Shown piece by piece: positions 1 to 48,966 of a stretch of 48,966 nucleotides of DNA (its first letter is position 1; every line of letters begins with the position of its first letter). The notes beneath the pieces were generated by a model. The model ran no database searches, was not told where the DNA came from, and was given only the letters and a program-made list of their open reading frames with translations. The position numbers and the translations under genes are program-made. The DNA comes from an uncultured Gammaproteobacteria bacterium. Its GTDB lineage: Bacteria; Pseudomonadota; Gammaproteobacteria; PS1; Pseudothioglobaceae. The stretch is taken from assembly GCA_902606745.1 (NCBI GenBank), contig CACLHR010000009.1, forward strand, positions 1-48,966. Direction: 5' to 3'.

Positions 1-719
1 TCCAAAAGAGACTTGTCATAAACCAATGGTGAATTGGCATTTACAACGGTTGTAATTGATGGCTGTTTTAGAAGTGTTTCTTCATCGATGCCTCTACCAA
101 TTCGAACAATTTCAATTGCGTCGAGCATCCTTTCACTTCCAATTGCGTAACCAAAAAGTGGCTTGGTGGAGAGGCGAGCTGCAGCAGACACGGCATGCAA
201 ATGACGCACTTGAACGTCAATATCACAGGGCTCGACAGGGTAGCCACCAAGAGCGTGCACAGTGTTTAGACTTTCTCCTAGCTTTATCAGATTAGAGTAA
301 TCTTCAAAGTTACCTATAATCCTGCCTCTATCTAGGTCAGAAACATTGGGTGCGCTTGAAACCATTGTGTTTATAACAGAGCGACCGCCGACATGAACAT
401 GCCTTTCTTTATGTCTTCCATGAAGCGTAAATTCGCTCGGAGTGGTGGCAATTTTTTCCATGATAAAGTCAGGATCAAATCTAGCTCGCCTGCCGTCACC
501 ATCAATCATGACCCCTTCACGCTTGAGAATTTCAACAGCTCGAGGAGACTGAATATCCATTCCAGTATCACATAATACTTTTAACGAGGCCTCATGAATC
601 GATTCAATCTCGTCCTCTGAAAAAATATTCATGGGCTGAAAAGGATTCTTTTTTTGACCGTAAGGCGCCTGTTGAAAGTTTGTGACCTCTCTGGCAGTTT
701 TGCCTCTTCCTCTTCTCAT
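1..719 (-). CDS. MttB-family (trimethylamine methyltransferase-like) protein, C-terminus outside window
   Basis: About 240 N-terminal residues are visible; the frame is still open at position 1. The family transfers a methyl group from a quaternary or tertiary amine to a corrinoid protein. Support is the basic N-terminus (MRRGRGKTAREV), the segment starting FSEDEIESIHEASLKVL, and NANSPLVYD near residue 230. The complete MttB homologue at 19029-20570 has the matching NVNSPLVYD. The start is set by a 4-base ATGA overlap with the stop of the upstream SnoaL-like gene, which implies translational coupling. It is the last visible gene of the binding-protein/permease operon. The pyrrolysine position of true MttB lies in the missing part, so whether this is a pyrrolysine or non-pyrrolysine member cannot be judged. 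The methyl donor is unknown. Confidence 0.85.
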   Translation of the reverse strand, partial: MRRGRGKTAREVTNFQQAPYGQKKNPFQPMNIFSEDEIESIHEASLKVLCDTGMDIQSPRAVEILKREGVMIDGDGRRARFDPDFIMEKIATTPSEFTLHGRHKERHVHVGGRSVINTMVSSAPNVSDLDRGRIIGNFEDYSNLIKLGESLNTVHALGGYPVEPCDIDVQVRHLHAVSAAARLSTKPLFGYAIGSERMLDAIEIVRIGRGIDEETLLKQPSITTVVNANSPLVYDKSLL

Positions 720-1723
720 TTAATTGTCTCTTTTATCTGAGCTAAAATATCTACACCCTGTTGATTCCAGAAATGTAAAAAATCGATAAATATCCAATTC
801 TCGGATAACTTATCACCTTCCCGTCGATACATATCTATAACACGCATGTCAACAGGTTTGGCTTTTGTAGGTATTCCCATATACTCACCTGTAGGTGTCA
901 AGGTAAGATTTGGCCAACCAAAAAAACCACCGAATTTTCCTTCAGCAAATCTACAAAGATGGCCATTAAATATACGATCTGTAAAAGCAGCACGAAACGG
1001 CCCCGAATGTTGCTCAGCATAACGCTCTATTGTGTACGTTGCCCCGATACCTGCAGGGCCCCACCAGATCATATCTTCATGCCAGCTTCTTCTAAGTTCT
1101 TCAACTAGGGGTAGTTTTTTTGGATCTTTCCAATTCTTCAGATCATTGATCATGAAATCTATTGAAGCTAGAGTTTTTTCACCTTCTTTGGGGTCCTGTT
1201 CTTCAAACATCACACCATCATTTGTCATTGGTCCTGGCTGTACCAAATGTGCTGCAGTTTGAGTTGGAAATGGACGTAATCCCACTTGAATCATAAGATG
1301 AGGAATGTCAAAGAACATTGCTGTTTCAGTGATCTTTCCACCTTCTACCTTATTAAACTCACAGTATCGCAAAAATGCCATCTTTCCTGATGGAGTAATC
1401 CCTAACCATTCATTGTCAAATAGGCCCATCAAGTGACCCATTGAGGTGACCCATATAGATTCAGAACCATCAATTTCATTACAACCTGCCATGAAAATAT
1501 CCATACGACGTTGCATATGACGAAAAGCATGACGTAGTGGTTGCCAAAATAATTCTGACACTGCCTTAGCACTAGATTGCTCATTGAACGGATGAAACCC
1601 ACGCCAGATATAATGAACATCTAAGTATCGTTCCATTACTTTAGTAATGTCGTTTTTTGATGCTGTATCTAGCTCTTGATAATAATTTAAAACTAACTGT
1701 TTCTCAACTTGATAGCTGCTCAT
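716..1723 (-). CDS. Tandem SnoaL/NTF2-like protein (335 aa)
   Basis: Two SnoaL-like (NTF2-fold) domains lie in tandem. This fold is used by small cyclases, dehydratases, isomerases and hydrolases. The N-terminal half has YIWRGFHPFNE and a GxMAFLRYCEF strand. The C-terminal half has DMIWWGPAG, FGWPNLTLTPTGEYMG and ENWIFIDFLHFW. The second half closely matches the SnoaL-like proteins at 5203-6183 and 13851-14336. I chose the ATG at 1723 because GAGGT lies about 10 bases upstream and it follows the permease stop by 22 bases. An in-frame GTG at 1762 would add 13 residues and overlap the permease gene. The stop overlaps the MttB-like start. Its position between permease and methyltransferase argues for a catabolic enzyme, but the reaction is unknown. 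Confidence 0.8.
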   Translation of the reverse strand: MSSYQVEKQLVLNYYQELDTASKNDITKVMERYLDVHYIWRGFHPFNEQSSAKAVSELFWQPLRHAFRHMQRRMDIFMAGCNEIDGSESIWVTSMGHLMGLFDNEWLGITPSGKMAFLRYCEFNKVEGGKITETAMFFDIPHLMIQVGLRPFPTQTAAHLVQPGPMTNDGVMFEEQDPKEGEKTLASIDFMINDLKNWKDPKKLPLVEELRRSWHEDMIWWGPAGIGATYTIERYAEQHSGPFRAAFTDRIFNGHLCRFAEGKFGGFFGWPNLTLTPTGEYMGIPTKAKPVDMRVIDMYRREGDKLSENWIFIDFLHFWNQQGVDILAQIKETIK

Positions 1724-1745
1724 TGATTGGTTTACCTCGTCAAAA

Positions 1746-2627
1746 TTATCCCTTAACGGCACCAGCCGTTAAACCACTAACAAGCTGACGCTGAAAGAAC
1801 ATAACCAAAATAAATAACGGAACTACAGCAGAGACAACTGCCGCAACTGCAAACATCACATTACCCTCTGTTTGAGTTGTTCCCATAAAGCTATTTATTT
1901 TAGGAACCATGGTTTGATTTTCCTGAGATAGCAACATTGCAGTAATAGCAAAATCATTGTAAGCCAAAAGGAATGAAAAGAGTCCAGCTGTAATTACTCC
2001 TGGCCACATAATAGGAATTATGACATTCTTAAATGCTTGGAACTGGGTGCATCCATCCACTTTAGCGCTTTCATCCAATTCTTTTGGAATTTTTTGAAAA
2101 AATGAGTGCAACATCCACAAGGTAAATGGTTGATTTATTGCGACTAAAACAATGATGGTAGTTGGCAGGATTCCCCATATGTTCCACTGAAAAAATGGTA
2201 ATAAATAACCTGAAACTAATGTGATTGGCGGTAATGCGCGGAAAATAAGCGCGATAATTAATAGCCAAAATGCATAACGAAAACCAGAGCGTGATAAAGC
2301 ATAGCCACCGAGTGTCGCAATGGTTAATGAAGTAAGTACAGTAAAAAAGCAGACTATGCCTGTATTACGAAAAGCTCTCCAAAACTCTTCCTGTATCCAT
2401 GCACCGTCGTAGCCCGCACCTGTAAAAGCTTTACCATAGACAACCTGTGTCCTCGCACCTGAAATTGCATTTGTCCAGTCTGCCTTTGAGAAAAAATCAA
2501 GCTCTACCTTGAACGATCCCCAAAATGTCCATAAAAATGGAAAAGCCGCCAAAATAAACCAGAGCAGAACAAATCCATATATCAATATTTGAAGCCCTAA
2601 TGGTTTTTTTATTTGGCTGGAAGACAT
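1746..2627 (-). CDS. ABC transporter permease, CUT1 (MalG-like) family
   Basis: This 293-residue inner-membrane permease belongs to the carbohydrate uptake-1 type. It has an N-terminal membrane segment (residues about 13-35), a periplasmic stretch, and five further hydrophobic segments. The cytoplasmic EAA loop that docks with the ATPase reads ESAKVDGCTQFQAF, with a Cys where Ala is common. The start has AAGGGA upstream, and only 4 bases separate it from the stop of the partner permease. With that partner, the binding protein at 3750-4979 and the ATPase at 14357-15409 it completes one importer. CUT1 systems carry sugars, polyols and glycerol phosphates; the ligand here is not known. Confidence 0.92.
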   Translation of the reverse strand: MSSSQIKKPLGLQILIYGFVLLWFILAAFPFLWTFWGSFKVELDFFSKADWTNAISGARTQVVYGKAFTGAGYDGAWIQEEFWRAFRNTGIVCFFTVLTSLTIATLGGYALSRSGFRYAFWLLIIALIFRALPPITLVSGYLLPFFQWNIWGILPTTIIVLVAINQPFTLWMLHSFFQKIPKELDESAKVDGCTQFQAFKNVIIPIMWPGVITAGLFSFLLAYNDFAITAMLLSQENQTMVPKINSFMGTTQTEGNVMFAVAAVVSAVVPLFILVMFFQRQLVSGLTAGAVKG

Positions 2628-2631
2628 ATAA

Positions 2632-3657
2632 TTATCCCTTTGGGTTGAATTCGCGCCAAGTCCTAACTAGAACTGGAGCCAGAAGTATAGAGACGCCAAT
2701 AATTGTTAAAACTGATGTAGTTGCTGCTGAAGAAAGCAGACGTGTCTCACCCCCAAGGTCATTATAAATAATCCAAGAAAGGGAGGTTGCATGGGCCTCT
2801 GCATGAAATCCAATTATAGGTTCGAACACGCGGAAATTATCCATCAGCTGCATTAAAGCCACAAAAGCCACCAATGGCACTAAATGAGGAATAACGACAT
2901 GGAAAATCTGCTGAAAACGGGTTGCTCCATCAATCATCGCTGACTCAAGTGTCTCCTTTGGTACAGTCTGAAGTCCAGCATAAAAAACAATGAAGGCAAA
3001 AGGAGCTGCATGCCAAATACCATAAATAATTAATGTAACCCATGTTAATCCTGTAGAGGCCTTGAGCGATAAGTCAGGGTTTTCGAGTAAAACCTGAAGC
3101 CCTGTTCCAATAATGCCTCGAGAATCAATCATCCAAAACAAGATGAGTGAACCAATCAAAGGCGTTACAATCATCGGCAGAAGAGAGAAAAATATCATCA
3201 GCCCTTTCAAGCGCTGATGCAGTGAATTTACAGCTAAAGCAATTAAAAATCCGACTAATATAACCAAGGGCGTCACTACAAAGGTGAACGTCAATGTAAA
3301 TCCCATGGCACGATAAAATGGAAGATTCTTAAGGGTGGAAAAAAAATCACCCAAGTCAGAACTGCCTCTCCACATCTCACCAACCTCTGTAATTGCAAGG
3401 TGGCCTCTGTCAAAATAGATTCCGAGTCCAGCCCATTGACCTAAAGGCTCAGCTTCATACAATTCCTGAGTTAACGTGTGATCAATTTGCGTTTGAGAAG
3501 TACAACCAAATGGATCGCAGTTTTCAACAGTTATTAAAACCTTATCGTGAGGCACATGAAAGGACTGCGATACCACTGAAACTAGTGGCAAGGCTATAAA
3601 CAAAAACATTGCCATGGCAGTGGGTAAAAAGAACCAAAAGAATGTCTTGTGTTTCAT
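2632..3657 (-). CDS. ABC transporter permease, CUT1 (MalF/UgpA-like) family
   Basis: This 341-residue permease is the partner of the MalG-like protein. After the first membrane segment (residues about 8-30) there is an extra-cytoplasmic stretch of roughly 80 residues containing a Cys pair (ENCDPFGCTSQ) before the core membrane segments. That layout recalls MalF, though the loop is shorter. The EAA loop reads ESAMIDGATRFQQIF. The gene follows the binding-protein gene after a hairpin that can act as a partial terminator, so it is probably expressed at a lower level. The family assignment is firm; the substrate is not. Confidence 0.92.
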   Translation of the reverse strand: MKHKTFFWFFLPTAMAMFLFIALPLVSVVSQSFHVPHDKVLITVENCDPFGCTSQTQIDHTLTQELYEAEPLGQWAGLGIYFDRGHLAITEVGEMWRGSSDLGDFFSTLKNLPFYRAMGFTLTFTFVVTPLVILVGFLIALAVNSLHQRLKGLMIFFSLLPMIVTPLIGSLILFWMIDSRGIIGTGLQVLLENPDLSLKASTGLTWVTLIIYGIWHAAPFAFIVFYAGLQTVPKETLESAMIDGATRFQQIFHVVIPHLVPLVAFVALMQLMDNFRVFEPIIGFHAEAHATSLSWIIYNDLGGETRLLSSAATTSVLTIIGVSILLAPVLVRTWREFNPKG

Positions 3658-3693
3658 CGAAGTTTACAAAATTAGTGTAGTTACTATATTACA

Positions 3694-3723
3694 GAAAAAA
3701 AGAGGGGTGTGTAACACCCCTCT
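3694..3723 (-). terminator. Rho-independent terminator/attenuator between binding protein and permeases
   Basis: On the minus strand a perfect 10-bp stem (AGAGGGGTGT with ACACCCCTCT, positions 3701-3723, 3-base loop) is followed by seven T. It lies 27 bases after the binding-protein stop and 37 bases before the MalF-like start. In ABC operons this arrangement lets the binding protein be made in excess, with readthrough supplying the permeases. Confidence 0.85.
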
Positions 3724-3749
3724 GGAGGAAATCACCTAACGAAAAAAAC

Positions 3750-4979
3750 TTATAGGTAACCTTTTTCTGTCGCAGCTGCTGTATATGCCGCTTCTACATC
3801 AGCTAGAGCAGTAACCGCATCTTCCTTGCCCATCATAAAGTCAATTATCTCAGCACCTAACGCTGAATGTAGTAGACCTTGATAAGACACCATCGGATAT
3901 GGTTTTGTGCCCATTTGAGCTGCAGCGACTACACCACGAGATGCAGTAGTTGGCTCATAGCCGTCGATTAACCATACAGCAAGAAGTGACGTTTCATCAT
4001 TCAACATTTCAGGACGAACTGCGTGCTTCATTGCAAGGAATGTTGCCTCAGCATCTTCGTCAGAAATATTCTTGGCTACAGTCCAACCATCCCACCAAAG
4101 TGTTGCAGCCGGAATAGAACCACCGCCAACAGTCATAGGACCAGCTATATCTGTATTACTAGCTACTTCTGCCGCTACTTCATCACTCTTAAGTGGACCA
4201 ACACGTGATCCCCACATATTCATAATGGCAACGTTACCTGCTTTCCATTCAGCACTAGTTGCATTTGAATCATGTGTAAGGTAGTCAGGGTTCATAAAGT
4301 GTGACAATGCTTTCATCATATGTAATGCATCAACACCAGCTTGGTTGTTAATTGAAACTTTAGCTGTACCTGGCTCAAAGAATTCACCACCATGTCCAAT
4401 GTACATGTTTACAAACTCTTCAGCTATATTCCAGCCCGCTTTGTAAGCACCACCAACTGGATTCTGCATTAAACCCATATCACGGATTATTGCCGCAGCA
4501 ACCAACATCTCTTCATATGTTGTTGGTGGATTTAGGCCAGCTTGTGCAAGTATGTCAGCACGGAAAACCAAGTGCTGAGCATTAGCCATAAAGGCTACAG
4601 CCATTATATTGCCATCCACAGTTACTAACTGATGTTTCAGTATATCTTGCCCATGCTTAGCAACAAGGTCATCTAATGGTCTTATGACATCATCGACCAT
4701 TAATGCAACAATAGATGAATTAGCAATTATTGCTGTTGTATATTCTGCCGGGTTGCCGGTCATACCTTGGACATTTATTTTTTGATGGTCTGCGGTCAAG
4801 TTTTTCGTAACCTCGACACCACCACCTGCGCATTCTGCCGCCGCTGATCCTACTGCTTGAATTGCAGGAAATTCGTTACCAACGATACTAACACGTCCTC
4901 CGTCGATACCACAACCTGCCCAAACACTAGAAGAGAGGGCTGCAAATGCTATAGCAAATGCTATCTTTTTATTTAACAT
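3750..4979 (-). CDS. Extracellular solute-binding protein, family 1 (CUT1 type)
   Basis: This 409-residue periplasmic protein captures the ligand for the importer. Residues 1-21 are a clear signal peptide (LNKK, a hydrophobic run, then a cleavage site after SSVWA). The mature region has the two-lobe family-1 pattern, including VDGNIMAVAFMANAQHLVFR, a GNVAIMNMWGSR segment and a Trp-rich stretch TLWWDGW typical of sugar-binding sites. The start has GGGGAG seven bases upstream. It is the first gene of the operon behind the LacI-type operators at 5121-5190 and has a leader of about 150 bases. Trp residues could pack against a sugar ring or a quaternary ammonium group, so they do not settle the ligand. 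Confidence 0.9.
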   Translation of the reverse strand: MLNKKIAFAIAFAALSSSVWAGCGIDGGRVSIVGNEFPAIQAVGSAAAECAGGGVEVTKNLTADHQKINVQGMTGNPAEYTTAIIANSSIVALMVDDVIRPLDDLVAKHGQDILKHQLVTVDGNIMAVAFMANAQHLVFRADILAQAGLNPPTTYEEMLVAAAIIRDMGLMQNPVGGAYKAGWNIAEEFVNMYIGHGGEFFEPGTAKVSINNQAGVDALHMMKALSHFMNPDYLTHDSNATSAEWKAGNVAIMNMWGSRVGPLKSDEVAAEVASNTDIAGPMTVGGGSIPAATLWWDGWTVAKNISDEDAEATFLAMKHAVRPEMLNDETSLLAVWLIDGYEPTTASRGVVAAAQMGTKPYPMVSYQGLLHSALGAEIIDFMMGKEDAVTALADVEAAYTAAATEKGYL

Positions 4980-4994
4980 AAAGTTCTCCCCGTT

Positions 4995-5011
4995 ATTTAT
5001 AGTCTATAAAT
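4995..5011. repeat. Near-perfect palindrome in the binding-protein leader
   Basis: ATTTATAG and CTATAAAT flank a single T, ending just upstream of the ribosome binding site of the binding-protein gene. With a one-base centre it is more likely a protein site or an mRNA dimer or end structure than a simple hairpin. Its function is unknown. Confidence 0.4.
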
Positions 5012-5120
5012 TTAACACTAGAACCTTGCTAATTACGAAATATCATGTTTCTAACTATCAAGGTTTTCAGGGTATTACCCCCGAGGTGTTACATCGCAAT
5101 AAAAATCAAGAAATCAAATC

Positions 5121-5136
5121 TTGCATACGATTGCAA
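5121..5136. promoter_or_regulatory. LacI-type operator, proximal (binding-protein operon)
   Basis: TTGCATACGATTGCAA is an imperfect palindrome with the central CG typical of LacI-family operators. It lies three bases downstream of the -10 box, covering the expected transcription start, where a bound repressor would block initiation. The same sequence recurs before the ATPase operon at 15454-15469. The likely regulator is the LacI-family protein at 10734-11765. Confidence 0.8.
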
Positions 5137-5139
5137 ATT

Positions 5140-5167
5140 ATTATAACACAGGCAAATACTTTTGCAA
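5140..5167 (-). promoter_or_regulatory. Sigma70 promoter of the binding-protein operon
   Basis: On the minus strand, TTGCAA (5162-5167), a 16-base spacer and TATAAT (5140-5145) form the promoter, with an extended -10 TG one base upstream. It is sandwiched between the two operators. The block CCTGTGTTATAAT is repeated almost exactly before the ATPase gene. Confidence 0.75.
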
Positions 5168-5174
5168 GAACTTT

Positions 5175-5190
5175 ATGCATTCGTATGCAA
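5175..5190. promoter_or_regulatory. LacI-type operator, distal (binding-protein operon)
   Basis: ATGCATTCGTATGCAA shares the half-sites and central CG of the proximal operator. Its centre is 54 bp from the proximal one, upstream of the -35 box. This spacing, about five helical turns, would allow two dimers on one DNA face or a small loop. It begins just 12 bases past the stop of the SnoaL-like gene at 5203. Confidence 0.78.
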
Positions 5191-5202
5191 TAAAAAGTTA
5201 TA

Positions 5203-6183
5203 CTACTTCTGCCAAGTCGGCAATGGGTCATATCCCAACTGCAATAAAACATGTGGAACATCGACGAACACCCAATTTTCCACTAAAAGCTCATTTTCAC
5301 GCCGCCACCAATCACAGACACGCATTAAAACCCGTTCGTAGGTTGGACCTTGCCCTAGGAATGGTTTGACGTTAATACCAGTTAAGGATGGCCAGCCTCC
5401 TGAACAGGTGTAATTACCCTCACCAAATCTTGTGAAATGTTCTGTGAAGCCGTTATTTTTTGATCCGCCTGACCACCCTTCAAACTGGGATTCAAACGGA
5501 ACCTGAAATGAAGCGAATTCGTCCACACCAACAAAGGAACCAAACGCACCCGGTCCATACCACATCATGTTCCTATGCCAATAGGGTCGCCACGCCTCAT
5601 CCTTTGTCGCTAATTTGGCAAGCATGTCAGTAACAATTTGATAACTTAGCTGCCCCTCAGCAGGGTCAGCGTCCCCGATGAGGACACCGTCCTGTGATGC
5701 AGGCCCCTGTATCAGCCCTGTGTAACCGCGCGAATACCCGGGACCCATATCCAAAGGCCATTGATTACAGGCAATCATCAGTTCTGGAATGTCGAGATAT
5801 ATATAGCTTTCAACAGCTTGACTATTCTGGATGCGGTGGAATTCGCCATAGCGTAAGTAACACAGTGTTTTCGTCGCGCTAAGACCAATCCAATCTCTTG
5901 CAAATTGCCCGACATAATAGCCCATTGAGCTGATCCAATTTTGTCCCTCGAACTCTCCAACCATGAAAATATCATCACGCCGATAAAGCCCTTCGAATGA
6001 ATGTTGCAGTGGTAAGAGAAATTCATTGAGGTAGGCATCTGCACCTGTTAGCTGATTGAACGGATGGACAACATTAATGTCGGCATCCTGAGCGAAAAAA
6101 CTCGCGGCATTAGAGGAGAAATCGCCCGGATGGCTCAAGGCATCTGCATATGTCAAATAGAGTGAACGATCATATATCGACAT
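5203..6183 (-). CDS. Tandem SnoaL/NTF2-like protein (326 aa)
   Basis: This two-domain SnoaL-like protein is the nearest relative in the window of the one at 716-1723. Shared features are an N-terminal HPFNQLTGADAYLNEFLLPLQ with a GxxxxLRYGEF strand, and a C-terminal MMWYGPGAFG, GGWPSLTG and VENWVFVDVPHVLLQLGYD. The common length and order show duplication of an already tandem ancestor. AAGGT precedes the start. It is the last gene of the ATPase-led operon, ending just before the promoter and operators of the second operon. Family members act as cyclases, dehydratases, hydrolases or ligand-binding proteins; I cannot assign a reaction. Confidence 0.8.
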   Translation of the reverse strand: MSIYDRSLYLTYADALSHPGDFSSNAASFFAQDADINVVHPFNQLTGADAYLNEFLLPLQHSFEGLYRRDDIFMVGEFEGQNWISSMGYYVGQFARDWIGLSATKTLCYLRYGEFHRIQNSQAVESYIYLDIPELMIACNQWPLDMGPGYSRGYTGLIQGPASQDGVLIGDADPAEGQLSYQIVTDMLAKLATKDEAWRPYWHRNMMWYGPGAFGSFVGVDEFASFQVPFESQFEGWSGGSKNNGFTEHFTRFGEGNYTCSGGWPSLTGINVKPFLGQGPTYERVLMRVCDWWRRENELLVENWVFVDVPHVLLQLGYDPLPTWQK

Positions 6184-6243
6184 GATTTTTACCTTTTAAA
6201 TTGAATAAATTTTAGAGCATCTCAGGAAATAAATCACTTATAA

Positions 6244-6954
6244 CTAGGTACGCGACTTTTCAAAATCCTCCCATGCACTTTTAAAATCATCAAAACTAAA
6301 TCCTGTTTTTTCTGCTGGATCTAATATGAGCCTTTCTGAAGCAAACAACTTGTGAACTGCATCTTTCAAAATAGGTATTACTTCATTAGGAATTACAACA
6401 GCTCCATGACGATCTGCATGCACTAGGTCTCCTGGTGAGACTTTAATACCAAAGACACTAACAGGCGTATCTATCTCACGAACATGAACAAAGCCATGGC
6501 TGGGGCCAATTGAACCAGCGACAACTGGAAAGTCTTCTGCAAGATCTCCGAGATCTCTAACTACACCATTAGTCAGAACTCCTGATAGCCCAAAACCTTT
6601 ATGAACCTTAGTATTTATCTCACCCCAGTATGCGCCAATACATTCAGGATAATCCACATCCTCAATGACAACTACAGCTGGACCATCAACTTTTGACATG
6701 TAACGATAGTAATTCATTCTGCGCACTTTAATTATGTCTTGGTTTTCTTTTGGAGGTTCTAAGGCTGCAATTTTTGCTGTTTTAGCAAAACCAACCAAAG
6801 CGCTGCCCTCTGGGTCTGAAGACACCATAGTGCCTCTTGTAAATTGTGAAAAACCACGCTTACCTTGTGCTACTTCTATAGCATTACACACTGTTGGAGT
6901 GTCTACTGATCGAAGAAGCGCAAGTAATTCAGAATCTATCAATTCATGAGCCAT
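6244..6954 (-). CDS. RraA-family lyase/aldolase-like protein
   Basis: This 236-residue protein matches the RraA/4-hydroxy-4-methyl-2-oxoglutarate aldolase family. It has AYWGE (residues 108-112), TNGVVRDLGDL with the Arg133-Asp134 metal/substrate pair, and GDLVHADRHGAVVIP near the C-terminus. Such enzymes cleave or decarboxylate short oxo-acids, often giving pyruvate or oxaloacetate. It is longer than E. coli RraA, the RNase E inhibitor, and sits among catabolic genes, so a lyase role is more likely. The start lies inside the hydrolase gene (16-base overlap) and has GGAGG about 10 bases upstream. It may perform a late C-C cleavage step of the pathway (inference). Confidence 0.82.
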   Translation of the reverse strand: MAHELIDSELLALLRSVDTPTVCNAIEVAQGKRGFSQFTRGTMVSSDPEGSALVGFAKTAKIAALEPPKENQDIIKVRRMNYYRYMSKVDGPAVVVIEDVDYPECIGAYWGEINTKVHKGFGLSGVLTNGVVRDLGDLAEDFPVVAGSIGPSHGFVHVREIDTPVSVFGIKVSPGDLVHADRHGAVVIPNEVIPILKDAVHKLFASERLILDPAEKTGFSFDDFKSAWEDFEKSRT

Positions 6955-7631
6955 GTTTTCAATACCTCCGTGGTTTTTGCTGGTTGCTCTAATGTAGGCA
7001 AATGGCCAGCATTCTTGATTACCTCTAACTTTGAATTGCTAATTATATTATGCATCAATTCATGCTTCTCTATGGGACATAATTTGTCTTCTGAGCCACA
7101 AATTATCAGTACAGGCATATCCAGAACTTTAAGGTTGTTTTGTTGATCACTCCTCCCTTGAAGAGCTCTTGATTGATTAATAAAGACTCTAGGACCTAAA
7201 GAAAGTGCCATCTCCATACAGATATTTAGAATAATATCTTGATTTTCACTACTCGCTAAATAGTTGGGTTTCATCTCATCACGAATAACATTTACTAATT
7301 TTCCTGACAAAGCATCACTAATTTGAGGCTCACGTTTAAGTTTTACTTCCTCTAATTCAGCTAGTGGATTAGTATCAATTAGCACTAATTTTTCAATACG
7401 CTTTGGATCTTGTGCACATATCTCCATAGCAACAATACCACCCATTGAATGCCCAACAAGACAAAATTTTGGCGGTGCATTACTTAAGACATCCGCTGCC
7501 AAATCACTAATATTGTCCTGTTTAGAAATATCTGCAATATGCACTGATCTCTTTGAGACAAACTCTTCTATTTGTGGAGCGAAAATGCGTTCATCACACA
7601 TCATTCCAGGAATCATTACCAGAGGTGTCAT
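6939..7631 (-). CDS. Alpha/beta hydrolase
   Basis: This 230-residue alpha/beta-fold hydrolase has an oxyanion region near MIPGMMCDERIF and a nucleophile elbow VGHSMGG with Ser62. A SEDK turn carries the probable acid, and the catalytic His210 is in NAGHLPTLEQP. The short size and PGMMCDER motif resemble small carboxylesterase or lactonase-type hydrolases of catabolic operons. Its start overlaps the stop of the MetE-like gene (ATGA), and its own end overlaps the RraA-like gene. It likely hydrolyses an ester, lactone or enol-type intermediate; the substrate is unknown. Confidence 0.85.
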   Translation of the reverse strand: MTPLVMIPGMMCDERIFAPQIEEFVSKRSVHIADISKQDNISDLAADVLSNAPPKFCLVGHSMGGIVAMEICAQDPKRIEKLVLIDTNPLAELEEVKLKREPQISDALSGKLVNVIRDEMKPNYLASSENQDIILNICMEMALSLGPRVFINQSRALQGRSDQQNNLKVLDMPVLIICGSEDKLCPIEKHELMHNIISNSKLEVIKNAGHLPTLEQPAKTTEVLKTWLMN

Positions 7632-8761
7632 AGTCGATTACTTACAAGCGTAGCACCTTCTGATAGTGACTTTAATTTAGCAAAAGCAATGTCTGGATCT
7701 ACAGCACCAAAACCAGCAAAAGTTCCAAATCCGCAGTCAGAGCCAGCAATCACTCGATCCACTCCAACTATATCGACAAACTTCTCAATACGTTGCGCAA
7801 CAAGCTCTGGATGTTCAACAAAATTTGTTGTGGTGTCAACAACACCAGGTACGAGTATTTTGTCATCTGGAATTTCATTCTTTCGATTACGAAAAACTGT
7901 CCATTCGTGAGCATGGCGTGGATTAGAAGTTTCAAATAGAGTGTAGCGAGCGTTCGCTTTCATTAATGTTCCAAAAACCTTGTCCATGCCAATATCACAA
8001 CAATGTGGTCCTTCATAATTTCCCCAACATATGTGAATCCTCACTTTTTCTTTTGGAATATTCTTTAATGCGTGGTTAAGTGCCTCCATGTGAGATTCTG
8101 CGATTTTCAGAAATTCTGTATCTGACAGATCATTGAATAACATGTGTCTGGAGAGTGCTAAATCTGGGCAGTCTAGTTGCAAATCTAGTCCCGATGCAAC
8201 AATAGTTTCATATTCATCTCGCATTGCATCTGCAAGAGCAGCAAGATAAGCATCTCTTGTTGGATAAAAATCATTTTGCAGAAAAAGAGAGATAACACCT
8301 GGAGAGGCTGCGTTCATAAAACCTCTTTTAATACCATGAGTCTCCATTGCTGATTTCAAATTAGCAATGTCTTTTTCCAGTTCACCTTGACCTTTTGAAC
8401 CTACTTCAGAGGTACACATTGGACGAGCATATTGTGGGGTGCCGCCATCATCAGCTAACCGTTGTAGAAAGCTTGGAAACATTTTCAAGTCTTCGGGTGG
8501 GTTGCGAGGGCTATCACCTGAAAATCCTGCATATCTGTCTTTGACATAAGTTGCATAGGATATTTTGGAAGTTTCACCATCACTCACAATGTCTATGCCC
8601 GCGTTTTTTTGTTTTTCAGCGGTATCCGATACATTTTTTTTCATGCATACATCAAACTCAGTTTTATCATATTCATGGTTATTTTCTCGGGAAAAAATAA
8701 AGTCTACAACCTCTTGAGAGCGAGGCAGTGAGCCTACGTGTGTTGTTAAAATTCTACTCAT
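7628..8761 (-). CDS. Cobalamin-independent methionine synthase-like (MetE C-terminal family) protein
   Basis: This 377-residue protein corresponds to the C-terminal catalytic barrel of MetE. The family also contains epoxyalkane:coenzyme M transferase and other zinc thiol-alkyl transferases. The N-terminal THVGSLPR motif and zinc ligands His243, Cys245 (HICWGN), Glu277 (FETSN) and Cys343 (GSDCGFG) are all present. The HICWGNYEGPH stretch is closer to the stand-alone group than to full-length MetE. It lacks the N-terminal half needed to bind polyglutamyl folate in MetE, so housekeeping methionine synthesis is unlikely. In this operon it probably moves a methyl or alkyl group from a pathway intermediate to a thiol (inference). 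Confidence 0.82.
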   Translation of the reverse strand: MSRILTTHVGSLPRSQEVVDFIFSRENNHEYDKTEFDVCMKKNVSDTAEKQKNAGIDIVSDGETSKISYATYVKDRYAGFSGDSPRNPPEDLKMFPSFLQRLADDGGTPQYARPMCTSEVGSKGQGELEKDIANLKSAMETHGIKRGFMNAASPGVISLFLQNDFYPTRDAYLAALADAMRDEYETIVASGLDLQLDCPDLALSRHMLFNDLSDTEFLKIAESHMEALNHALKNIPKEKVRIHICWGNYEGPHCCDIGMDKVFGTLMKANARYTLFETSNPRHAHEWTVFRNRKNEIPDDKILVPGVVDTTTNFVEHPELVAQRIEKFVDIVGVDRVIAGSDCGFGTFAGFGAVDPDIAFAKLKSLSEGATLVSNRL

Positions 8762-8792
8762 TTATTGCTCCTTGAATAAAGTATTAGAATGT

Positions 8793-9758
8793 CTATCCTC
8801 TCCAAGTCGAACCTGCAGGATCATCGGTGTTGGTGACACGGAAAAGACTTGACTTTTGAGAATTAGCGGGGAAGAGTTGATGCTCTAAACTAGGTGGTAC
8901 AGAACAAGTGTCGCCGGGTCCAAGGACAGTATTGCCTCCATCCCAACTTAGATTCCAGTGTCCTTTCATGATCATGAGTACTTCATGGCGACTGGTTGAA
9001 TACATATTTTTTGTACTTGAATCAGCAGTCAGAAAATCAACCTCAAAACCAGGACGATCCATTAATAAACCGTCTTCTCCAATCACTTTTACTGGCAAAG
9101 AGTCAGCTAATCCTGTTAAAACAGAATATCGAGCAACATAATCTCGAACAACGTCTTCAGAAGGAATTTCAGGAAAACTCTTTAAATCCTCTTCTGTTAG
9201 TAATGGAACTGGATTAACATTTTCAGGGAGAGATTCACCTTTTTTGATATCATACAATAAGCCATTTTCACCCAAAATGAGTCCATATTTTTTTGCCTCC
9301 TCAATTACCTGTGGAGCCCATGTCACTCCACCACCAGCATCATCACCACCGAGTATCGCCATAAGCATACCGTAATCATTTCCGATATTTTCGAAAGCCC
9401 GAAACATTCCAGTAGGTACATTAAATATATCCCCTTCTTCAACAATTACCTCTCCAGCAGTGCCCCACCTGCCCCAAAAAAATCGCCAGCGGCCTTCCAA
9501 AACAAAAAATACCTCAGCTGTTGTATGTGAATGCAATGAGTTAATGCATTTAGGTGGTTGTCCAGCAGCACCTATATTAAAACCTGGTGTTTCAGAAATA
9601 TGTACATGTTGATCAGGACTTTCTGACACTCCTGGGCCGATAATCGTGAAGTTATCTTTTTGATCTGAGCCAGGCGTATGTGCATCAATAAATGCCGTTT
9701 TGCAAGGTTTCAAGTCATCATAGCGAACAATGTGGGATTCCATTTCTTGAGCCGTCAT
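8793..9758 (-). CDS. Double-cupin protein
   Basis: This 321-residue bicupin has its first cupin (about residues 60-135) carrying HSHTTAEVFFVLEGRW with His76, His78 and Glu82 as metal ligands. The usual motif-2 His is replaced in PTGMFRAF. The second cupin (about 235-310) has RHEVLMIMKGHW, lacking the paired His, but keeps a motif-2 type His293 in PSLEHQLF. Gentisate-dioxygenase-like and isomerase bicupins have comparable layouts. Its job could be oxygenation, isomerisation or lyase chemistry on a pathway intermediate. AGGAT precedes the start; the gene follows the SnoaL-like gene by 4 bases. Confidence 0.78.
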   Translation of the reverse strand: MTAQEMESHIVRYDDLKPCKTAFIDAHTPGSDQKDNFTIIGPGVSESPDQHVHISETPGFNIGAAGQPPKCINSLHSHTTAEVFFVLEGRWRFFWGRWGTAGEVIVEEGDIFNVPTGMFRAFENIGNDYGMLMAILGGDDAGGGVTWAPQVIEEAKKYGLILGENGLLYDIKKGESLPENVNPVPLLTEEDLKSFPEIPSEDVVRDYVARYSVLTGLADSLPVKVIGEDGLLMDRPGFEVDFLTADSSTKNMYSTSRHEVLMIMKGHWNLSWDGGNTVLGPGDTCSVPPSLEHQLFPANSQKSSLFRVTNTDDPAGSTWRG

Positions 9759-9762
9759 TTTT

Positions 9763-10734
9763 TTATCCTGTTTTTAGAATAATTTGTTTCCAAATTGCGG
9801 TCTCATCAAATACAATGTATTCACGACGTAGACCCCAAGGGCCAAATTCTGCATGAGAAATACCCATCAAATATAACTCTGCACCGCTTGGTTCCCCAAA
9901 CAAACCCAAACCATCATGCTTCCCTTTTAAAGTCCATCTGACTGCAGCCCTTGGAGGCATCATTGAATCTGCACGTCCTATCTGATGTTCAATCGCAAAA
10001 GATGCACTTGGAAAAGATGATCTCAAGCCCATCCAAAAGGTTTCAGCATTCACATAAGAGTGGCCTGTAACGCCACTTGGATACTCCAATTGACAGGCAC
10101 GGTCATACTCTTGACGAATAATTGATATGCCAGAATTCATAATACGATTAAGAATATCACTGTACTTTTCGCCCCATTCGTTTTTATTTCCTTTTCCGTT
10201 ATAGGGTCCGGGTTGATCAATTGAGGGTGAAAATGGCCGTACGCAGTTATCAGGACCACCCTCACGATCAATTTCCTGTCTGGCAAAATCCTCAGGCGTC
10301 CATCCCATTTGAAGAACCATAGAACCACGGTCGCGTGTAAGCCACTCATCGTTGATTTGATTATTAATTGCATGACAGTCGGCAATAACTCGATAGGTCA
10401 ACTTTTTACCGGTTGCTTTACCGAACTGGCCGTCACCCAAATGTGTTGCTGTAGATATAATACGATGTGAAGATAACATACCTTCTTCAGGGGAGCCCGA
10501 CCAAATAACATCTTCACCAATAAGTTTCCTATCTGGGAACTCTAATAATGTGGCTTCAGTCGCTGCAATTACACCCTCATTGCCAATAATGATGGACGAA
10601 GGTGTTCTCATTACAACATCGGACGCATAATACTCGTGCAACTTTTCTACACCATTCTCCTCTTCCCAGATCTCATAGGTAATGCCGTTTATATAATCAG
10701 GAAAATTTTCAAATTTTGAATTAAAACCTTTCAT
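9763..10734 (-). CDS. Tandem SnoaL/NTF2-like protein (323 aa), divergent type
   Basis: Two SnoaL-like domains are present. The first is a typical ester-cyclase-like SnoaL domain: EKLHEYYASDVVMRTPSSI, a SSHRIISTATH strand, and NDEWLTRDRGSMVLQMGW with the conserved Glu-Trp and Asp. The second contains a GHSYVNAETFWMGLRSSFP helix and a RAAVRWTLKGKHDG strand. Similarity to the other three SnoaL-like proteins in the window is lower, so it is probably a functionally distinct step. Its ATG overlaps the LacI-family stop by one base (TAATG), showing coupling. The reaction is unknown. Confidence 0.78.
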   Translation of the reverse strand: MKGFNSKFENFPDYINGITYEIWEEENGVEKLHEYYASDVVMRTPSSIIIGNEGVIAATEATLLEFPDRKLIGEDVIWSGSPEEGMLSSHRIISTATHLGDGQFGKATGKKLTYRVIADCHAINNQINDEWLTRDRGSMVLQMGWTPEDFARQEIDREGGPDNCVRPFSPSIDQPGPYNGKGNKNEWGEKYSDILNRIMNSGISIIRQEYDRACQLEYPSGVTGHSYVNAETFWMGLRSSFPSASFAIEHQIGRADSMMPPRAAVRWTLKGKHDGLGLFGEPSGAELYLMGISHAEFGPWGLRREYIVFDETAIWKQIILKTG

Positions 10735-11765
10735 TATTCATTTTCCCCAGATGCGTTATTTGAAATTCTTGTTGAACCGCGCATGATAAGTGGTCCATCT
10801 ATTTGTATTCGACGTGGCTTCGTGTCCTGATCTTGAATGCTTTCAAGAATAATTGAAACAGTTTCTGCGACCATACGATTCGCAGGCTGTCTAACAGTTG
10901 TTAAATCATAAGCAGGCCATGATGCAATAGGAACATCGTCATAACCAACAACGGAAACGTGTTCTGGTATTTTTAATCCCAGTTCAAAACGAATAACGTC
11001 CATTACTGCAAATGCCATGTCATCACTTGCTACAAAAACTGCATCGGGTATTTCGTCATTGGTAAACATTTTGCGTGCAGCCTGTCGAGCATCGTCTTGA
11101 ATAAAATTACCAACCTCGCGAGCATAAAGAGATCTACCTTGCTTTTTCAACTCATCAACAAAGCCACTTTCTCTATCACGCTGAGTTGAGGCACCTTCCC
11201 AGCCAGAAATATAAGCTATTCGCTTGTGACCTCCGGCAATCAAGAATTGCGCAACTTGTTTTCCACCAAGAAAGTTGTCTGAAGTAACAACTGAAAGCCT
11301 ATCGTCATCTTGTGTACGGTTAAATAAAATTACAGGAACCCCTGCAGCATTACATCGACTTGCCAGGTTTGAAGACATTGAAACAGAAGCAAGAATAATA
11401 CCATCAACCTGATAATCAAGAATTTCATCAACAATATCATCAATGTTTCCTGCTGTTTTTGCGACCATAAAAACCAATACATGGTAGCCTTTTTTTTGTA
11501 AAGCATTAGAAAGGAGCTCTAACGCTTCCGGATAAAAATAATTGTCTAGATGTGCAACAACGAGACCAATGATTCTTGACTTTCCTGTAATTAATGATCG
11601 AGCCAAGATATTTGGACGATAGCCGAGCTTTGAAGCAGCTTTACGAACCTTTTCATTTGTTTTTTTTGAAACAGAGGCGCCAGGCGTGAAAACCCGTGAA
11701 ACTGCGGACTGACTCACGCCAGCTAGTTTTGCCACTTCTAGTGAGGTTATCTTTTTAGTTGCCAT
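10734..11765 (-). CDS. LacI-family transcriptional regulator
   Basis: This is a full-length LacI/GalR-type repressor of 343 residues. The N-terminal HTH and hinge read SLEVAKLAGVSQSAVSRVF followed by KLGYRPNILAR. A periplasmic-binding-protein-like effector domain follows (IIGLVVAHLDNYFYPE, FVASDDMAFAVMDVIR, VSVVGYDDVPIASW). I prefer the ATG at 11765, which overlaps the SDR stop as TGATG; a TTG one codon upstream is possible. The gene lies inside the operon it probably controls. The two operator pairs at 5121-5190 and 15454-15523 have the central-CG palindrome LacI-family proteins recognise, making it the likely regulator of both units. Family effectors are usually sugars or nucleosides. Confidence 0.93.
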   Translation of the reverse strand: MATKKITSLEVAKLAGVSQSAVSRVFTPGASVSKKTNEKVRKAASKLGYRPNILARSLITGKSRIIGLVVAHLDNYFYPEALELLSNALQKKGYHVLVFMVAKTAGNIDDIVDEILDYQVDGIILASVSMSSNLASRCNAAGVPVILFNRTQDDDRLSVVTSDNFLGGKQVAQFLIAGGHKRIAYISGWEGASTQRDRESGFVDELKKQGRSLYAREVGNFIQDDARQAARKMFTNDEIPDAVFVASDDMAFAVMDVIRFELGLKIPEHVSVVGYDDVPIASWPAYDLTTVRQPANRMVAETVSIILESIQDQDTKPRRIQIDGPLIMRGSTRISNNASGENE

Positions 11766-12532
11766 CAATCTGCCGTCCAGCCTCCATCAACCATCAATGC
11801 CGAACCTGTGATCATTGCAGATGCATCAGACGCTAGAAATACTACCGCTCCCATGATATCTTCAACCTCACCTACTCGACCAAGCTTAATCTTTTCTTCA
11901 ATCCAACTTCTATGCTTAGGGTTATTGAAAGTGCTTTGCGTTAATGGTGTACGAATAAATGTGGGACAAATTGTATTGACTCGGATATTATATGGCCCCC
12001 ACTCAATTGCCATAGCTTTGGTAAAACCTTCTACTGCATGCTTGGATGCAGAATATACGGCTCTATCAATACCTCCTACATGGCCCATCTGGGATGAAAT
12101 ATTGATCAAAGAGCCTGGCTTCTTGTTTTGAATTAACCCCTTCGCCACGGCCTGAGTCAAAAAATAAGCTCCACGAAGATTGACATTCATTACATCATCA
12201 AAATCCTCTTCATTCGTATCCTTGGAAGGAGTGTGACGAGCCGAACCAGCACTATTCACCAAAACATCAAATGGTCCGTTAGTCAAAATCACTTCTTGAG
12301 AGGCTTTAACATCAGAAACATCTAAAGTTATGGCTTCTGCACTCAAACCTTTTGCTTGAATAGCCTCCAAAACTTTATTGAGATTATTACTATTCCTGGC
12401 AGATAAACATACATGTGCACCTGCCTCAGCCAAAGCAACAGCACATCCTAAACCAATTCCAGATGAAGCGCCAGTGATGATTGCTTTACGACCATTAAGC
12501 GACATAGATGGAGTTTCAGGTAATTCAATCAT
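11765..12532 (-). CDS. Short-chain dehydrogenase/reductase (SDR)
   Basis: This 255-residue classical SDR has a nucleotide-binding [10 protein letters not shown] (residues 20-29), NSAGSARH, an active-site Ser in [17 protein letters not shown] supplying Tyr and Lys, and a C-terminal [12 protein letters not shown]. Such enzymes oxidise or reduce secondary alcohols with NAD(P). The gene overlaps the histidinol-dehydrogenase-like gene by ATGA and the regulator by TGATG. Pairing of an SDR with a HisD-like dehydrogenase recalls sulfopropanediol catabolism, where several dehydrogenases act on a diol. Here it may oxidise a hydroxyl of the imported compound (inference). Confidence 0.9.
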
Positions 12533-13839
12533 TCTGCAGCTTCTCCATAAGGTATGTCTTTTCCACCATAACGACGAACCCTAATATTGGCCTGTTCAGC
12601 GTGCCCAACAAATGATTCCAATATACAAAGACGAGAACAATACTCTCCAATCTTGGTGGCCGCTTCATCAGTGGTTATTTCCTGATAGCTATGTGTTTTG
12701 AGGAATTTACCAACCCACAGTCCTCCAGTGTAACGACCCGCTTTTTTAGTAGGCAAAGTGTGATTGGTTCCGATTACTTTATCACCATTTGATACGTTGG
12801 TTCTGGGTCCTAAAAACAGTGCACCATAAGAATGCATATTATCCAAAAACCAGTGGTCTCGGTCGGTCATAACTTGAACATGCTCAGAGGCAATATCGTT
12901 GGCAACATTTAGCATCTCTTCATAACTATCACAAAGAATGACTTCACCGTAATCTTTCCAACTTACTGAGGCAGTATTCGCAGTTGGAAGAATCTTTAAT
13001 ATTCTATCTATCTCAGAAAGGGTGTCTTCTGCAAGTTTTTGGTTATTAGTCACCAAAAAGGCCGGAGAATCATATCCATGCTCAGCCTGACCAAGTAAAT
13101 CAGTTGCACATAGTTCAGCATCAACTGTGTCGTCGGCTATTACCATGGTTTCTGTTGGTCCGGCAAGTAAATCGATACCTACGCGTCCGAATAATTGTCT
13201 TTTGGCTTCAGCGACATATGCATTTCCCGGACCTACCATCATGTCAACAGACTTTATAGTCTCAGTGCCAAGCGACATTGCACCAACCGCTTGAATGCCT
13301 CCGATTACATAAATCTCATGAGCACCACCAAAATGCATGGCTGCAATCACAGCTGGATTTGGCTCACCCTTAAATGGTGGAGTACAAGCAATAATTCTGG
13401 GAACTTTTGCAACACTTGCTGTTACCACTGACATATGCGCTGAGGCTACCATTGGGAATTTGCCTCCAGGCACATAGCAACCGACAGATTGCACGGGTAT
13501 GTTTTTGTGCCCGAGAATTACTCCAGGCATGGTTTCAATTTCTATGTCTAACATTGAATCTCGCTGGGATTGAGCAAATTTCCTTATTTGAGATTGAGCA
13601 AACTTGATGTCTTCAATGTCACGTTTTGATACTTGCTTTATTAGATTTTCAATTTCGGCTGAACTCAACTTAAAAGATGTTGGGTTGTAATTATCAAACT
13701 TTATAGAGAAGTCTCTGACAGCCTTATCACCTCTTTCTGCAATTGCTTGAAGTGTATCTTCGACGATCTTACTAACCTTTGCATCATCTACTGCTCGGTC
13801 TGCTTCATCTTTGCCTTTCTTTAAATATTTAATAGTCAT
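12529..13839 (-). CDS. Histidinol dehydrogenase-family enzyme (HpsN-like), likely catabolic
   Basis: This 436-residue protein has the full histidinol dehydrogenase fold. Metal ligands Gln251 and His254 are in QAEHGYD, Asp353 in NGDK, and His413 near the C-terminus. The catalytic Glu319-His320 pair is in ASEH, followed by GTNHTLPT. These enzymes oxidise a primary alcohol to a carboxylate in two NAD-dependent steps. No histidine biosynthesis gene is near, and the operon is catabolic, so it resembles the family branch containing sulfopropanediol dehydrogenase HpsN more than HisD. The substrate could be a different polyol or amino alcohol. It lies 11 bases after the small SnoaL-like gene and overlaps the SDR. 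Confidence 0.85.
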
Positions 13840-13850
13840 AATGCTCTCAC

Positions 13851-14336
13851 TTACTCAGGTTTTGGAGGATTTTTTTCGCCACGATCGTAGACCTCCCAGC
13901 CTTGACCGTTAAATACGTCAACGCCAAGCTGTGCCAAAATACTTGGAAAGTCAACCGTTACCCAGTTGTCAGTTATGAGACCCTCTTTAACTTCCCAAAA
14001 ATCAGTGTAGTGAATTTTCACTCTTTTGTTAGTTGGCTCAACACCCATAAATTCACCGCTATGGATTGCGTCAATGTGTCCAAAACATGAAGCCCATTCA
14101 CCATCAACTAGCCATCTATCTGTTTTATATATTCGATCTGAAAAAGCAGCTCTAAGCGGTAGCTGCCAATTGTTACGGAACTCTTCAAGGTTGTTTTTGG
14201 TGCCGCAGCCCTGATTACCCATCCAACGAAAGTCTTTATGGAAGTACTTTCCCATATCATTAGATTTAGCAATCAAAGCTTCTTCCATTGCCCTCACTAC
14301 AGCAAGTGTTTTTTTTGATTTCTCGTCATAACTCAT
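13851..14336 (-). CDS. Single-domain SnoaL/NTF2-like protein (161 aa)
   Basis: This single SnoaL-like domain matches the C-terminal half of the tandem proteins at 716-1723 and 5203-6183. Shared elements are F-W-M-G at [30 protein letters not shown], a YTDFWEV strand and [20 protein letters not shown]. The same FRAAF-DRIF and EYMGI blocks occur in the 716-1723 protein. GGAG precedes the start. Sitting directly after the ATPase gene, it could be an enzyme or a ligand-binding subunit. A short C-terminal tail rich in Pro and charged residues follows the domain. Confidence 0.8.
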
Positions 14337-14356
14337 ATTTTTTATATCTCCAACCT

Positions 14357-15409
14357 TTAGTTCTCTAACATCTCTCCATTTTCCTTACTGAACAGCAAGC
14401 AAAGATTTCCTGGAATATGTGCAATAACCATAGAACCTATTTCAGCACTGTAGTTTTTCTCAGATTTGACGGAAACGACTTCGCCTCCAGCCTTAATGGA
14501 AACCATCGTCGCATCACCCAAAAGCTCCACAGAAAAAGCAGGGCCACTAATCTCGCCTTCACTTTCAACAATGGATGCATCTTCAGCACGGAACCCGAGA
14601 GTTACCTCACCAGAATGCTTTTTATTTAATCCTGTGATTCTGACGTTTTCACCAATAAAGATGCCATCATTAATTGAACCATGCATCAAATTCATAGCAG
14701 GAGAACCAATAAAGCCTGCAACGAAACTGTTGGCAGGTTTGTTATAGATTTCTTTTGGAGTTCCAATCTGTTGAATAGCGCCAGCATTCATAACAACAAC
14801 TCTATCAGCAAGTGTCATGGCCTCTATCTGATCATGGGTAACGTAAATGGTTGTAACACGTAATTCATGCTGTAGATTTTTTATTTGTGCACGAGTAGAG
14901 ACTCGCAATTTAGCATCAAGGTTCGATAATGGCTCATCCATCAAAAACACAGTAGGCTCTCGAACAATTGCTCTAGCCAGGGCAACACGTTGACGTTGAC
15001 CACCAGATAATTCGGATGGCTTGCGATGCAAAAAGTCATCAAGCTCAACCATTCCAGAGGCACGCATTACTCTCTCCTCATGAAGCTCTTTATCAATCTT
15101 TCGTACCTTTAGTGGAAATCGAATATTTTCGTAAACATTCATGTTTGGATAGAGCGCATATGACTGGAAAACCATTGCAACATCTCGGTCTTTTGGTTCC
15201 AATCCATTAACGATTTTTCCATCGATAATTACTTCACCCTCAGTAACATCTTCTAACCCTGCAATCATTCTCATAGTAGTCGTCTTACCACAACCTGAAG
15301 GGCCAAGCAACACAAGAAACTCTTCATCATGAATAGTAAGGTTGAAGTTATCTACACCAACAAAACTACCCCATCGCTTTGTAAGATTTTTTAATTGAAT
15401 TTCAGCCAT
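14357..15409 (-). CDS. ABC transporter ATP-binding protein, MalK/UgpC type
   Basis: This 350-residue ATPase energises the CUT1 importer. Walker A GPSGCGKT is at residues 36-43, the Q-loop at Gln82, signature [14 protein letters not shown] from 134, Walker B VFLMDEP at 154-160 and the H-loop in VTHDQ. After about residue 235 comes the MalK-type regulatory OB-fold region, containing GFRAED. The gene is first in its unit, 9 kb from the binding protein and permeases, but both units share the same promoter-operator design. It is the only ABC ATPase in the window, so it probably serves those permeases. Confidence 0.93.
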
Positions 15410-15453
15410 AGTTTCTCTGAGTATTATGCACCTGAAGCATTAGATATAAAATT

Positions 15454-15469
15454 ATGCATACGATTGCAA
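15454..15469. promoter_or_regulatory. LacI-type operator, proximal (ATPase operon)
   Basis: ATGCATACGATTGCAA differs from the 5121-5136 operator by one end base. It starts three bases downstream of the -10 box, the same offset as in the other operon, and would cover the transcription start of the ATPase-led unit. Confidence 0.8.
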
Positions 15470-15472
15470 ACA

Positions 15473-15478
15473 ATTATA
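15473..15478 (-). promoter_or_regulatory. Extended -10 promoter of the ATPase operon
   Basis: On the minus strand TATAAT is preceded by TGC, an extended -10. The upstream block CCTGTGCTATAAT is nearly the same as in the binding-protein promoter. No good -35 hexamer is seen at the usual spacing, so the extended -10 may carry recognition. Confidence 0.7.
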
Positions 15479-15507
15479 GCACAGGCCTTATTTATTATAG
15501 TAAGTAT

Positions 15508-15523
15508 TTGCATTCGTATGCAA
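15508..15523. promoter_or_regulatory. LacI-type operator, distal (ATPase operon)
   Basis: TTGCATTCGTATGCAA is a palindrome with one mismatched pair. Its centre is 54 bp from the proximal operator, exactly as in the binding-protein operon. It lies between the ATPase promoter and the stop of the GlxA-type regulator. Confidence 0.8.
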
Positions 15524-15558
15524 AAAATATTTAGAGTTACTAGTGGACTACGGCAAAA

Positions 15559-16521
15559 TTACTTCTGACGATAAGCACTGGGTGAACTATGATAACTTTT
15601 CTTGAAAGACCTTGAAAATGATGAAAGACTGTTAAAGCCTGTTCTGATAGCTATTTCTTGCATTGGTAAAAGCGTATCTGTGACGTACTTTCTTGCACGA
15701 AGCAGCCTTAGATTTAAATAATACGCTCCTGGAGTAGTTTGTAAATGCATTTGAAAGAGATTTTCCAATCTGCGACTAGAAATATTCAATCTCTCTGCAA
15801 CATCAGTAACCGTAATTGGTTCGTCAAGTTGTGACTCCATGATGCGTATTGCTTTAGTGACACGTGGTTCAAAATCGTTCAACAGCCCCAATGATACGAG
15901 TGGCTGTGCGTCAGTTGAGAAATGTGTTTCATCATATACAAAAACACTGGCTACCTCCAAAGCCATAGGGTAACCGAGTCTTGATCTAATTAAATGCAGC
16001 ATAAAATCAAAGGTTGGTGATGCACCACCTATTGTAACAACATCTTTATCAATAACAAAACGGTCCGGTTGAACGTTGGTGTTTCTAAAATAATCTTCAA
16101 AATCTTCTAAATCTTCCCAATGAGTTGTAACAGATTTACCTTCTAGCAATCCAGCTTTTCCTAAAATCCAAGCCCCGGTATCAACGCCGCCTATTGCCTC
16201 AAACTTTGATGAAAATCTTCTGATCAATCTTATCTCATCACTAGAAATATATTCAAATTGTTTAAAACCAGAAACAATAAAAAGTAGATTTCCATCTTTA
16301 ACTGATTCAAGTTTTCCGTCTGGTGTAATCTTAAGACCACATGTACATTCAACCGATAGACCATCAGTTGTAACAATCTTCCAAGTGAAACATTGGGTCT
16401 CAGATAATCGGTTTGCAGCCCGCATCGGGTCTATCATAGATGCAAGTACCAACATAGAGGATTCAGGTAATACCAAAATCGTTACTTGCAATGTTGATTC
16501 TGAACTGGTAAATATGCTCAT
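15559..16521 (-). CDS. GlxA/CdhR-type AraC-family regulator, likely controls carnitine genes
   Basis: An N-terminal DJ-1/PfpI-like domain (VTILVLPESSMLVLASMIDPMR to about residue 180) is followed by a C-terminal AraC-type double HTH (ITVDVAERLNISSRRLENLFQ and MQEIAIRTGFNSLSSFSRSFK). This architecture is that of CdhR, GbdR and ArgR-type activators of quaternary-amine and amino acid catabolism. I set the start at the ATG at 16521 (320 aa). An in-frame TTG at 16596 adds 25 residues, but a promoter (16552-16580) lies in that segment, which would leave the TTG untranscribed. It is divergent from the carnitine genes and probably activates them in response to carnitine or a breakdown product (inference). 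Confidence 0.85.
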   Translation of the reverse strand: MSIFTSSESTLQVTILVLPESSMLVLASMIDPMRAANRLSETQCFTWKIVTTDGLSVECTCGLKITPDGKLESVKDGNLLFIVSGFKQFEYISSDEIRLIRRFSSKFEAIGGVDTGAWILGKAGLLEGKSVTTHWEDLEDFEDYFRNTNVQPDRFVIDKDVVTIGGASPTFDFMLHLIRSRLGYPMALEVASVFVYDETHFSTDAQPLVSLGLLNDFEPRVTKAIRIMESQLDEPITVTDVAERLNISSRRLENLFQMHLQTTPGAYYLNLRLLRARKYVTDTLLPMQEIAIRTGFNSLSSFSRSFKKSYHSSPSAYRQK

Positions 16522-16551
16522 TTCGTATAATGTGAAATTTATAACGGAAAA

Positions 16552-16580
16552 AGTATAGCATAGCCTTTGTTCAGCAGTAA
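16552..16580 (-). promoter_or_regulatory. Candidate promoter of the GlxA-type regulator
   Basis: On the minus strand TTACTG (16575-16580), a 17-base spacer and TATACT (16552-16557) with an extended -10 TG lie about 30 bases upstream of the ATG at 16521. The placement supports that ATG as the true start. Confidence 0.5.
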
Positions 16581-16640
16581 CATATTTAAATCTCAATTTA
16601 TTTTGTCTAAAATGAAACCTCTATATTTGGAGAAATTACT

Positions 16641-17552
16641 ATGATCAACCTACAGCCATCAAGAGATGTATTTATTACTTGCGCCGTTACCGGCTCTGGT
16701 GATACAACGGGAAGGTCCGACAAAATTCCGATTACACCCCAGCAAATCGCTGACTCATGTATTGGAGCAGCCCATGCAGGCGCCGCTGTCGTTCACATCC
16801 ACGTTAGAGACACTAAAACAGGTACACCTGCTCGTGATCCTGCTTTGTATGCTGAAGTCGTTAATTTCATTAGAGAGTCGAAGGTTGATATGGTTTTGAA
16901 TCTAACCTCTGGAATGGGTGGTGATATGGTTTTTGGTTCTGCAGAAGACCCGCTAGCTTTAAATGAGAAAGAAACCGATATGGTTGGTGCAACAGAGCGT
17001 CTTGAACATGTCACAAATATTCTTCCTGAGATATGTACCATTGATTGCGGCTCTATGAATTTTGGCCAAGGTGATTACGTTATGACCAACACCACTTCAG
17101 TCTTGAAAGAAATGACGAAACAAGTTCAAGCGCTAGGGGTTAAACCTGAAATTGAAGTTTTTGATACTGGTCATTTACAGTTTGCAATTTGGCTCAAAGA
17201 GCAAGGTCTAATTGATGACCCTGTAATGATTCAACTCTGTATGGGTATACCTTGGGGCGCACCTGATGACCTCCACACATTTCTCGCAATGACATCAAAT
17301 GTTCCAAAAGATTGGACCTTTTCTGCCTTCTCAATTAGCAGGAACCAATTGCCTTATGTCGCCCTGGCAGTTCTAGCAGGAGGTAATATTCGTGTCGGGC
17401 TTGAAGATAACATCTATCTCAAACGTGGTGTCCTTGCAACCAACGAAGAACTCGTTGAGAAAGCTGTACAGACCGCACAAGGCATGGGTTGCACTATTAT
17501 GGGACCGCAAGACGTGCGCGACAAAATGAAGCTAGTGAAACGCTGGGGATAG
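16641..17552 (+). CDS. Beta-keto acid cleavage enzyme (BKACE), probable 3-dehydrocarnitine cleavage enzyme
   Basis: This 303-residue BKACE-family (formerly DUF849) enzyme has zinc ligands His52 and His54 in VHIHVRD and conserved Glu255 in VGLEDNIY. The family condenses a beta-keto acid with acetyl-CoA and splits it to acetoacetate plus a new CoA ester. Because the next gene is a carnitine dehydrogenase-thioesterase fusion, the likely substrate is 3-dehydrocarnitine, giving betainyl-CoA and acetoacetate (established for CdhC-type enzymes; inferred here). GGAG lies about 10 bases before the start. One base separates its stop from the next gene. The divergent GlxA-type regulator supports carnitine control. 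Confidence 0.88.
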   Translation: MINLQPSRDVFITCAVTGSGDTTGRSDKIPITPQQIADSCIGAAHAGAAVVHIHVRDTKTGTPARDPALYAEVVNFIRESKVDMVLNLTSGMGGDMVFGSAEDPLALNEKETDMVGATERLEHVTNILPEICTIDCGSMNFGQGDYVMTNTTSVLKEMTKQVQALGVKPEIEVFDTGHLQFAIWLKEQGLIDDPVMIQLCMGIPWGAPDDLHTFLAMTSNVPKDWTFSAFSISRNQLPYVALAVLAGGNIRVGLEDNIYLKRGVLATNEELVEKAVQTAQGMGCTIMGPQDVRDKMKLVKRWG

Positions 17553-17553
17553 A

Positions 17554-19032
17554 ATGACTAAGATTGAATCGGCTGGCATTATTGGTGCAGGCGTTATTGG
17601 CAGTGGCTGGATAGCGCGATTTCTTTTAAATGGTATCGATGTTGCTGTCTATGATCCCTCAAAAGATGCTCCAAAAAATGTAAACAAGGTCATTCAAAAT
17701 GCTGATAGAGCTTACACTCAACTACTTACATCTGAACTACCAAACAGAGGCACTCTTACATTCGTAAACTCGGTTTCAGATCTTCCTAAATCTGCCGATA
17801 TCATTATCGAAGCTGTCCCGGAAAGACTGTCGGCAAAACAATCGGTTTATGATGAGATTGAATTGAGCGCCAATAATAATTCAATTATCGCTTCCTCAAC
17901 TTCAGGCATCCTACCATCAGACCTACAAGCGAAAATGAAGCACCCCGAACGCCTCATCGTAGCCCATCCATTCAATCCAGTCTATCTTCTTCCTTTGGTG
18001 GAAATTGTAGGTGGTTCTAAAACATCTCAAGAATTGATTGAAAGGGCCAGTAGTATTTTTACTAATGTTGGCATGTTCCCGTTACATATTAAAAAAGAAA
18101 TCCCCGCATTTATTGGCGACAGGCTCCTCGAATCAGTCTGGCGAGAGGCGCTTTGGCTGGTCAATGACGATGTCGCAACCACCGAAGAAATTGATGACGT
18201 TATACGTTTTGGGTTTGGCTTGCGTTGGGCACAAATGGGTCTATTCGAAACCTTTAGACTGGCAGGTGGAGAGGCTGGAATGCGTCATTTCATTTCACAA
18301 TTTGGACCATGTCTTGAGTGGCCCTGGACTCATCTAATGGATGTCCCTGAGTTTACAGAGGAATTAGTGGATAAAGTTTCGAACCAATCTGATGAGCAAT
18401 CTGGACAATTTAGCATTCGCGAATTAGAAAAAAAACGAGACGACAACTTGGTAGATTTTTTAAAGGTCTTGAAGGAGAACCGGTGGGGCGCTGGTAACGC
18501 CCTGAAAGAGTTTGAAGATCGTTTAAATAGAGCAAAAAAGCGCACAGACTTTGCAAAACTTGACCTGACAACTCCACTCTTGACGCTTAAAACCAAGGTA
18601 CGTAAAGAATGGGCCGACTATAACGGCCACATGACTGAATCACGTTATCTGGAATGTTTTTCAGATGCCACCACTGAAATGATGGCTATTGTTGGTGTTG
18701 ATGAAGAATACATATCTAGTATAGGTTCCTACTTTACTGTGGAAACGCATATTCGCCATTTAGATGAAGTTCTAATCGGTGAAGGAGTCTACGCAACAAC
18801 CCAAGTCATCCATGGTGCCGGTAAAAAACTTCACCTATTCCATTACCTCTATCATGAGGACGACAGATTGCTGGCGACTGCTGAACATATGCTGATACAT
18901 GTCAATCTAAAAACCCGTGGCGCCAGCACGCCTAGTGAACTAGTTATTGATAGAGTTGAGGCTGTTTACGAAGCCCATAAAAATCTTGCTAAGCCGGAAG
19001 GTTTGGCTCGAGCGGTGGGTGACAAGGTTTAA
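17554..19032 (+). CDS. L-carnitine dehydrogenase fused to betainyl-CoA thioesterase
   Basis: This 492-residue two-domain enzyme has residues 1 to about 310 as a 3-hydroxyacyl-CoA dehydrogenase-like unit, with NAD-binding GAGVIG (11-16), AHPFNPVYLLPLVEIVGG and a C-terminal helical domain. Residues about 345-475 form a hotdog thioesterase (WADYNGHMTESRYLE, then TVETHIRHLDEV). The first domain oxidises carnitine to 3-dehydrocarnitine. The second can hydrolyse betainyl-CoA, made by the preceding BKACE, to glycine betaine. This fusion is known in carnitine degraders; in Pseudomonas the parts are separate CdhA and CdhB. The stop overlaps the convergent MttB-like stop by three to four bases. Confidence 0.88.
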   Translation: MTKIESAGIIGAGVIGSGWIARFLLNGIDVAVYDPSKDAPKNVNKVIQNADRAYTQLLTSELPNRGTLTFVNSVSDLPKSADIIIEAVPERLSAKQSVYDEIELSANNNSIIASSTSGILPSDLQAKMKHPERLIVAHPFNPVYLLPLVEIVGGSKTSQELIERASSIFTNVGMFPLHIKKEIPAFIGDRLLESVWREALWLVNDDVATTEEIDDVIRFGFGLRWAQMGLFETFRLAGGEAGMRHFISQFGPCLEWPWTHLMDVPEFTEELVDKVSNQSDEQSGQFSIRELEKKRDDNLVDFLKVLKENRWGAGNALKEFEDRLNRAKKRTDFAKLDLTTPLLTLKTKVRKEWADYNGHMTESRYLECFSDATTEMMAIVGVDEEYISSIGSYFTVETHIRHLDEVLIGEGVYATTQVIHGAGKKLHLFHYLYHEDDRLLATAEHMLIHVNLKTRGASTPSELVIDRVEAVYEAHKNLAKPEGLARAVGDKV

Positions 19033-20570
19033 TACCACTCGTCATCCATACTGTCCTTCTTCAACCTTATAAAGTCTTTCAATTCTTCATCTATTGCAGG
19101 ATCCATTGGTGGTTCTACATATTCATCGAGCATGGCATTCCAGCGTTCGTAAGCCCTCTCTTCGGCATCCTTAGAACCATCCTCCTCCCACTGCTCAAAA
19201 GAATTATTGTCAGCTATTTCAGAGCGAAAGTTTGCTGTCTCAAAATTTTCTCCAGTATGCTCTGTACCTAAAAAATTCTCACCTGGAGAGTTTTCCTTGA
19301 AGGCACTTAAACCTAGAGAATTCTCATTTATAGTCATTCCATCACCCATCCGATGCAACATTCCAAGACGGTCTGAATCAAGAATAAATTTCTCATAACC
19401 TACCACTAAACCGCCCTCTAGCCAGCCAGCCGCCTGGTGGATAAAATTTGCCCCTGCTAAAAAAGCTGGAAACATTGAATCCGCTGACTCCTGCATGGCT
19501 TGTGCGTCAGTCACTTTGGAAGCCGTGTAATGACCGCCAGCCCGAAAAGGCAATCCCAACCTCCGTGCCATCTGTCCAACCGCTAGGGTTGCCAGAGTAG
19601 ATTCAGGCGTTCCGAATGTTGGCGCCCCAGACTTAAGGTCCATTGTTGTTAAAAAATTTCCATACACGGCACTCGAGCCGGGTCGTATCAATTGCGTCAA
19701 AGCAACACCCACCATAGTTTCAGCATGGGCTTGAGCGACTGCTGCCGGCATGGTAACTGGTGACATGGCACCGCCAAGAATGAAGGGCGTTATAACAACA
19801 CCCTGATTAGCTCTCGCGTAGGCTTTCAAAGCTCCAGACATGGTGTTGTCGTAAACCAGAGGCGAGTTAACGTTGATATTGCCCTGAATAACACAGTTTG
19901 ACTCTAGAAACTCGTCGCCAAAAACAATGCGCGCCATTGTAACCGAATCTTCGGCACGCTCGGGTGCAGTAACAGCGCCCATAAAGGGCTTGTCGGAATA
20001 CTTTATATGTGCATACACCATATCTAAATGGCGTTTGTTTACAGGTATATCAACCGGTTCACAAACTGTGCCACTTGTATGGTGTAGCCAAGGAATCATG
20101 TGAGCAAGTTTGACCAAATTACGGAAATCTTCCATAGTCCCCTGTCTCCTTCCTCTCTTTCGATCGTAAACAAAAGGGGGTCCATATGCCGGCCCAAAAA
20201 CCAATCTATTGCCACCGAATATCGTTGACCTTGCTGGATTTCGAGCATGCATTTCGAACTCTTTAGGAGCTGTCTTGCAGAGCTCACTGGCATGCCCTTT
20301 ATCAAATTGCAGACTGTTGCCTTTAACTGTGACACCAGCATCTTTGAAGAGTTTTAGGGCCTCATCATCTCCCCAAAACTCGATACCAACCTCTTGAAGA
20401 ATCCAGTCTGCATGTTCTTCAATGCTCACCAATTCCTCTTCACTAAGTAACTCATAGCATGGAATTTTGCGTGACAAAAACCTTGGCGCTTCTATTTGCG
20501 CAGATTTCTTTCTAGATGCAATCTTCGCGGACCGTCCGCCTTCCCTTCTCTTTCTCTTGTGATCAGTCAT
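19029..20570 (-). CDS. MttB-superfamily methyltransferase without in-frame amber codon; candidate glycine betaine methyltransferase
   Basis: This 513-residue member of the trimethylamine methyltransferase family is read through without an internal amber codon, so it belongs to the non-pyrrolysine branch. That branch includes glycine betaine:corrinoid methyltransferase MtgB. It has a basic N-terminal tail, RNPARSTIFGGNRLVFGPAYG, GNINVNSPLVYDNTM, and C-terminal LEGGLVVGYEKFILDSDRLGM. It converges on the carnitine dehydrogenase-thioesterase gene, whose expected end product is glycine betaine, making that a reasonable substrate (inference). No corrinoid protein or partner methyltransferase is in the window. 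It shares blocks with the partial paralogue at 1-719. Confidence 0.85.
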   Translation of the reverse strand: MTDHKRKRREGGRSAKIASRKKSAQIEAPRFLSRKIPCYELLSEEELVSIEEHADWILQEVGIEFWGDDEALKLFKDAGVTVKGNSLQFDKGHASELCKTAPKEFEMHARNPARSTIFGGNRLVFGPAYGPPFVYDRKRGRRQGTMEDFRNLVKLAHMIPWLHHTSGTVCEPVDIPVNKRHLDMVYAHIKYSDKPFMGAVTAPERAEDSVTMARIVFGDEFLESNCVIQGNINVNSPLVYDNTMSGALKAYARANQGVVITPFILGGAMSPVTMPAAVAQAHAETMVGVALTQLIRPGSSAVYGNFLTTMDLKSGAPTFGTPESTLATLAVGQMARRLGLPFRAGGHYTASKVTDAQAMQESADSMFPAFLAGANFIHQAAGWLEGGLVVGYEKFILDSDRLGMLHRMGDGMTINENSLGLSAFKENSPGENFLGTEHTGENFETANFRSEIADNNSFEQWEEDGSKDAEERAYERWNAMLDEYVEPPMDPAIDEELKDFIRLKKDSMDDEWY

Positions 20571-20663
20571 ACGCTAACTCTTACGAAATAATTAGTGCTT
20601 TAAGAATAGGGTGAATACTAACATTAAAAAAACTAAATTGCCAATAGATATATTAACTCTCTT

Positions 20664-21272
20664 TTACGATCTTGTTAATCGTAACACACGACCCGTAATT
20701 GGCGCTGATATGGTGCGGCGATATGCATGAATAATGCTTTCTTTTGATGTTGGCTCAAAGCCATCGAAAAGCATTCCATAATCATCGACAGAGTTTTCAA
20801 TAATCGATGGTGACACAATGTTGATTCGAAGTTTGCCTGCATACTCTGCGGCCAAAGTTGATACGCACATATTTAGAGCACCGTTTGCAGCAGCAGCGCA
20901 TGCTCCCGAAAGAAGGGGCTCATCACCTATGATGCCACTTGTTAATGTGATTGACCCGTTCTCACTCAAAAACGGAATAGCTGCTTTCGCTAAATTTAAT
21001 TGGCTCAAACATTTGGTCGATAGTCCGCTCGCAAAATCTTCCATGGTAAGTTCTTCAAACGGCTTAAAAGGGGCGCCACCGATACAAGACACTAATCCAT
21101 CAAAAGGGCCGACGCTGGCAAACACTTCGCTGACACTTGAAAAATCAAAAGCATCTAGCTTAAGATCAGGGCCAGAACGTCCGGCACGGATGACCTCATA
21201 ATCTTTTTTCAAGCCATCAACAACCTCTCTGCCGAGTCTACCTGTCGCACCAACCACTATTATCTTTTTCAT
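20664..21272 (-). CDS. Short SDR-family NAD(P)-binding protein
   Basis: This 202-residue protein starts with a Rossmann motif GATGRLGREV (residues 8-17). It has an SDR-like core: SCIGGAPFKP, SENGSITLTSG and a GACAAAANGALN helix where Tyr-x-x-x-Lys is expected. The canonical YxxxK is absent, and the Tyr position is taken by a small residue, so catalysis by the usual mechanism is doubtful. Homologues are annotated as short-chain dehydrogenases. It stands alone, 91 bases from the MttB-like gene on the same strand. A reductase or binding role is possible. Confidence 0.75.
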   Translation of the reverse strand: MKKIIVVGATGRLGREVVDGLKKDYEVIRAGRSGPDLKLDAFDFSSVSEVFASVGPFDGLVSCIGGAPFKPFEELTMEDFASGLSTKCLSQLNLAKAAIPFLSENGSITLTSGIIGDEPLLSGACAAAANGALNMCVSTLAAEYAGKLRINIVSPSIIENSVDDYGMLFDGFEPTSKESIIHAYRRTISAPITGRVLRLTRS

Positions 21273-21324
21273 ATCATCACCTTTTAATTAATTATTGTTT
21301 TTGAAAATAGAACTGATATTACCA

Positions 21325-21906
21325 TTAAATGAGTAAATCGCTAATAGACTTCTTAACTTCGGATCTGGTTGCGTTAGCATTTAAGGGTGATCCAATATTA
21401 ATATGAATATCTCTTCTAAAGCAAAACTTTTGTTTCTTTTTAATTTCTTTTGGTGCTTTGGAGAAAAAAGTGCCCCACATATCGTTAATTCCAAAAGGAA
21501 CCACAACGACGTCATCCCTTGATTCCGATAATATCTTTTCAAAACCCCTCTTCAAGTCAGACAATTCACCGTTGGTAGAAATTTCCCCTTCAGGGAATAT
21601 GCCAACGACACAATTTTTGTTTAATAAACTGACAATATTCTGCATTGCATTACGACTATTTAATGGTCTGATCGGCACAGCACCAACGGCGATCAGAACC
21701 CACTTAAAAATTAGCATGTTGTAGTAATCTTCGTGCACTACAAATCGAATCGTTCTTGGGGTTGCCCACTGTATGAGAGCAAAATCTATCCAACTAATGT
21801 GATTCCCTAAAAGCAATACTGGGGCTGACTTTGGAAGGTTTTCGATACCTTTTACCTTTAATCGATAACGCCATACAAACAAAAGATAGCCGGCGATTTG
21901 TCGCAC
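21325..21906 (-). CDS. PlsC-type 1-acylglycerol-phosphate acyltransferase family protein
   Basis: This 193-residue acyltransferase has the family block I NHISWID (His-x4-Asp catalytic pair), block III FPEGEIS and block IV VVPFGIND. Family enzymes acylate lysophospholipids at the inner membrane. The gene starts two bases after the stop of the LplT-like transporter gene. In E. coli, LplT imports lysophospholipids for re-acylation by Aas, so this pair likely does the same salvage. The acyl-ACP synthetase half of Aas is missing here, and the acyl donor may be supplied by another protein. Confidence 0.88.
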   Translation of the reverse strand: MRQIAGYLLFVWRYRLKVKGIENLPKSAPVLLLGNHISWIDFALIQWATPRTIRFVVHEDYYNMLIFKWVLIAVGAVPIRPLNSRNAMQNIVSLLNKNCVVGIFPEGEISTNGELSDLKRGFEKILSESRDDVVVVPFGINDMWGTFFSKAPKEIKKKQKFCFRRDIHINIGSPLNANATRSEVKKSISDLLI

Positions 21907-21908
21907 TA

Positions 21909-23207
21909 CTATAGAATCGCTTTTAATCTTTTAAGCACAACAGTAAATCCAACTACTGCTATCAATGCATTCAAGTAAAGTATATAGACACTATTCACAT
22001 TAGATCTAGCAAGTAAAACCGTAAGCAATAAAAGACCAATCATAGCCATGTTCTGTATCCAGTTCTTACCCGCCAGTACACTCCCCAAACCATCCTTAGC
22101 CGAGTGAGCTTGAATTAGAGCGTTGAGCGGAACCAGCATCATACCTGCACCAACGCCAAACAGCAGAATTAAGGTTGATACTATTATTAAAGCTGTGGAG
22201 TTTGGAATGAAACTTAAGGTGGAAACAACAGGCACCAAAATCGCGCAAACTGTAATCGTAGTTGAGCCCGTATATATGTTATTAACTTTCACTGAATTGA
22301 CACTTTTTCTTGCAGAAACATAAGCCCCTACCATAATTCCTAAAATTGAGAGTGCCAACATCGCATTAACCATAAGTGGACTTGTAACCCCCAAATTAAC
22401 TTTGGCAAGTGCAGGAATAACCGCAACAAGGTTTTGAGACATTCCCCAAAAAATAGCCGTCCCCCAAATTGAAAACCAAATGATTTGGTTTCCTTTTATG
22501 ACTCGAATATTGTTCATTAAGTAATGGAGCGTAATTAGTTTTTGTACTGACAACTTCACTTCACTAAATTTAGTAGCGTAAAAACGGACACCAAAGGTAG
22601 CCAAAAATTCAACCATTGACAGACCCACCAAGACCCAACCAACTGGAGCGATATGAAGCAATATTTCCTCAGGTGTTGAGTATTCCTTAACTCCTAGATA
22701 AAGTTCAAAAAGATAGGAGAAGAAAACCGTACCCAATAAAATTGATGTCAAGGTGACTGCAGAAGTATAAGCATTGCCTATACTCAATCCAGCCTTCTTT
22801 AGGCACTCTCTAATATAGCCATACTTAGCCGGGGAATAGATAGCGCTCTGAGTTGCAAGAAGCAGTGTAAAGCCGAATGCAGATTTATACGCTCCCTGAT
22901 AATAACAATAGGTAATCGACAGTGTGATTAAAACAGCTGCAAAAGCGCTCCAGCGCATTATAAGAGGCTTGGCAAACTTGTCAGAAAGATGACCAGAAAG
23001 AGTAAATAGGAGGATAAAAGGAACAAGAATCATAGCATTCACTATGGCAGTCAAAATAAGCTGTGTTTGCTCACCATAGATCATAAAAATTGTATTCTGA
23101 ATGATGATTTTGTGGCCTAAATCAACAAAAGCATTAATGAACAATACAACAAGATATATAGCAAAGATACCTGCACGTTCTCTCAGAACTGATTTTTCCT
23201 CTTGCAT
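21909..23207 (-). CDS. LplT-like lysophospholipid transporter (MFS)
   Basis: This 432-residue major facilitator protein has about 12 membrane segments. The stretch LLLATQSAIYSPAKYGYI is characteristic of LplT and LplT-Aas fusions. The N-terminal segment FINAFVDLGHKIIIQNT also fits. It flips lysophospholipids across the inner membrane. The start has AGGAGAG upstream. Followed at two bases by the PlsC-type acyltransferase, it forms a split two-gene version of the LplT-Aas unit. Confidence 0.87.
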   Translation of the reverse strand: MQEEKSVLRERAGIFAIYLVVLFINAFVDLGHKIIIQNTIFMIYGEQTQLILTAIVNAMILVPFILLFTLSGHLSDKFAKPLIMRWSAFAAVLITLSITYCYYQGAYKSAFGFTLLLATQSAIYSPAKYGYIRECLKKAGLSIGNAYTSAVTLTSILLGTVFFSYLFELYLGVKEYSTPEEILLHIAPVGWVLVGLSMVEFLATFGVRFYATKFSEVKLSVQKLITLHYLMNNIRVIKGNQIIWFSIWGTAIFWGMSQNLVAVIPALAKVNLGVTSPLMVNAMLALSILGIMVGAYVSARKSVNSVKVNNIYTGSTTITVCAILVPVVSTLSFIPNSTALIIVSTLILLFGVGAGMMLVPLNALIQAHSAKDGLGSVLAGKNWIQNMAMIGLLLLTVLLARSNVNSVYILYLNALIAVVGFTVVLKRLKAIL

Positions 23208-23291
23208 AATTTCTCTCCTTTCAAGCGCTAATAAAAAACACTAGAGTAATAGCATTATGACAGAATTATTGACTAATATCTAACCTGCTTG

Positions 23292-24494
23292 TTAGAATTC
23301 GAGACCTTCAATTTCACCAACAGTGTGCATGTCTTTGTCACCACGACCAGATAGGTTAATAACTATATTTTTGTCACTTGACCATTGTTGAGCCAACTTA
23401 ACAGCATAAGAGACAGCATGTGCAGATTCTAGTGCAGGCAATATGCCTTCAACTCTTGTTAGTAAATGAAAAGCCTCTAATGCCTCTTTGTCTGTAACAG
23501 AGACATATTCAGCCCTTCCAGTATCCTTTAGGTAAGCATGCTCTGGACCAACACCAGGATAATCAAGTCCAGCGGAAATAGAATGGCCTTCGATTATTTG
23601 TCCATTTGGGTCTTCCATAAGATAGGTTCTGTTGCCGTGCAAGACACCAACACTGCCTGCACACAAAGGAGCTGCGTGAGCAACGGGTCCCTTTTCAATA
23701 CCGTAACCTGCGGCCTCAACACCATAAATCTTAACTGAGGCGTCTTCAATAAAAGGATGGAAAAGTCCGATCGCATTTGAGCCTCCTCCGACACAGGCAA
23801 CCAACGCATCTGGCAAGCCTCCAACTTGGTCATTAAACTGCTCTTTTACTTCTTTACCAATAACGCACTGGAAATCTCTTACCATCATTGGATAGGGGTG
23901 TGGTCCTGCAACGGTACCAATAATATAAAAAGTATTGTCAATATTAGTTACCCAATCACGCATTGCTTCATTCAGCGCATCTTTCAAGGTTCTAGAGCCC
24001 GCAGTGACCGGAACAACGGAGGCACCCAGTAATTTCATACGATAGACATTTTGAGCTTGACGGGCAACATCAACTTCGCCCATATAAACTACGCATTCTA
24101 AGCCAAGCCTTGCTGCAACGGTAGCTGAAGCTACACCGTGTTGTCCTGCACCAGTCTCGGCAATGATTCTTGTTTTGCCCATTCGACTAGCCAGTAGCGC
24201 CTGACCTATAGTATTGTTTATTTTGTGAGCTCCGGTGTGGTTTAAATCCTCTCGTTTTAAATAGATTTGAGCGCCACCCACCTGCTTGCTTAAATTTTTT
24301 GCGTGATATAGTGGACTTTTACGGCCAACATAGTGCTTAAGGTCATTTTCAAATTCGGCTAAAAAGTCTGCGTCATCCTTGTACTTTTCATAGGCAAGTT
24401 TGAGTTCTGTTACAGCTGTCATTAGAGTTTCTGCAATAAAAACACCACCGTATTGTTCAAAGTGGCCTTTTTCATCTGGTAGGTTATAACTCAT
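23292..24494 (-). CDS. trpB: Tryptophan synthase beta chain
   Basis: This 400-residue TrpB makes tryptophan from indole and serine. The pyridoxal phosphate lysine is Lys91 in [11 protein letters not shown]. The phosphate-binding [10 protein letters not shown] and the [15 protein letters not shown]-type region (here [14 protein letters not shown]) are intact. Length is normal. Its ATG overlaps the trpF stop (ATGA), so the two are co-translated. No trpA follows; an LplT-like gene comes next, so trpA must lie elsewhere. Confidence 0.97.
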
Positions 24495-25102
24495 GAACGA
24501 ATGTTGCTAATAAAAGATTTTATTTTATCAATATCTTTAACACCTTTTGCACTTTCAACACCACTTGAAGCATCCACTGCGTAAGGCTTCACTTGGCTGA
24601 TAGCTTCAGCTACATTGTCTGGATTAAGACCGCCTGCAAGAATCACGGGTAAGTCAATTTCAACGCATCCTAGGGACCAATCGAAAGGTTTGCCTGTGCC
24701 ACCATAGGTATTGGAACTATAAGAATCCAGTAATAAGGCACTAGCCTTTGAGAAGTCGCTGGCAATCTTTTTAAGATCAGTCTTTGAAGATACTCCAACT
24801 GACTTAATGAAGGGCATATCGTATTGCAAACATTCACTGTTAGTTTCGTCTCCATGGAACTGTAATGTATCAAGTGCAACTTCACAGAGAACTTCATCGA
24901 TTAGGCTTGGATTGGCATTAACAAACAAACCGACCCTATTGACGAAAGGAGGTAGAGCAGCAACAATTTCACAAGCTACATCTATGTTGACATGGCGAGG
25001 AGATTTATCATAAAACACCAAGCCAATAGCATCTACACCAGCAAGGGCAGCTTGCCGCGCATTTTCAGCATTTGTAAAACCACAAATCTTAACCTTTGTC
25101 AT
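24491..25102 (-). CDS. trpF: Phosphoribosylanthranilate isomerase
   Basis: This 203-residue (beta/alpha)8 enzyme of tryptophan synthesis converts phosphoribosylanthranilate to CdRP. It has N-terminal KICGFT with catalytic Cys7, [16 protein letters not shown], a [17 protein letters not shown] loop with the acidic residue, and the phosphate-binding [11 protein letters not shown] and VDASSGVES. It is a stand-alone gene, not fused to trpC, and directly precedes trpB. Confidence 0.96.
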
Positions 25103-25214
25103 GTGCTCTCTACATTATTTTTTTTAAAGTAGGGATTTTCCCACAGCATAGAAAAAAATACTAGACAATCGGATAGCTACAACTTATTGATGTGATTGGC
25201 TTGTTTTTTTAGAA

Positions 25215-27533
25215 TCAGCTTTTTTTACGCTTTTTTGCCTTAGCTTTTGCTTTACCTTCGATAGCTTTTTTACATTCTTCAAGTGTCAAATCGATAGGTG
25301 CCTTGTCTCCAAATACTTTTTCAACAGTGACGTTTTTTTGTCCTTTTCCGCGTTTTTTTCCATTCCAAATATAGGGTCCAAAGCGACCATTTAGAATCTG
25401 AATATCGGAATCATCAAAAATTTTGATAACCCTTTCAGCGTCAAATTTATCTTTAGCAGCAATTAACTCCAAAGCGGTTTCAAGTGTAACTTCTTCAGGT
25501 GAAACGTCTTTCAAAGAGACGTATTTTTTTCCATATTGAATGTAGGGGCCAAAGCGTCCATAGTTGGCCTTAACGGTTTCTCCATCATCTGTCTTACCCA
25601 AAATTCTTGGCATTTTAAAAAGCTCTAGTGCCTCTGAAAGAGTTATAGTTTCGATATCTTGTCCTTTTCTCAATGATGCAAAAGTTGGCTTTTCTTCATC
25701 ATCCTGATGGCCAATTTGTGCGAATGGTCCATAACGCCCAAAACGAACACTAACGGTTTTACCTGTATCGGGGTCTTCACCCAATTCTCTCTTGCCGTGT
25801 GTCTCATCTCGGGACACATCTTTTGCAAGCTGAATCTGCTCGTGAAATGGATCATAAAAATTTCGAACAACGCCAGTCCACGGTTTAGATTCTTCTGCAA
25901 TTTTGTCAAAATCACTTTCAAGATTGGCAGTAAACTCGTAACCGATAATATTCCTGAAGTTGTTTAATAAGAAGTCAACCAATATATAGGCAACGCTTGT
26001 TGGAAATAACTTGTTTTTTTCGGCACCAGTGTTTTCACTTTGAGTTGATTCCGAAATAACACCATCCACAATCTCAATCTGTTGATAATCGCGCTGAACG
26101 CCTTCACGTGTCTCCTTAATAACGTAATTCCGATCTTGCACCGTTGTAATCATCGTTGCAAAAGTGGACGGTCTTCCAATGCCCATCTGTTCAATTTCTT
26201 TCACCAATGATGCCTCTGTATATCTCGGTTTTGCTCGAGAGAACGATTCTTTTGAAATTAAACCGATCAACGACAAAGATCCCCCAATATCAAGTTTTGG
26301 TAACAGCTTATCCTCACTAGCCATATAGTCATAAACTTTAAGGAAGCCGCTAAAGGACAACACCTCACCATCGGCAATAAAGTGCTCATTTCGGTTTTCA
26401 ATATCGATATTGATCTTGGTTTTTTGTAATTGTGCGTCACTCATTTGGGATGCCAATGTGCGCTTATATATCAAAGAATATAGCTTGGCCGATTGATCAT
26501 CTAAACCCAAAATGCTTGGCTTGGTTAAATCTGTCGGCCTGATGGCCTCGTGTGCCTCTTGAGCACTAGATGATTTAGTTTTATATCTCCTAGCTTGATG
26601 AAAATCTAAACCATAGGTTGAAACTATCACGTCTTGTGCAGCAGTTATTGCTTCCTCTGATAAGCTTAATGAATCAGTACGCATATAAGTAATCGCACCT
26701 TCGCGATATAAATTCTGTGCAATCGACATTGTCTGCTTTACAGAAAAACTCAATTTTTGAGATGCCTCTTGTTGCAAAGTTGAGGTAATAAAAGGGGCCT
26801 TAGGAGAACGCTTAGAAGGTTTTGTATCTATGGAAATGACCTTCATAGTGGCTTCTAATATATTCTCTACAAAAGCTCGAGCATCTTCTTTAGTAGCAAA
26901 ATCTTCATTGAGCTTCGCCTCAAACAATTCATTCGTCTCATCACTCAGAGTTGCCTTAACTTTATAACTACTTACAGGGCTATGTGCCGTAATTTCACGC
27001 TCCCTTTCAACTACTAATCGCACAACGGGGGATTGCACCCTTCCCGCTGAACGTGCGCCAGAAATTTTGCGCCACAACACAGGAGAAATTTCAAATCCGA
27101 CAAGTCGGTCAATAACGCGCCTTGCTTGTTGTGCGTCCACAAGATCTGAATTAATCGTTCTAGGCTTAGTTATGGCATCAGTGATGGCGCCTTTGGTAAT
27201 TTCATGAAAGACAATTCTTGGAGTATCTTCTGCTAGTGACAATGCTTGTTGTAGATGCCAAGCTATCGCTTCACCCTCACGGTCCTCATCGGTCGCAAGG
27301 TAGACTTTTTCAGCCGCTTTGACTGATTTTTTAAGATCAGAAACTATTTTCCTCTTGTCGCCACTAACTGCATAAGTGGGGAGAAAATTATTATTTAAAT
27401 CAATGCCCATGTCTTTCTTAGGCATATCTCTAATGTGGCCTATGCACGACTTAACAATATAGTCAGGGCCTAGAAACTTTTCAATCGTTTTTGCTTTCGC
27501 CGGTGACTCGACAATAACAAGATTTTTTGACAT
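25215..27533 (-). CDS. topA: DNA topoisomerase I
   Basis: This 772-residue type IA topoisomerase relaxes negative supercoils. The TOPRIM domain has the Glu in VIVESPAKAKTI and TDEDREGE (81-88). The active-site Tyr283 is in ITYMRTDS. The C-terminus lacks the Cys-rich zinc ribbons of E. coli TopA and carries three FGPY-type repeats instead (FGRYGPFAQIG, YGRFGPYIQYG, NGRFGPYIWNG), ending in a Lys-rich tail. Nine bases separate it from the upstream smg gene. Confidence 0.96.
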   Translation of the reverse strand: MSKNLVIVESPAKAKTIEKFLGPDYIVKSCIGHIRDMPKKDMGIDLNNNFLPTYAVSGDKRKIVSDLKKSVKAAEKVYLATDEDREGEAIAWHLQQALSLAEDTPRIVFHEITKGAITDAITKPRTINSDLVDAQQARRVIDRLVGFEISPVLWRKISGARSAGRVQSPVVRLVVEREREITAHSPVSSYKVKATLSDETNELFEAKLNEDFATKEDARAFVENILEATMKVISIDTKPSKRSPKAPFITSTLQQEASQKLSFSVKQTMSIAQNLYREGAITYMRTDSLSLSEEAITAAQDVIVSTYGLDFHQARRYKTKSSSAQEAHEAIRPTDLTKPSILGLDDQSAKLYSLIYKRTLASQMSDAQLQKTKINIDIENRNEHFIADGEVLSFSGFLKVYDYMASEDKLLPKLDIGGSLSLIGLISKESFSRAKPRYTEASLVKEIEQMGIGRPSTFATMITTVQDRNYVIKETREGVQRDYQQIEIVDGVISESTQSENTGAEKNKLFPTSVAYILVDFLLNNFRNIIGYEFTANLESDFDKIAEESKPWTGVVRNFYDPFHEQIQLAKDVSRDETHGKRELGEDPDTGKTVSVRFGRYGPFAQIGHQDDEEKPTFASLRKGQDIETITLSEALELFKMPRILGKTDDGETVKANYGRFGPYIQYGKKYVSLKDVSPEEVTLETALELIAAKDKFDAERVIKIFDDSDIQILNGRFGPYIWNGKKRGKGQKNVTVEKVFGDKAPIDLTLEECKKAIEGKAKAKAKKRKKS

Positions 27534-27541
27534 AAATTATC

Positions 27542-28030
27542 CTACTGTAAGGTAGGGTTGTCATCATAAAACACAACAGACTCAATCCATTGGGCTGGAA
27601 CGGGTGTCTCGGCACTATTTCCGATGACCATCATAACAACCCACTTTAAATCATCAATAGTCAATTTTGAGTCTTCCAATGACATAACTTGATCAATGAC
27701 TATTTCTCGCTGACTCGCACTTAACTGGCCCATATTTTCCATAAACATAATGAAACCTCTGGCCTTTGCATCGAGTTTGTTTTTTTCTAGCTCATTGTAG
27801 ATACGCATAGAATTATGAGTGGTATCAAAGGCAGTAATCCTTCCGTCTTGTAGTGCGGCAATATTTTCCAGCCAATTCAATGCCTTTTCGATTCGATCAG
27901 CGTCAAATCCAGCGTCAGATAGATGAGACTTTAAAAGATCGTCATCCACCTCTTGTGCTGAATCCTGCTCAGCAGATTCAAACAAAATATCGAACATGAA
28001 AGTTAATACATCCAGAATATTATTAGTCAT
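27542..28030 (-). CDS. smg: Smg/DUF494 family protein
   Basis: This 162-residue acidic protein matches the Smg (DUF494) family, found beside DNA processing or topA genes in gammaproteobacteria. It starts with ILDVLTFMFDILFE and has a helical C-terminal half with LTIDDLKWVVMMVI. The biochemical role is not established. The order smg-topA, with a 9-base gap, suggests co-transcription. Confidence 0.9.
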   Translation of the reverse strand: MTNNILDVLTFMFDILFESAEQDSAQEVDDDLLKSHLSDAGFDADRIEKALNWLENIAALQDGRITAFDTTHNSMRIYNELEKNKLDAKARGFIMFMENMGQLSASQREIVIDQVMSLEDSKLTIDDLKWVVMMVIGNSAETPVPAQWIESVVFYDDNPTLQ

Positions 28031-28204
28031 ATAGCCTCATCAAATTAATACATAATTCACAACATCGCCTTTGTCACTTCAATTGAAAAACCAAGAAACA
28101 GAAACGCTTGGATGACTACTTAAGGGCAAGACGCACATTTTTCAACCACCTGATCAATCGATATTAATCCATATGATAGGTATTTTAATAATATACCTGT
28201 TTCG

Positions 28205-28213
28205 TTATCCACA
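28205..28213 (+). promoter_or_regulatory. DnaA box (perfect consensus)
   Basis: TTATCCACA is a perfect DnaA box in the roughly 300-bp AT-rich gap between divergent smg and rpmH. In several gammaproteobacteria oriC lies close to rpmH. Only one perfect box is seen, so a full origin is not shown; it may be part of an origin or a DnaA-controlled site. Confidence 0.4.
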
Positions 28214-28332
28214 TGTTTATCAAAGCTTGAGTTTATTAAGGATTTTATAGCATACAAACTGTCATTTAACAAATATAATGACTTTAAGCAAGTATGGTAA
28301 AATTCCAAGATTTTTGTTAGTAGATATTCATT

Positions 28333-28467
28333 ATGAAAAGAACATTTCAACCAAGCGTACTAAAACGTAAACGTAATCATGGCTTCAGAGCCAGAATGAA
28401 GACGCGTGCTGGTCGTGCCATCCTAAGTGCACGTAGAAAAAAAGGCCGCAAACGCTTAGCCGCTTAA
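28333..28467 (+). CDS. rpmH: 50S ribosomal protein L34
   Basis: This 44-residue L34 has the family sequence from [18 protein letters not shown] to the very basic tail KKGRKRLAA. It belongs to the large ribosomal subunit. Its stop is four bases before the rnpA start, the usual rpmH-rnpA arrangement. Confidence 0.98.
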
Positions 28468-28471
28468 TATA

Positions 28472-28822
28472 ATGAATCGCTCGCTCGTTCAAGGTGCGCG
28501 TATAACCAAAGCTAGAGACTACACGCACATTTTCCAACAGGGTATGCACTCTCAGAGCAAGTTTTGGAAGTTGATAGCCATTTCCTCAGGGCAAGCAATT
28601 CCAAGGCTAGGTCTCGCAATCTCTAAAAAGATATGTAAAAGAGCGGTTGATCGAAACTTTTTTAAGCGCTTAGCGAGAGAAACCTTTAGACAGCATCAAG
28701 ATGAATTCGATCTTCTGGACTTTGTAGTGATGATAAAAAAAATACCTAATACGAATAACCAAGAATTGGTATCAGATCTACTATCTTTGTTAAAAAAAGC
28801 TAACCAAGGACTTAAATCATAA
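28472..28822 (+). CDS. rnpA: Ribonuclease P protein component
   Basis: This 116-residue basic protein subunit of RNase P supports tRNA 5' maturation. The RNR-type signature is present as AVDRNFFKRLARETFRQHQ, preceded by RLGLAISKK. The stop overlaps the yidD start by one base (TAATG), which couples their translation. Confidence 0.96.
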   Translation: MNRSLVQGARITKARDYTHIFQQGMHSQSKFWKLIAISSGQAIPRLGLAISKKICKRAVDRNFFKRLARETFRQHQDEFDLLDFVVMIKKIPNTNNQELVSDLLSLLKKANQGLKS

Positions 28823-29046
28823 TGCGTTACATATTACTTATATTAATTAAGGGCTACCAGTGGCTAATTAGTCCATTGCTTGGAAACAACTGTCGCCATA
28901 TACCTAGTTGCTCAGAATACACCTTTGAAGCTATCAAATCTCACGGCGCAGTTAGAGGTATAGGACTTGGCGCAAAAAGAATCAGCAAGTGCCATCCCTG
29001 GTCTGAAGCAAAATTTGACCCCGTACCCAAAAAGTTACCTAACTAA
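28822..29046 (+). CDS. yidD: Membrane protein insertion efficiency factor YidD
   Basis: This 74-residue YidD has the conserved YQWLISPLLGNNCRHIPSCS start, with Cys residues, and ISKCHPW near the end. It is a small inner-membrane-associated protein that aids YidC-dependent insertion. It lies between rnpA and yidC, as in most gammaproteobacteria. Confidence 0.95.
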   Translation: MRYILLILIKGYQWLISPLLGNNCRHIPSCSEYTFEAIKSHGAVRGIGLGAKRISKCHPWSEAKFDPVPKKLPN

Positions 29047-29066
29047 TTGAAGCCAAGAAAACAGCC

Positions 29067-30707
29067 ATGAATACTCAAAAAATATTCCTCTTTATCGCAA
29101 TCTTCTTAACTGTATTTCTTCTTTGGGATAAATGGGAACTAACCAAAACAACTGACGAAAATGGCAACACTATAACTCAAACCAGCATAGTTGCTTCTGA
29201 TTCACAAAACAACACCATTGATGTTCCTGAAGTCTCAGATGTGCCTAGTCCTGTTGCTACTATCGTCGAAGATACAACGCCATTAATGAACGAATCTATT
29301 ACCCAAGGACCTTATACAACTGTTACTACAGATTTGTTGACATTGCAAATTTCACATAAAGGTGGAACAATAATTAATGCCTACCTAAATAAGTATCCAA
29401 AAGAGTTAAACTCAGAAGACAAATTTCAATTACTAAGCAACAATACTGGAAGTATTTTCCAAGCACAAAGTGGCCTTCTGCCGGCTGATCAGATGCCAAC
29501 TCACCATTCAGAATACTCCTCTGATCAACAAGATTACTTCCTAGGGGATAAAGACGAACTCATTGTGCCACTCACTTGGAAAGGCGACAACGGTGTCCTC
29601 GTAACTAAAAATTACCACTTCAAACCTAACAGCTATATTGTTGAGGTTAACTATCAAATTACCAATAACAGCGGCATTGAACAAACCGTAAGCAGTTACA
29701 CTCAGCTAGTGCGTGACAGTGTAGATGACTCTGGAGGCATGATTGGCATGCGACATTACTCTGGGGCAGCAACTTATAACGACGAAGAAATTTTCGAAAA
29801 AATTGATTTCGAAGATTTTGACTCTTCACCTAAGATGGTCTCCAAAGGCGGTTGGGGTGCAATGCTTCAGCACTACTTTTTTACCGCATGGATTCCTAAC
29901 GAAAACGAAATTCATACCTATTCAACCAAATCTAATAATGGTAAATATCTTTTGACAACGGTTAATCCAGGTCTAAAAATCGCTCCAGGAAATCAAGCAA
30001 CGCTTGCAAATAACCAACTCTATATTGGCCCTAAAGAACATGCACGTTTGGAACTTCTAGCCCCTGGCATAGACAAAACAGTCGACTACGGCATTCTTTA
30101 TATTGTTGCCAAACCCCTGTCGGTAGTTCTGCACTGGATCAATAGCTATATTGTTAACTGGGCATTGTCTATTGTTGCTTTAACATTTCTTATAAAACTA
30201 GCCTTTTATAAACTTTCTGAGAAATCATTCCGCTCGATGGCAGGCATGAAAAAATTAGCACCTAGGTTACAAAAGATTAAAGAAACTTATGAAGGTGATA
30301 AGCAAAAAATTGGTAAAAAAACAATGGAGTTATATAAAAAGGAGAAGATCAATCCTGCGGCGGGTTGTTTACCTATCTTGGTTCAGATTCCAGTTTTTAT
30401 TTCAGTTTATTGGGTGCTCATAGAGATGGTTGAATTGAGACAAACTCCATTCTTATATTTGCCAGACCTAGCTATGAAAGACCCATACTTTATATTACCG
30501 TTAATTATGGGTGCCTCTATGTGGTTTCAGCAGCGACTTAATCCACCACCGGCAGACCCAATGCAAGCAAAGATTATGATGATGCTACCATTTATATTTA
30601 CGATTTTCTTCTTTTGGTTCCCAGCAGGATTGGTACTATACTGGGTTACCAACAACGTTCTGTCAATTGTTCAACAAATGTATATCAACAAAAAAATCAA
30701 TGGCTAG
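29067..30707 (+). CDS. yidC: Membrane protein insertase YidC
   Basis: This 546-residue insertase for inner-membrane proteins has an N-terminal membrane anchor (residues 5-21) and a large periplasmic domain to about residue 345. The conserved C-terminal insertase core follows, with five membrane segments (INSYIVNWALSIVALTF, GCLPILVQIPVFISVYWVL and FIFTIFFFWFPAGLVLYW). Length and domain order are those of Gram-negative YidC. It closes the rpmH-rnpA-yidD-yidC block and is followed after 10 bases by a KdsC-like gene instead of mnmE. Confidence 0.97.
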   Translation: MNTQKIFLFIAIFLTVFLLWDKWELTKTTDENGNTITQTSIVASDSQNNTIDVPEVSDVPSPVATIVEDTTPLMNESITQGPYTTVTTDLLTLQISHKGGTIINAYLNKYPKELNSEDKFQLLSNNTGSIFQAQSGLLPADQMPTHHSEYSSDQQDYFLGDKDELIVPLTWKGDNGVLVTKNYHFKPNSYIVEVNYQITNNSGIEQTVSSYTQLVRDSVDDSGGMIGMRHYSGAATYNDEEIFEKIDFEDFDSSPKMVSKGGWGAMLQHYFFTAWIPNENEIHTYSTKSNNGKYLLTTVNPGLKIAPGNQATLANNQLYIGPKEHARLELLAPGIDKTVDYGILYIVAKPLSVVLHWINSYIVNWALSIVALTFLIKLAFYKLSEKSFRSMAGMKKLAPRLQKIKETYEGDKQKIGKKTMELYKKEKINPAAGCLPILVQIPVFISVYWVLIEMVELRQTPFLYLPDLAMKDPYFILPLIMGASMWFQQRLNPPPADPMQAKIMMMLPFIFTIFFFWFPAGLVLYWVTNNVLSIVQQMYINKKING

Positions 30708-30717
30708 ATAAATCACA

Positions 30718-31251
30718 ATGAAATTAGATGATGACACAATTGAAATAGCAAAACAAGTAAAACTTCTAGTCTTGGATGTTGACGGTGTTTTAACAGATGG
30801 TGGTATCTATTTTGATGACTCTGGCAAAGAATTGAAAAAATTTAATTCGTTGGATGGTTATGGCATAAAAATGCTACTTTCATCAGGCTTTGAAGTTGCC
30901 GTGATATCATCAAGAAGCACCCCTTCTGTAGCTCATAGGATGGAAGGTTTAGGGGTCAAGCACTGTTACCAAGATCAATCAGATAAGAATATAAAAATGC
31001 AACAAATCCTGGAGACACTTTCTTTGAATGTCGACCAGGTGGCTTTTGTTGGTGATGACGTTATGGACTTAACGGTCATGAAAAAAATTGCCCTACCAAT
31101 AGCAGTTGCAAACGCCCACCTTTTTGTAAAAGAACACGCACTACTTATTACAGAGAATAGCGGTGGTAATGGCGCTGTCAGAGAAGTATGTGATTTCCTA
31201 CTTAAGGCTCATAGTAAGTATGACGACTTAATGAAGTCACATCTTAAATGA
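30718..31251 (+). CDS. kdsC: KdsC-like HAD phosphatase (KDO-8-phosphate phosphatase)
   Basis: This 177-residue HAD-family C0-type phosphatase has catalytic Asp20 and Asp22 in LDVDGVLTDGGIY, SSRSTPSV as the second motif and FVGDDVMDL as the metal-binding motif. It has the short cap-less form that assembles as a tetramer. KdsC removes phosphate from KDO-8-phosphate in lipopolysaccharide core synthesis. The last four bases overlap the next gene (ATGA). Confidence 0.88.
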   Translation: MKLDDDTIEIAKQVKLLVLDVDGVLTDGGIYFDDSGKELKKFNSLDGYGIKMLLSSGFEVAVISSRSTPSVAHRMEGLGVKHCYQDQSDKNIKMQQILETLSLNVDQVAFVGDDVMDLTVMKKIALPIAVANAHLFVKEHALLITENSGGNGAVREVCDFLLKAHSKYDDLMKSHLK

Positions 31252-31553
31252 CATCTTTTCAAGCTCAATGTTATAAAGCCTTAAAAAAGGTTCCTTCTGG
31301 CAAAGTGATTACATATAGTGGTCTTGCCAAAATGGTGGGCCGACCTAAAGCACACCGAGCTGTAGGTAATGCAATGAATAAAAATCCCTTTGCACCTCAA
31401 GTGCCTTGTCACAGAGTGGTGAAATCAAATGCTGATTTAGGTGGTTTCGGAGGTGGCTCCAAACTCAAAATAAAACGCCTTCAAGAAGAAGGCGTTAAAG
31501 TTCTAAATAATAAGATTGTTGACTTTGAGTCTATCCTGTTTAAGGCTCATTAA
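31248..31553 (+). CDS. MGMT-family protein (short DNA methyltransferase domain)
   Basis: This 101-residue protein holds only the C-terminal methyltransferase domain of O6-alkylguanine-DNA alkyltransferases. The active site PCHRVV retains Cys54, unlike alkyltransferase-like proteins where it is Trp. VPSGKVITYSGLA and a helix HRAVGNAMNKNP precede it. It probably repairs or senses alkylated DNA bases. It is coupled to the KdsC-like gene. Its 3' end contains, on the other strand, the terminator of the ATP synthase operon, and its stop overlaps the atpC stop. Confidence 0.87.
   Translation: MTSFQAQCYKALKKVPSGKVITYSGLAKMVGRPKAHRAVGNAMNKNPFAPQVPCHRVVKSNADLGGFGGGSKLKIKRLQEEGVKVLNNKIVDFESILFKAH
31466..31496 (-). 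terminator. Rho-independent terminator of the atp operon, inside the MGMT gene
   Basis: On the minus strand GAAGGCGTT pairs with AACGCCTTC (31474-31496), a perfect 9-bp stem with a 5-base loop, followed by TTATTTT. It lies about 55 bases past the atpC stop and within the opposing MGMT coding region. Codons there encode RLQEEGV, so coding and terminator functions overlap. Confidence 0.75.
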
Positions 31554-31966
31554 CGCCTTTTACCACGCATCTTAGTGATCATTTGAAGTTGTGCCATAGA
31601 CTCGGCCAGTGCAGCTTGGGTTGTGGAGACATCTTGGTCTGATTGTGCATTAGACATAGCTTCTTCAGCACGCTGTTTCGCTTCAAGGGCTTTTGACTCG
31701 TCGAGGTCATTGGCACGAATAGCTGTATCAGAAAAAATTGTGACAGTATCAGGCTGAACCTCAATAATGCCGCCAGAAACAAAAATGGATTCCATGCCAT
31801 TTTCTGTCTCAACTCTTACCTCTCCAGGCTTAAGTGTACTAATCAGTGGCACATGCTGTGGGTAGACACCAATCTCACCCATAGTAGCAGGTGCAAACAC
31901 ACAGTTTGCTTCGCCTGAGTAGATTTCCTCAGTTGCACTAACTACATCAACATGAATTACTGACAT
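31550..31966 (-). CDS. atpC: ATP synthase F1 epsilon subunit
   Basis: This 138-residue epsilon subunit of F1 has an N-terminal beta-sandwich (IHVDVVSATEEIYSGEA, GVYPQHVPLISTLKPGEV) and a C-terminal helical hairpin. It is the last gene of the operon, with one base between it and atpD. Its stop overlaps that of the convergent MGMT gene. Confidence 0.96.
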   Translation of the reverse strand: MSVIHVDVVSATEEIYSGEANCVFAPATMGEIGVYPQHVPLISTLKPGEVRVETENGMESIFVSGGIIEVQPDTVTIFSDTAIRANDLDESKALEAKQRAEEAMSNAQSDQDVSTTQAALAESMAQLQMITKMRGKRR

Positions 31967-33370
<1,404 letters not shown>

Positions 33371-34234
33371 CTAAACAGCAGCCGCACCACCAACAATCTC
33401 AGAGATCTCCTGAGTTATTGCAGCTTGCCTTGCCTTATTGTAAATTAACCCTAACTCTTTGATCATATCTCCAGCATTGTCAGTTGCACTCTTCATCGCA
33501 ATCATACGGGATGATTGTTCACAAGCCATATTTTCAACAATGCCTTGGTATACTAAGGCTTCGATATAGCGAACCAACAATGCAGTTAATGCTTCTTCGG
33601 CATCTGGTTCGTAGATATAATCCCAATAGTGGTCCATACCCTCAGTCTCTGTGATTTCCATTGGCACAATTTGTTTAACAGTAGGAACTTGAGTCATGGT
33701 ATTTTCAAACATGTTGTAAGCAATCATGATTTGATTAAGCTCGCCTGCATCATAACGGTCTAACATTACTTTAATAACACCTAAAAGGTCATCAAAGCGA
33801 GGAGTGTCTCCAATATCAGTCAAAACAGATGCAATGTTTAGTCCAGTATTTTTGAAAAATGAGGTGGCCTTTTTACCAATCGTACAGAGCTCAATTTCAA
33901 TACTGTCTGATTGCCAAACGGTTATATCTTTCAAAAGGCTTCTAAACAAATTGTTGTTTAAACCACCACAAAGACCCCTATCACTTGAGATAACGATAAC
34001 TCCAATCCGCTTAACGTCAGTAGAGGCTGTCATATAAGGATGCTTAAACTCAGAATGGGCATGAGTTAAGTGTCCAATAACATTAAGAATTTTTTCAGAA
34101 TAAGGACGCGAAGCCCGCATCCTATCCTGTGCTTTTTTCATCTTAGAAGCAGCAACCATTTCCATGGCTGAAGTAATCTTCTGAGTATTTTGAATACTCG
34201 AGATTTGCGTCCTAATTTCCTTACCTACTGCCAT
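33371..34234 (-). CDS. atpG: ATP synthase F1 gamma subunit
   Basis: This 287-residue rotor shaft has N-terminal [27 protein letters not shown] and C-terminal [19 protein letters not shown], the two conserved coiled-coil ends. The central Rossmann-like part includes [11 protein letters not shown]. It lies six bases after atpA in the usual order. Confidence 0.97.
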
Positions 34235-34240
34235 AGTTTT

Positions 34241-35782
34241 TTACCAAGTATTGTTAGCCTTAAAGTCATCAATTGCTGCTTGAAGTCCTGCAGCAATGTC
34301 GTCGTTGTAATCGCCAGACTCATTGATTTTAGCCATCAAGTCAGCTTGGTTTGCATTCATATATGCCAAAAGTGCAGCTTCAAAATCAACCACTTTATTA
34401 ACTTCAACATCGTCCAAAGCACCAGAGTTTGCTGCAAAAAGTGATGCCGCAGTTTCAGCAACATTCAGAGGCGAGTATTGTGCTTGTTTCATCAGTTCAG
34501 TAACACGTTGACCACGATCAATTTGTGCTTTGGTTTCTGAATCAAGGTCTGATGCAAACTGAGCAAACGCAGCTAGCTCTCGGTACTGCGCCAAGTCTAG
34601 ACGTATACCTCCGCCTAACTTCTTAATAGATTTAGTCTGGGCAGCACCACCAACTCGCGATACTGAAAGACCAGCATTAATCGCAGGACGAATGCCGGCG
34701 TTAAAAAGGTCAGTCTCTAAAAAGATCTGACCATCTGTAATTGAAATAACGTTCGTTGGAACGAAAGCTGATACGTCACCCGCTTGTGTCTCAATAATTG
34801 GTAGCGCTGTTAAAGAACCCGTCTTACCCTTAACTTTACCATTAGTTATTTTTTCTACATAATCGGCATTCACGCGTGATGCTCTTTCTAATAAACGAGA
34901 GTGCAAATAGAATACGTCTCCTGGATACGCTTCACGACCTGGTGGGCGTCTCAAAAGAAGTGACACTTGTCGATAAGCCCAAGCTTGTTTAGTTAAGTCG
35001 TCATAAATAATAAGTGCGTCTTCACCACGGTCACGAAAATACTCACCCATTGCACAACCAGCATATGGAGCAATATACTGAAGCGCTGCAGAATCTGATG
35101 CAGATGCCGAAACAATAATAGTATGCTCAAGTGCACCGTGTTCTTCTAGCTTAAGAGCAACCGCCGCAACTGAAGAGGCTTTCTGACCGATAGCAACATA
35201 AATACATTTAACGCCAGTACCCTTTTGATTAATAATGGTATCTATAGCAACTGCTGTTTTACCTGTTTGACGGTCACCAATAATCAACTCACGCTGCCCG
35301 CGACCAATTGGCACCATTGAGTCAATGGCCTTAATGCCTGTTTGTATGGGTTGACTAACTGATTGTCTTTCAATTACACCTGGAGCAACAACCTCAAGTG
35401 GGCGAGACTCAGAAGCTTTGATTTCACCCTTACCTTCAAGATCAAATCCAAGTGGGTTGACCACGCGACCTAGAAGTTCACTACCAACTGGTACTTCCAT
35501 AATTCGATTTGTACACTTAACCGTGTCACCCTCTGATATATGAAGGTAGTCACCTAGAACAACCGCACCAACTGAATCTTGCTCAAGGTTAAGCGCTAGA
35601 CCAAAAGTGTTACCGGGGAATTCTAGCATCTCACCGAACTGTGCATCAGCTAAACCATGAATACGAACGATTCCATCACTTACGCTGATTACTGTGCCTT
35701 CTGTGCGGGCTTCTGCTGAAAAGTCAAAACCCTCTATTTCTTTTTTAATTAAATCACTGATTTCAGAAGCGTTTAATTGCAT
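34241..35782 (-). CDS. atpA: ATP synthase F1 alpha subunit
   Basis: This 513-residue non-catalytic nucleotide-binding subunit has P-loop GDRQTGKT (169-176), [37 protein letters not shown], and the essential Arg in [11 protein letters not shown]. The length matches E. coli AtpA. Confidence 0.98.
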
Positions 35783-35803
35783 AACTAACCTCTCTATATA
35801 TAA

Positions 35804-36352
35804 TTAATTTACAGACAAGCACACGCTTAACGCGTCTACTTTTGCCTTAATTGATGTATCGATTACTTTGTCGCCTTCCTTAATAATCACACCACCTTTT
35901 AGTGTCTCATCAACGACAGTGTCGACAGTTACTGTTGTTTTGTGCTTGCTTGTCAAATCATCAACGATTGCCTTTTTTTCAGCCTCAGTTAACTCGAATG
36001 CACTTACAACTTGAAAACTCTTACTCTGATTTGCGTTAGAGACAGCGGACTCAAATGCAGAAGAAATACTGCCCAATGCGTCTGTACGTCCATTATTAAG
36101 AATAAGATTTATTAGTGCTGACTCTTGTTTGCTCAATTCCCTAGAAGTTGCTTTTTCAAGTAGTACACAAATCAATTCAACCTTTTGATCCTTGCTTTTG
36201 CCAGGGGATGCAACGAAGGCTTGAGTAGCGTCATCAGCCATAATTGCACTAGCAGTGCTCAATAGTTCGCTCCACTCCGATAGTGAGCTATTCTCCTCTG
36301 CAATTTCAAAAATCGCTTGTGCGTAAGGCTTGGCAATTGTTGATAGTTCCAT
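35804..36352 (-). CDS. atpH: ATP synthase F1 delta subunit
   Basis: This 182-residue delta subunit is the peripheral stalk link to F1. It begins STIAKPYAQAIFEIAEE and ends in the conserved GGVIIKEGDKVIDTSIKAKVDAL. It lies between atpF and atpA as expected. Confidence 0.96.
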   Translation of the reverse strand: MELSTIAKPYAQAIFEIAEENSSLSEWSELLSTASAIMADDATQAFVASPGKSKDQKVELICVLLEKATSRELSKQESALINLILNNGRTDALGSISSAFESAVSNANQSKSFQVVSAFELTEAEKKAIVDDLTSKHKTTVTVDTVVDETLKGGVIIKEGDKVIDTSIKAKVDALSVCLSVN

Positions 36353-36361
36353 AGCTCTAAC

Positions 36362-36832
36362 CTATAGTGATTTAGAAAGTTTGGAAAGCATGTCTTTATG
36401 CGTCTTGGCATCAACTTCTTTCTCTAAGACAGAATTAACACCCCGCATAACTAAAGTTGAAACTTGGCCTTTTAGTTCATTACGTGCTTTGACAATTTCT
36501 TGATCAAGCTCAGCCTTCGCATGCACTTTAATCTTGTCCGCCTCTTCAGAGGCCGCACCTTTAGCATTATCAATCATGACGTTTGCTTGTTTGTCTGCAT
36601 TAGCAATAATATCAGCTGCTTGGTTTTTAGTGTTGGCTAGTAGCTCTTCAGAATTTTGCTTGGCTTGTGCATGCTCTTCTTTACCACGCTCAGCTGCTTG
36701 AAGACCATCTTCAATGCTCTTCTTACGTGCAGCCATCGCTTCAACAAGTGGTGGCCAGATAAACTTCATACAAAACCAGACAAACATCGCAAACATGATT
36801 GTTTCTCCGACTAGCGTAAGGTTAATATTCAT
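36362..36832 (-). CDS. atpF: ATP synthase Fo b subunit
   Basis: This 156-residue peripheral stalk subunit has one N-terminal membrane segment ([15 protein letters not shown]) followed by a long charged coiled coil. The length equals that of E. coli AtpF. It anchors F1 to the membrane and binds the delta subunit. Confidence 0.96.
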
Positions 36833-36864
36833 AGCTAAATACCTTTATTTATTAAAAAAACAAA

Positions 36865-37110
<246 letters not shown>

Positions 37111-37142
37111 TTACTCCTACATATAAAAACTACTAAAAAAAA

Positions 37143-38347
<1,205 letters not shown>

Positions 38348-38374
38348 CTACCCTGCCTGATACACAAACGAAAT

Positions 38375-38402
38375 ATTATACAATCTTACACCAAAGAGTC
38401 AA
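38375..38402 (-). promoter_or_regulatory. Sigma70 promoter of the atp operon
   Basis: On the minus strand TTGACT (38397-38402), a 16-base spacer and TATAAT (38375-38380) lie about 30 bases before the atpI start. Hexamers are close to consensus, as suits a highly expressed operon. Confidence 0.7.
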
Positions 38403-38532
38403 GCCTTCCAAGTATAAATTATTGACTACGAATCAACTTTTTCATGACTAATAAAGTCATTCTTAAAAGATATTAAAATCAGTTTTTTTTATAAAGTCAT
38501 TGTGAGTCTGGAATAGTTTTAAATTGGACAAT

Positions 38533-40194
38533 TTAAGCGCTTGATTTAATCATTTCTGCGGCAGCCATTCTTGTTTTATCACTGATCTTAATGCCACCTA
38601 AAATTCGAGCTACTTCATCGGTTCGTTGCTCCTGATTGAGTGGTGTGACTTGTGTAAATGTTGAACCGCTCTTTTGAAGCTTGACAACCTTCAAGTGCTC
38701 TTTTCCTTGAGCAGCAACTTGTGCCAGATGTGTGACACAAATGATTTGATATCGATCCGATAACCTTTTCAGAAGCTGCCCAACAATTTCTGCAACCGAG
38801 CCACTAATACCAACATCAACCTCATCAAAAACGATACTTGGAGTAAGCTCGGTTTTGCTAGTTACTACTGAAAGTGCCAGTGAAATGCGTGATAACTCAC
38901 CTCCAGAAGCCACCTTACTTAAAGGCTTAAAATCTTGTCCGACATTGGTTTTCACATGAATAATAATTTCTTCGTTTCCATTTGTCCGTATTAAATCTTT
39001 ATAAGAATTAAGACAAAAGAGTATCTCACTGCCAGGCATACCTAAATCTTGCATTAAATCAGTCACTTTTTCTGAAAGAGACACACTGGCATGTTGTCTT
39101 TTCTCGCTCAGTATTTTTGATTTTTTGAAGTAGTCTTTTTCGAGCTGCTTCTGTTTTGTCAACAATTCTTCTAACTTATCGGAAGAAGTGTCGAATTCAT
39201 TGAGTTTATTTTGAATGCTGTTTTGCGCATGTAATAATTCTGGAATTTGACAACGATGCTTTCTACCCAAGTCATGCAACATATTAATTCTTGCTTCCAA
39301 ATCGTTGACATTAACTTCCTGGCCACTAACTTTACTTAGATAATTCGTTAAATCATAAATACTTTCTTGAATCTGAACTTGAGCGCTTGACAACAAAGAT
39401 TGAATTGACTCCAGACGATCATCAAACTCTCGCGCTTGGCCGATAACATCTTCTGCCTCTATCAAAATATTATTTACACCCGACTCATCATCCAAAGACT
39501 TAAGTATCTTAGAAATTTTTTCAATCAACAAACTGGCATTACTTGACATTTTGTAGTTATTTTCAATACTATCTAATTCATTCTGGTCAAGCTGACACTG
39601 AATAAGCTCTTCTAGTTGGTGATTTAATAAGTCTTTTTGTGCAGATAAAAGCTCATTACTGTTTCTCAAATCATCAACCTCTTGTACCACTTGTCTGTAA
39701 CCATGAACAATGGTGTTTACCTCTTCACAAAGATGATGAGTATCTGCAAAGTCATCCAAAATAATACGATGCTGGTGATTACGTAGTAGCAGTTGATGTT
39801 CATTTTGACCATGCATATCAATCAAATGACAGCCAACATCTCTCAAAGTTGACAAAGTCACATTACTTCCATTCACATAAGACCTAGACTTACCATCAGA
39901 CCCTATAACTCTCCTCAAAATACATTCATTGCTATCTTCCAAATCAAGGTCTTCAAGGACAGACTGAATGCTTTGATTACCATCAAGACTGAATGTTGCT
40001 ATAATTTCTGCTTTACTTTTCCCATTTCGAACTAATGCAGCATCTGAACGTCCGCCAATAGCTAGGTTGAGTGCTTGAACTAAGATTGATTTACCAGCAC
40101 CCGTTTCTCCAGTGATAACAGTCATACCATGCAGAAACTCTATATTTAGGTCTTCTACAACCACCAAATTTTTGACAGATAGTTGATCTAGCAT
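38533..40194 (-). CDS. recN: DNA repair protein RecN
   Basis: This 553-residue SMC-like repair ATPase has Walker A GETGAGKS (29-36), coiled coils from about residue 160 to 365, a signature in SGGELSRISLALS, and Walker B in TPSIVFDEVDVGISG. It acts in double-strand break repair. It lies 12 bases after nadK, a common gammaproteobacterial pair. Confidence 0.96.
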   Translation of the reverse strand: MLDQLSVKNLVVVEDLNIEFLHGMTVITGETGAGKSILVQALNLAIGGRSDAALVRNGKSKAEIIATFSLDGNQSIQSVLEDLDLEDSNECILRRVIGSDGKSRSYVNGSNVTLSTLRDVGCHLIDMHGQNEHQLLLRNHQHRIILDDFADTHHLCEEVNTIVHGYRQVVQEVDDLRNSNELLSAQKDLLNHQLEELIQCQLDQNELDSIENNYKMSSNASLLIEKISKILKSLDDESGVNNILIEAEDVIGQAREFDDRLESIQSLLSSAQVQIQESIYDLTNYLSKVSGQEVNVNDLEARINMLHDLGRKHRCQIPELLHAQNSIQNKLNEFDTSSDKLEELLTKQKQLEKDYFKKSKILSEKRQHASVSLSEKVTDLMQDLGMPGSEILFCLNSYKDLIRTNGNEEIIIHVKTNVGQDFKPLSKVASGGELSRISLALSVVTSKTELTPSIVFDEVDVGISGSVAEIVGQLLKRLSDRYQIICVTHLAQVAAQGKEHLKVVKLQKSGSTFTQVTPLNQEQRTDEVARILGGIKISDKTRMAAAEMIKSSA

Positions 40195-40206
40195 AGTTTA
40201 AGCGTT

Positions 40207-41025
40207 TTAAACTTTATGACCCCAGTGTAACTTTGAACGAATAATTTCAAAATAGTCATAGCCCTTTGGATGTATTAAGTGAATAAAATTATCATATTGT
40301 CTAACACGAACACTATCTCCCAGCAACATTGAAAAAGAAGCTTGACCATCAAAGCTAACAGTAGTCTTGTCGTCTGAATCTATCAGTGAAATCAAAACTT
40401 CACTCTCTCCATGAAGAATAAAGGGTCTATGACTCATCGTATGAGGGCTTATTGATACCAAGCAAATCGTGTCAACACTAGGATGTATAATGGGTCCGCC
40501 GCTGGACAGTGCATATGCAGTAGATCCAGTAGGTGTCGTCACTATCATTCCATCTGCACGTTGTTTATTAACAAAATCACCATCAACGGATAATTCAAAT
40601 TCAATCATCCTAGGGGTTTCATTGCGATGCACAGCCACCTCATTAAATGCCAAATGTTGGGATAAGATATTGCCTTCTCGCTCAAGTTGACAGCTTAACA
40701 AAGATCTTTGCTCTTTTATATAATCACCATTTAAAATATCACTTACTACATTCATCATAGATTCAACAGAAACATCAGCTAAAAATCCAAGTCTACCGAG
40801 ATTGATACCAAGAATAGGGATATTACTGTCAACATAAGTTCTTGCTGTACTCAGGATACTACCATCACCACCGACAACAATAATCAAGTCTGCACTTTTC
40901 TCAATGGATTTATTATCCTCTACAAGTAACACCCCTTGTTTTTTAAGAAAAGCACCTAACTCCCTTGCAGTTTCTTCACTGGTAATATCTTTTCGTTTAG
41001 TTATAATGCCAATTGTATTAAACAT
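40207..41025 (-). CDS. nadK: NAD kinase
   Basis: This 272-residue enzyme phosphorylates NAD to NADP. It has the family motif VGGDGSIL (GGDG at 52-55), LGINLGRLGFLADV, and TPTGSTAYALSSGGPI. It is divergent from grpE and precedes recN. The length is slightly short but complete. Confidence 0.95.
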   Translation of the reverse strand: MFNTIGIITKRKDITSEETARELGAFLKKQGVLLVEDNKSIEKSADLIIVVGGDGSILSTARTYVDSNIPILGINLGRLGFLADVSVESMMNVVSDILNGDYIKEQRSLLSCQLEREGNILSQHLAFNEVAVHRNETPRMIEFELSVDGDFVNKQRADGMIVTTPTGSTAYALSSGGPIIHPSVDTICLVSISPHTMSHRPFILHGESEVLISLIDSDDKTTVSFDGQASFSMLLGDSVRVRQYDNFIHLIHPKGYDYFEIIRSKLHWGHKV

Positions 41026-41029
41026 AGGT

Positions 41030-41059
41030 CTTGAAATATTCGAAAGAGTGACTACATAA
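41030..41059 (+). promoter_or_regulatory. Possible sigma32 (heat-shock) promoter of grpE
   Basis: CTTGAAA (41030-41036), 15 bases, then CTACATAA (41052-41059). The -35 half fits sigma32 well; the -10 half matches the consensus only partly. It is placed about 30 bases before grpE, a heat-shock gene. Confidence 0.35.
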
Positions 41060-41089
41060 CATGGTAAATATACATTAGTTTATTAAATA

Positions 41090-41635
41090 ATGACAAAAAA
41101 GAAAAAACAAAAACAGCAAAAAGAAGAGCGTATTGAGGCTAAAGAAGGAGCTTCAATTGCCAATGAAAAATCTCTTGATTTAGAAGCTCAGCTTGCTGAA
41201 GCCCAACAATCAGCTAAAGACAATTGGGACAAGTTATTACGCTCTCAAGCTGAAATGGAAAATCTAAAAAGACGTACTGCAAAAGACCTAGAAAAGGCTC
41301 ATAAATATGCTTTGGATGGCTTTGTAAAAGCACTTTTAGAAGTGAAAGATTCACTATCAATGGGTCTCAAATCTGCAATGGATAAAAATGCAACCCTTGA
41401 ACATACTATTGAAGGTTTAGAATTGACCAATAAAGTTTTCGACTCAACTCTTGAAAAGTTTGGAGTTGCAACCGTTGATCCCATTGGTGAGATATTTAAT
41501 CCAGAACTACACGAAGCAGTTACTATGGTGCCGATGCCTGAAAAAAAATCAAACACAGTTCTTGAAGTTGTACAAGTAGGATTTACTCTTAATGATCGAC
41601 TAGTTCGACCAGCAATGGTGATTGTTGTTCAATAA
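41090..41635 (+). CDS. grpE: Nucleotide exchange factor GrpE
   Basis: This 181-residue DnaK co-chaperone releases ADP from DnaK. It has a Lys/Glu-rich N-terminus with a long helix (residues about 25-75, [21 protein letters not shown]) and a C-terminal beta domain with the conserved FNPELHEAV and [16 protein letters not shown]. dnaK and dnaJ are not in the window. Confidence 0.96.
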
Positions 41636-41742
41636 AACAACCCTCTACAACCCCTACTCCAACAACACTTTTTAGAGTGTGTATGGAGTCATGATTTTGA
41701 AAATCTATACTTGTTAAATAAATTCAGTAGTAGAATTAACAT

Positions 41743-42138
41743 ATGAAACTGATTAAAAACATTGTTAGTCTGATAGCAATAGTAATATTAACTAGTTGTT
41801 CAAGTACAGCACCTCTTATAGTTGAGGTTGGTAGTGAATCTTATGACTGGAAGAAGTGGGATTGTTATGATTGGCGTGTTAATGGTGAGTACATATTAAG
41901 TGTTGGATATATTCCAGAAATTGGAGATTCTAAAGGTATATTATTTGTAAAAGGTGCTGACTCACATATTGATACATTTCACTCTCTTAGAGGTGTTCAA
42001 CACTTTTGGGAATGGGATTCTTACACTATAGTGATCGAATCTAATGGAACTGGAGGGTTTTACAATAATGGAATTCCTGAGGAAAGGTACGAATGTACAT
42101 CTGCCCCTTTAGAGAAGTTGATGTCTGATATCTGGTGA
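41743..42138 (+). CDS. Putative lipoprotein of unknown function
   Basis: This 131-residue protein has a lipoprotein signal: a Lys-containing start, a hydrophobic run and lipobox LTSC with Cys19. Ser20 at the +2 position points to outer-membrane sorting. The mature part is rich in Trp, Tyr and acidic residues (YDWKKWDCYDWRV) with two further Cys. I do not recognise a family. It stands alone, next to a long AT-rich gap, and could be lineage-specific. Confidence 0.6.
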   Translation: MKLIKNIVSLIAIVILTSCSSTAPLIVEVGSESYDWKKWDCYDWRVNGEYILSVGYIPEIGDSKGILFVKGADSHIDTFHSLRGVQHFWEWDSYTIVIESNGTGGFYNNGIPEERYECTSAPLEKLMSDIW

Positions 42139-42576
42139 TTTTTTAAAAGTAATACAACTAACAAAAAAGTGAAACAAAAGTGAAACTCAAGAATGTTGAT
42201 ACAATAGGCAATATTTTAGTTTTTTTATAAAATTAAGTAAAAAGCATCTTTTTTCACTAAAAAAGTACCAATAAGTGTCTTTTTTTAACAAATATTCACC
42301 TTTTCTATACTTATTTTACTTATTTTTCGCATTTATCTGGCATTATTTAACTAATTTGCCCAATTGTTATCAAAAAATAGGCTTTTCTCGTTAAAAATGA
42401 AGTTTTTAGTGTTAAATAATAGCATTTATCTTGAATAGATTTGCTTGAGTTTATGTTGGCTTGACACGTAACAAGCAATGCTTTATATTTTCTTCATACT
42501 CAAGTCGGCAGGCAGTGAGCAAAAAAAGGTGTGTGCCTAGTAAAGGATTTTTAGCAACTTAAATACGGGACAGTTT
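42139..42576. other. AT-rich intergenic stretch without a gene
   Basis: This 438-base region is very AT-rich with several A and T runs and a repeated GTGAAAC (42170-42186 area). I see no ORF, tRNA or clear terminator. Its right end holds the promoter at 42461-42489 that serves the flavin monooxygenase cluster. Confidence 0.6.
42461..42489 (+). promoter_or_regulatory. Sigma70 promoter of the flavin monooxygenase cluster
   Basis: TTGACA (42461-42466), a 17-base spacer and TATATT (42484-42489). The -35 box is perfect and the spacing ideal. It leaves a leader of about 80 bases before the GTG start at 42577. Confidence 0.75.
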
Positions 42577-43422
42577 GTGCGTGACTTGGGAAAACACAAT
42601 CTAAAGGTTGTATCTACTTTTTATACTAAAGATGGCACTGCCTTTAAAACTTACGGTGATAAAGCTTCTTCTTTGATTTTTATTCATGGCGTTGGTATGA
42701 GGGGAGATGTGTGGACTCCACAGGTTGAATACTTTTCTAACGACTATCAAGTTATAACGTATGACTTTCTTGGTCATGGTGAAAGCCCTTTACCTCCAGA
42801 AGAACCCATACTTGATGATTACGTAGAACAGCTTAATAACCTTCTCAAGCATCTTGACCTTTCTTTAATTTCTTTGGTGGGACATTCTATGGGAGCACTT
42901 ATCAGTGTTGCTTTTGCACTCAGGTACCCTGACAAAGTTAAGGCTCTTGTACCAATAAATATTGCATTCAATCGAAGTGAGGAGGCTCAAAAAGGAGTCT
43001 TAAATAGAGCCAATCAAATATTACAAACTAACAAAATACTTAATATTGAACAAACATTAGAACGCTGGTTTAAAAACAAAACAAGCGCAGATGACTTAAA
43101 AAAGATAGACAAAGTTCGTAAATGGTTAGCGGATGCATCACCACAAGGTTATGGCAGGGCTTACAGACTGTTTGCCTTATCTGACAAAGTTTTTCTAAAT
43201 AAGCTATCCCGTTTAAGACCTCCTGTACTATACTTAACGGGAGACGAGGATCCAAATTCTACTTCCGCCATGTCTCAACAAATGGCAAAAGAAACGCCCA
43301 ATGGTTCCAGCAACTCTCTTATTGGTGAGGCACATATGATGTCCTATATTACATCTGACAAAGTTAACCCAATCATTAAACAATTTTTTATGGACTCCGA
43401 GAAAGAAAATCCTGATGAATAA
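42577..43422 (+). CDS. Alpha/beta hydrolase of the flavin monooxygenase cluster
   Basis: This 281-residue alpha/beta hydrolase has the oxyanion motif HGVG (37-40), nucleophile Ser104 in VGHSMGA, an acid at about Asp223-225 in TGDEDPN, and His253 in GEAHMM. It starts at a GTG, as no in-frame ATG occurs before the conserved core. It overlaps the flavin reductase start by eight bases. It is first in a cluster with a luciferase-like monooxygenase, so it may hydrolyse an ester or lactone that the oxygenase forms (inference). Confidence 0.88.
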   Translation: MRDLGKHNLKVVSTFYTKDGTAFKTYGDKASSLIFIHGVGMRGDVWTPQVEYFSNDYQVITYDFLGHGESPLPPEEPILDDYVEQLNNLLKHLDLSLISLVGHSMGALISVAFALRYPDKVKALVPINIAFNRSEEAQKGVLNRANQILQTNKILNIEQTLERWFKNKTSADDLKKIDKVRKWLADASPQGYGRAYRLFALSDKVFLNKLSRLRPPVLYLTGDEDPNSTSAMSQQMAKETPNGSSNSLIGEAHMMSYITSDKVNPIIKQFFMDSEKENPDE

Positions 43423-44362
43423 AGAAGAAATGCGTAACTTCCGACAAGCACTTGGTTCATTTCCAACTGGAGTGACTATTGTCACAACTCTAGATAAAGA
43501 CTCCAAACCGATAGGTTTTACTGCCAATTCTTTTACTTCTGTTTCACTTGAACCACATTTAATCTTAGTATGTATTGACAAAGCTTCTTTCAATATAGAG
43601 GCCTTTTCTAAGGGTAGTTATTTCGCGGTCAGCATCCTCTCAGAAAGCCAACATCAAATTTCTAATACTTTTGCACTCCCTGCAACAGATCGATTTGACC
43701 AGATTAACTGGGAGCCTAAAATCACTGGCAGTCCAATAATAAATGAATCCGTTGCTTGGTTTGACTGCATAAAGGATAGTTTTATAGACGCCGGTGACCA
43801 CTTCATTCTTATTGGACAAGTCCAGGCTTTCGATAGCTCAACACAGACGCCATTGGTTTATTTACGTGGAAATTATGTGAACCTGGGCCTTGAAAAGAAA
43901 ATGCTACTAGCGATGGAAAATGAAGAAACTAAAATACTTGTTGGTGCACTAATTGAATGGCGCAAAAAAATATTCTTGCTCAAAGATGAATCAGACAACG
44001 TTCTATATTTTCCATCGGCAACTAGGCTTGGTTCTGTTGATGACGATAATAGCCTTTTGGGAAAACTACAAAAACTAAAGATTTCAGTCACTGAACATTA
44101 TCTTTTCTCAGTTTTTGAAAACAGTGATGATAAAACCAGCCTCATATATTACCGCGCCCAAGTTGAAGATGGATCTTATGTCACAGCTGGTCAATTTTAT
44201 GAGTTTGATAAGGTTCCATTTGAACGTCTCGCTGACGAACCGAGTAGAATAATGCTTAAACGTTATATTGTGGAGAGAGAATTAAACGCTTTTGGTATAT
44301 TTGTTGGTAAAGAAACTGAAGGAAAAGTTGAGGCAATTACAAAAACAAACAATAATTTATAG
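43415..44362 (+). CDS. Flavin reductase with extra C-terminal domain
   Basis: This 315-residue protein has residues 1 to about 155 as an HpaC/RutF-type flavin reductase split barrel (FRQALGSFPTGVTIVTT, GFTANSFTSVSLEP). It would supply reduced FMN to the monooxygenase encoded next. Residues about 165-315 form a second domain that looks Nudix-like in strand pattern (TKILVGALIEWRKKIFLLKDE), but no Nudix box with its Glu cluster is seen, so it may bind a ligand rather than hydrolyse. The typical family length is about 160-190, so the extra domain is notable. Confidence 0.82.
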   Translation: MNKEEMRNFRQALGSFPTGVTIVTTLDKDSKPIGFTANSFTSVSLEPHLILVCIDKASFNIEAFSKGSYFAVSILSESQHQISNTFALPATDRFDQINWEPKITGSPIINESVAWFDCIKDSFIDAGDHFILIGQVQAFDSSTQTPLVYLRGNYVNLGLEKKMLLAMENEETKILVGALIEWRKKIFLLKDESDNVLYFPSATRLGSVDDDNSLLGKLQKLKISVTEHYLFSVFENSDDKTSLIYYRAQVEDGSYVTAGQFYEFDKVPFERLADEPSRIMLKRYIVERELNAFGIFVGKETEGKVEAITKTNNNL

Positions 44363-44370
44363 GATCTGAA

Positions 44371-45408
44371 ATGGACTTTTCTTTTTTTGCACATATGGAA
44401 CGTATTGACAAGAGTCAATCTCAAACACACCTCTATGAAGAATTTATCGAACTCTGCTTGTTGGCAGAAAAGGGTGGTTTTAGTACCATATGGAATGGTG
44501 AACATCACGGTATGAACTTCACTATTGCCCCTAACCCTTTTACTAATTTGGTTGACTTATCTCACCATACAAACAGTATAAAACTTGGGACAGCGACCAT
44601 TGTTGCGCCATTCTGGCATCCAATCAAGTTAGCTGAAGAAACTGCAATGGCCGATATTATTACTAAAGGTCGTCTACAGCTTGGTCTCGCTAGGGGTGCA
44701 TACTCCTTTGAATATGATAGGTTGGCTGATGGGATAGACCCTTTTAATGCTGGTGGTGCACTTCGAGAAATAGTGCCTGCAATTAAAGCAATTTGGAAGG
44801 GCGACTATGCACATGATGGTGAGCACTGGTCTTTTCCAAAAACGACTAGCTCTCCTAAGCCATATCAAGACCCTCACCCACCAATCTGGATTGCGGCAAG
44901 AGGTCAAAATTCCCATGATTTTGCGCTAGAAAATGATTGTAATGTTCAAGTAACACCGCTATGGTTAGGTGACGAAGAAGTTGAATCTTTGATGGAACGA
45001 TTTAACAAAGCCTGTGAATCGTACCCTACAAAACCAAGGCCTAAAATAATGGTACTTCGCCACACTTTTGTGGCTGAAACAGAAACAGAATTAGTTCAAG
45101 GTGCAAAAGATATTTCCAGGTTCTATTGTTACTTCGGAGCCTGGTTCAAGAACGAAAGACCCATTGAACAAGGACTTATTAAAAAACTTAGTGAAGAAGA
45201 AATGTCAAAAATTGAGATGTATTCACCTGAAAATATGCGTAAAAATAGTATTATTGGTACACCTGAGGAAGTTATTAAGCGAATTAAATTCTGCGAAAAA
45301 CTTGGCTATGATGAATACAGCTATTGGGTTGATAGCAGCATGAGCTTTGATAAGAAAAAGAAATCTTTAGAACTTTTTATTAATAAAGTAATGCCAGAAT
45401 TTACTTAA
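44371..45408 (+). CDS. Luciferase-like (LLM) flavin-dependent monooxygenase
   Basis: This 345-residue LLM-class TIM barrel has WNGEHHGMNFTIAPNPF near residues 42-58, LGTATIVAPFWHPIKLAEE, and KGRLQLGLARGAYSFEYDR. A C-terminal GTPEEVIKRI follows, all family features. It uses FMNH2 from a partner reductase, encoded eight bases upstream. Relatives oxidise aldehydes, sulfonates, cyclic ketones or amines; which applies here cannot be read from sequence. The gene cluster suggests an aldehyde is formed and passed to the next enzyme. Confidence 0.87.
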   Translation: MDFSFFAHMERIDKSQSQTHLYEEFIELCLLAEKGGFSTIWNGEHHGMNFTIAPNPFTNLVDLSHHTNSIKLGTATIVAPFWHPIKLAEETAMADIITKGRLQLGLARGAYSFEYDRLADGIDPFNAGGALREIVPAIKAIWKGDYAHDGEHWSFPKTTSSPKPYQDPHPPIWIAARGQNSHDFALENDCNVQVTPLWLGDEEVESLMERFNKACESYPTKPRPKIMVLRHTFVAETETELVQGAKDISRFYCYFGAWFKNERPIEQGLIKKLSEEEMSKIEMYSPENMRKNSIIGTPEEVIKRIKFCEKLGYDEYSYWVDSSMSFDKKKKSLELFINKVMPEFT

Positions 45409-45423
45409 AAAAAAGGAAGCCGA

Positions 45424-46893
45424 ATGGAACAATTTCAACACTATATTAACGGTAAATTTAGTAGTGGAGTAGATTACTTCGAAACACTTAACCCAGCCAA
45501 TGGAAAACCTTGGGCGACCTTTCCTGCAGCCAACGAAGAAGAGTCAAATATGGCAATTGAATCTGCCCATGATGCTCTATATAAAGGCCCATGGTCTGAA
45601 TATACAGCAACTGAACGAGGAAAGTTATTACACAAATTGGGTGACTTAATTTCAAAACATGCAAATGAGCTTGGTGACCTTGAAACAAGAGACAGTGGCA
45701 AGTTAGCGATTGAAACTCGAGCTCAATCAAAATATGTAGCTGATTACTACTACTATTATGCTGGGCTTGCAGACAAAATTCAGGGCGAAGTTCTGCCTAT
45801 TGATAAACCAAACATGAGAGTCTTTACAACCCGTGAACCGATAGGCGTTGTAGTTGCTATTGTGCCATGGAATGCTCAGCTATTCCTCTCGGCAACTAAA
45901 ATTGCCCCCGCTTTGGCGGCCGGTAATACGATCGTCGTAAAAGCATCTGAACAGGCACCTGCTGCTCTATTTAAATTGGCTGAATTGGTTCATGAGACAG
46001 GCTTTCCGCCTGGTGTTATTAATATCCTAACTGGATTTGGAGAACCATGCGGACGCGTTATTACCTCTCACGCTAAGGTAGCAAGAGTGGCGTTTACAGG
46101 AGGCAGTGAAGTTGCAAAACACATTGTTAGAAATACTGCAGAGAATTTTGCCCATGTAAGCCTAGAGCTTGGCGGTAAGTCTCCAATGCTGATCTTTGAT
46201 GATTGCGATATTGAAGGTGCGGTGAATGGCATTATTGCAGGTAATTTTGGCGCTTCTGGACAAAGCTGTGTGGCTGGATCACGTGTGTTTATTCAAAAAT
46301 CTATCCATAGCAAAATACTTGAAAAGATTAAGGAACGCGCTAAAGCCATAATTGTCGGTGACCCATTGGATAAGAAAACTCAAGTTGGCCCCCTTGCAAC
46401 AATCCACCAAGTTGAACGCGCTCATGCCGTCATTGACAGATCCATTAAGCAAGGCGCAAAGATTATTTTTGGTGGTAAACGTCCTGATTACTTATCAGAG
46501 GGTTGGTACTTTGAGCCAACCTTGATTGACTGTCCCAGCCAAGCTATTGAGAGTGTATCAACGGAACTTTTTGCCCCCGTTATTAGTGCGATTACTTTTG
46601 ACACCGAAGAGGAGGCAATAAAAATGGCCAATGACTCTGATTTTGGACTAGCCGCGGGCGTGTTTACTGAAAACCTTGCTAGAGCACATCGCGTTAGCCA
46701 AAAGATACACTCTGGGGTTGTTTGGGTAAATACTTATAGAGCTATTTCCCCTATATCACCTTTTGGTGGATTCAAACAAAGTGGCGGAAGTCGCGAAGCC
46801 GGCATAGATTCCATTCATGAATACACAAGAACTAAAACAACATGGATTAACACCTCCTCAGAACCTATGGGCAACCCCTTTGTTATTAGATAA
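45424..46893 (+). CDS. NAD(P)-dependent aldehyde dehydrogenase
   Basis: This 489-residue aldehyde dehydrogenase oxidises an aldehyde to a carboxylate. It has Asn150 in PWNAQLF, general-base Glu248 in LELGGKSP, catalytic Cys282 in GQSCVAGSR, and a C-terminal SPFGGFKQSGGSREAG. GGAAG lies before the start. It is 15 bases from the monooxygenase gene and likely handles that enzyme's product (inference). Betaine aldehyde-type family members look similar. Confidence 0.92.
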   Translation: MEQFQHYINGKFSSGVDYFETLNPANGKPWATFPAANEEESNMAIESAHDALYKGPWSEYTATERGKLLHKLGDLISKHANELGDLETRDSGKLAIETRAQSKYVADYYYYYAGLADKIQGEVLPIDKPNMRVFTTREPIGVVVAIVPWNAQLFLSATKIAPALAAGNTIVVKASEQAPAALFKLAELVHETGFPPGVINILTGFGEPCGRVITSHAKVARVAFTGGSEVAKHIVRNTAENFAHVSLELGGKSPMLIFDDCDIEGAVNGIIAGNFGASGQSCVAGSRVFIQKSIHSKILEKIKERAKAIIVGDPLDKKTQVGPLATIHQVERAHAVIDRSIKQGAKIIFGGKRPDYLSEGWYFEPTLIDCPSQAIESVSTELFAPVISAITFDTEEEAIKMANDSDFGLAAGVFTENLARAHRVSQKIHSGVVWVNTYRAISPISPFGGFKQSGGSREAGIDSIHEYTRTKTTWINTSSEPMGNPFVIR

Positions 46894-46933
46894 TTAGATA
46901 TTTTATGTAAACCCTAAATTATGGAGAAAGAAG

Positions 46934-47314
46934 ATGGACAAAAAATTATTTGAATTAGGACTTTCTAAGCGGAAGGCAACCTTGGGTAGTGATTATGTCG
47001 ATAAAAACTTAGCCTCTGCCGACGATTTTAATCGTGACTTTCAAGAACAAATGACCGAATGGTGCTGGGGCTTTGGTTGGGGAGACGACACAATTGATGA
47101 GAAAACCAGATCGATGATGAACTTAACCATGATCGCTGCACTTGGAAAAATGGAGGAATGGGAGATTCACTGCAAAGGCGCTCTTAAAAACGGTGTGAGC
47201 AAAGAAGAGATCAAGTCTATATTACATGTCATTGCAATCTATTGTGGCGTACCCCAAGGTGTTGAATGTTTTAGAATTGCAAGAAAAGTGTTAGAAGAGG
47301 CTGGAGAAATTTGA
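46934..47314 (+). CDS. Carboxymuconolactone decarboxylase (CMD) family protein
   Basis: This 126-residue all-helical protein has the CMD signature region WEIHCKGALKNGVSKEEIKSILHVIAIYCGVPQGVE. The CxxC of AhpD-type peroxidase partners is absent, so it belongs to the decarboxylase-like type. GGAG precedes the start. It is the last gene of the flavin monooxygenase cluster, which supports a role in ring or lactone processing, but the substrate is unknown. Confidence 0.88.
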   Translation: MDKKLFELGLSKRKATLGSDYVDKNLASADDFNRDFQEQMTEWCWGFGWGDDTIDEKTRSMMNLTMIAALGKMEEWEIHCKGALKNGVSKEEIKSILHVIAIYCGVPQGVECFRIARKVLEEAGEI

Positions 47315-47363
47315 ATTAATATCCCTCTGAATCAATAAATCTTATCTTAGTTTTGAGGCTTTT

Positions 47364-48966
47364 ATGAAGCGTTTTTTGTCGATTGTTTTGCTTTTAGTCC
47401 TGGCACCACTCTCACAAAACTGGGCTTCTGAACTAACTAAAAATACTGAGCTTAATCAGAGCACAAGTACCAGTAGCGATTCGCAAATTAATAATGCTCT
47501 TCAGCCACAAGAGAACCTCAATAAGGAAAGCCATCCACTCCAAGTCCATGACGCTTTTCCGTTAACTGTAGTTGCAATTGATAATCAAACTGTTGTTATT
47601 ACTTGGCTCATTAAGGAAGACTATTACCTCTATAAAGATAAAATTTCTTTTGTTGTTAATGGGGCAGAGATTGCAAGCATAAACTTTCCTGAGGCTAAAT
47701 TAAAGAATGATGAATTTTTTGGCGAAGTCAGAGTTTACGAAAAACCAATAGAAATATTAGTCACTTTAAGTGAAATCCAAAATGATGCACTCACCCTAAA
47801 CATAGGATACCAAGGTTGTTGGAGTGGAGGTGTTTGCTATCCACCTCAGAATGACTTAATTAAGGTTTCACTCTCAGGAACTGAGACCGTCCAAAGCCAA
47901 CCTACAGAATCAATAAACACTGAAGAATTAAAAGCTAGAGAGCTATTTCAGCAGGGAGGATTGGCTTTATTCTTTGGAGCATTGTTGGCAGGGTTAGCTC
48001 TATCCTGGACTCCTTGCGTATACCCCATGATTCCAATTTTATCTGGCATTATTATTGGACAAAAACAAACTCCTAGCACCATAAAAGCTTTTCTGATGTC
48101 TTTAACCTTTGTCCTTTCAATGTCTCTTGCTTATGGTTTGATTGGGGCAACTGCCGGTTACTTTGGGGCTGGAATTAATTTACAGGCAATCATGCAAACG
48201 CCGTGGATATTAGTTGTTTTTAGTTTAATTTTTATTTTTCTTGCTTTTTCTATGTTTGGCTTTTACGACATTCAGCTGCCAATTAAACTTCAAAACAAAC
48301 TTACCCAACTGAGCAACAAACAAACAGGCGGTGAATTTGTTGGAGTCTCTATAATGGGCTTCCTCTCGGCACTTATTGTAGGCCCCTGTGTTACACCATT
48401 TCTAGCAACTGCTCTGAGCTACGTTATAGCTGGCGGCAGTGCAATAAAAGGCGGTATAAGTCTTTTTGCTATGGGACTAGGAATGGGCATCCCAATACTA
48501 ATAATTTGTGGATGGGGAGTCAACACACTTCCTAAAGCTGGGCCATGGATGAATACCATTAAAAATATTTTTGGTTTTCTCATGATTGCTGTTGCACTGT
48601 ACCTGCTTGATCGTATTCTGAATCCAATTGCCTCTCTTGTTCTTTGGGCAAGCTTACTGACTATAGCGCCGATTCAGCTTGGTGCTTTTAGCAATCTAAC
48701 TAAGACTAATGGCTTATGGCACATGCTAGTTAAAGCTACTGGTTTAATTATATTGGGTTATGGCTTACTTCTTTGGCTACTTGTAATTAAAGGAGGAGGC
48801 GACATACAACAACATATAGAGTCGCTGATTTATGGTGAAAATGTAAAATCATCTGAAAACATACAATTTCAGATTATAGAATCTGAAAATCAAATTAATT
48901 CAGCCATTTCTGAAACTGAAAACAGCAACAAGCTCCTGGTGATTAAATTCTATGCTGACTGGTGTG
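47364..48966 (+). CDS. dsbD: Thiol:disulfide interchange protein DsbD, C-terminus outside window
   Basis: The first 534 residues are visible. A signal peptide (1-22) is followed by the periplasmic alpha domain with the redox pair in GCWSGGVCYPP. The membrane domain has eight predicted segments with its two Cys in SWTPCVYPM and VGPCVTPF. The gamma thioredoxin domain begins at KLLVIKFYADWC, and the window ends within its CxxC. DsbD moves electrons from cytoplasmic thioredoxin to periplasmic DsbC and cytochrome maturation. Confidence 0.95.
   Translation, partial: MKRFLSIVLLLVLAPLSQNWASELTKNTELNQSTSTSSDSQINNALQPQENLNKESHPLQVHDAFPLTVVAIDNQTVVITWLIKEDYYLYKDKISFVVNGAEIASINFPEAKLKNDEFFGEVRVYEKPIEILVTLSEIQNDALTLNIGYQGCWSGGVCYPPQNDLIKVSLSGTETVQSQPTESINTEELKARELFQQGGLALFFGALLAGLALSWTPCVYPMIPILSGIIIGQKQTPSTIKAFLMSLTFVLSMSLAYGLIGATAGYFGAGINLQAIMQTPWILVVFSLIFIFLAFSMFGFYDIQLPIKLQNKLTQLSNKQTGGEFVGVSIMGFLSALIVGPCVTPFLATALSYVIAGGSAIKGGISLFAMGLGMGIPILIICGWGVNTLPKAGPWMNTIKNIFGFLMIAVALYLLDRILNPIASLVLWASLLTIAPIQLGAFSNLTKTNGLWHMLVKATGLIILGYGLLLWLLVIKGGGDIQQHIESLIYGENVKSSENIQFQIIESENQINSAISETENSNKLLVIKFYADWC

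Follow-up and report, generated by a model that had tools for sequence, protein, structure and literature searches.

Fifteen open reading frames between positions 716 and 15409 of the window (the whole stretch of DNA analysed, 48,966 nucleotides in length), all on the minus strand, form what we somewhat favour as a LacI-repressed regulon that would use a CUT1 importer to take up a small polyhydroxylated compound, resembling a sugar, sugar acid or cyclitol, and would oxidise it without phosphorylation. Most likely this compound is methylated in some cases, and the role of the cluster ends in retro-aldol cleavage. The gene content, the retained catalytic residues, the common operator and the wide co-conservation of these genes were observed directly. 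With moderate confidence, we further propose that they represent an undescribed pathway, present in probably hundreds of marine and plant-associated species under one LacI operator, in which a third class of HisD enzyme and a set of tandem SnoaL, bicupin and core-MetE proteins would consume an abundant, unrecognised and often methylated polyhydroxylated metabolite. No description of this gene set was found in open-licence PMC papers, among the matches listed, in agreement with the initial annotation of this DNA, which knew of no such pathway.

Gene content and architecture

The genes are arranged in two units (15409→5203 and 4979→716), and were assigned to families by Pfam/NCBIfam profile searches. 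Unit 1 begins with a CUT1 ATPase of the UgpC/MalK type (14357..15409; PRK11650, 443.9 bits, above the cut-off of 432), followed by a single-domain SnoaL protein, SnoaL_s (13851..14336; PF07366, E 2e-15), a HisD-like dehydrogenase (12529..13839; PF00815), an SDR oxidoreductase (11765..12532; PF13561) and a LacI-family regulator with a listed TTG start (10734..11768; PF00356, PF13377). It continues with the tandem SnoaL protein SnoaL_d2 (9763..10734; PF07366), a bicupin (8793..9758; PF07883), a core-MetE-like protein (7628..8761; PF01717), an alpha/beta hydrolase (6939..7631; PF00561), an RraA-like aldolase/decarboxylase (6244..6954; PF03737) and a second tandem SnoaL protein, SnoaL_d3 (5203..6183), whose matches to PF12680 and PF07366 fall below the gathering cut-off (E 8.6e-5). 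Unit 2 encodes a CUT1 solute-binding protein (3750..4979; PF13416, E 1e-13), permeases A (2632..3657) and B (1746..2627; both PF00528) and a third tandem SnoaL protein, SnoaL_d4 (716..1723; PF07366). The start of the last is probably the ATG at 1723 and not the GTG at 1762, because of the start of its orthologue at a locus of the same genus (L008).

The importer is thus complete, with a solute-binding protein, two BPD_transp_1 permeases and a UgpC/MalK ATPase; the binding protein has only weak relatives in the databases, with SmoF among its weak PDB matches. Ten of the 14 pairs of adjacent genes overlap or lie within 22 bases of each other, and another pair is 31 bases apart. The initial annotation had described a full CUT1 importer with a LacI regulator, four SnoaL-like proteins, and genes mostly overlapping or within about 30 bases (11 of the 14 gaps overlap or are at most 31 bases), all of which the searches bear out. 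Its list of enzymes holds for the HisD-like, SDR, cupin, MetE-like and RraA-like proteins; the MttB-like gene that it placed inside 716-15523 is not there.

Promoters, operators and the regulon

A pair of exact TGCAWWCGWWTGCA sites, at a spacing of 54 bp, precedes each unit (pattern match). Upstream of unit 1 these LacI-type operators lie at 15509..15522 (TGCATTCGTATGCA on the plus strand) and 15455..15468 (TGCATACGATTGCA on the plus strand), with a TATAAT hexamer between them (15473..15478, minus strand) as the putative -10 box. The corresponding sites of unit 2 lie at 5176..5189 and 5122..5135, and its putative -10 box, again TATAAT, at 5140..5145 on the minus strand. The promoter stretches of both units are identical at 65 of 91 bases, so that the common promoter and operator design claimed earlier for two minus-strand units is upheld by an operator pair and a TATAAT before each. 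A LacI protein is thus encoded together with a palindromic, CG-centred operator at the promoter, and binding of the regulator to the candidate sequence TGCATACGAATGCA is predicted.

Exact operator sites in the 1.36 Mb assembly are confined to the window's four. Across the cluster loci there are 46 sites in 36 of 99 loci, after removal of eight duplicates that the genome of the window contributes (L100-L103). Across 38 genomes, 59 forward matches compare with no control matches; 32 of these genomes have at least one exact site and six have none. The operator marks what is predicted to be one regulon, because it also precedes unlinked genes, namely a lone cupin, a MetE and HpcH aldolase pair, and SnoaL_d4 genes. 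In one genome (G120) it tracks dispersed regulon members. Of nine additional sites inspected, four front no recognisable member. The operator offers a simple handle for cataloguing the regulon in each genome, and a search for the ligand could start from the regulator and binding protein.

Distribution and co-conservation

Relatives of the cupin were confirmed in at least 565 stretches of a one-genome-per-species collection, and the 80 retained are mostly alphaproteobacterial, with this gammaproteobacterial group in addition; numerous marine and root-associated bacteria share the gene set. Within this gammaproteobacterial family the cupin is restricted to the window's genus (21 of 29 genomes, against 0 of 54 in other genera). 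This abundance and restriction together suggest that the compound which the cluster serves is common, and that its bacterial sink is not yet recognised. A midpoint-rooted cupin tree, whose bootstrap had yet to stabilise, places 13 SUP05 sequences in a single group (100/99) but does not tell whether transfer ran from Alphaproteobacteria to the SUP05 genus or the reverse. Viral carriage of the cupin was rejected, as no relative was found in viral contigs. At two loci with a lone cupin (L070 and L087) the seven neighbouring proteins examined are unrelated, but the cupin of L087 carries the operator.

Among 57 genome-contig loci with full flanks, LacI is present at 54, HisD at 53, SDR at 52, the hydrolase at 46, RraA and SnoaL_d2 at 40 each and MetE at 36; these counts rest on a home-made codon-scored gene call rather than a standard gene finder and depend on identity thresholds, and absence from a locus does not preclude a copy in another part of the same genome. 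HisD, SDR, LacI, hydrolase and cupin occur together at 44 of the 57 loci, and a SnoaL gene is absent from eight. Gene order in relatives indicates that the two units are conserved together, since orthologous CUT1 permeases adjoin the enzymes at 42 of the 57 loci. The transporter at 11 others is a TRAP, MFS or different CUT1 system, and lineages may therefore import different compounds; none of these was recognised at the remaining four. An amidase family at nine of 83 loci, together with LivK/LivH-type transporter genes after the cluster at two (L047 and L052), hints at nitrogen-containing relatives of the substrate.

A putative third subclass of HisD-like dehydrogenase

The best PDB match of the HisD-like enzyme is HpsN (8v35, E 7e-108), with which it shares the HisD fold. 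The zinc and catalytic residues of HpsN are Gln248, His251, Glu318, His319, Asp352 and His411, and the markers published in PMC11382572 are G-R-Y-A/S-H with the sulfonate-binding His126 for HpsN and G-S-A-P-L for HisD. Residues Q251, H254, E319, H320, D353 and H413 of the cluster enzyme are present in all 66 aligned rows. Neither marker occurs: the motif is instead G-K-F-P-M, whose K, P and M are invariant across all 66 rows; M130 occupies the position of the sulfonate-binding histidine throughout. By the published marker the enzyme is neither HpsN nor HisD, and its motif assigns it to a putative third subclass. A role in histidine synthesis was rejected, as the motif differs and a second HisD homologue with 33% identity, possibly the biosynthetic one, is encoded on contig C31.

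The G-K-F-P-M motif was also found at all 12 further loci, five of which, by annotation, carry only a regulator, a TRAP transporter, HisD and SDR. An aldolase lies beside or near HisD and SDR at four of these five (at L094 on the opposite strand, at a distance of about 5.5 kb), and by annotation there is none near them at L096. The existence of this subclass points to an additional recruitment of the HisD fold, and genes annotated as histidinol dehydrogenase, or loosely counted as DHPS dehydrogenase, may therefore be misread in surveys.

The other enzymes

The SDR is nearest to 2-deoxy-gluconate and gluconate dehydrogenases and L-xylulose reductase; its nearest structures are sugar and sugar-acid SDRs, and Y160/K164 are kept. 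The hydrolase triad S62/D182/H210 is conserved in 57 of 57 sequences. RraA-type 4-hydroxy-2-oxo acid aldolases have a conserved active-site Arg-Asp pair, and R133-D134 of the RraA-like protein is likewise conserved (53/53). At three loci (L043, L044 and L046) an HpcH/HpaI aldolase is present and RraA was not found. The regulon aldolase of relatives scores best with HpaI/GarL/rhamnonate aldolases, and their regulon amidohydrolase with L-fucono-1,5-lactonase, in both cases far below the cut-off. A sugar-acid dehydratase was not among the genes recognised; a non-phosphorylating pathway of the classical kind would therefore be incomplete unless a SnoaL protein or the cupin performs that step.

Cupins of the quercetinase/gentisate type bind their metal through a 2- or 3-His-1-Glu site, with the third His in motif 2. 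The AlphaFold model of the bicupin (pLDDT 78.5) is nearest to quercetinase, oxalate decarboxylase and salicylate dioxygenase, all generic bicupin matches with TM scores of about 0.4-0.5. Its H76, H78 and E82 are invariant, H51 and H53 are kept in 83 and 84 of 84 sequences, and the third metal-site His is absent, with F119/R120 in 84 of 84. SnoaL_d2 is modelled with two NTF2-like domains (pLDDT 95.8); structure comparison places it at superfamily level only, with PDB 3rga, presumably Lsd19, matched over the whole length. In BLAST comparisons, relatives of SnoaL_d3 group with those of SnoaL_d4, and this group is found at 45 of 83 loci. The core-MetE-like protein, at 377 aa, is a single MetE half with an HxC...C motif and an acidic zinc ligand; the putative ligands H243, C245, E277 and C343 are conserved in 50 of 50 sequences, and the protein is a candidate methionine synthase. 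In G120 its gene is located elsewhere in the genome. Methyl transfer looks accessory in this sequence comparison because of the limited occurrence of MetE given above, even though the zinc site is invariant.

Proposed pathway and alternative explanations

LacI would bind two operators bracketing each promoter and be released as the inducer accumulates. By analogy with HpsN and HisD, the HisD-like enzyme may carry out a four-electron, NAD+-dependent oxidation of a CH2OH group beside a hydroxylated carbon, yielding a carboxylate, and the SDR may oxidise a secondary alcohol to give a 2-oxo acid or a lactone. Opening or rearrangement of the skeleton would then fall to the hydrolase, the cupin and the SnoaL proteins. 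If the compound is methylated, the MetE-like zinc protein would transfer the methyl group to a thiol, and finally RraA, or an HpcH/HpaI aldolase elsewhere, would cleave a 4-hydroxy-2-oxo acid to pyruvate and a small carbonyl compound. The initial annotation had envisaged import, demethylation, oxidation and cleavage. One coordinated catabolic system for a sugar- or polyol-like compound is supported by the CUT1 importer and the LacI regulator, the conservation of the operator and the recurrence of the permeases in relatives; oxidation and cleavage are well supported, because the catalytic residues are conserved and an HpcH/HpaI aldolase replaces RraA at some loci. Demethylation looks accessory rather than a core step.

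An improbable alternative is the polyol-betaine option of the initial annotation, in which MttB and MetE would form the core of methyl transfer and the system would demethylate a betaine, a trimethylammonium compound. An MttB-family N-terminus of 239 aa, cut by the contig end (1..719, minus strand; PF06253, E 5e-60), directly follows SnoaL_d4 here and at two loci of the same genus (L061 and L076), and core-MetE proteins can use methylcobalamin, according to PMC7005905. These two loci gave the only tblastn matches of the edge MttB over loci with flanks of up to 10 kb, with none in alphaproteobacterial loci; L008 has a different gene in its place, MetE is missing from 21 of the 57 full-flank loci, and no corrinoid-protein gene was found among the window ORFs scanned, which extend to 35.8 kb. 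MttB was therefore rejected as a core part. The polyol-betaine option has lost its main support, because the edge MttB was found only in this genus and a second, full MttB (19029-20570) adjoins carnitine dehydrogenase and BKACE, with a carnitine module between it and the cluster. Still less probable is degradation of DHPS or another small sulfonate, with the HisD-like enzyme as HpsN and the SDR as HpsO. It would account for the HpsN structures as best matches and for the pairing of a HisD-family enzyme with an SDR (described for DHPS in PMC11131964), but the missing His126 marker led to its rejection; the cluster also contains no recognised gene for sulfonate cleavage. Homarine catabolism was set aside, as open-licence PMC papers, among the matches listed, held no link to SnoaL.

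The C7-cyclitol core of mycosporines and gadusol is one concrete substrate candidate, at low odds: HisD would oxidise the C5-CH2OH beside a tertiary OH, MetE remove the enol O-methyl, the cupin cleave a reductone, the hydrolase open the product and RraA cleave a tertiary 4-hydroxy-2-oxo acid. Every enzyme class would have a chemically fitting step, the fold relatives of the cupin include quercetinase and salicylate dioxygenase, and RraA-type aldolases act on tertiary alcohols; however, no evidence ties the cluster to these compounds, variants with an amidase but without MetE exist, and the usual third His of the cupin metal site is absent. We regard this pathway as very unlikely. That one regulator controls two or more unrelated pathways, such as a HisD, SDR and aldolase module and a separate SnoaL, MetE and cupin module, is unlikely but deserves some weight, as some records hold HisD and SDR without annotated cupin, SnoaL or MetE, and plasmid records hold 123 HisD (E 1e-150) against 53 cupin matches (E 1e-5). 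The dispersed members that share the operator in G120, and the five genes that occur together at most full loci, argue instead for the single regulon that we favour.

Comparison with known systems

DHPS catabolism (HpsN, HpsO and HpsP; Cupriavidus pinatubonensis, Ruegeria pomeroyi) similarly clusters a HisD-family four-electron dehydrogenase and an SDR with a transporter and regulator. The present cluster differs in its GKFPM motif, in lacking the His126 motif and a recognised sulfonate-cleaving gene, and in combining CUT1 and LacI with SnoaL, cupin, MetE, hydrolase and RraA; to our knowledge MetE, cupin and SnoaL have no role in DHPS catabolism. The non-phosphorylating pathways for L-fucose, L-rhamnose and glucarate employ fuconolactonase and aldolases of the HpaI/GarL/RhmA type. 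They share with the cluster an SDR, CUT1 and LacI and, in its relatives, a lactonase-like amidohydrolase and an HpcH/HpaI aldolase, whereas the cluster has no recognised dehydratase and additionally encodes HisD-like, bicupin, tandem SnoaL and MetE-like proteins. The NTF2-like fold is shared with polyketide cyclases of the SnoaL/IdmH type and with the lasalocid epoxide hydrolase (3rga, also two-domain), but the SnoaL proteins here stand in a catabolic context at 10-20% identity. The half-length MetE with its HxC...C zinc motif resembles the core-MetE methionine synthase of Dehalococcoides CBDB1, although, as described in PMC7005905, the acidic ligand is Asp in CBDB1 and Glu in tandem MetE, as in the cluster, whose MetE-like gene moreover sits in a catabolic regulon. 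Finally, MtgBCD glycine-betaine demethylation in SUP05 (PMC12478193) involves the same clade and MttB-family genes like those near the cluster, but here such genes lie outside the conserved regulon.

Gene organisation and neighbourhood

The source assembly of the window, which is its contig C9, comprises 1.36 Mb in 63 contigs at a completeness of 82.5%; among the matches listed, the closest relative that bears a name is Candidatus Thioglobus sp. AH-558-A21, with a cupin of 97% identity. Unit 1 (15409→5203, minus strand) encodes, in order, a UgpC/MalK-type ATPase, a single-domain SnoaL protein (SnoaL_s), a HisD-like enzyme, an SDR, LacI, a tandem SnoaL protein (SnoaL_d2), a bicupin, a MetE-like protein, an α/β-hydrolase, an RraA-like protein and another tandem SnoaL protein (SnoaL_d3). 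Unit 2 (4979→716, minus strand) encodes the solute-binding protein (SBP), two CUT1 permeases and a last tandem SnoaL protein (SnoaL_d4). Of the 14 gene junctions, ten overlap or leave no more than 22 bases, and an eleventh leaves 31 bases.

Directly behind SnoaL_d4 lies the N-terminus of an MttB-family protein (1-719), cut by the contig end. An MttB-family gene is also the next gene behind SnoaL_d4 in the related loci L061 and L076; its place in L008 is taken by an ORF that, judged by eye, resembles dimethylglycine dehydrogenase. A carnitine module at 15559-20570 holds a GbdR/CdhR-like regulator, BKACE and a carnitine 3-dehydrogenase with a thioesterase domain, followed by a full MttB-family gene. 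The carnitine dehydrogenase and BKACE adjoin the cluster in L008 and L076 too. Further out, ten ORFs (up to 35.8 kb) are mostly housekeeping genes, plus one acyltransferase and one MFS gene.

A shared operator and its regulon

The sequence TGCAWWCGWWTGCA is found in two exact copies before each unit, with starts 54 bp apart and a TATAAT between the copies; the assembly contains no exact copy beyond these four. When two mismatches are allowed, the window holds four matches against a chance mean of 3.3, which is no excess; support for the operator resides in the exact matches and not in this count. Exact operators are present in 36 of 99 loci (46 matches in all). In another set of 99 loci, differing slightly from the first, the operator yielded 54 matches, eight of them own-genome duplicates, against 0.05 expected from base composition, and none of 47 control palindromes with the same letters in their half-sites exceeded two. 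Across 38 whole genomes, reached via 40 loci, there were 59 forward matches as against 0 for the reversed control, with at least one exact operator in 32 genomes and none in six.

Ten stretches around operator sites, hand-picked rather than drawn at random, were inspected for further members. One (L145) is a lone cupin already known from L087, and homologues of window genes stand behind the operator at five of the nine remaining sites. The operator lies between CUT1, SnoaL_s and HisD genes on one side and SnoaL_d4 and an amidohydrolase on the other in L143; before a MetE-like gene and an HpcH/HpaI aldolase in L144; before SnoaL_d4 alone in L146 and L147; and before SnoaL, CUT1, HisD and SDR genes in L148. 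No recognisable member follows it at the other four of the nine sites inspected (L149-L152). One genome (G120) carries the cupin, MetE plus aldolase, and CUT1 plus HisD at separate places, each with its own operator.

Conservation across genomes

At least 565 cupin relatives were confirmed in the genome_contigs scan. The best 80 of these and three plasmid loci give a set of 83, many of them truncated where a contig ends. The cupin is present in all of them by construction (83), followed by SDR (76), LacI (74), HisD (69), SnoaL_d2 (64), hydrolase (63), RraA (53), the permeases (51 and 50), MetE (50), ATPase (48), SBP (46), SnoaL_d3/d4 (45) and SnoaL_s (35). Flanks are complete at 57 genome-contig loci, from the same best 80 of at least 565; the counts there are LacI 54, HisD 53, SDR 52, hydrolase 46, permease A 43, RraA 40, SnoaL_d2 40 and MetE 36, and eight of these loci are without any SnoaL gene. 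The orthologous CUT1 permease pair is present in 42 of the 57; the other 15 have a different CUT1 (4), TRAP (3), MFS (4) or none of these (4), and L046 carries both a CUT1 and a TRAP gene.

Within the window's family the cupin occurs in 21 of 83 genomes, namely 21 of 29 of the window's genus (two as partial matches) and 0 of 54 of other genera. When 398 genomes were sampled evenly across the phylum, 19 had it, including the window's own, and 15 of the 19 belong to one family. In the cupin tree, the 13 SUP05 sequences cluster together as a single group (support 100/99).

Relatives carry additional genes, including an amidase (9 loci), GMC oxidoreductase, GST, SAM methyltransferase, HAD hydrolase and LivK/LivH-type transporter genes. 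A SAM-dependent methyltransferase gene lies between the cupin and MetE-like genes in L085 (11031-11654), L095 (15328-15930) and L059, and that of L085 has weak similarity to the model of CpaM, a corrinoid-associated methyltransferase. A Marivita-type variant (L023, L025, L027, L037, L049, L058) has an MFS-type transporter, one more alpha/beta hydrolase, GNAT and SpoIIAA-like proteins and two short families; neither of these families matches NCBIfam, and L037 6623-7180 has no Pfam match.

A minimal core

In five plasmid loci, SDR, regulator and TRAP transporter genes accompany a HisD of the G-K-F-P-M motif class, and cupin, SnoaL and MetE are absent by annotation. An HpcH/HpaI or RraA aldolase is beside or near HisD and SDR in four of them; that of L094 is encoded on the opposite strand at a distance of ~5.5 kb. 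The fifth, L096, has no aldolase by annotation. HisD lacks a directly adjacent SDR in L088, L092 and L093, L091 has HisD and SDR alone, and L043, L044 and L046 have an HpcH/HpaI aldolase and no RraA. HisD and SDR may together convert a terminal diol to a 2-oxo acid, which the aldolase would then cleave.

NAD-related genes adjoin the minimal HisD loci L097 (11435-14902), L099 (13659-17132), L088 (14475-17510) and L094 (12796-14229); two of them have nadA, L-aspartate oxidase and nadC, and the two others have transhydrogenase subunits.

Catalytic residues and structural models

The rows from which conservation was read had been picked by length and by a minimum identity of 40-60% with the window protein. 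Invariant residues are Q251, H254, E319, H320, D353, K354, H360 and H413 in the HisD-like enzyme (66/66 rows), H243/C245/E277/C343 in the MetE-like protein (50/50), R133/D134 in the RraA-like protein (53/53), S62/D182/H210 in the alpha/beta hydrolase (57/57) and Y160/K164 in the SDR (65/65). The cupin keeps H76/H78/E82 (84/84), and the third motif histidine is absent. Its model (pLDDT 78.5) matches generic bicupins, and that of the tandem SnoaL protein (pLDDT 95.8) NTF2-like structures. Among solved structures the SBP has weak relatives only, SmoF among them. The best models for the regulon amidohydrolase (L-fucono-1,5-lactonase) and aldolase (HpaI/GarL) score far below cut-off.

Comparison with known systems

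Among the matches listed from open-licence PMC literature (titles and abstract openings; subscription journals lie mostly outside it), no paper describes this gene set.

The best PDB matches of the HisD-like enzyme are HpsN (E 7e-108), well above histidinol dehydrogenases (E 8e-75). Its own motif reads G-K-F-P-M; K, P and M recur in 66/66 rows, and the complete motif in 12/12 further loci. An opposite-strand HisD paralogue, 42-45% identical, has G-R-Y/F-P-L in six of seven cases, which are all those where it is readable. This paralogue is found in L017, L021, L026, L029, L043, L044 and L046, often with an amidase near, and in L017 the operator stands in front of it.

Because the motif is G-K-F-P-M, neither a sulfonate nor histidinol is expected as the substrate of the HisD-like enzyme. 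By the motif marker published in PMC11382572, its sequence places it in a third class: it has G-K-F-P-M where HpsN has G-R-Y-A/S-H, the histidine of which binds the sulfonate, and where HisD has G-S-A-P-L.
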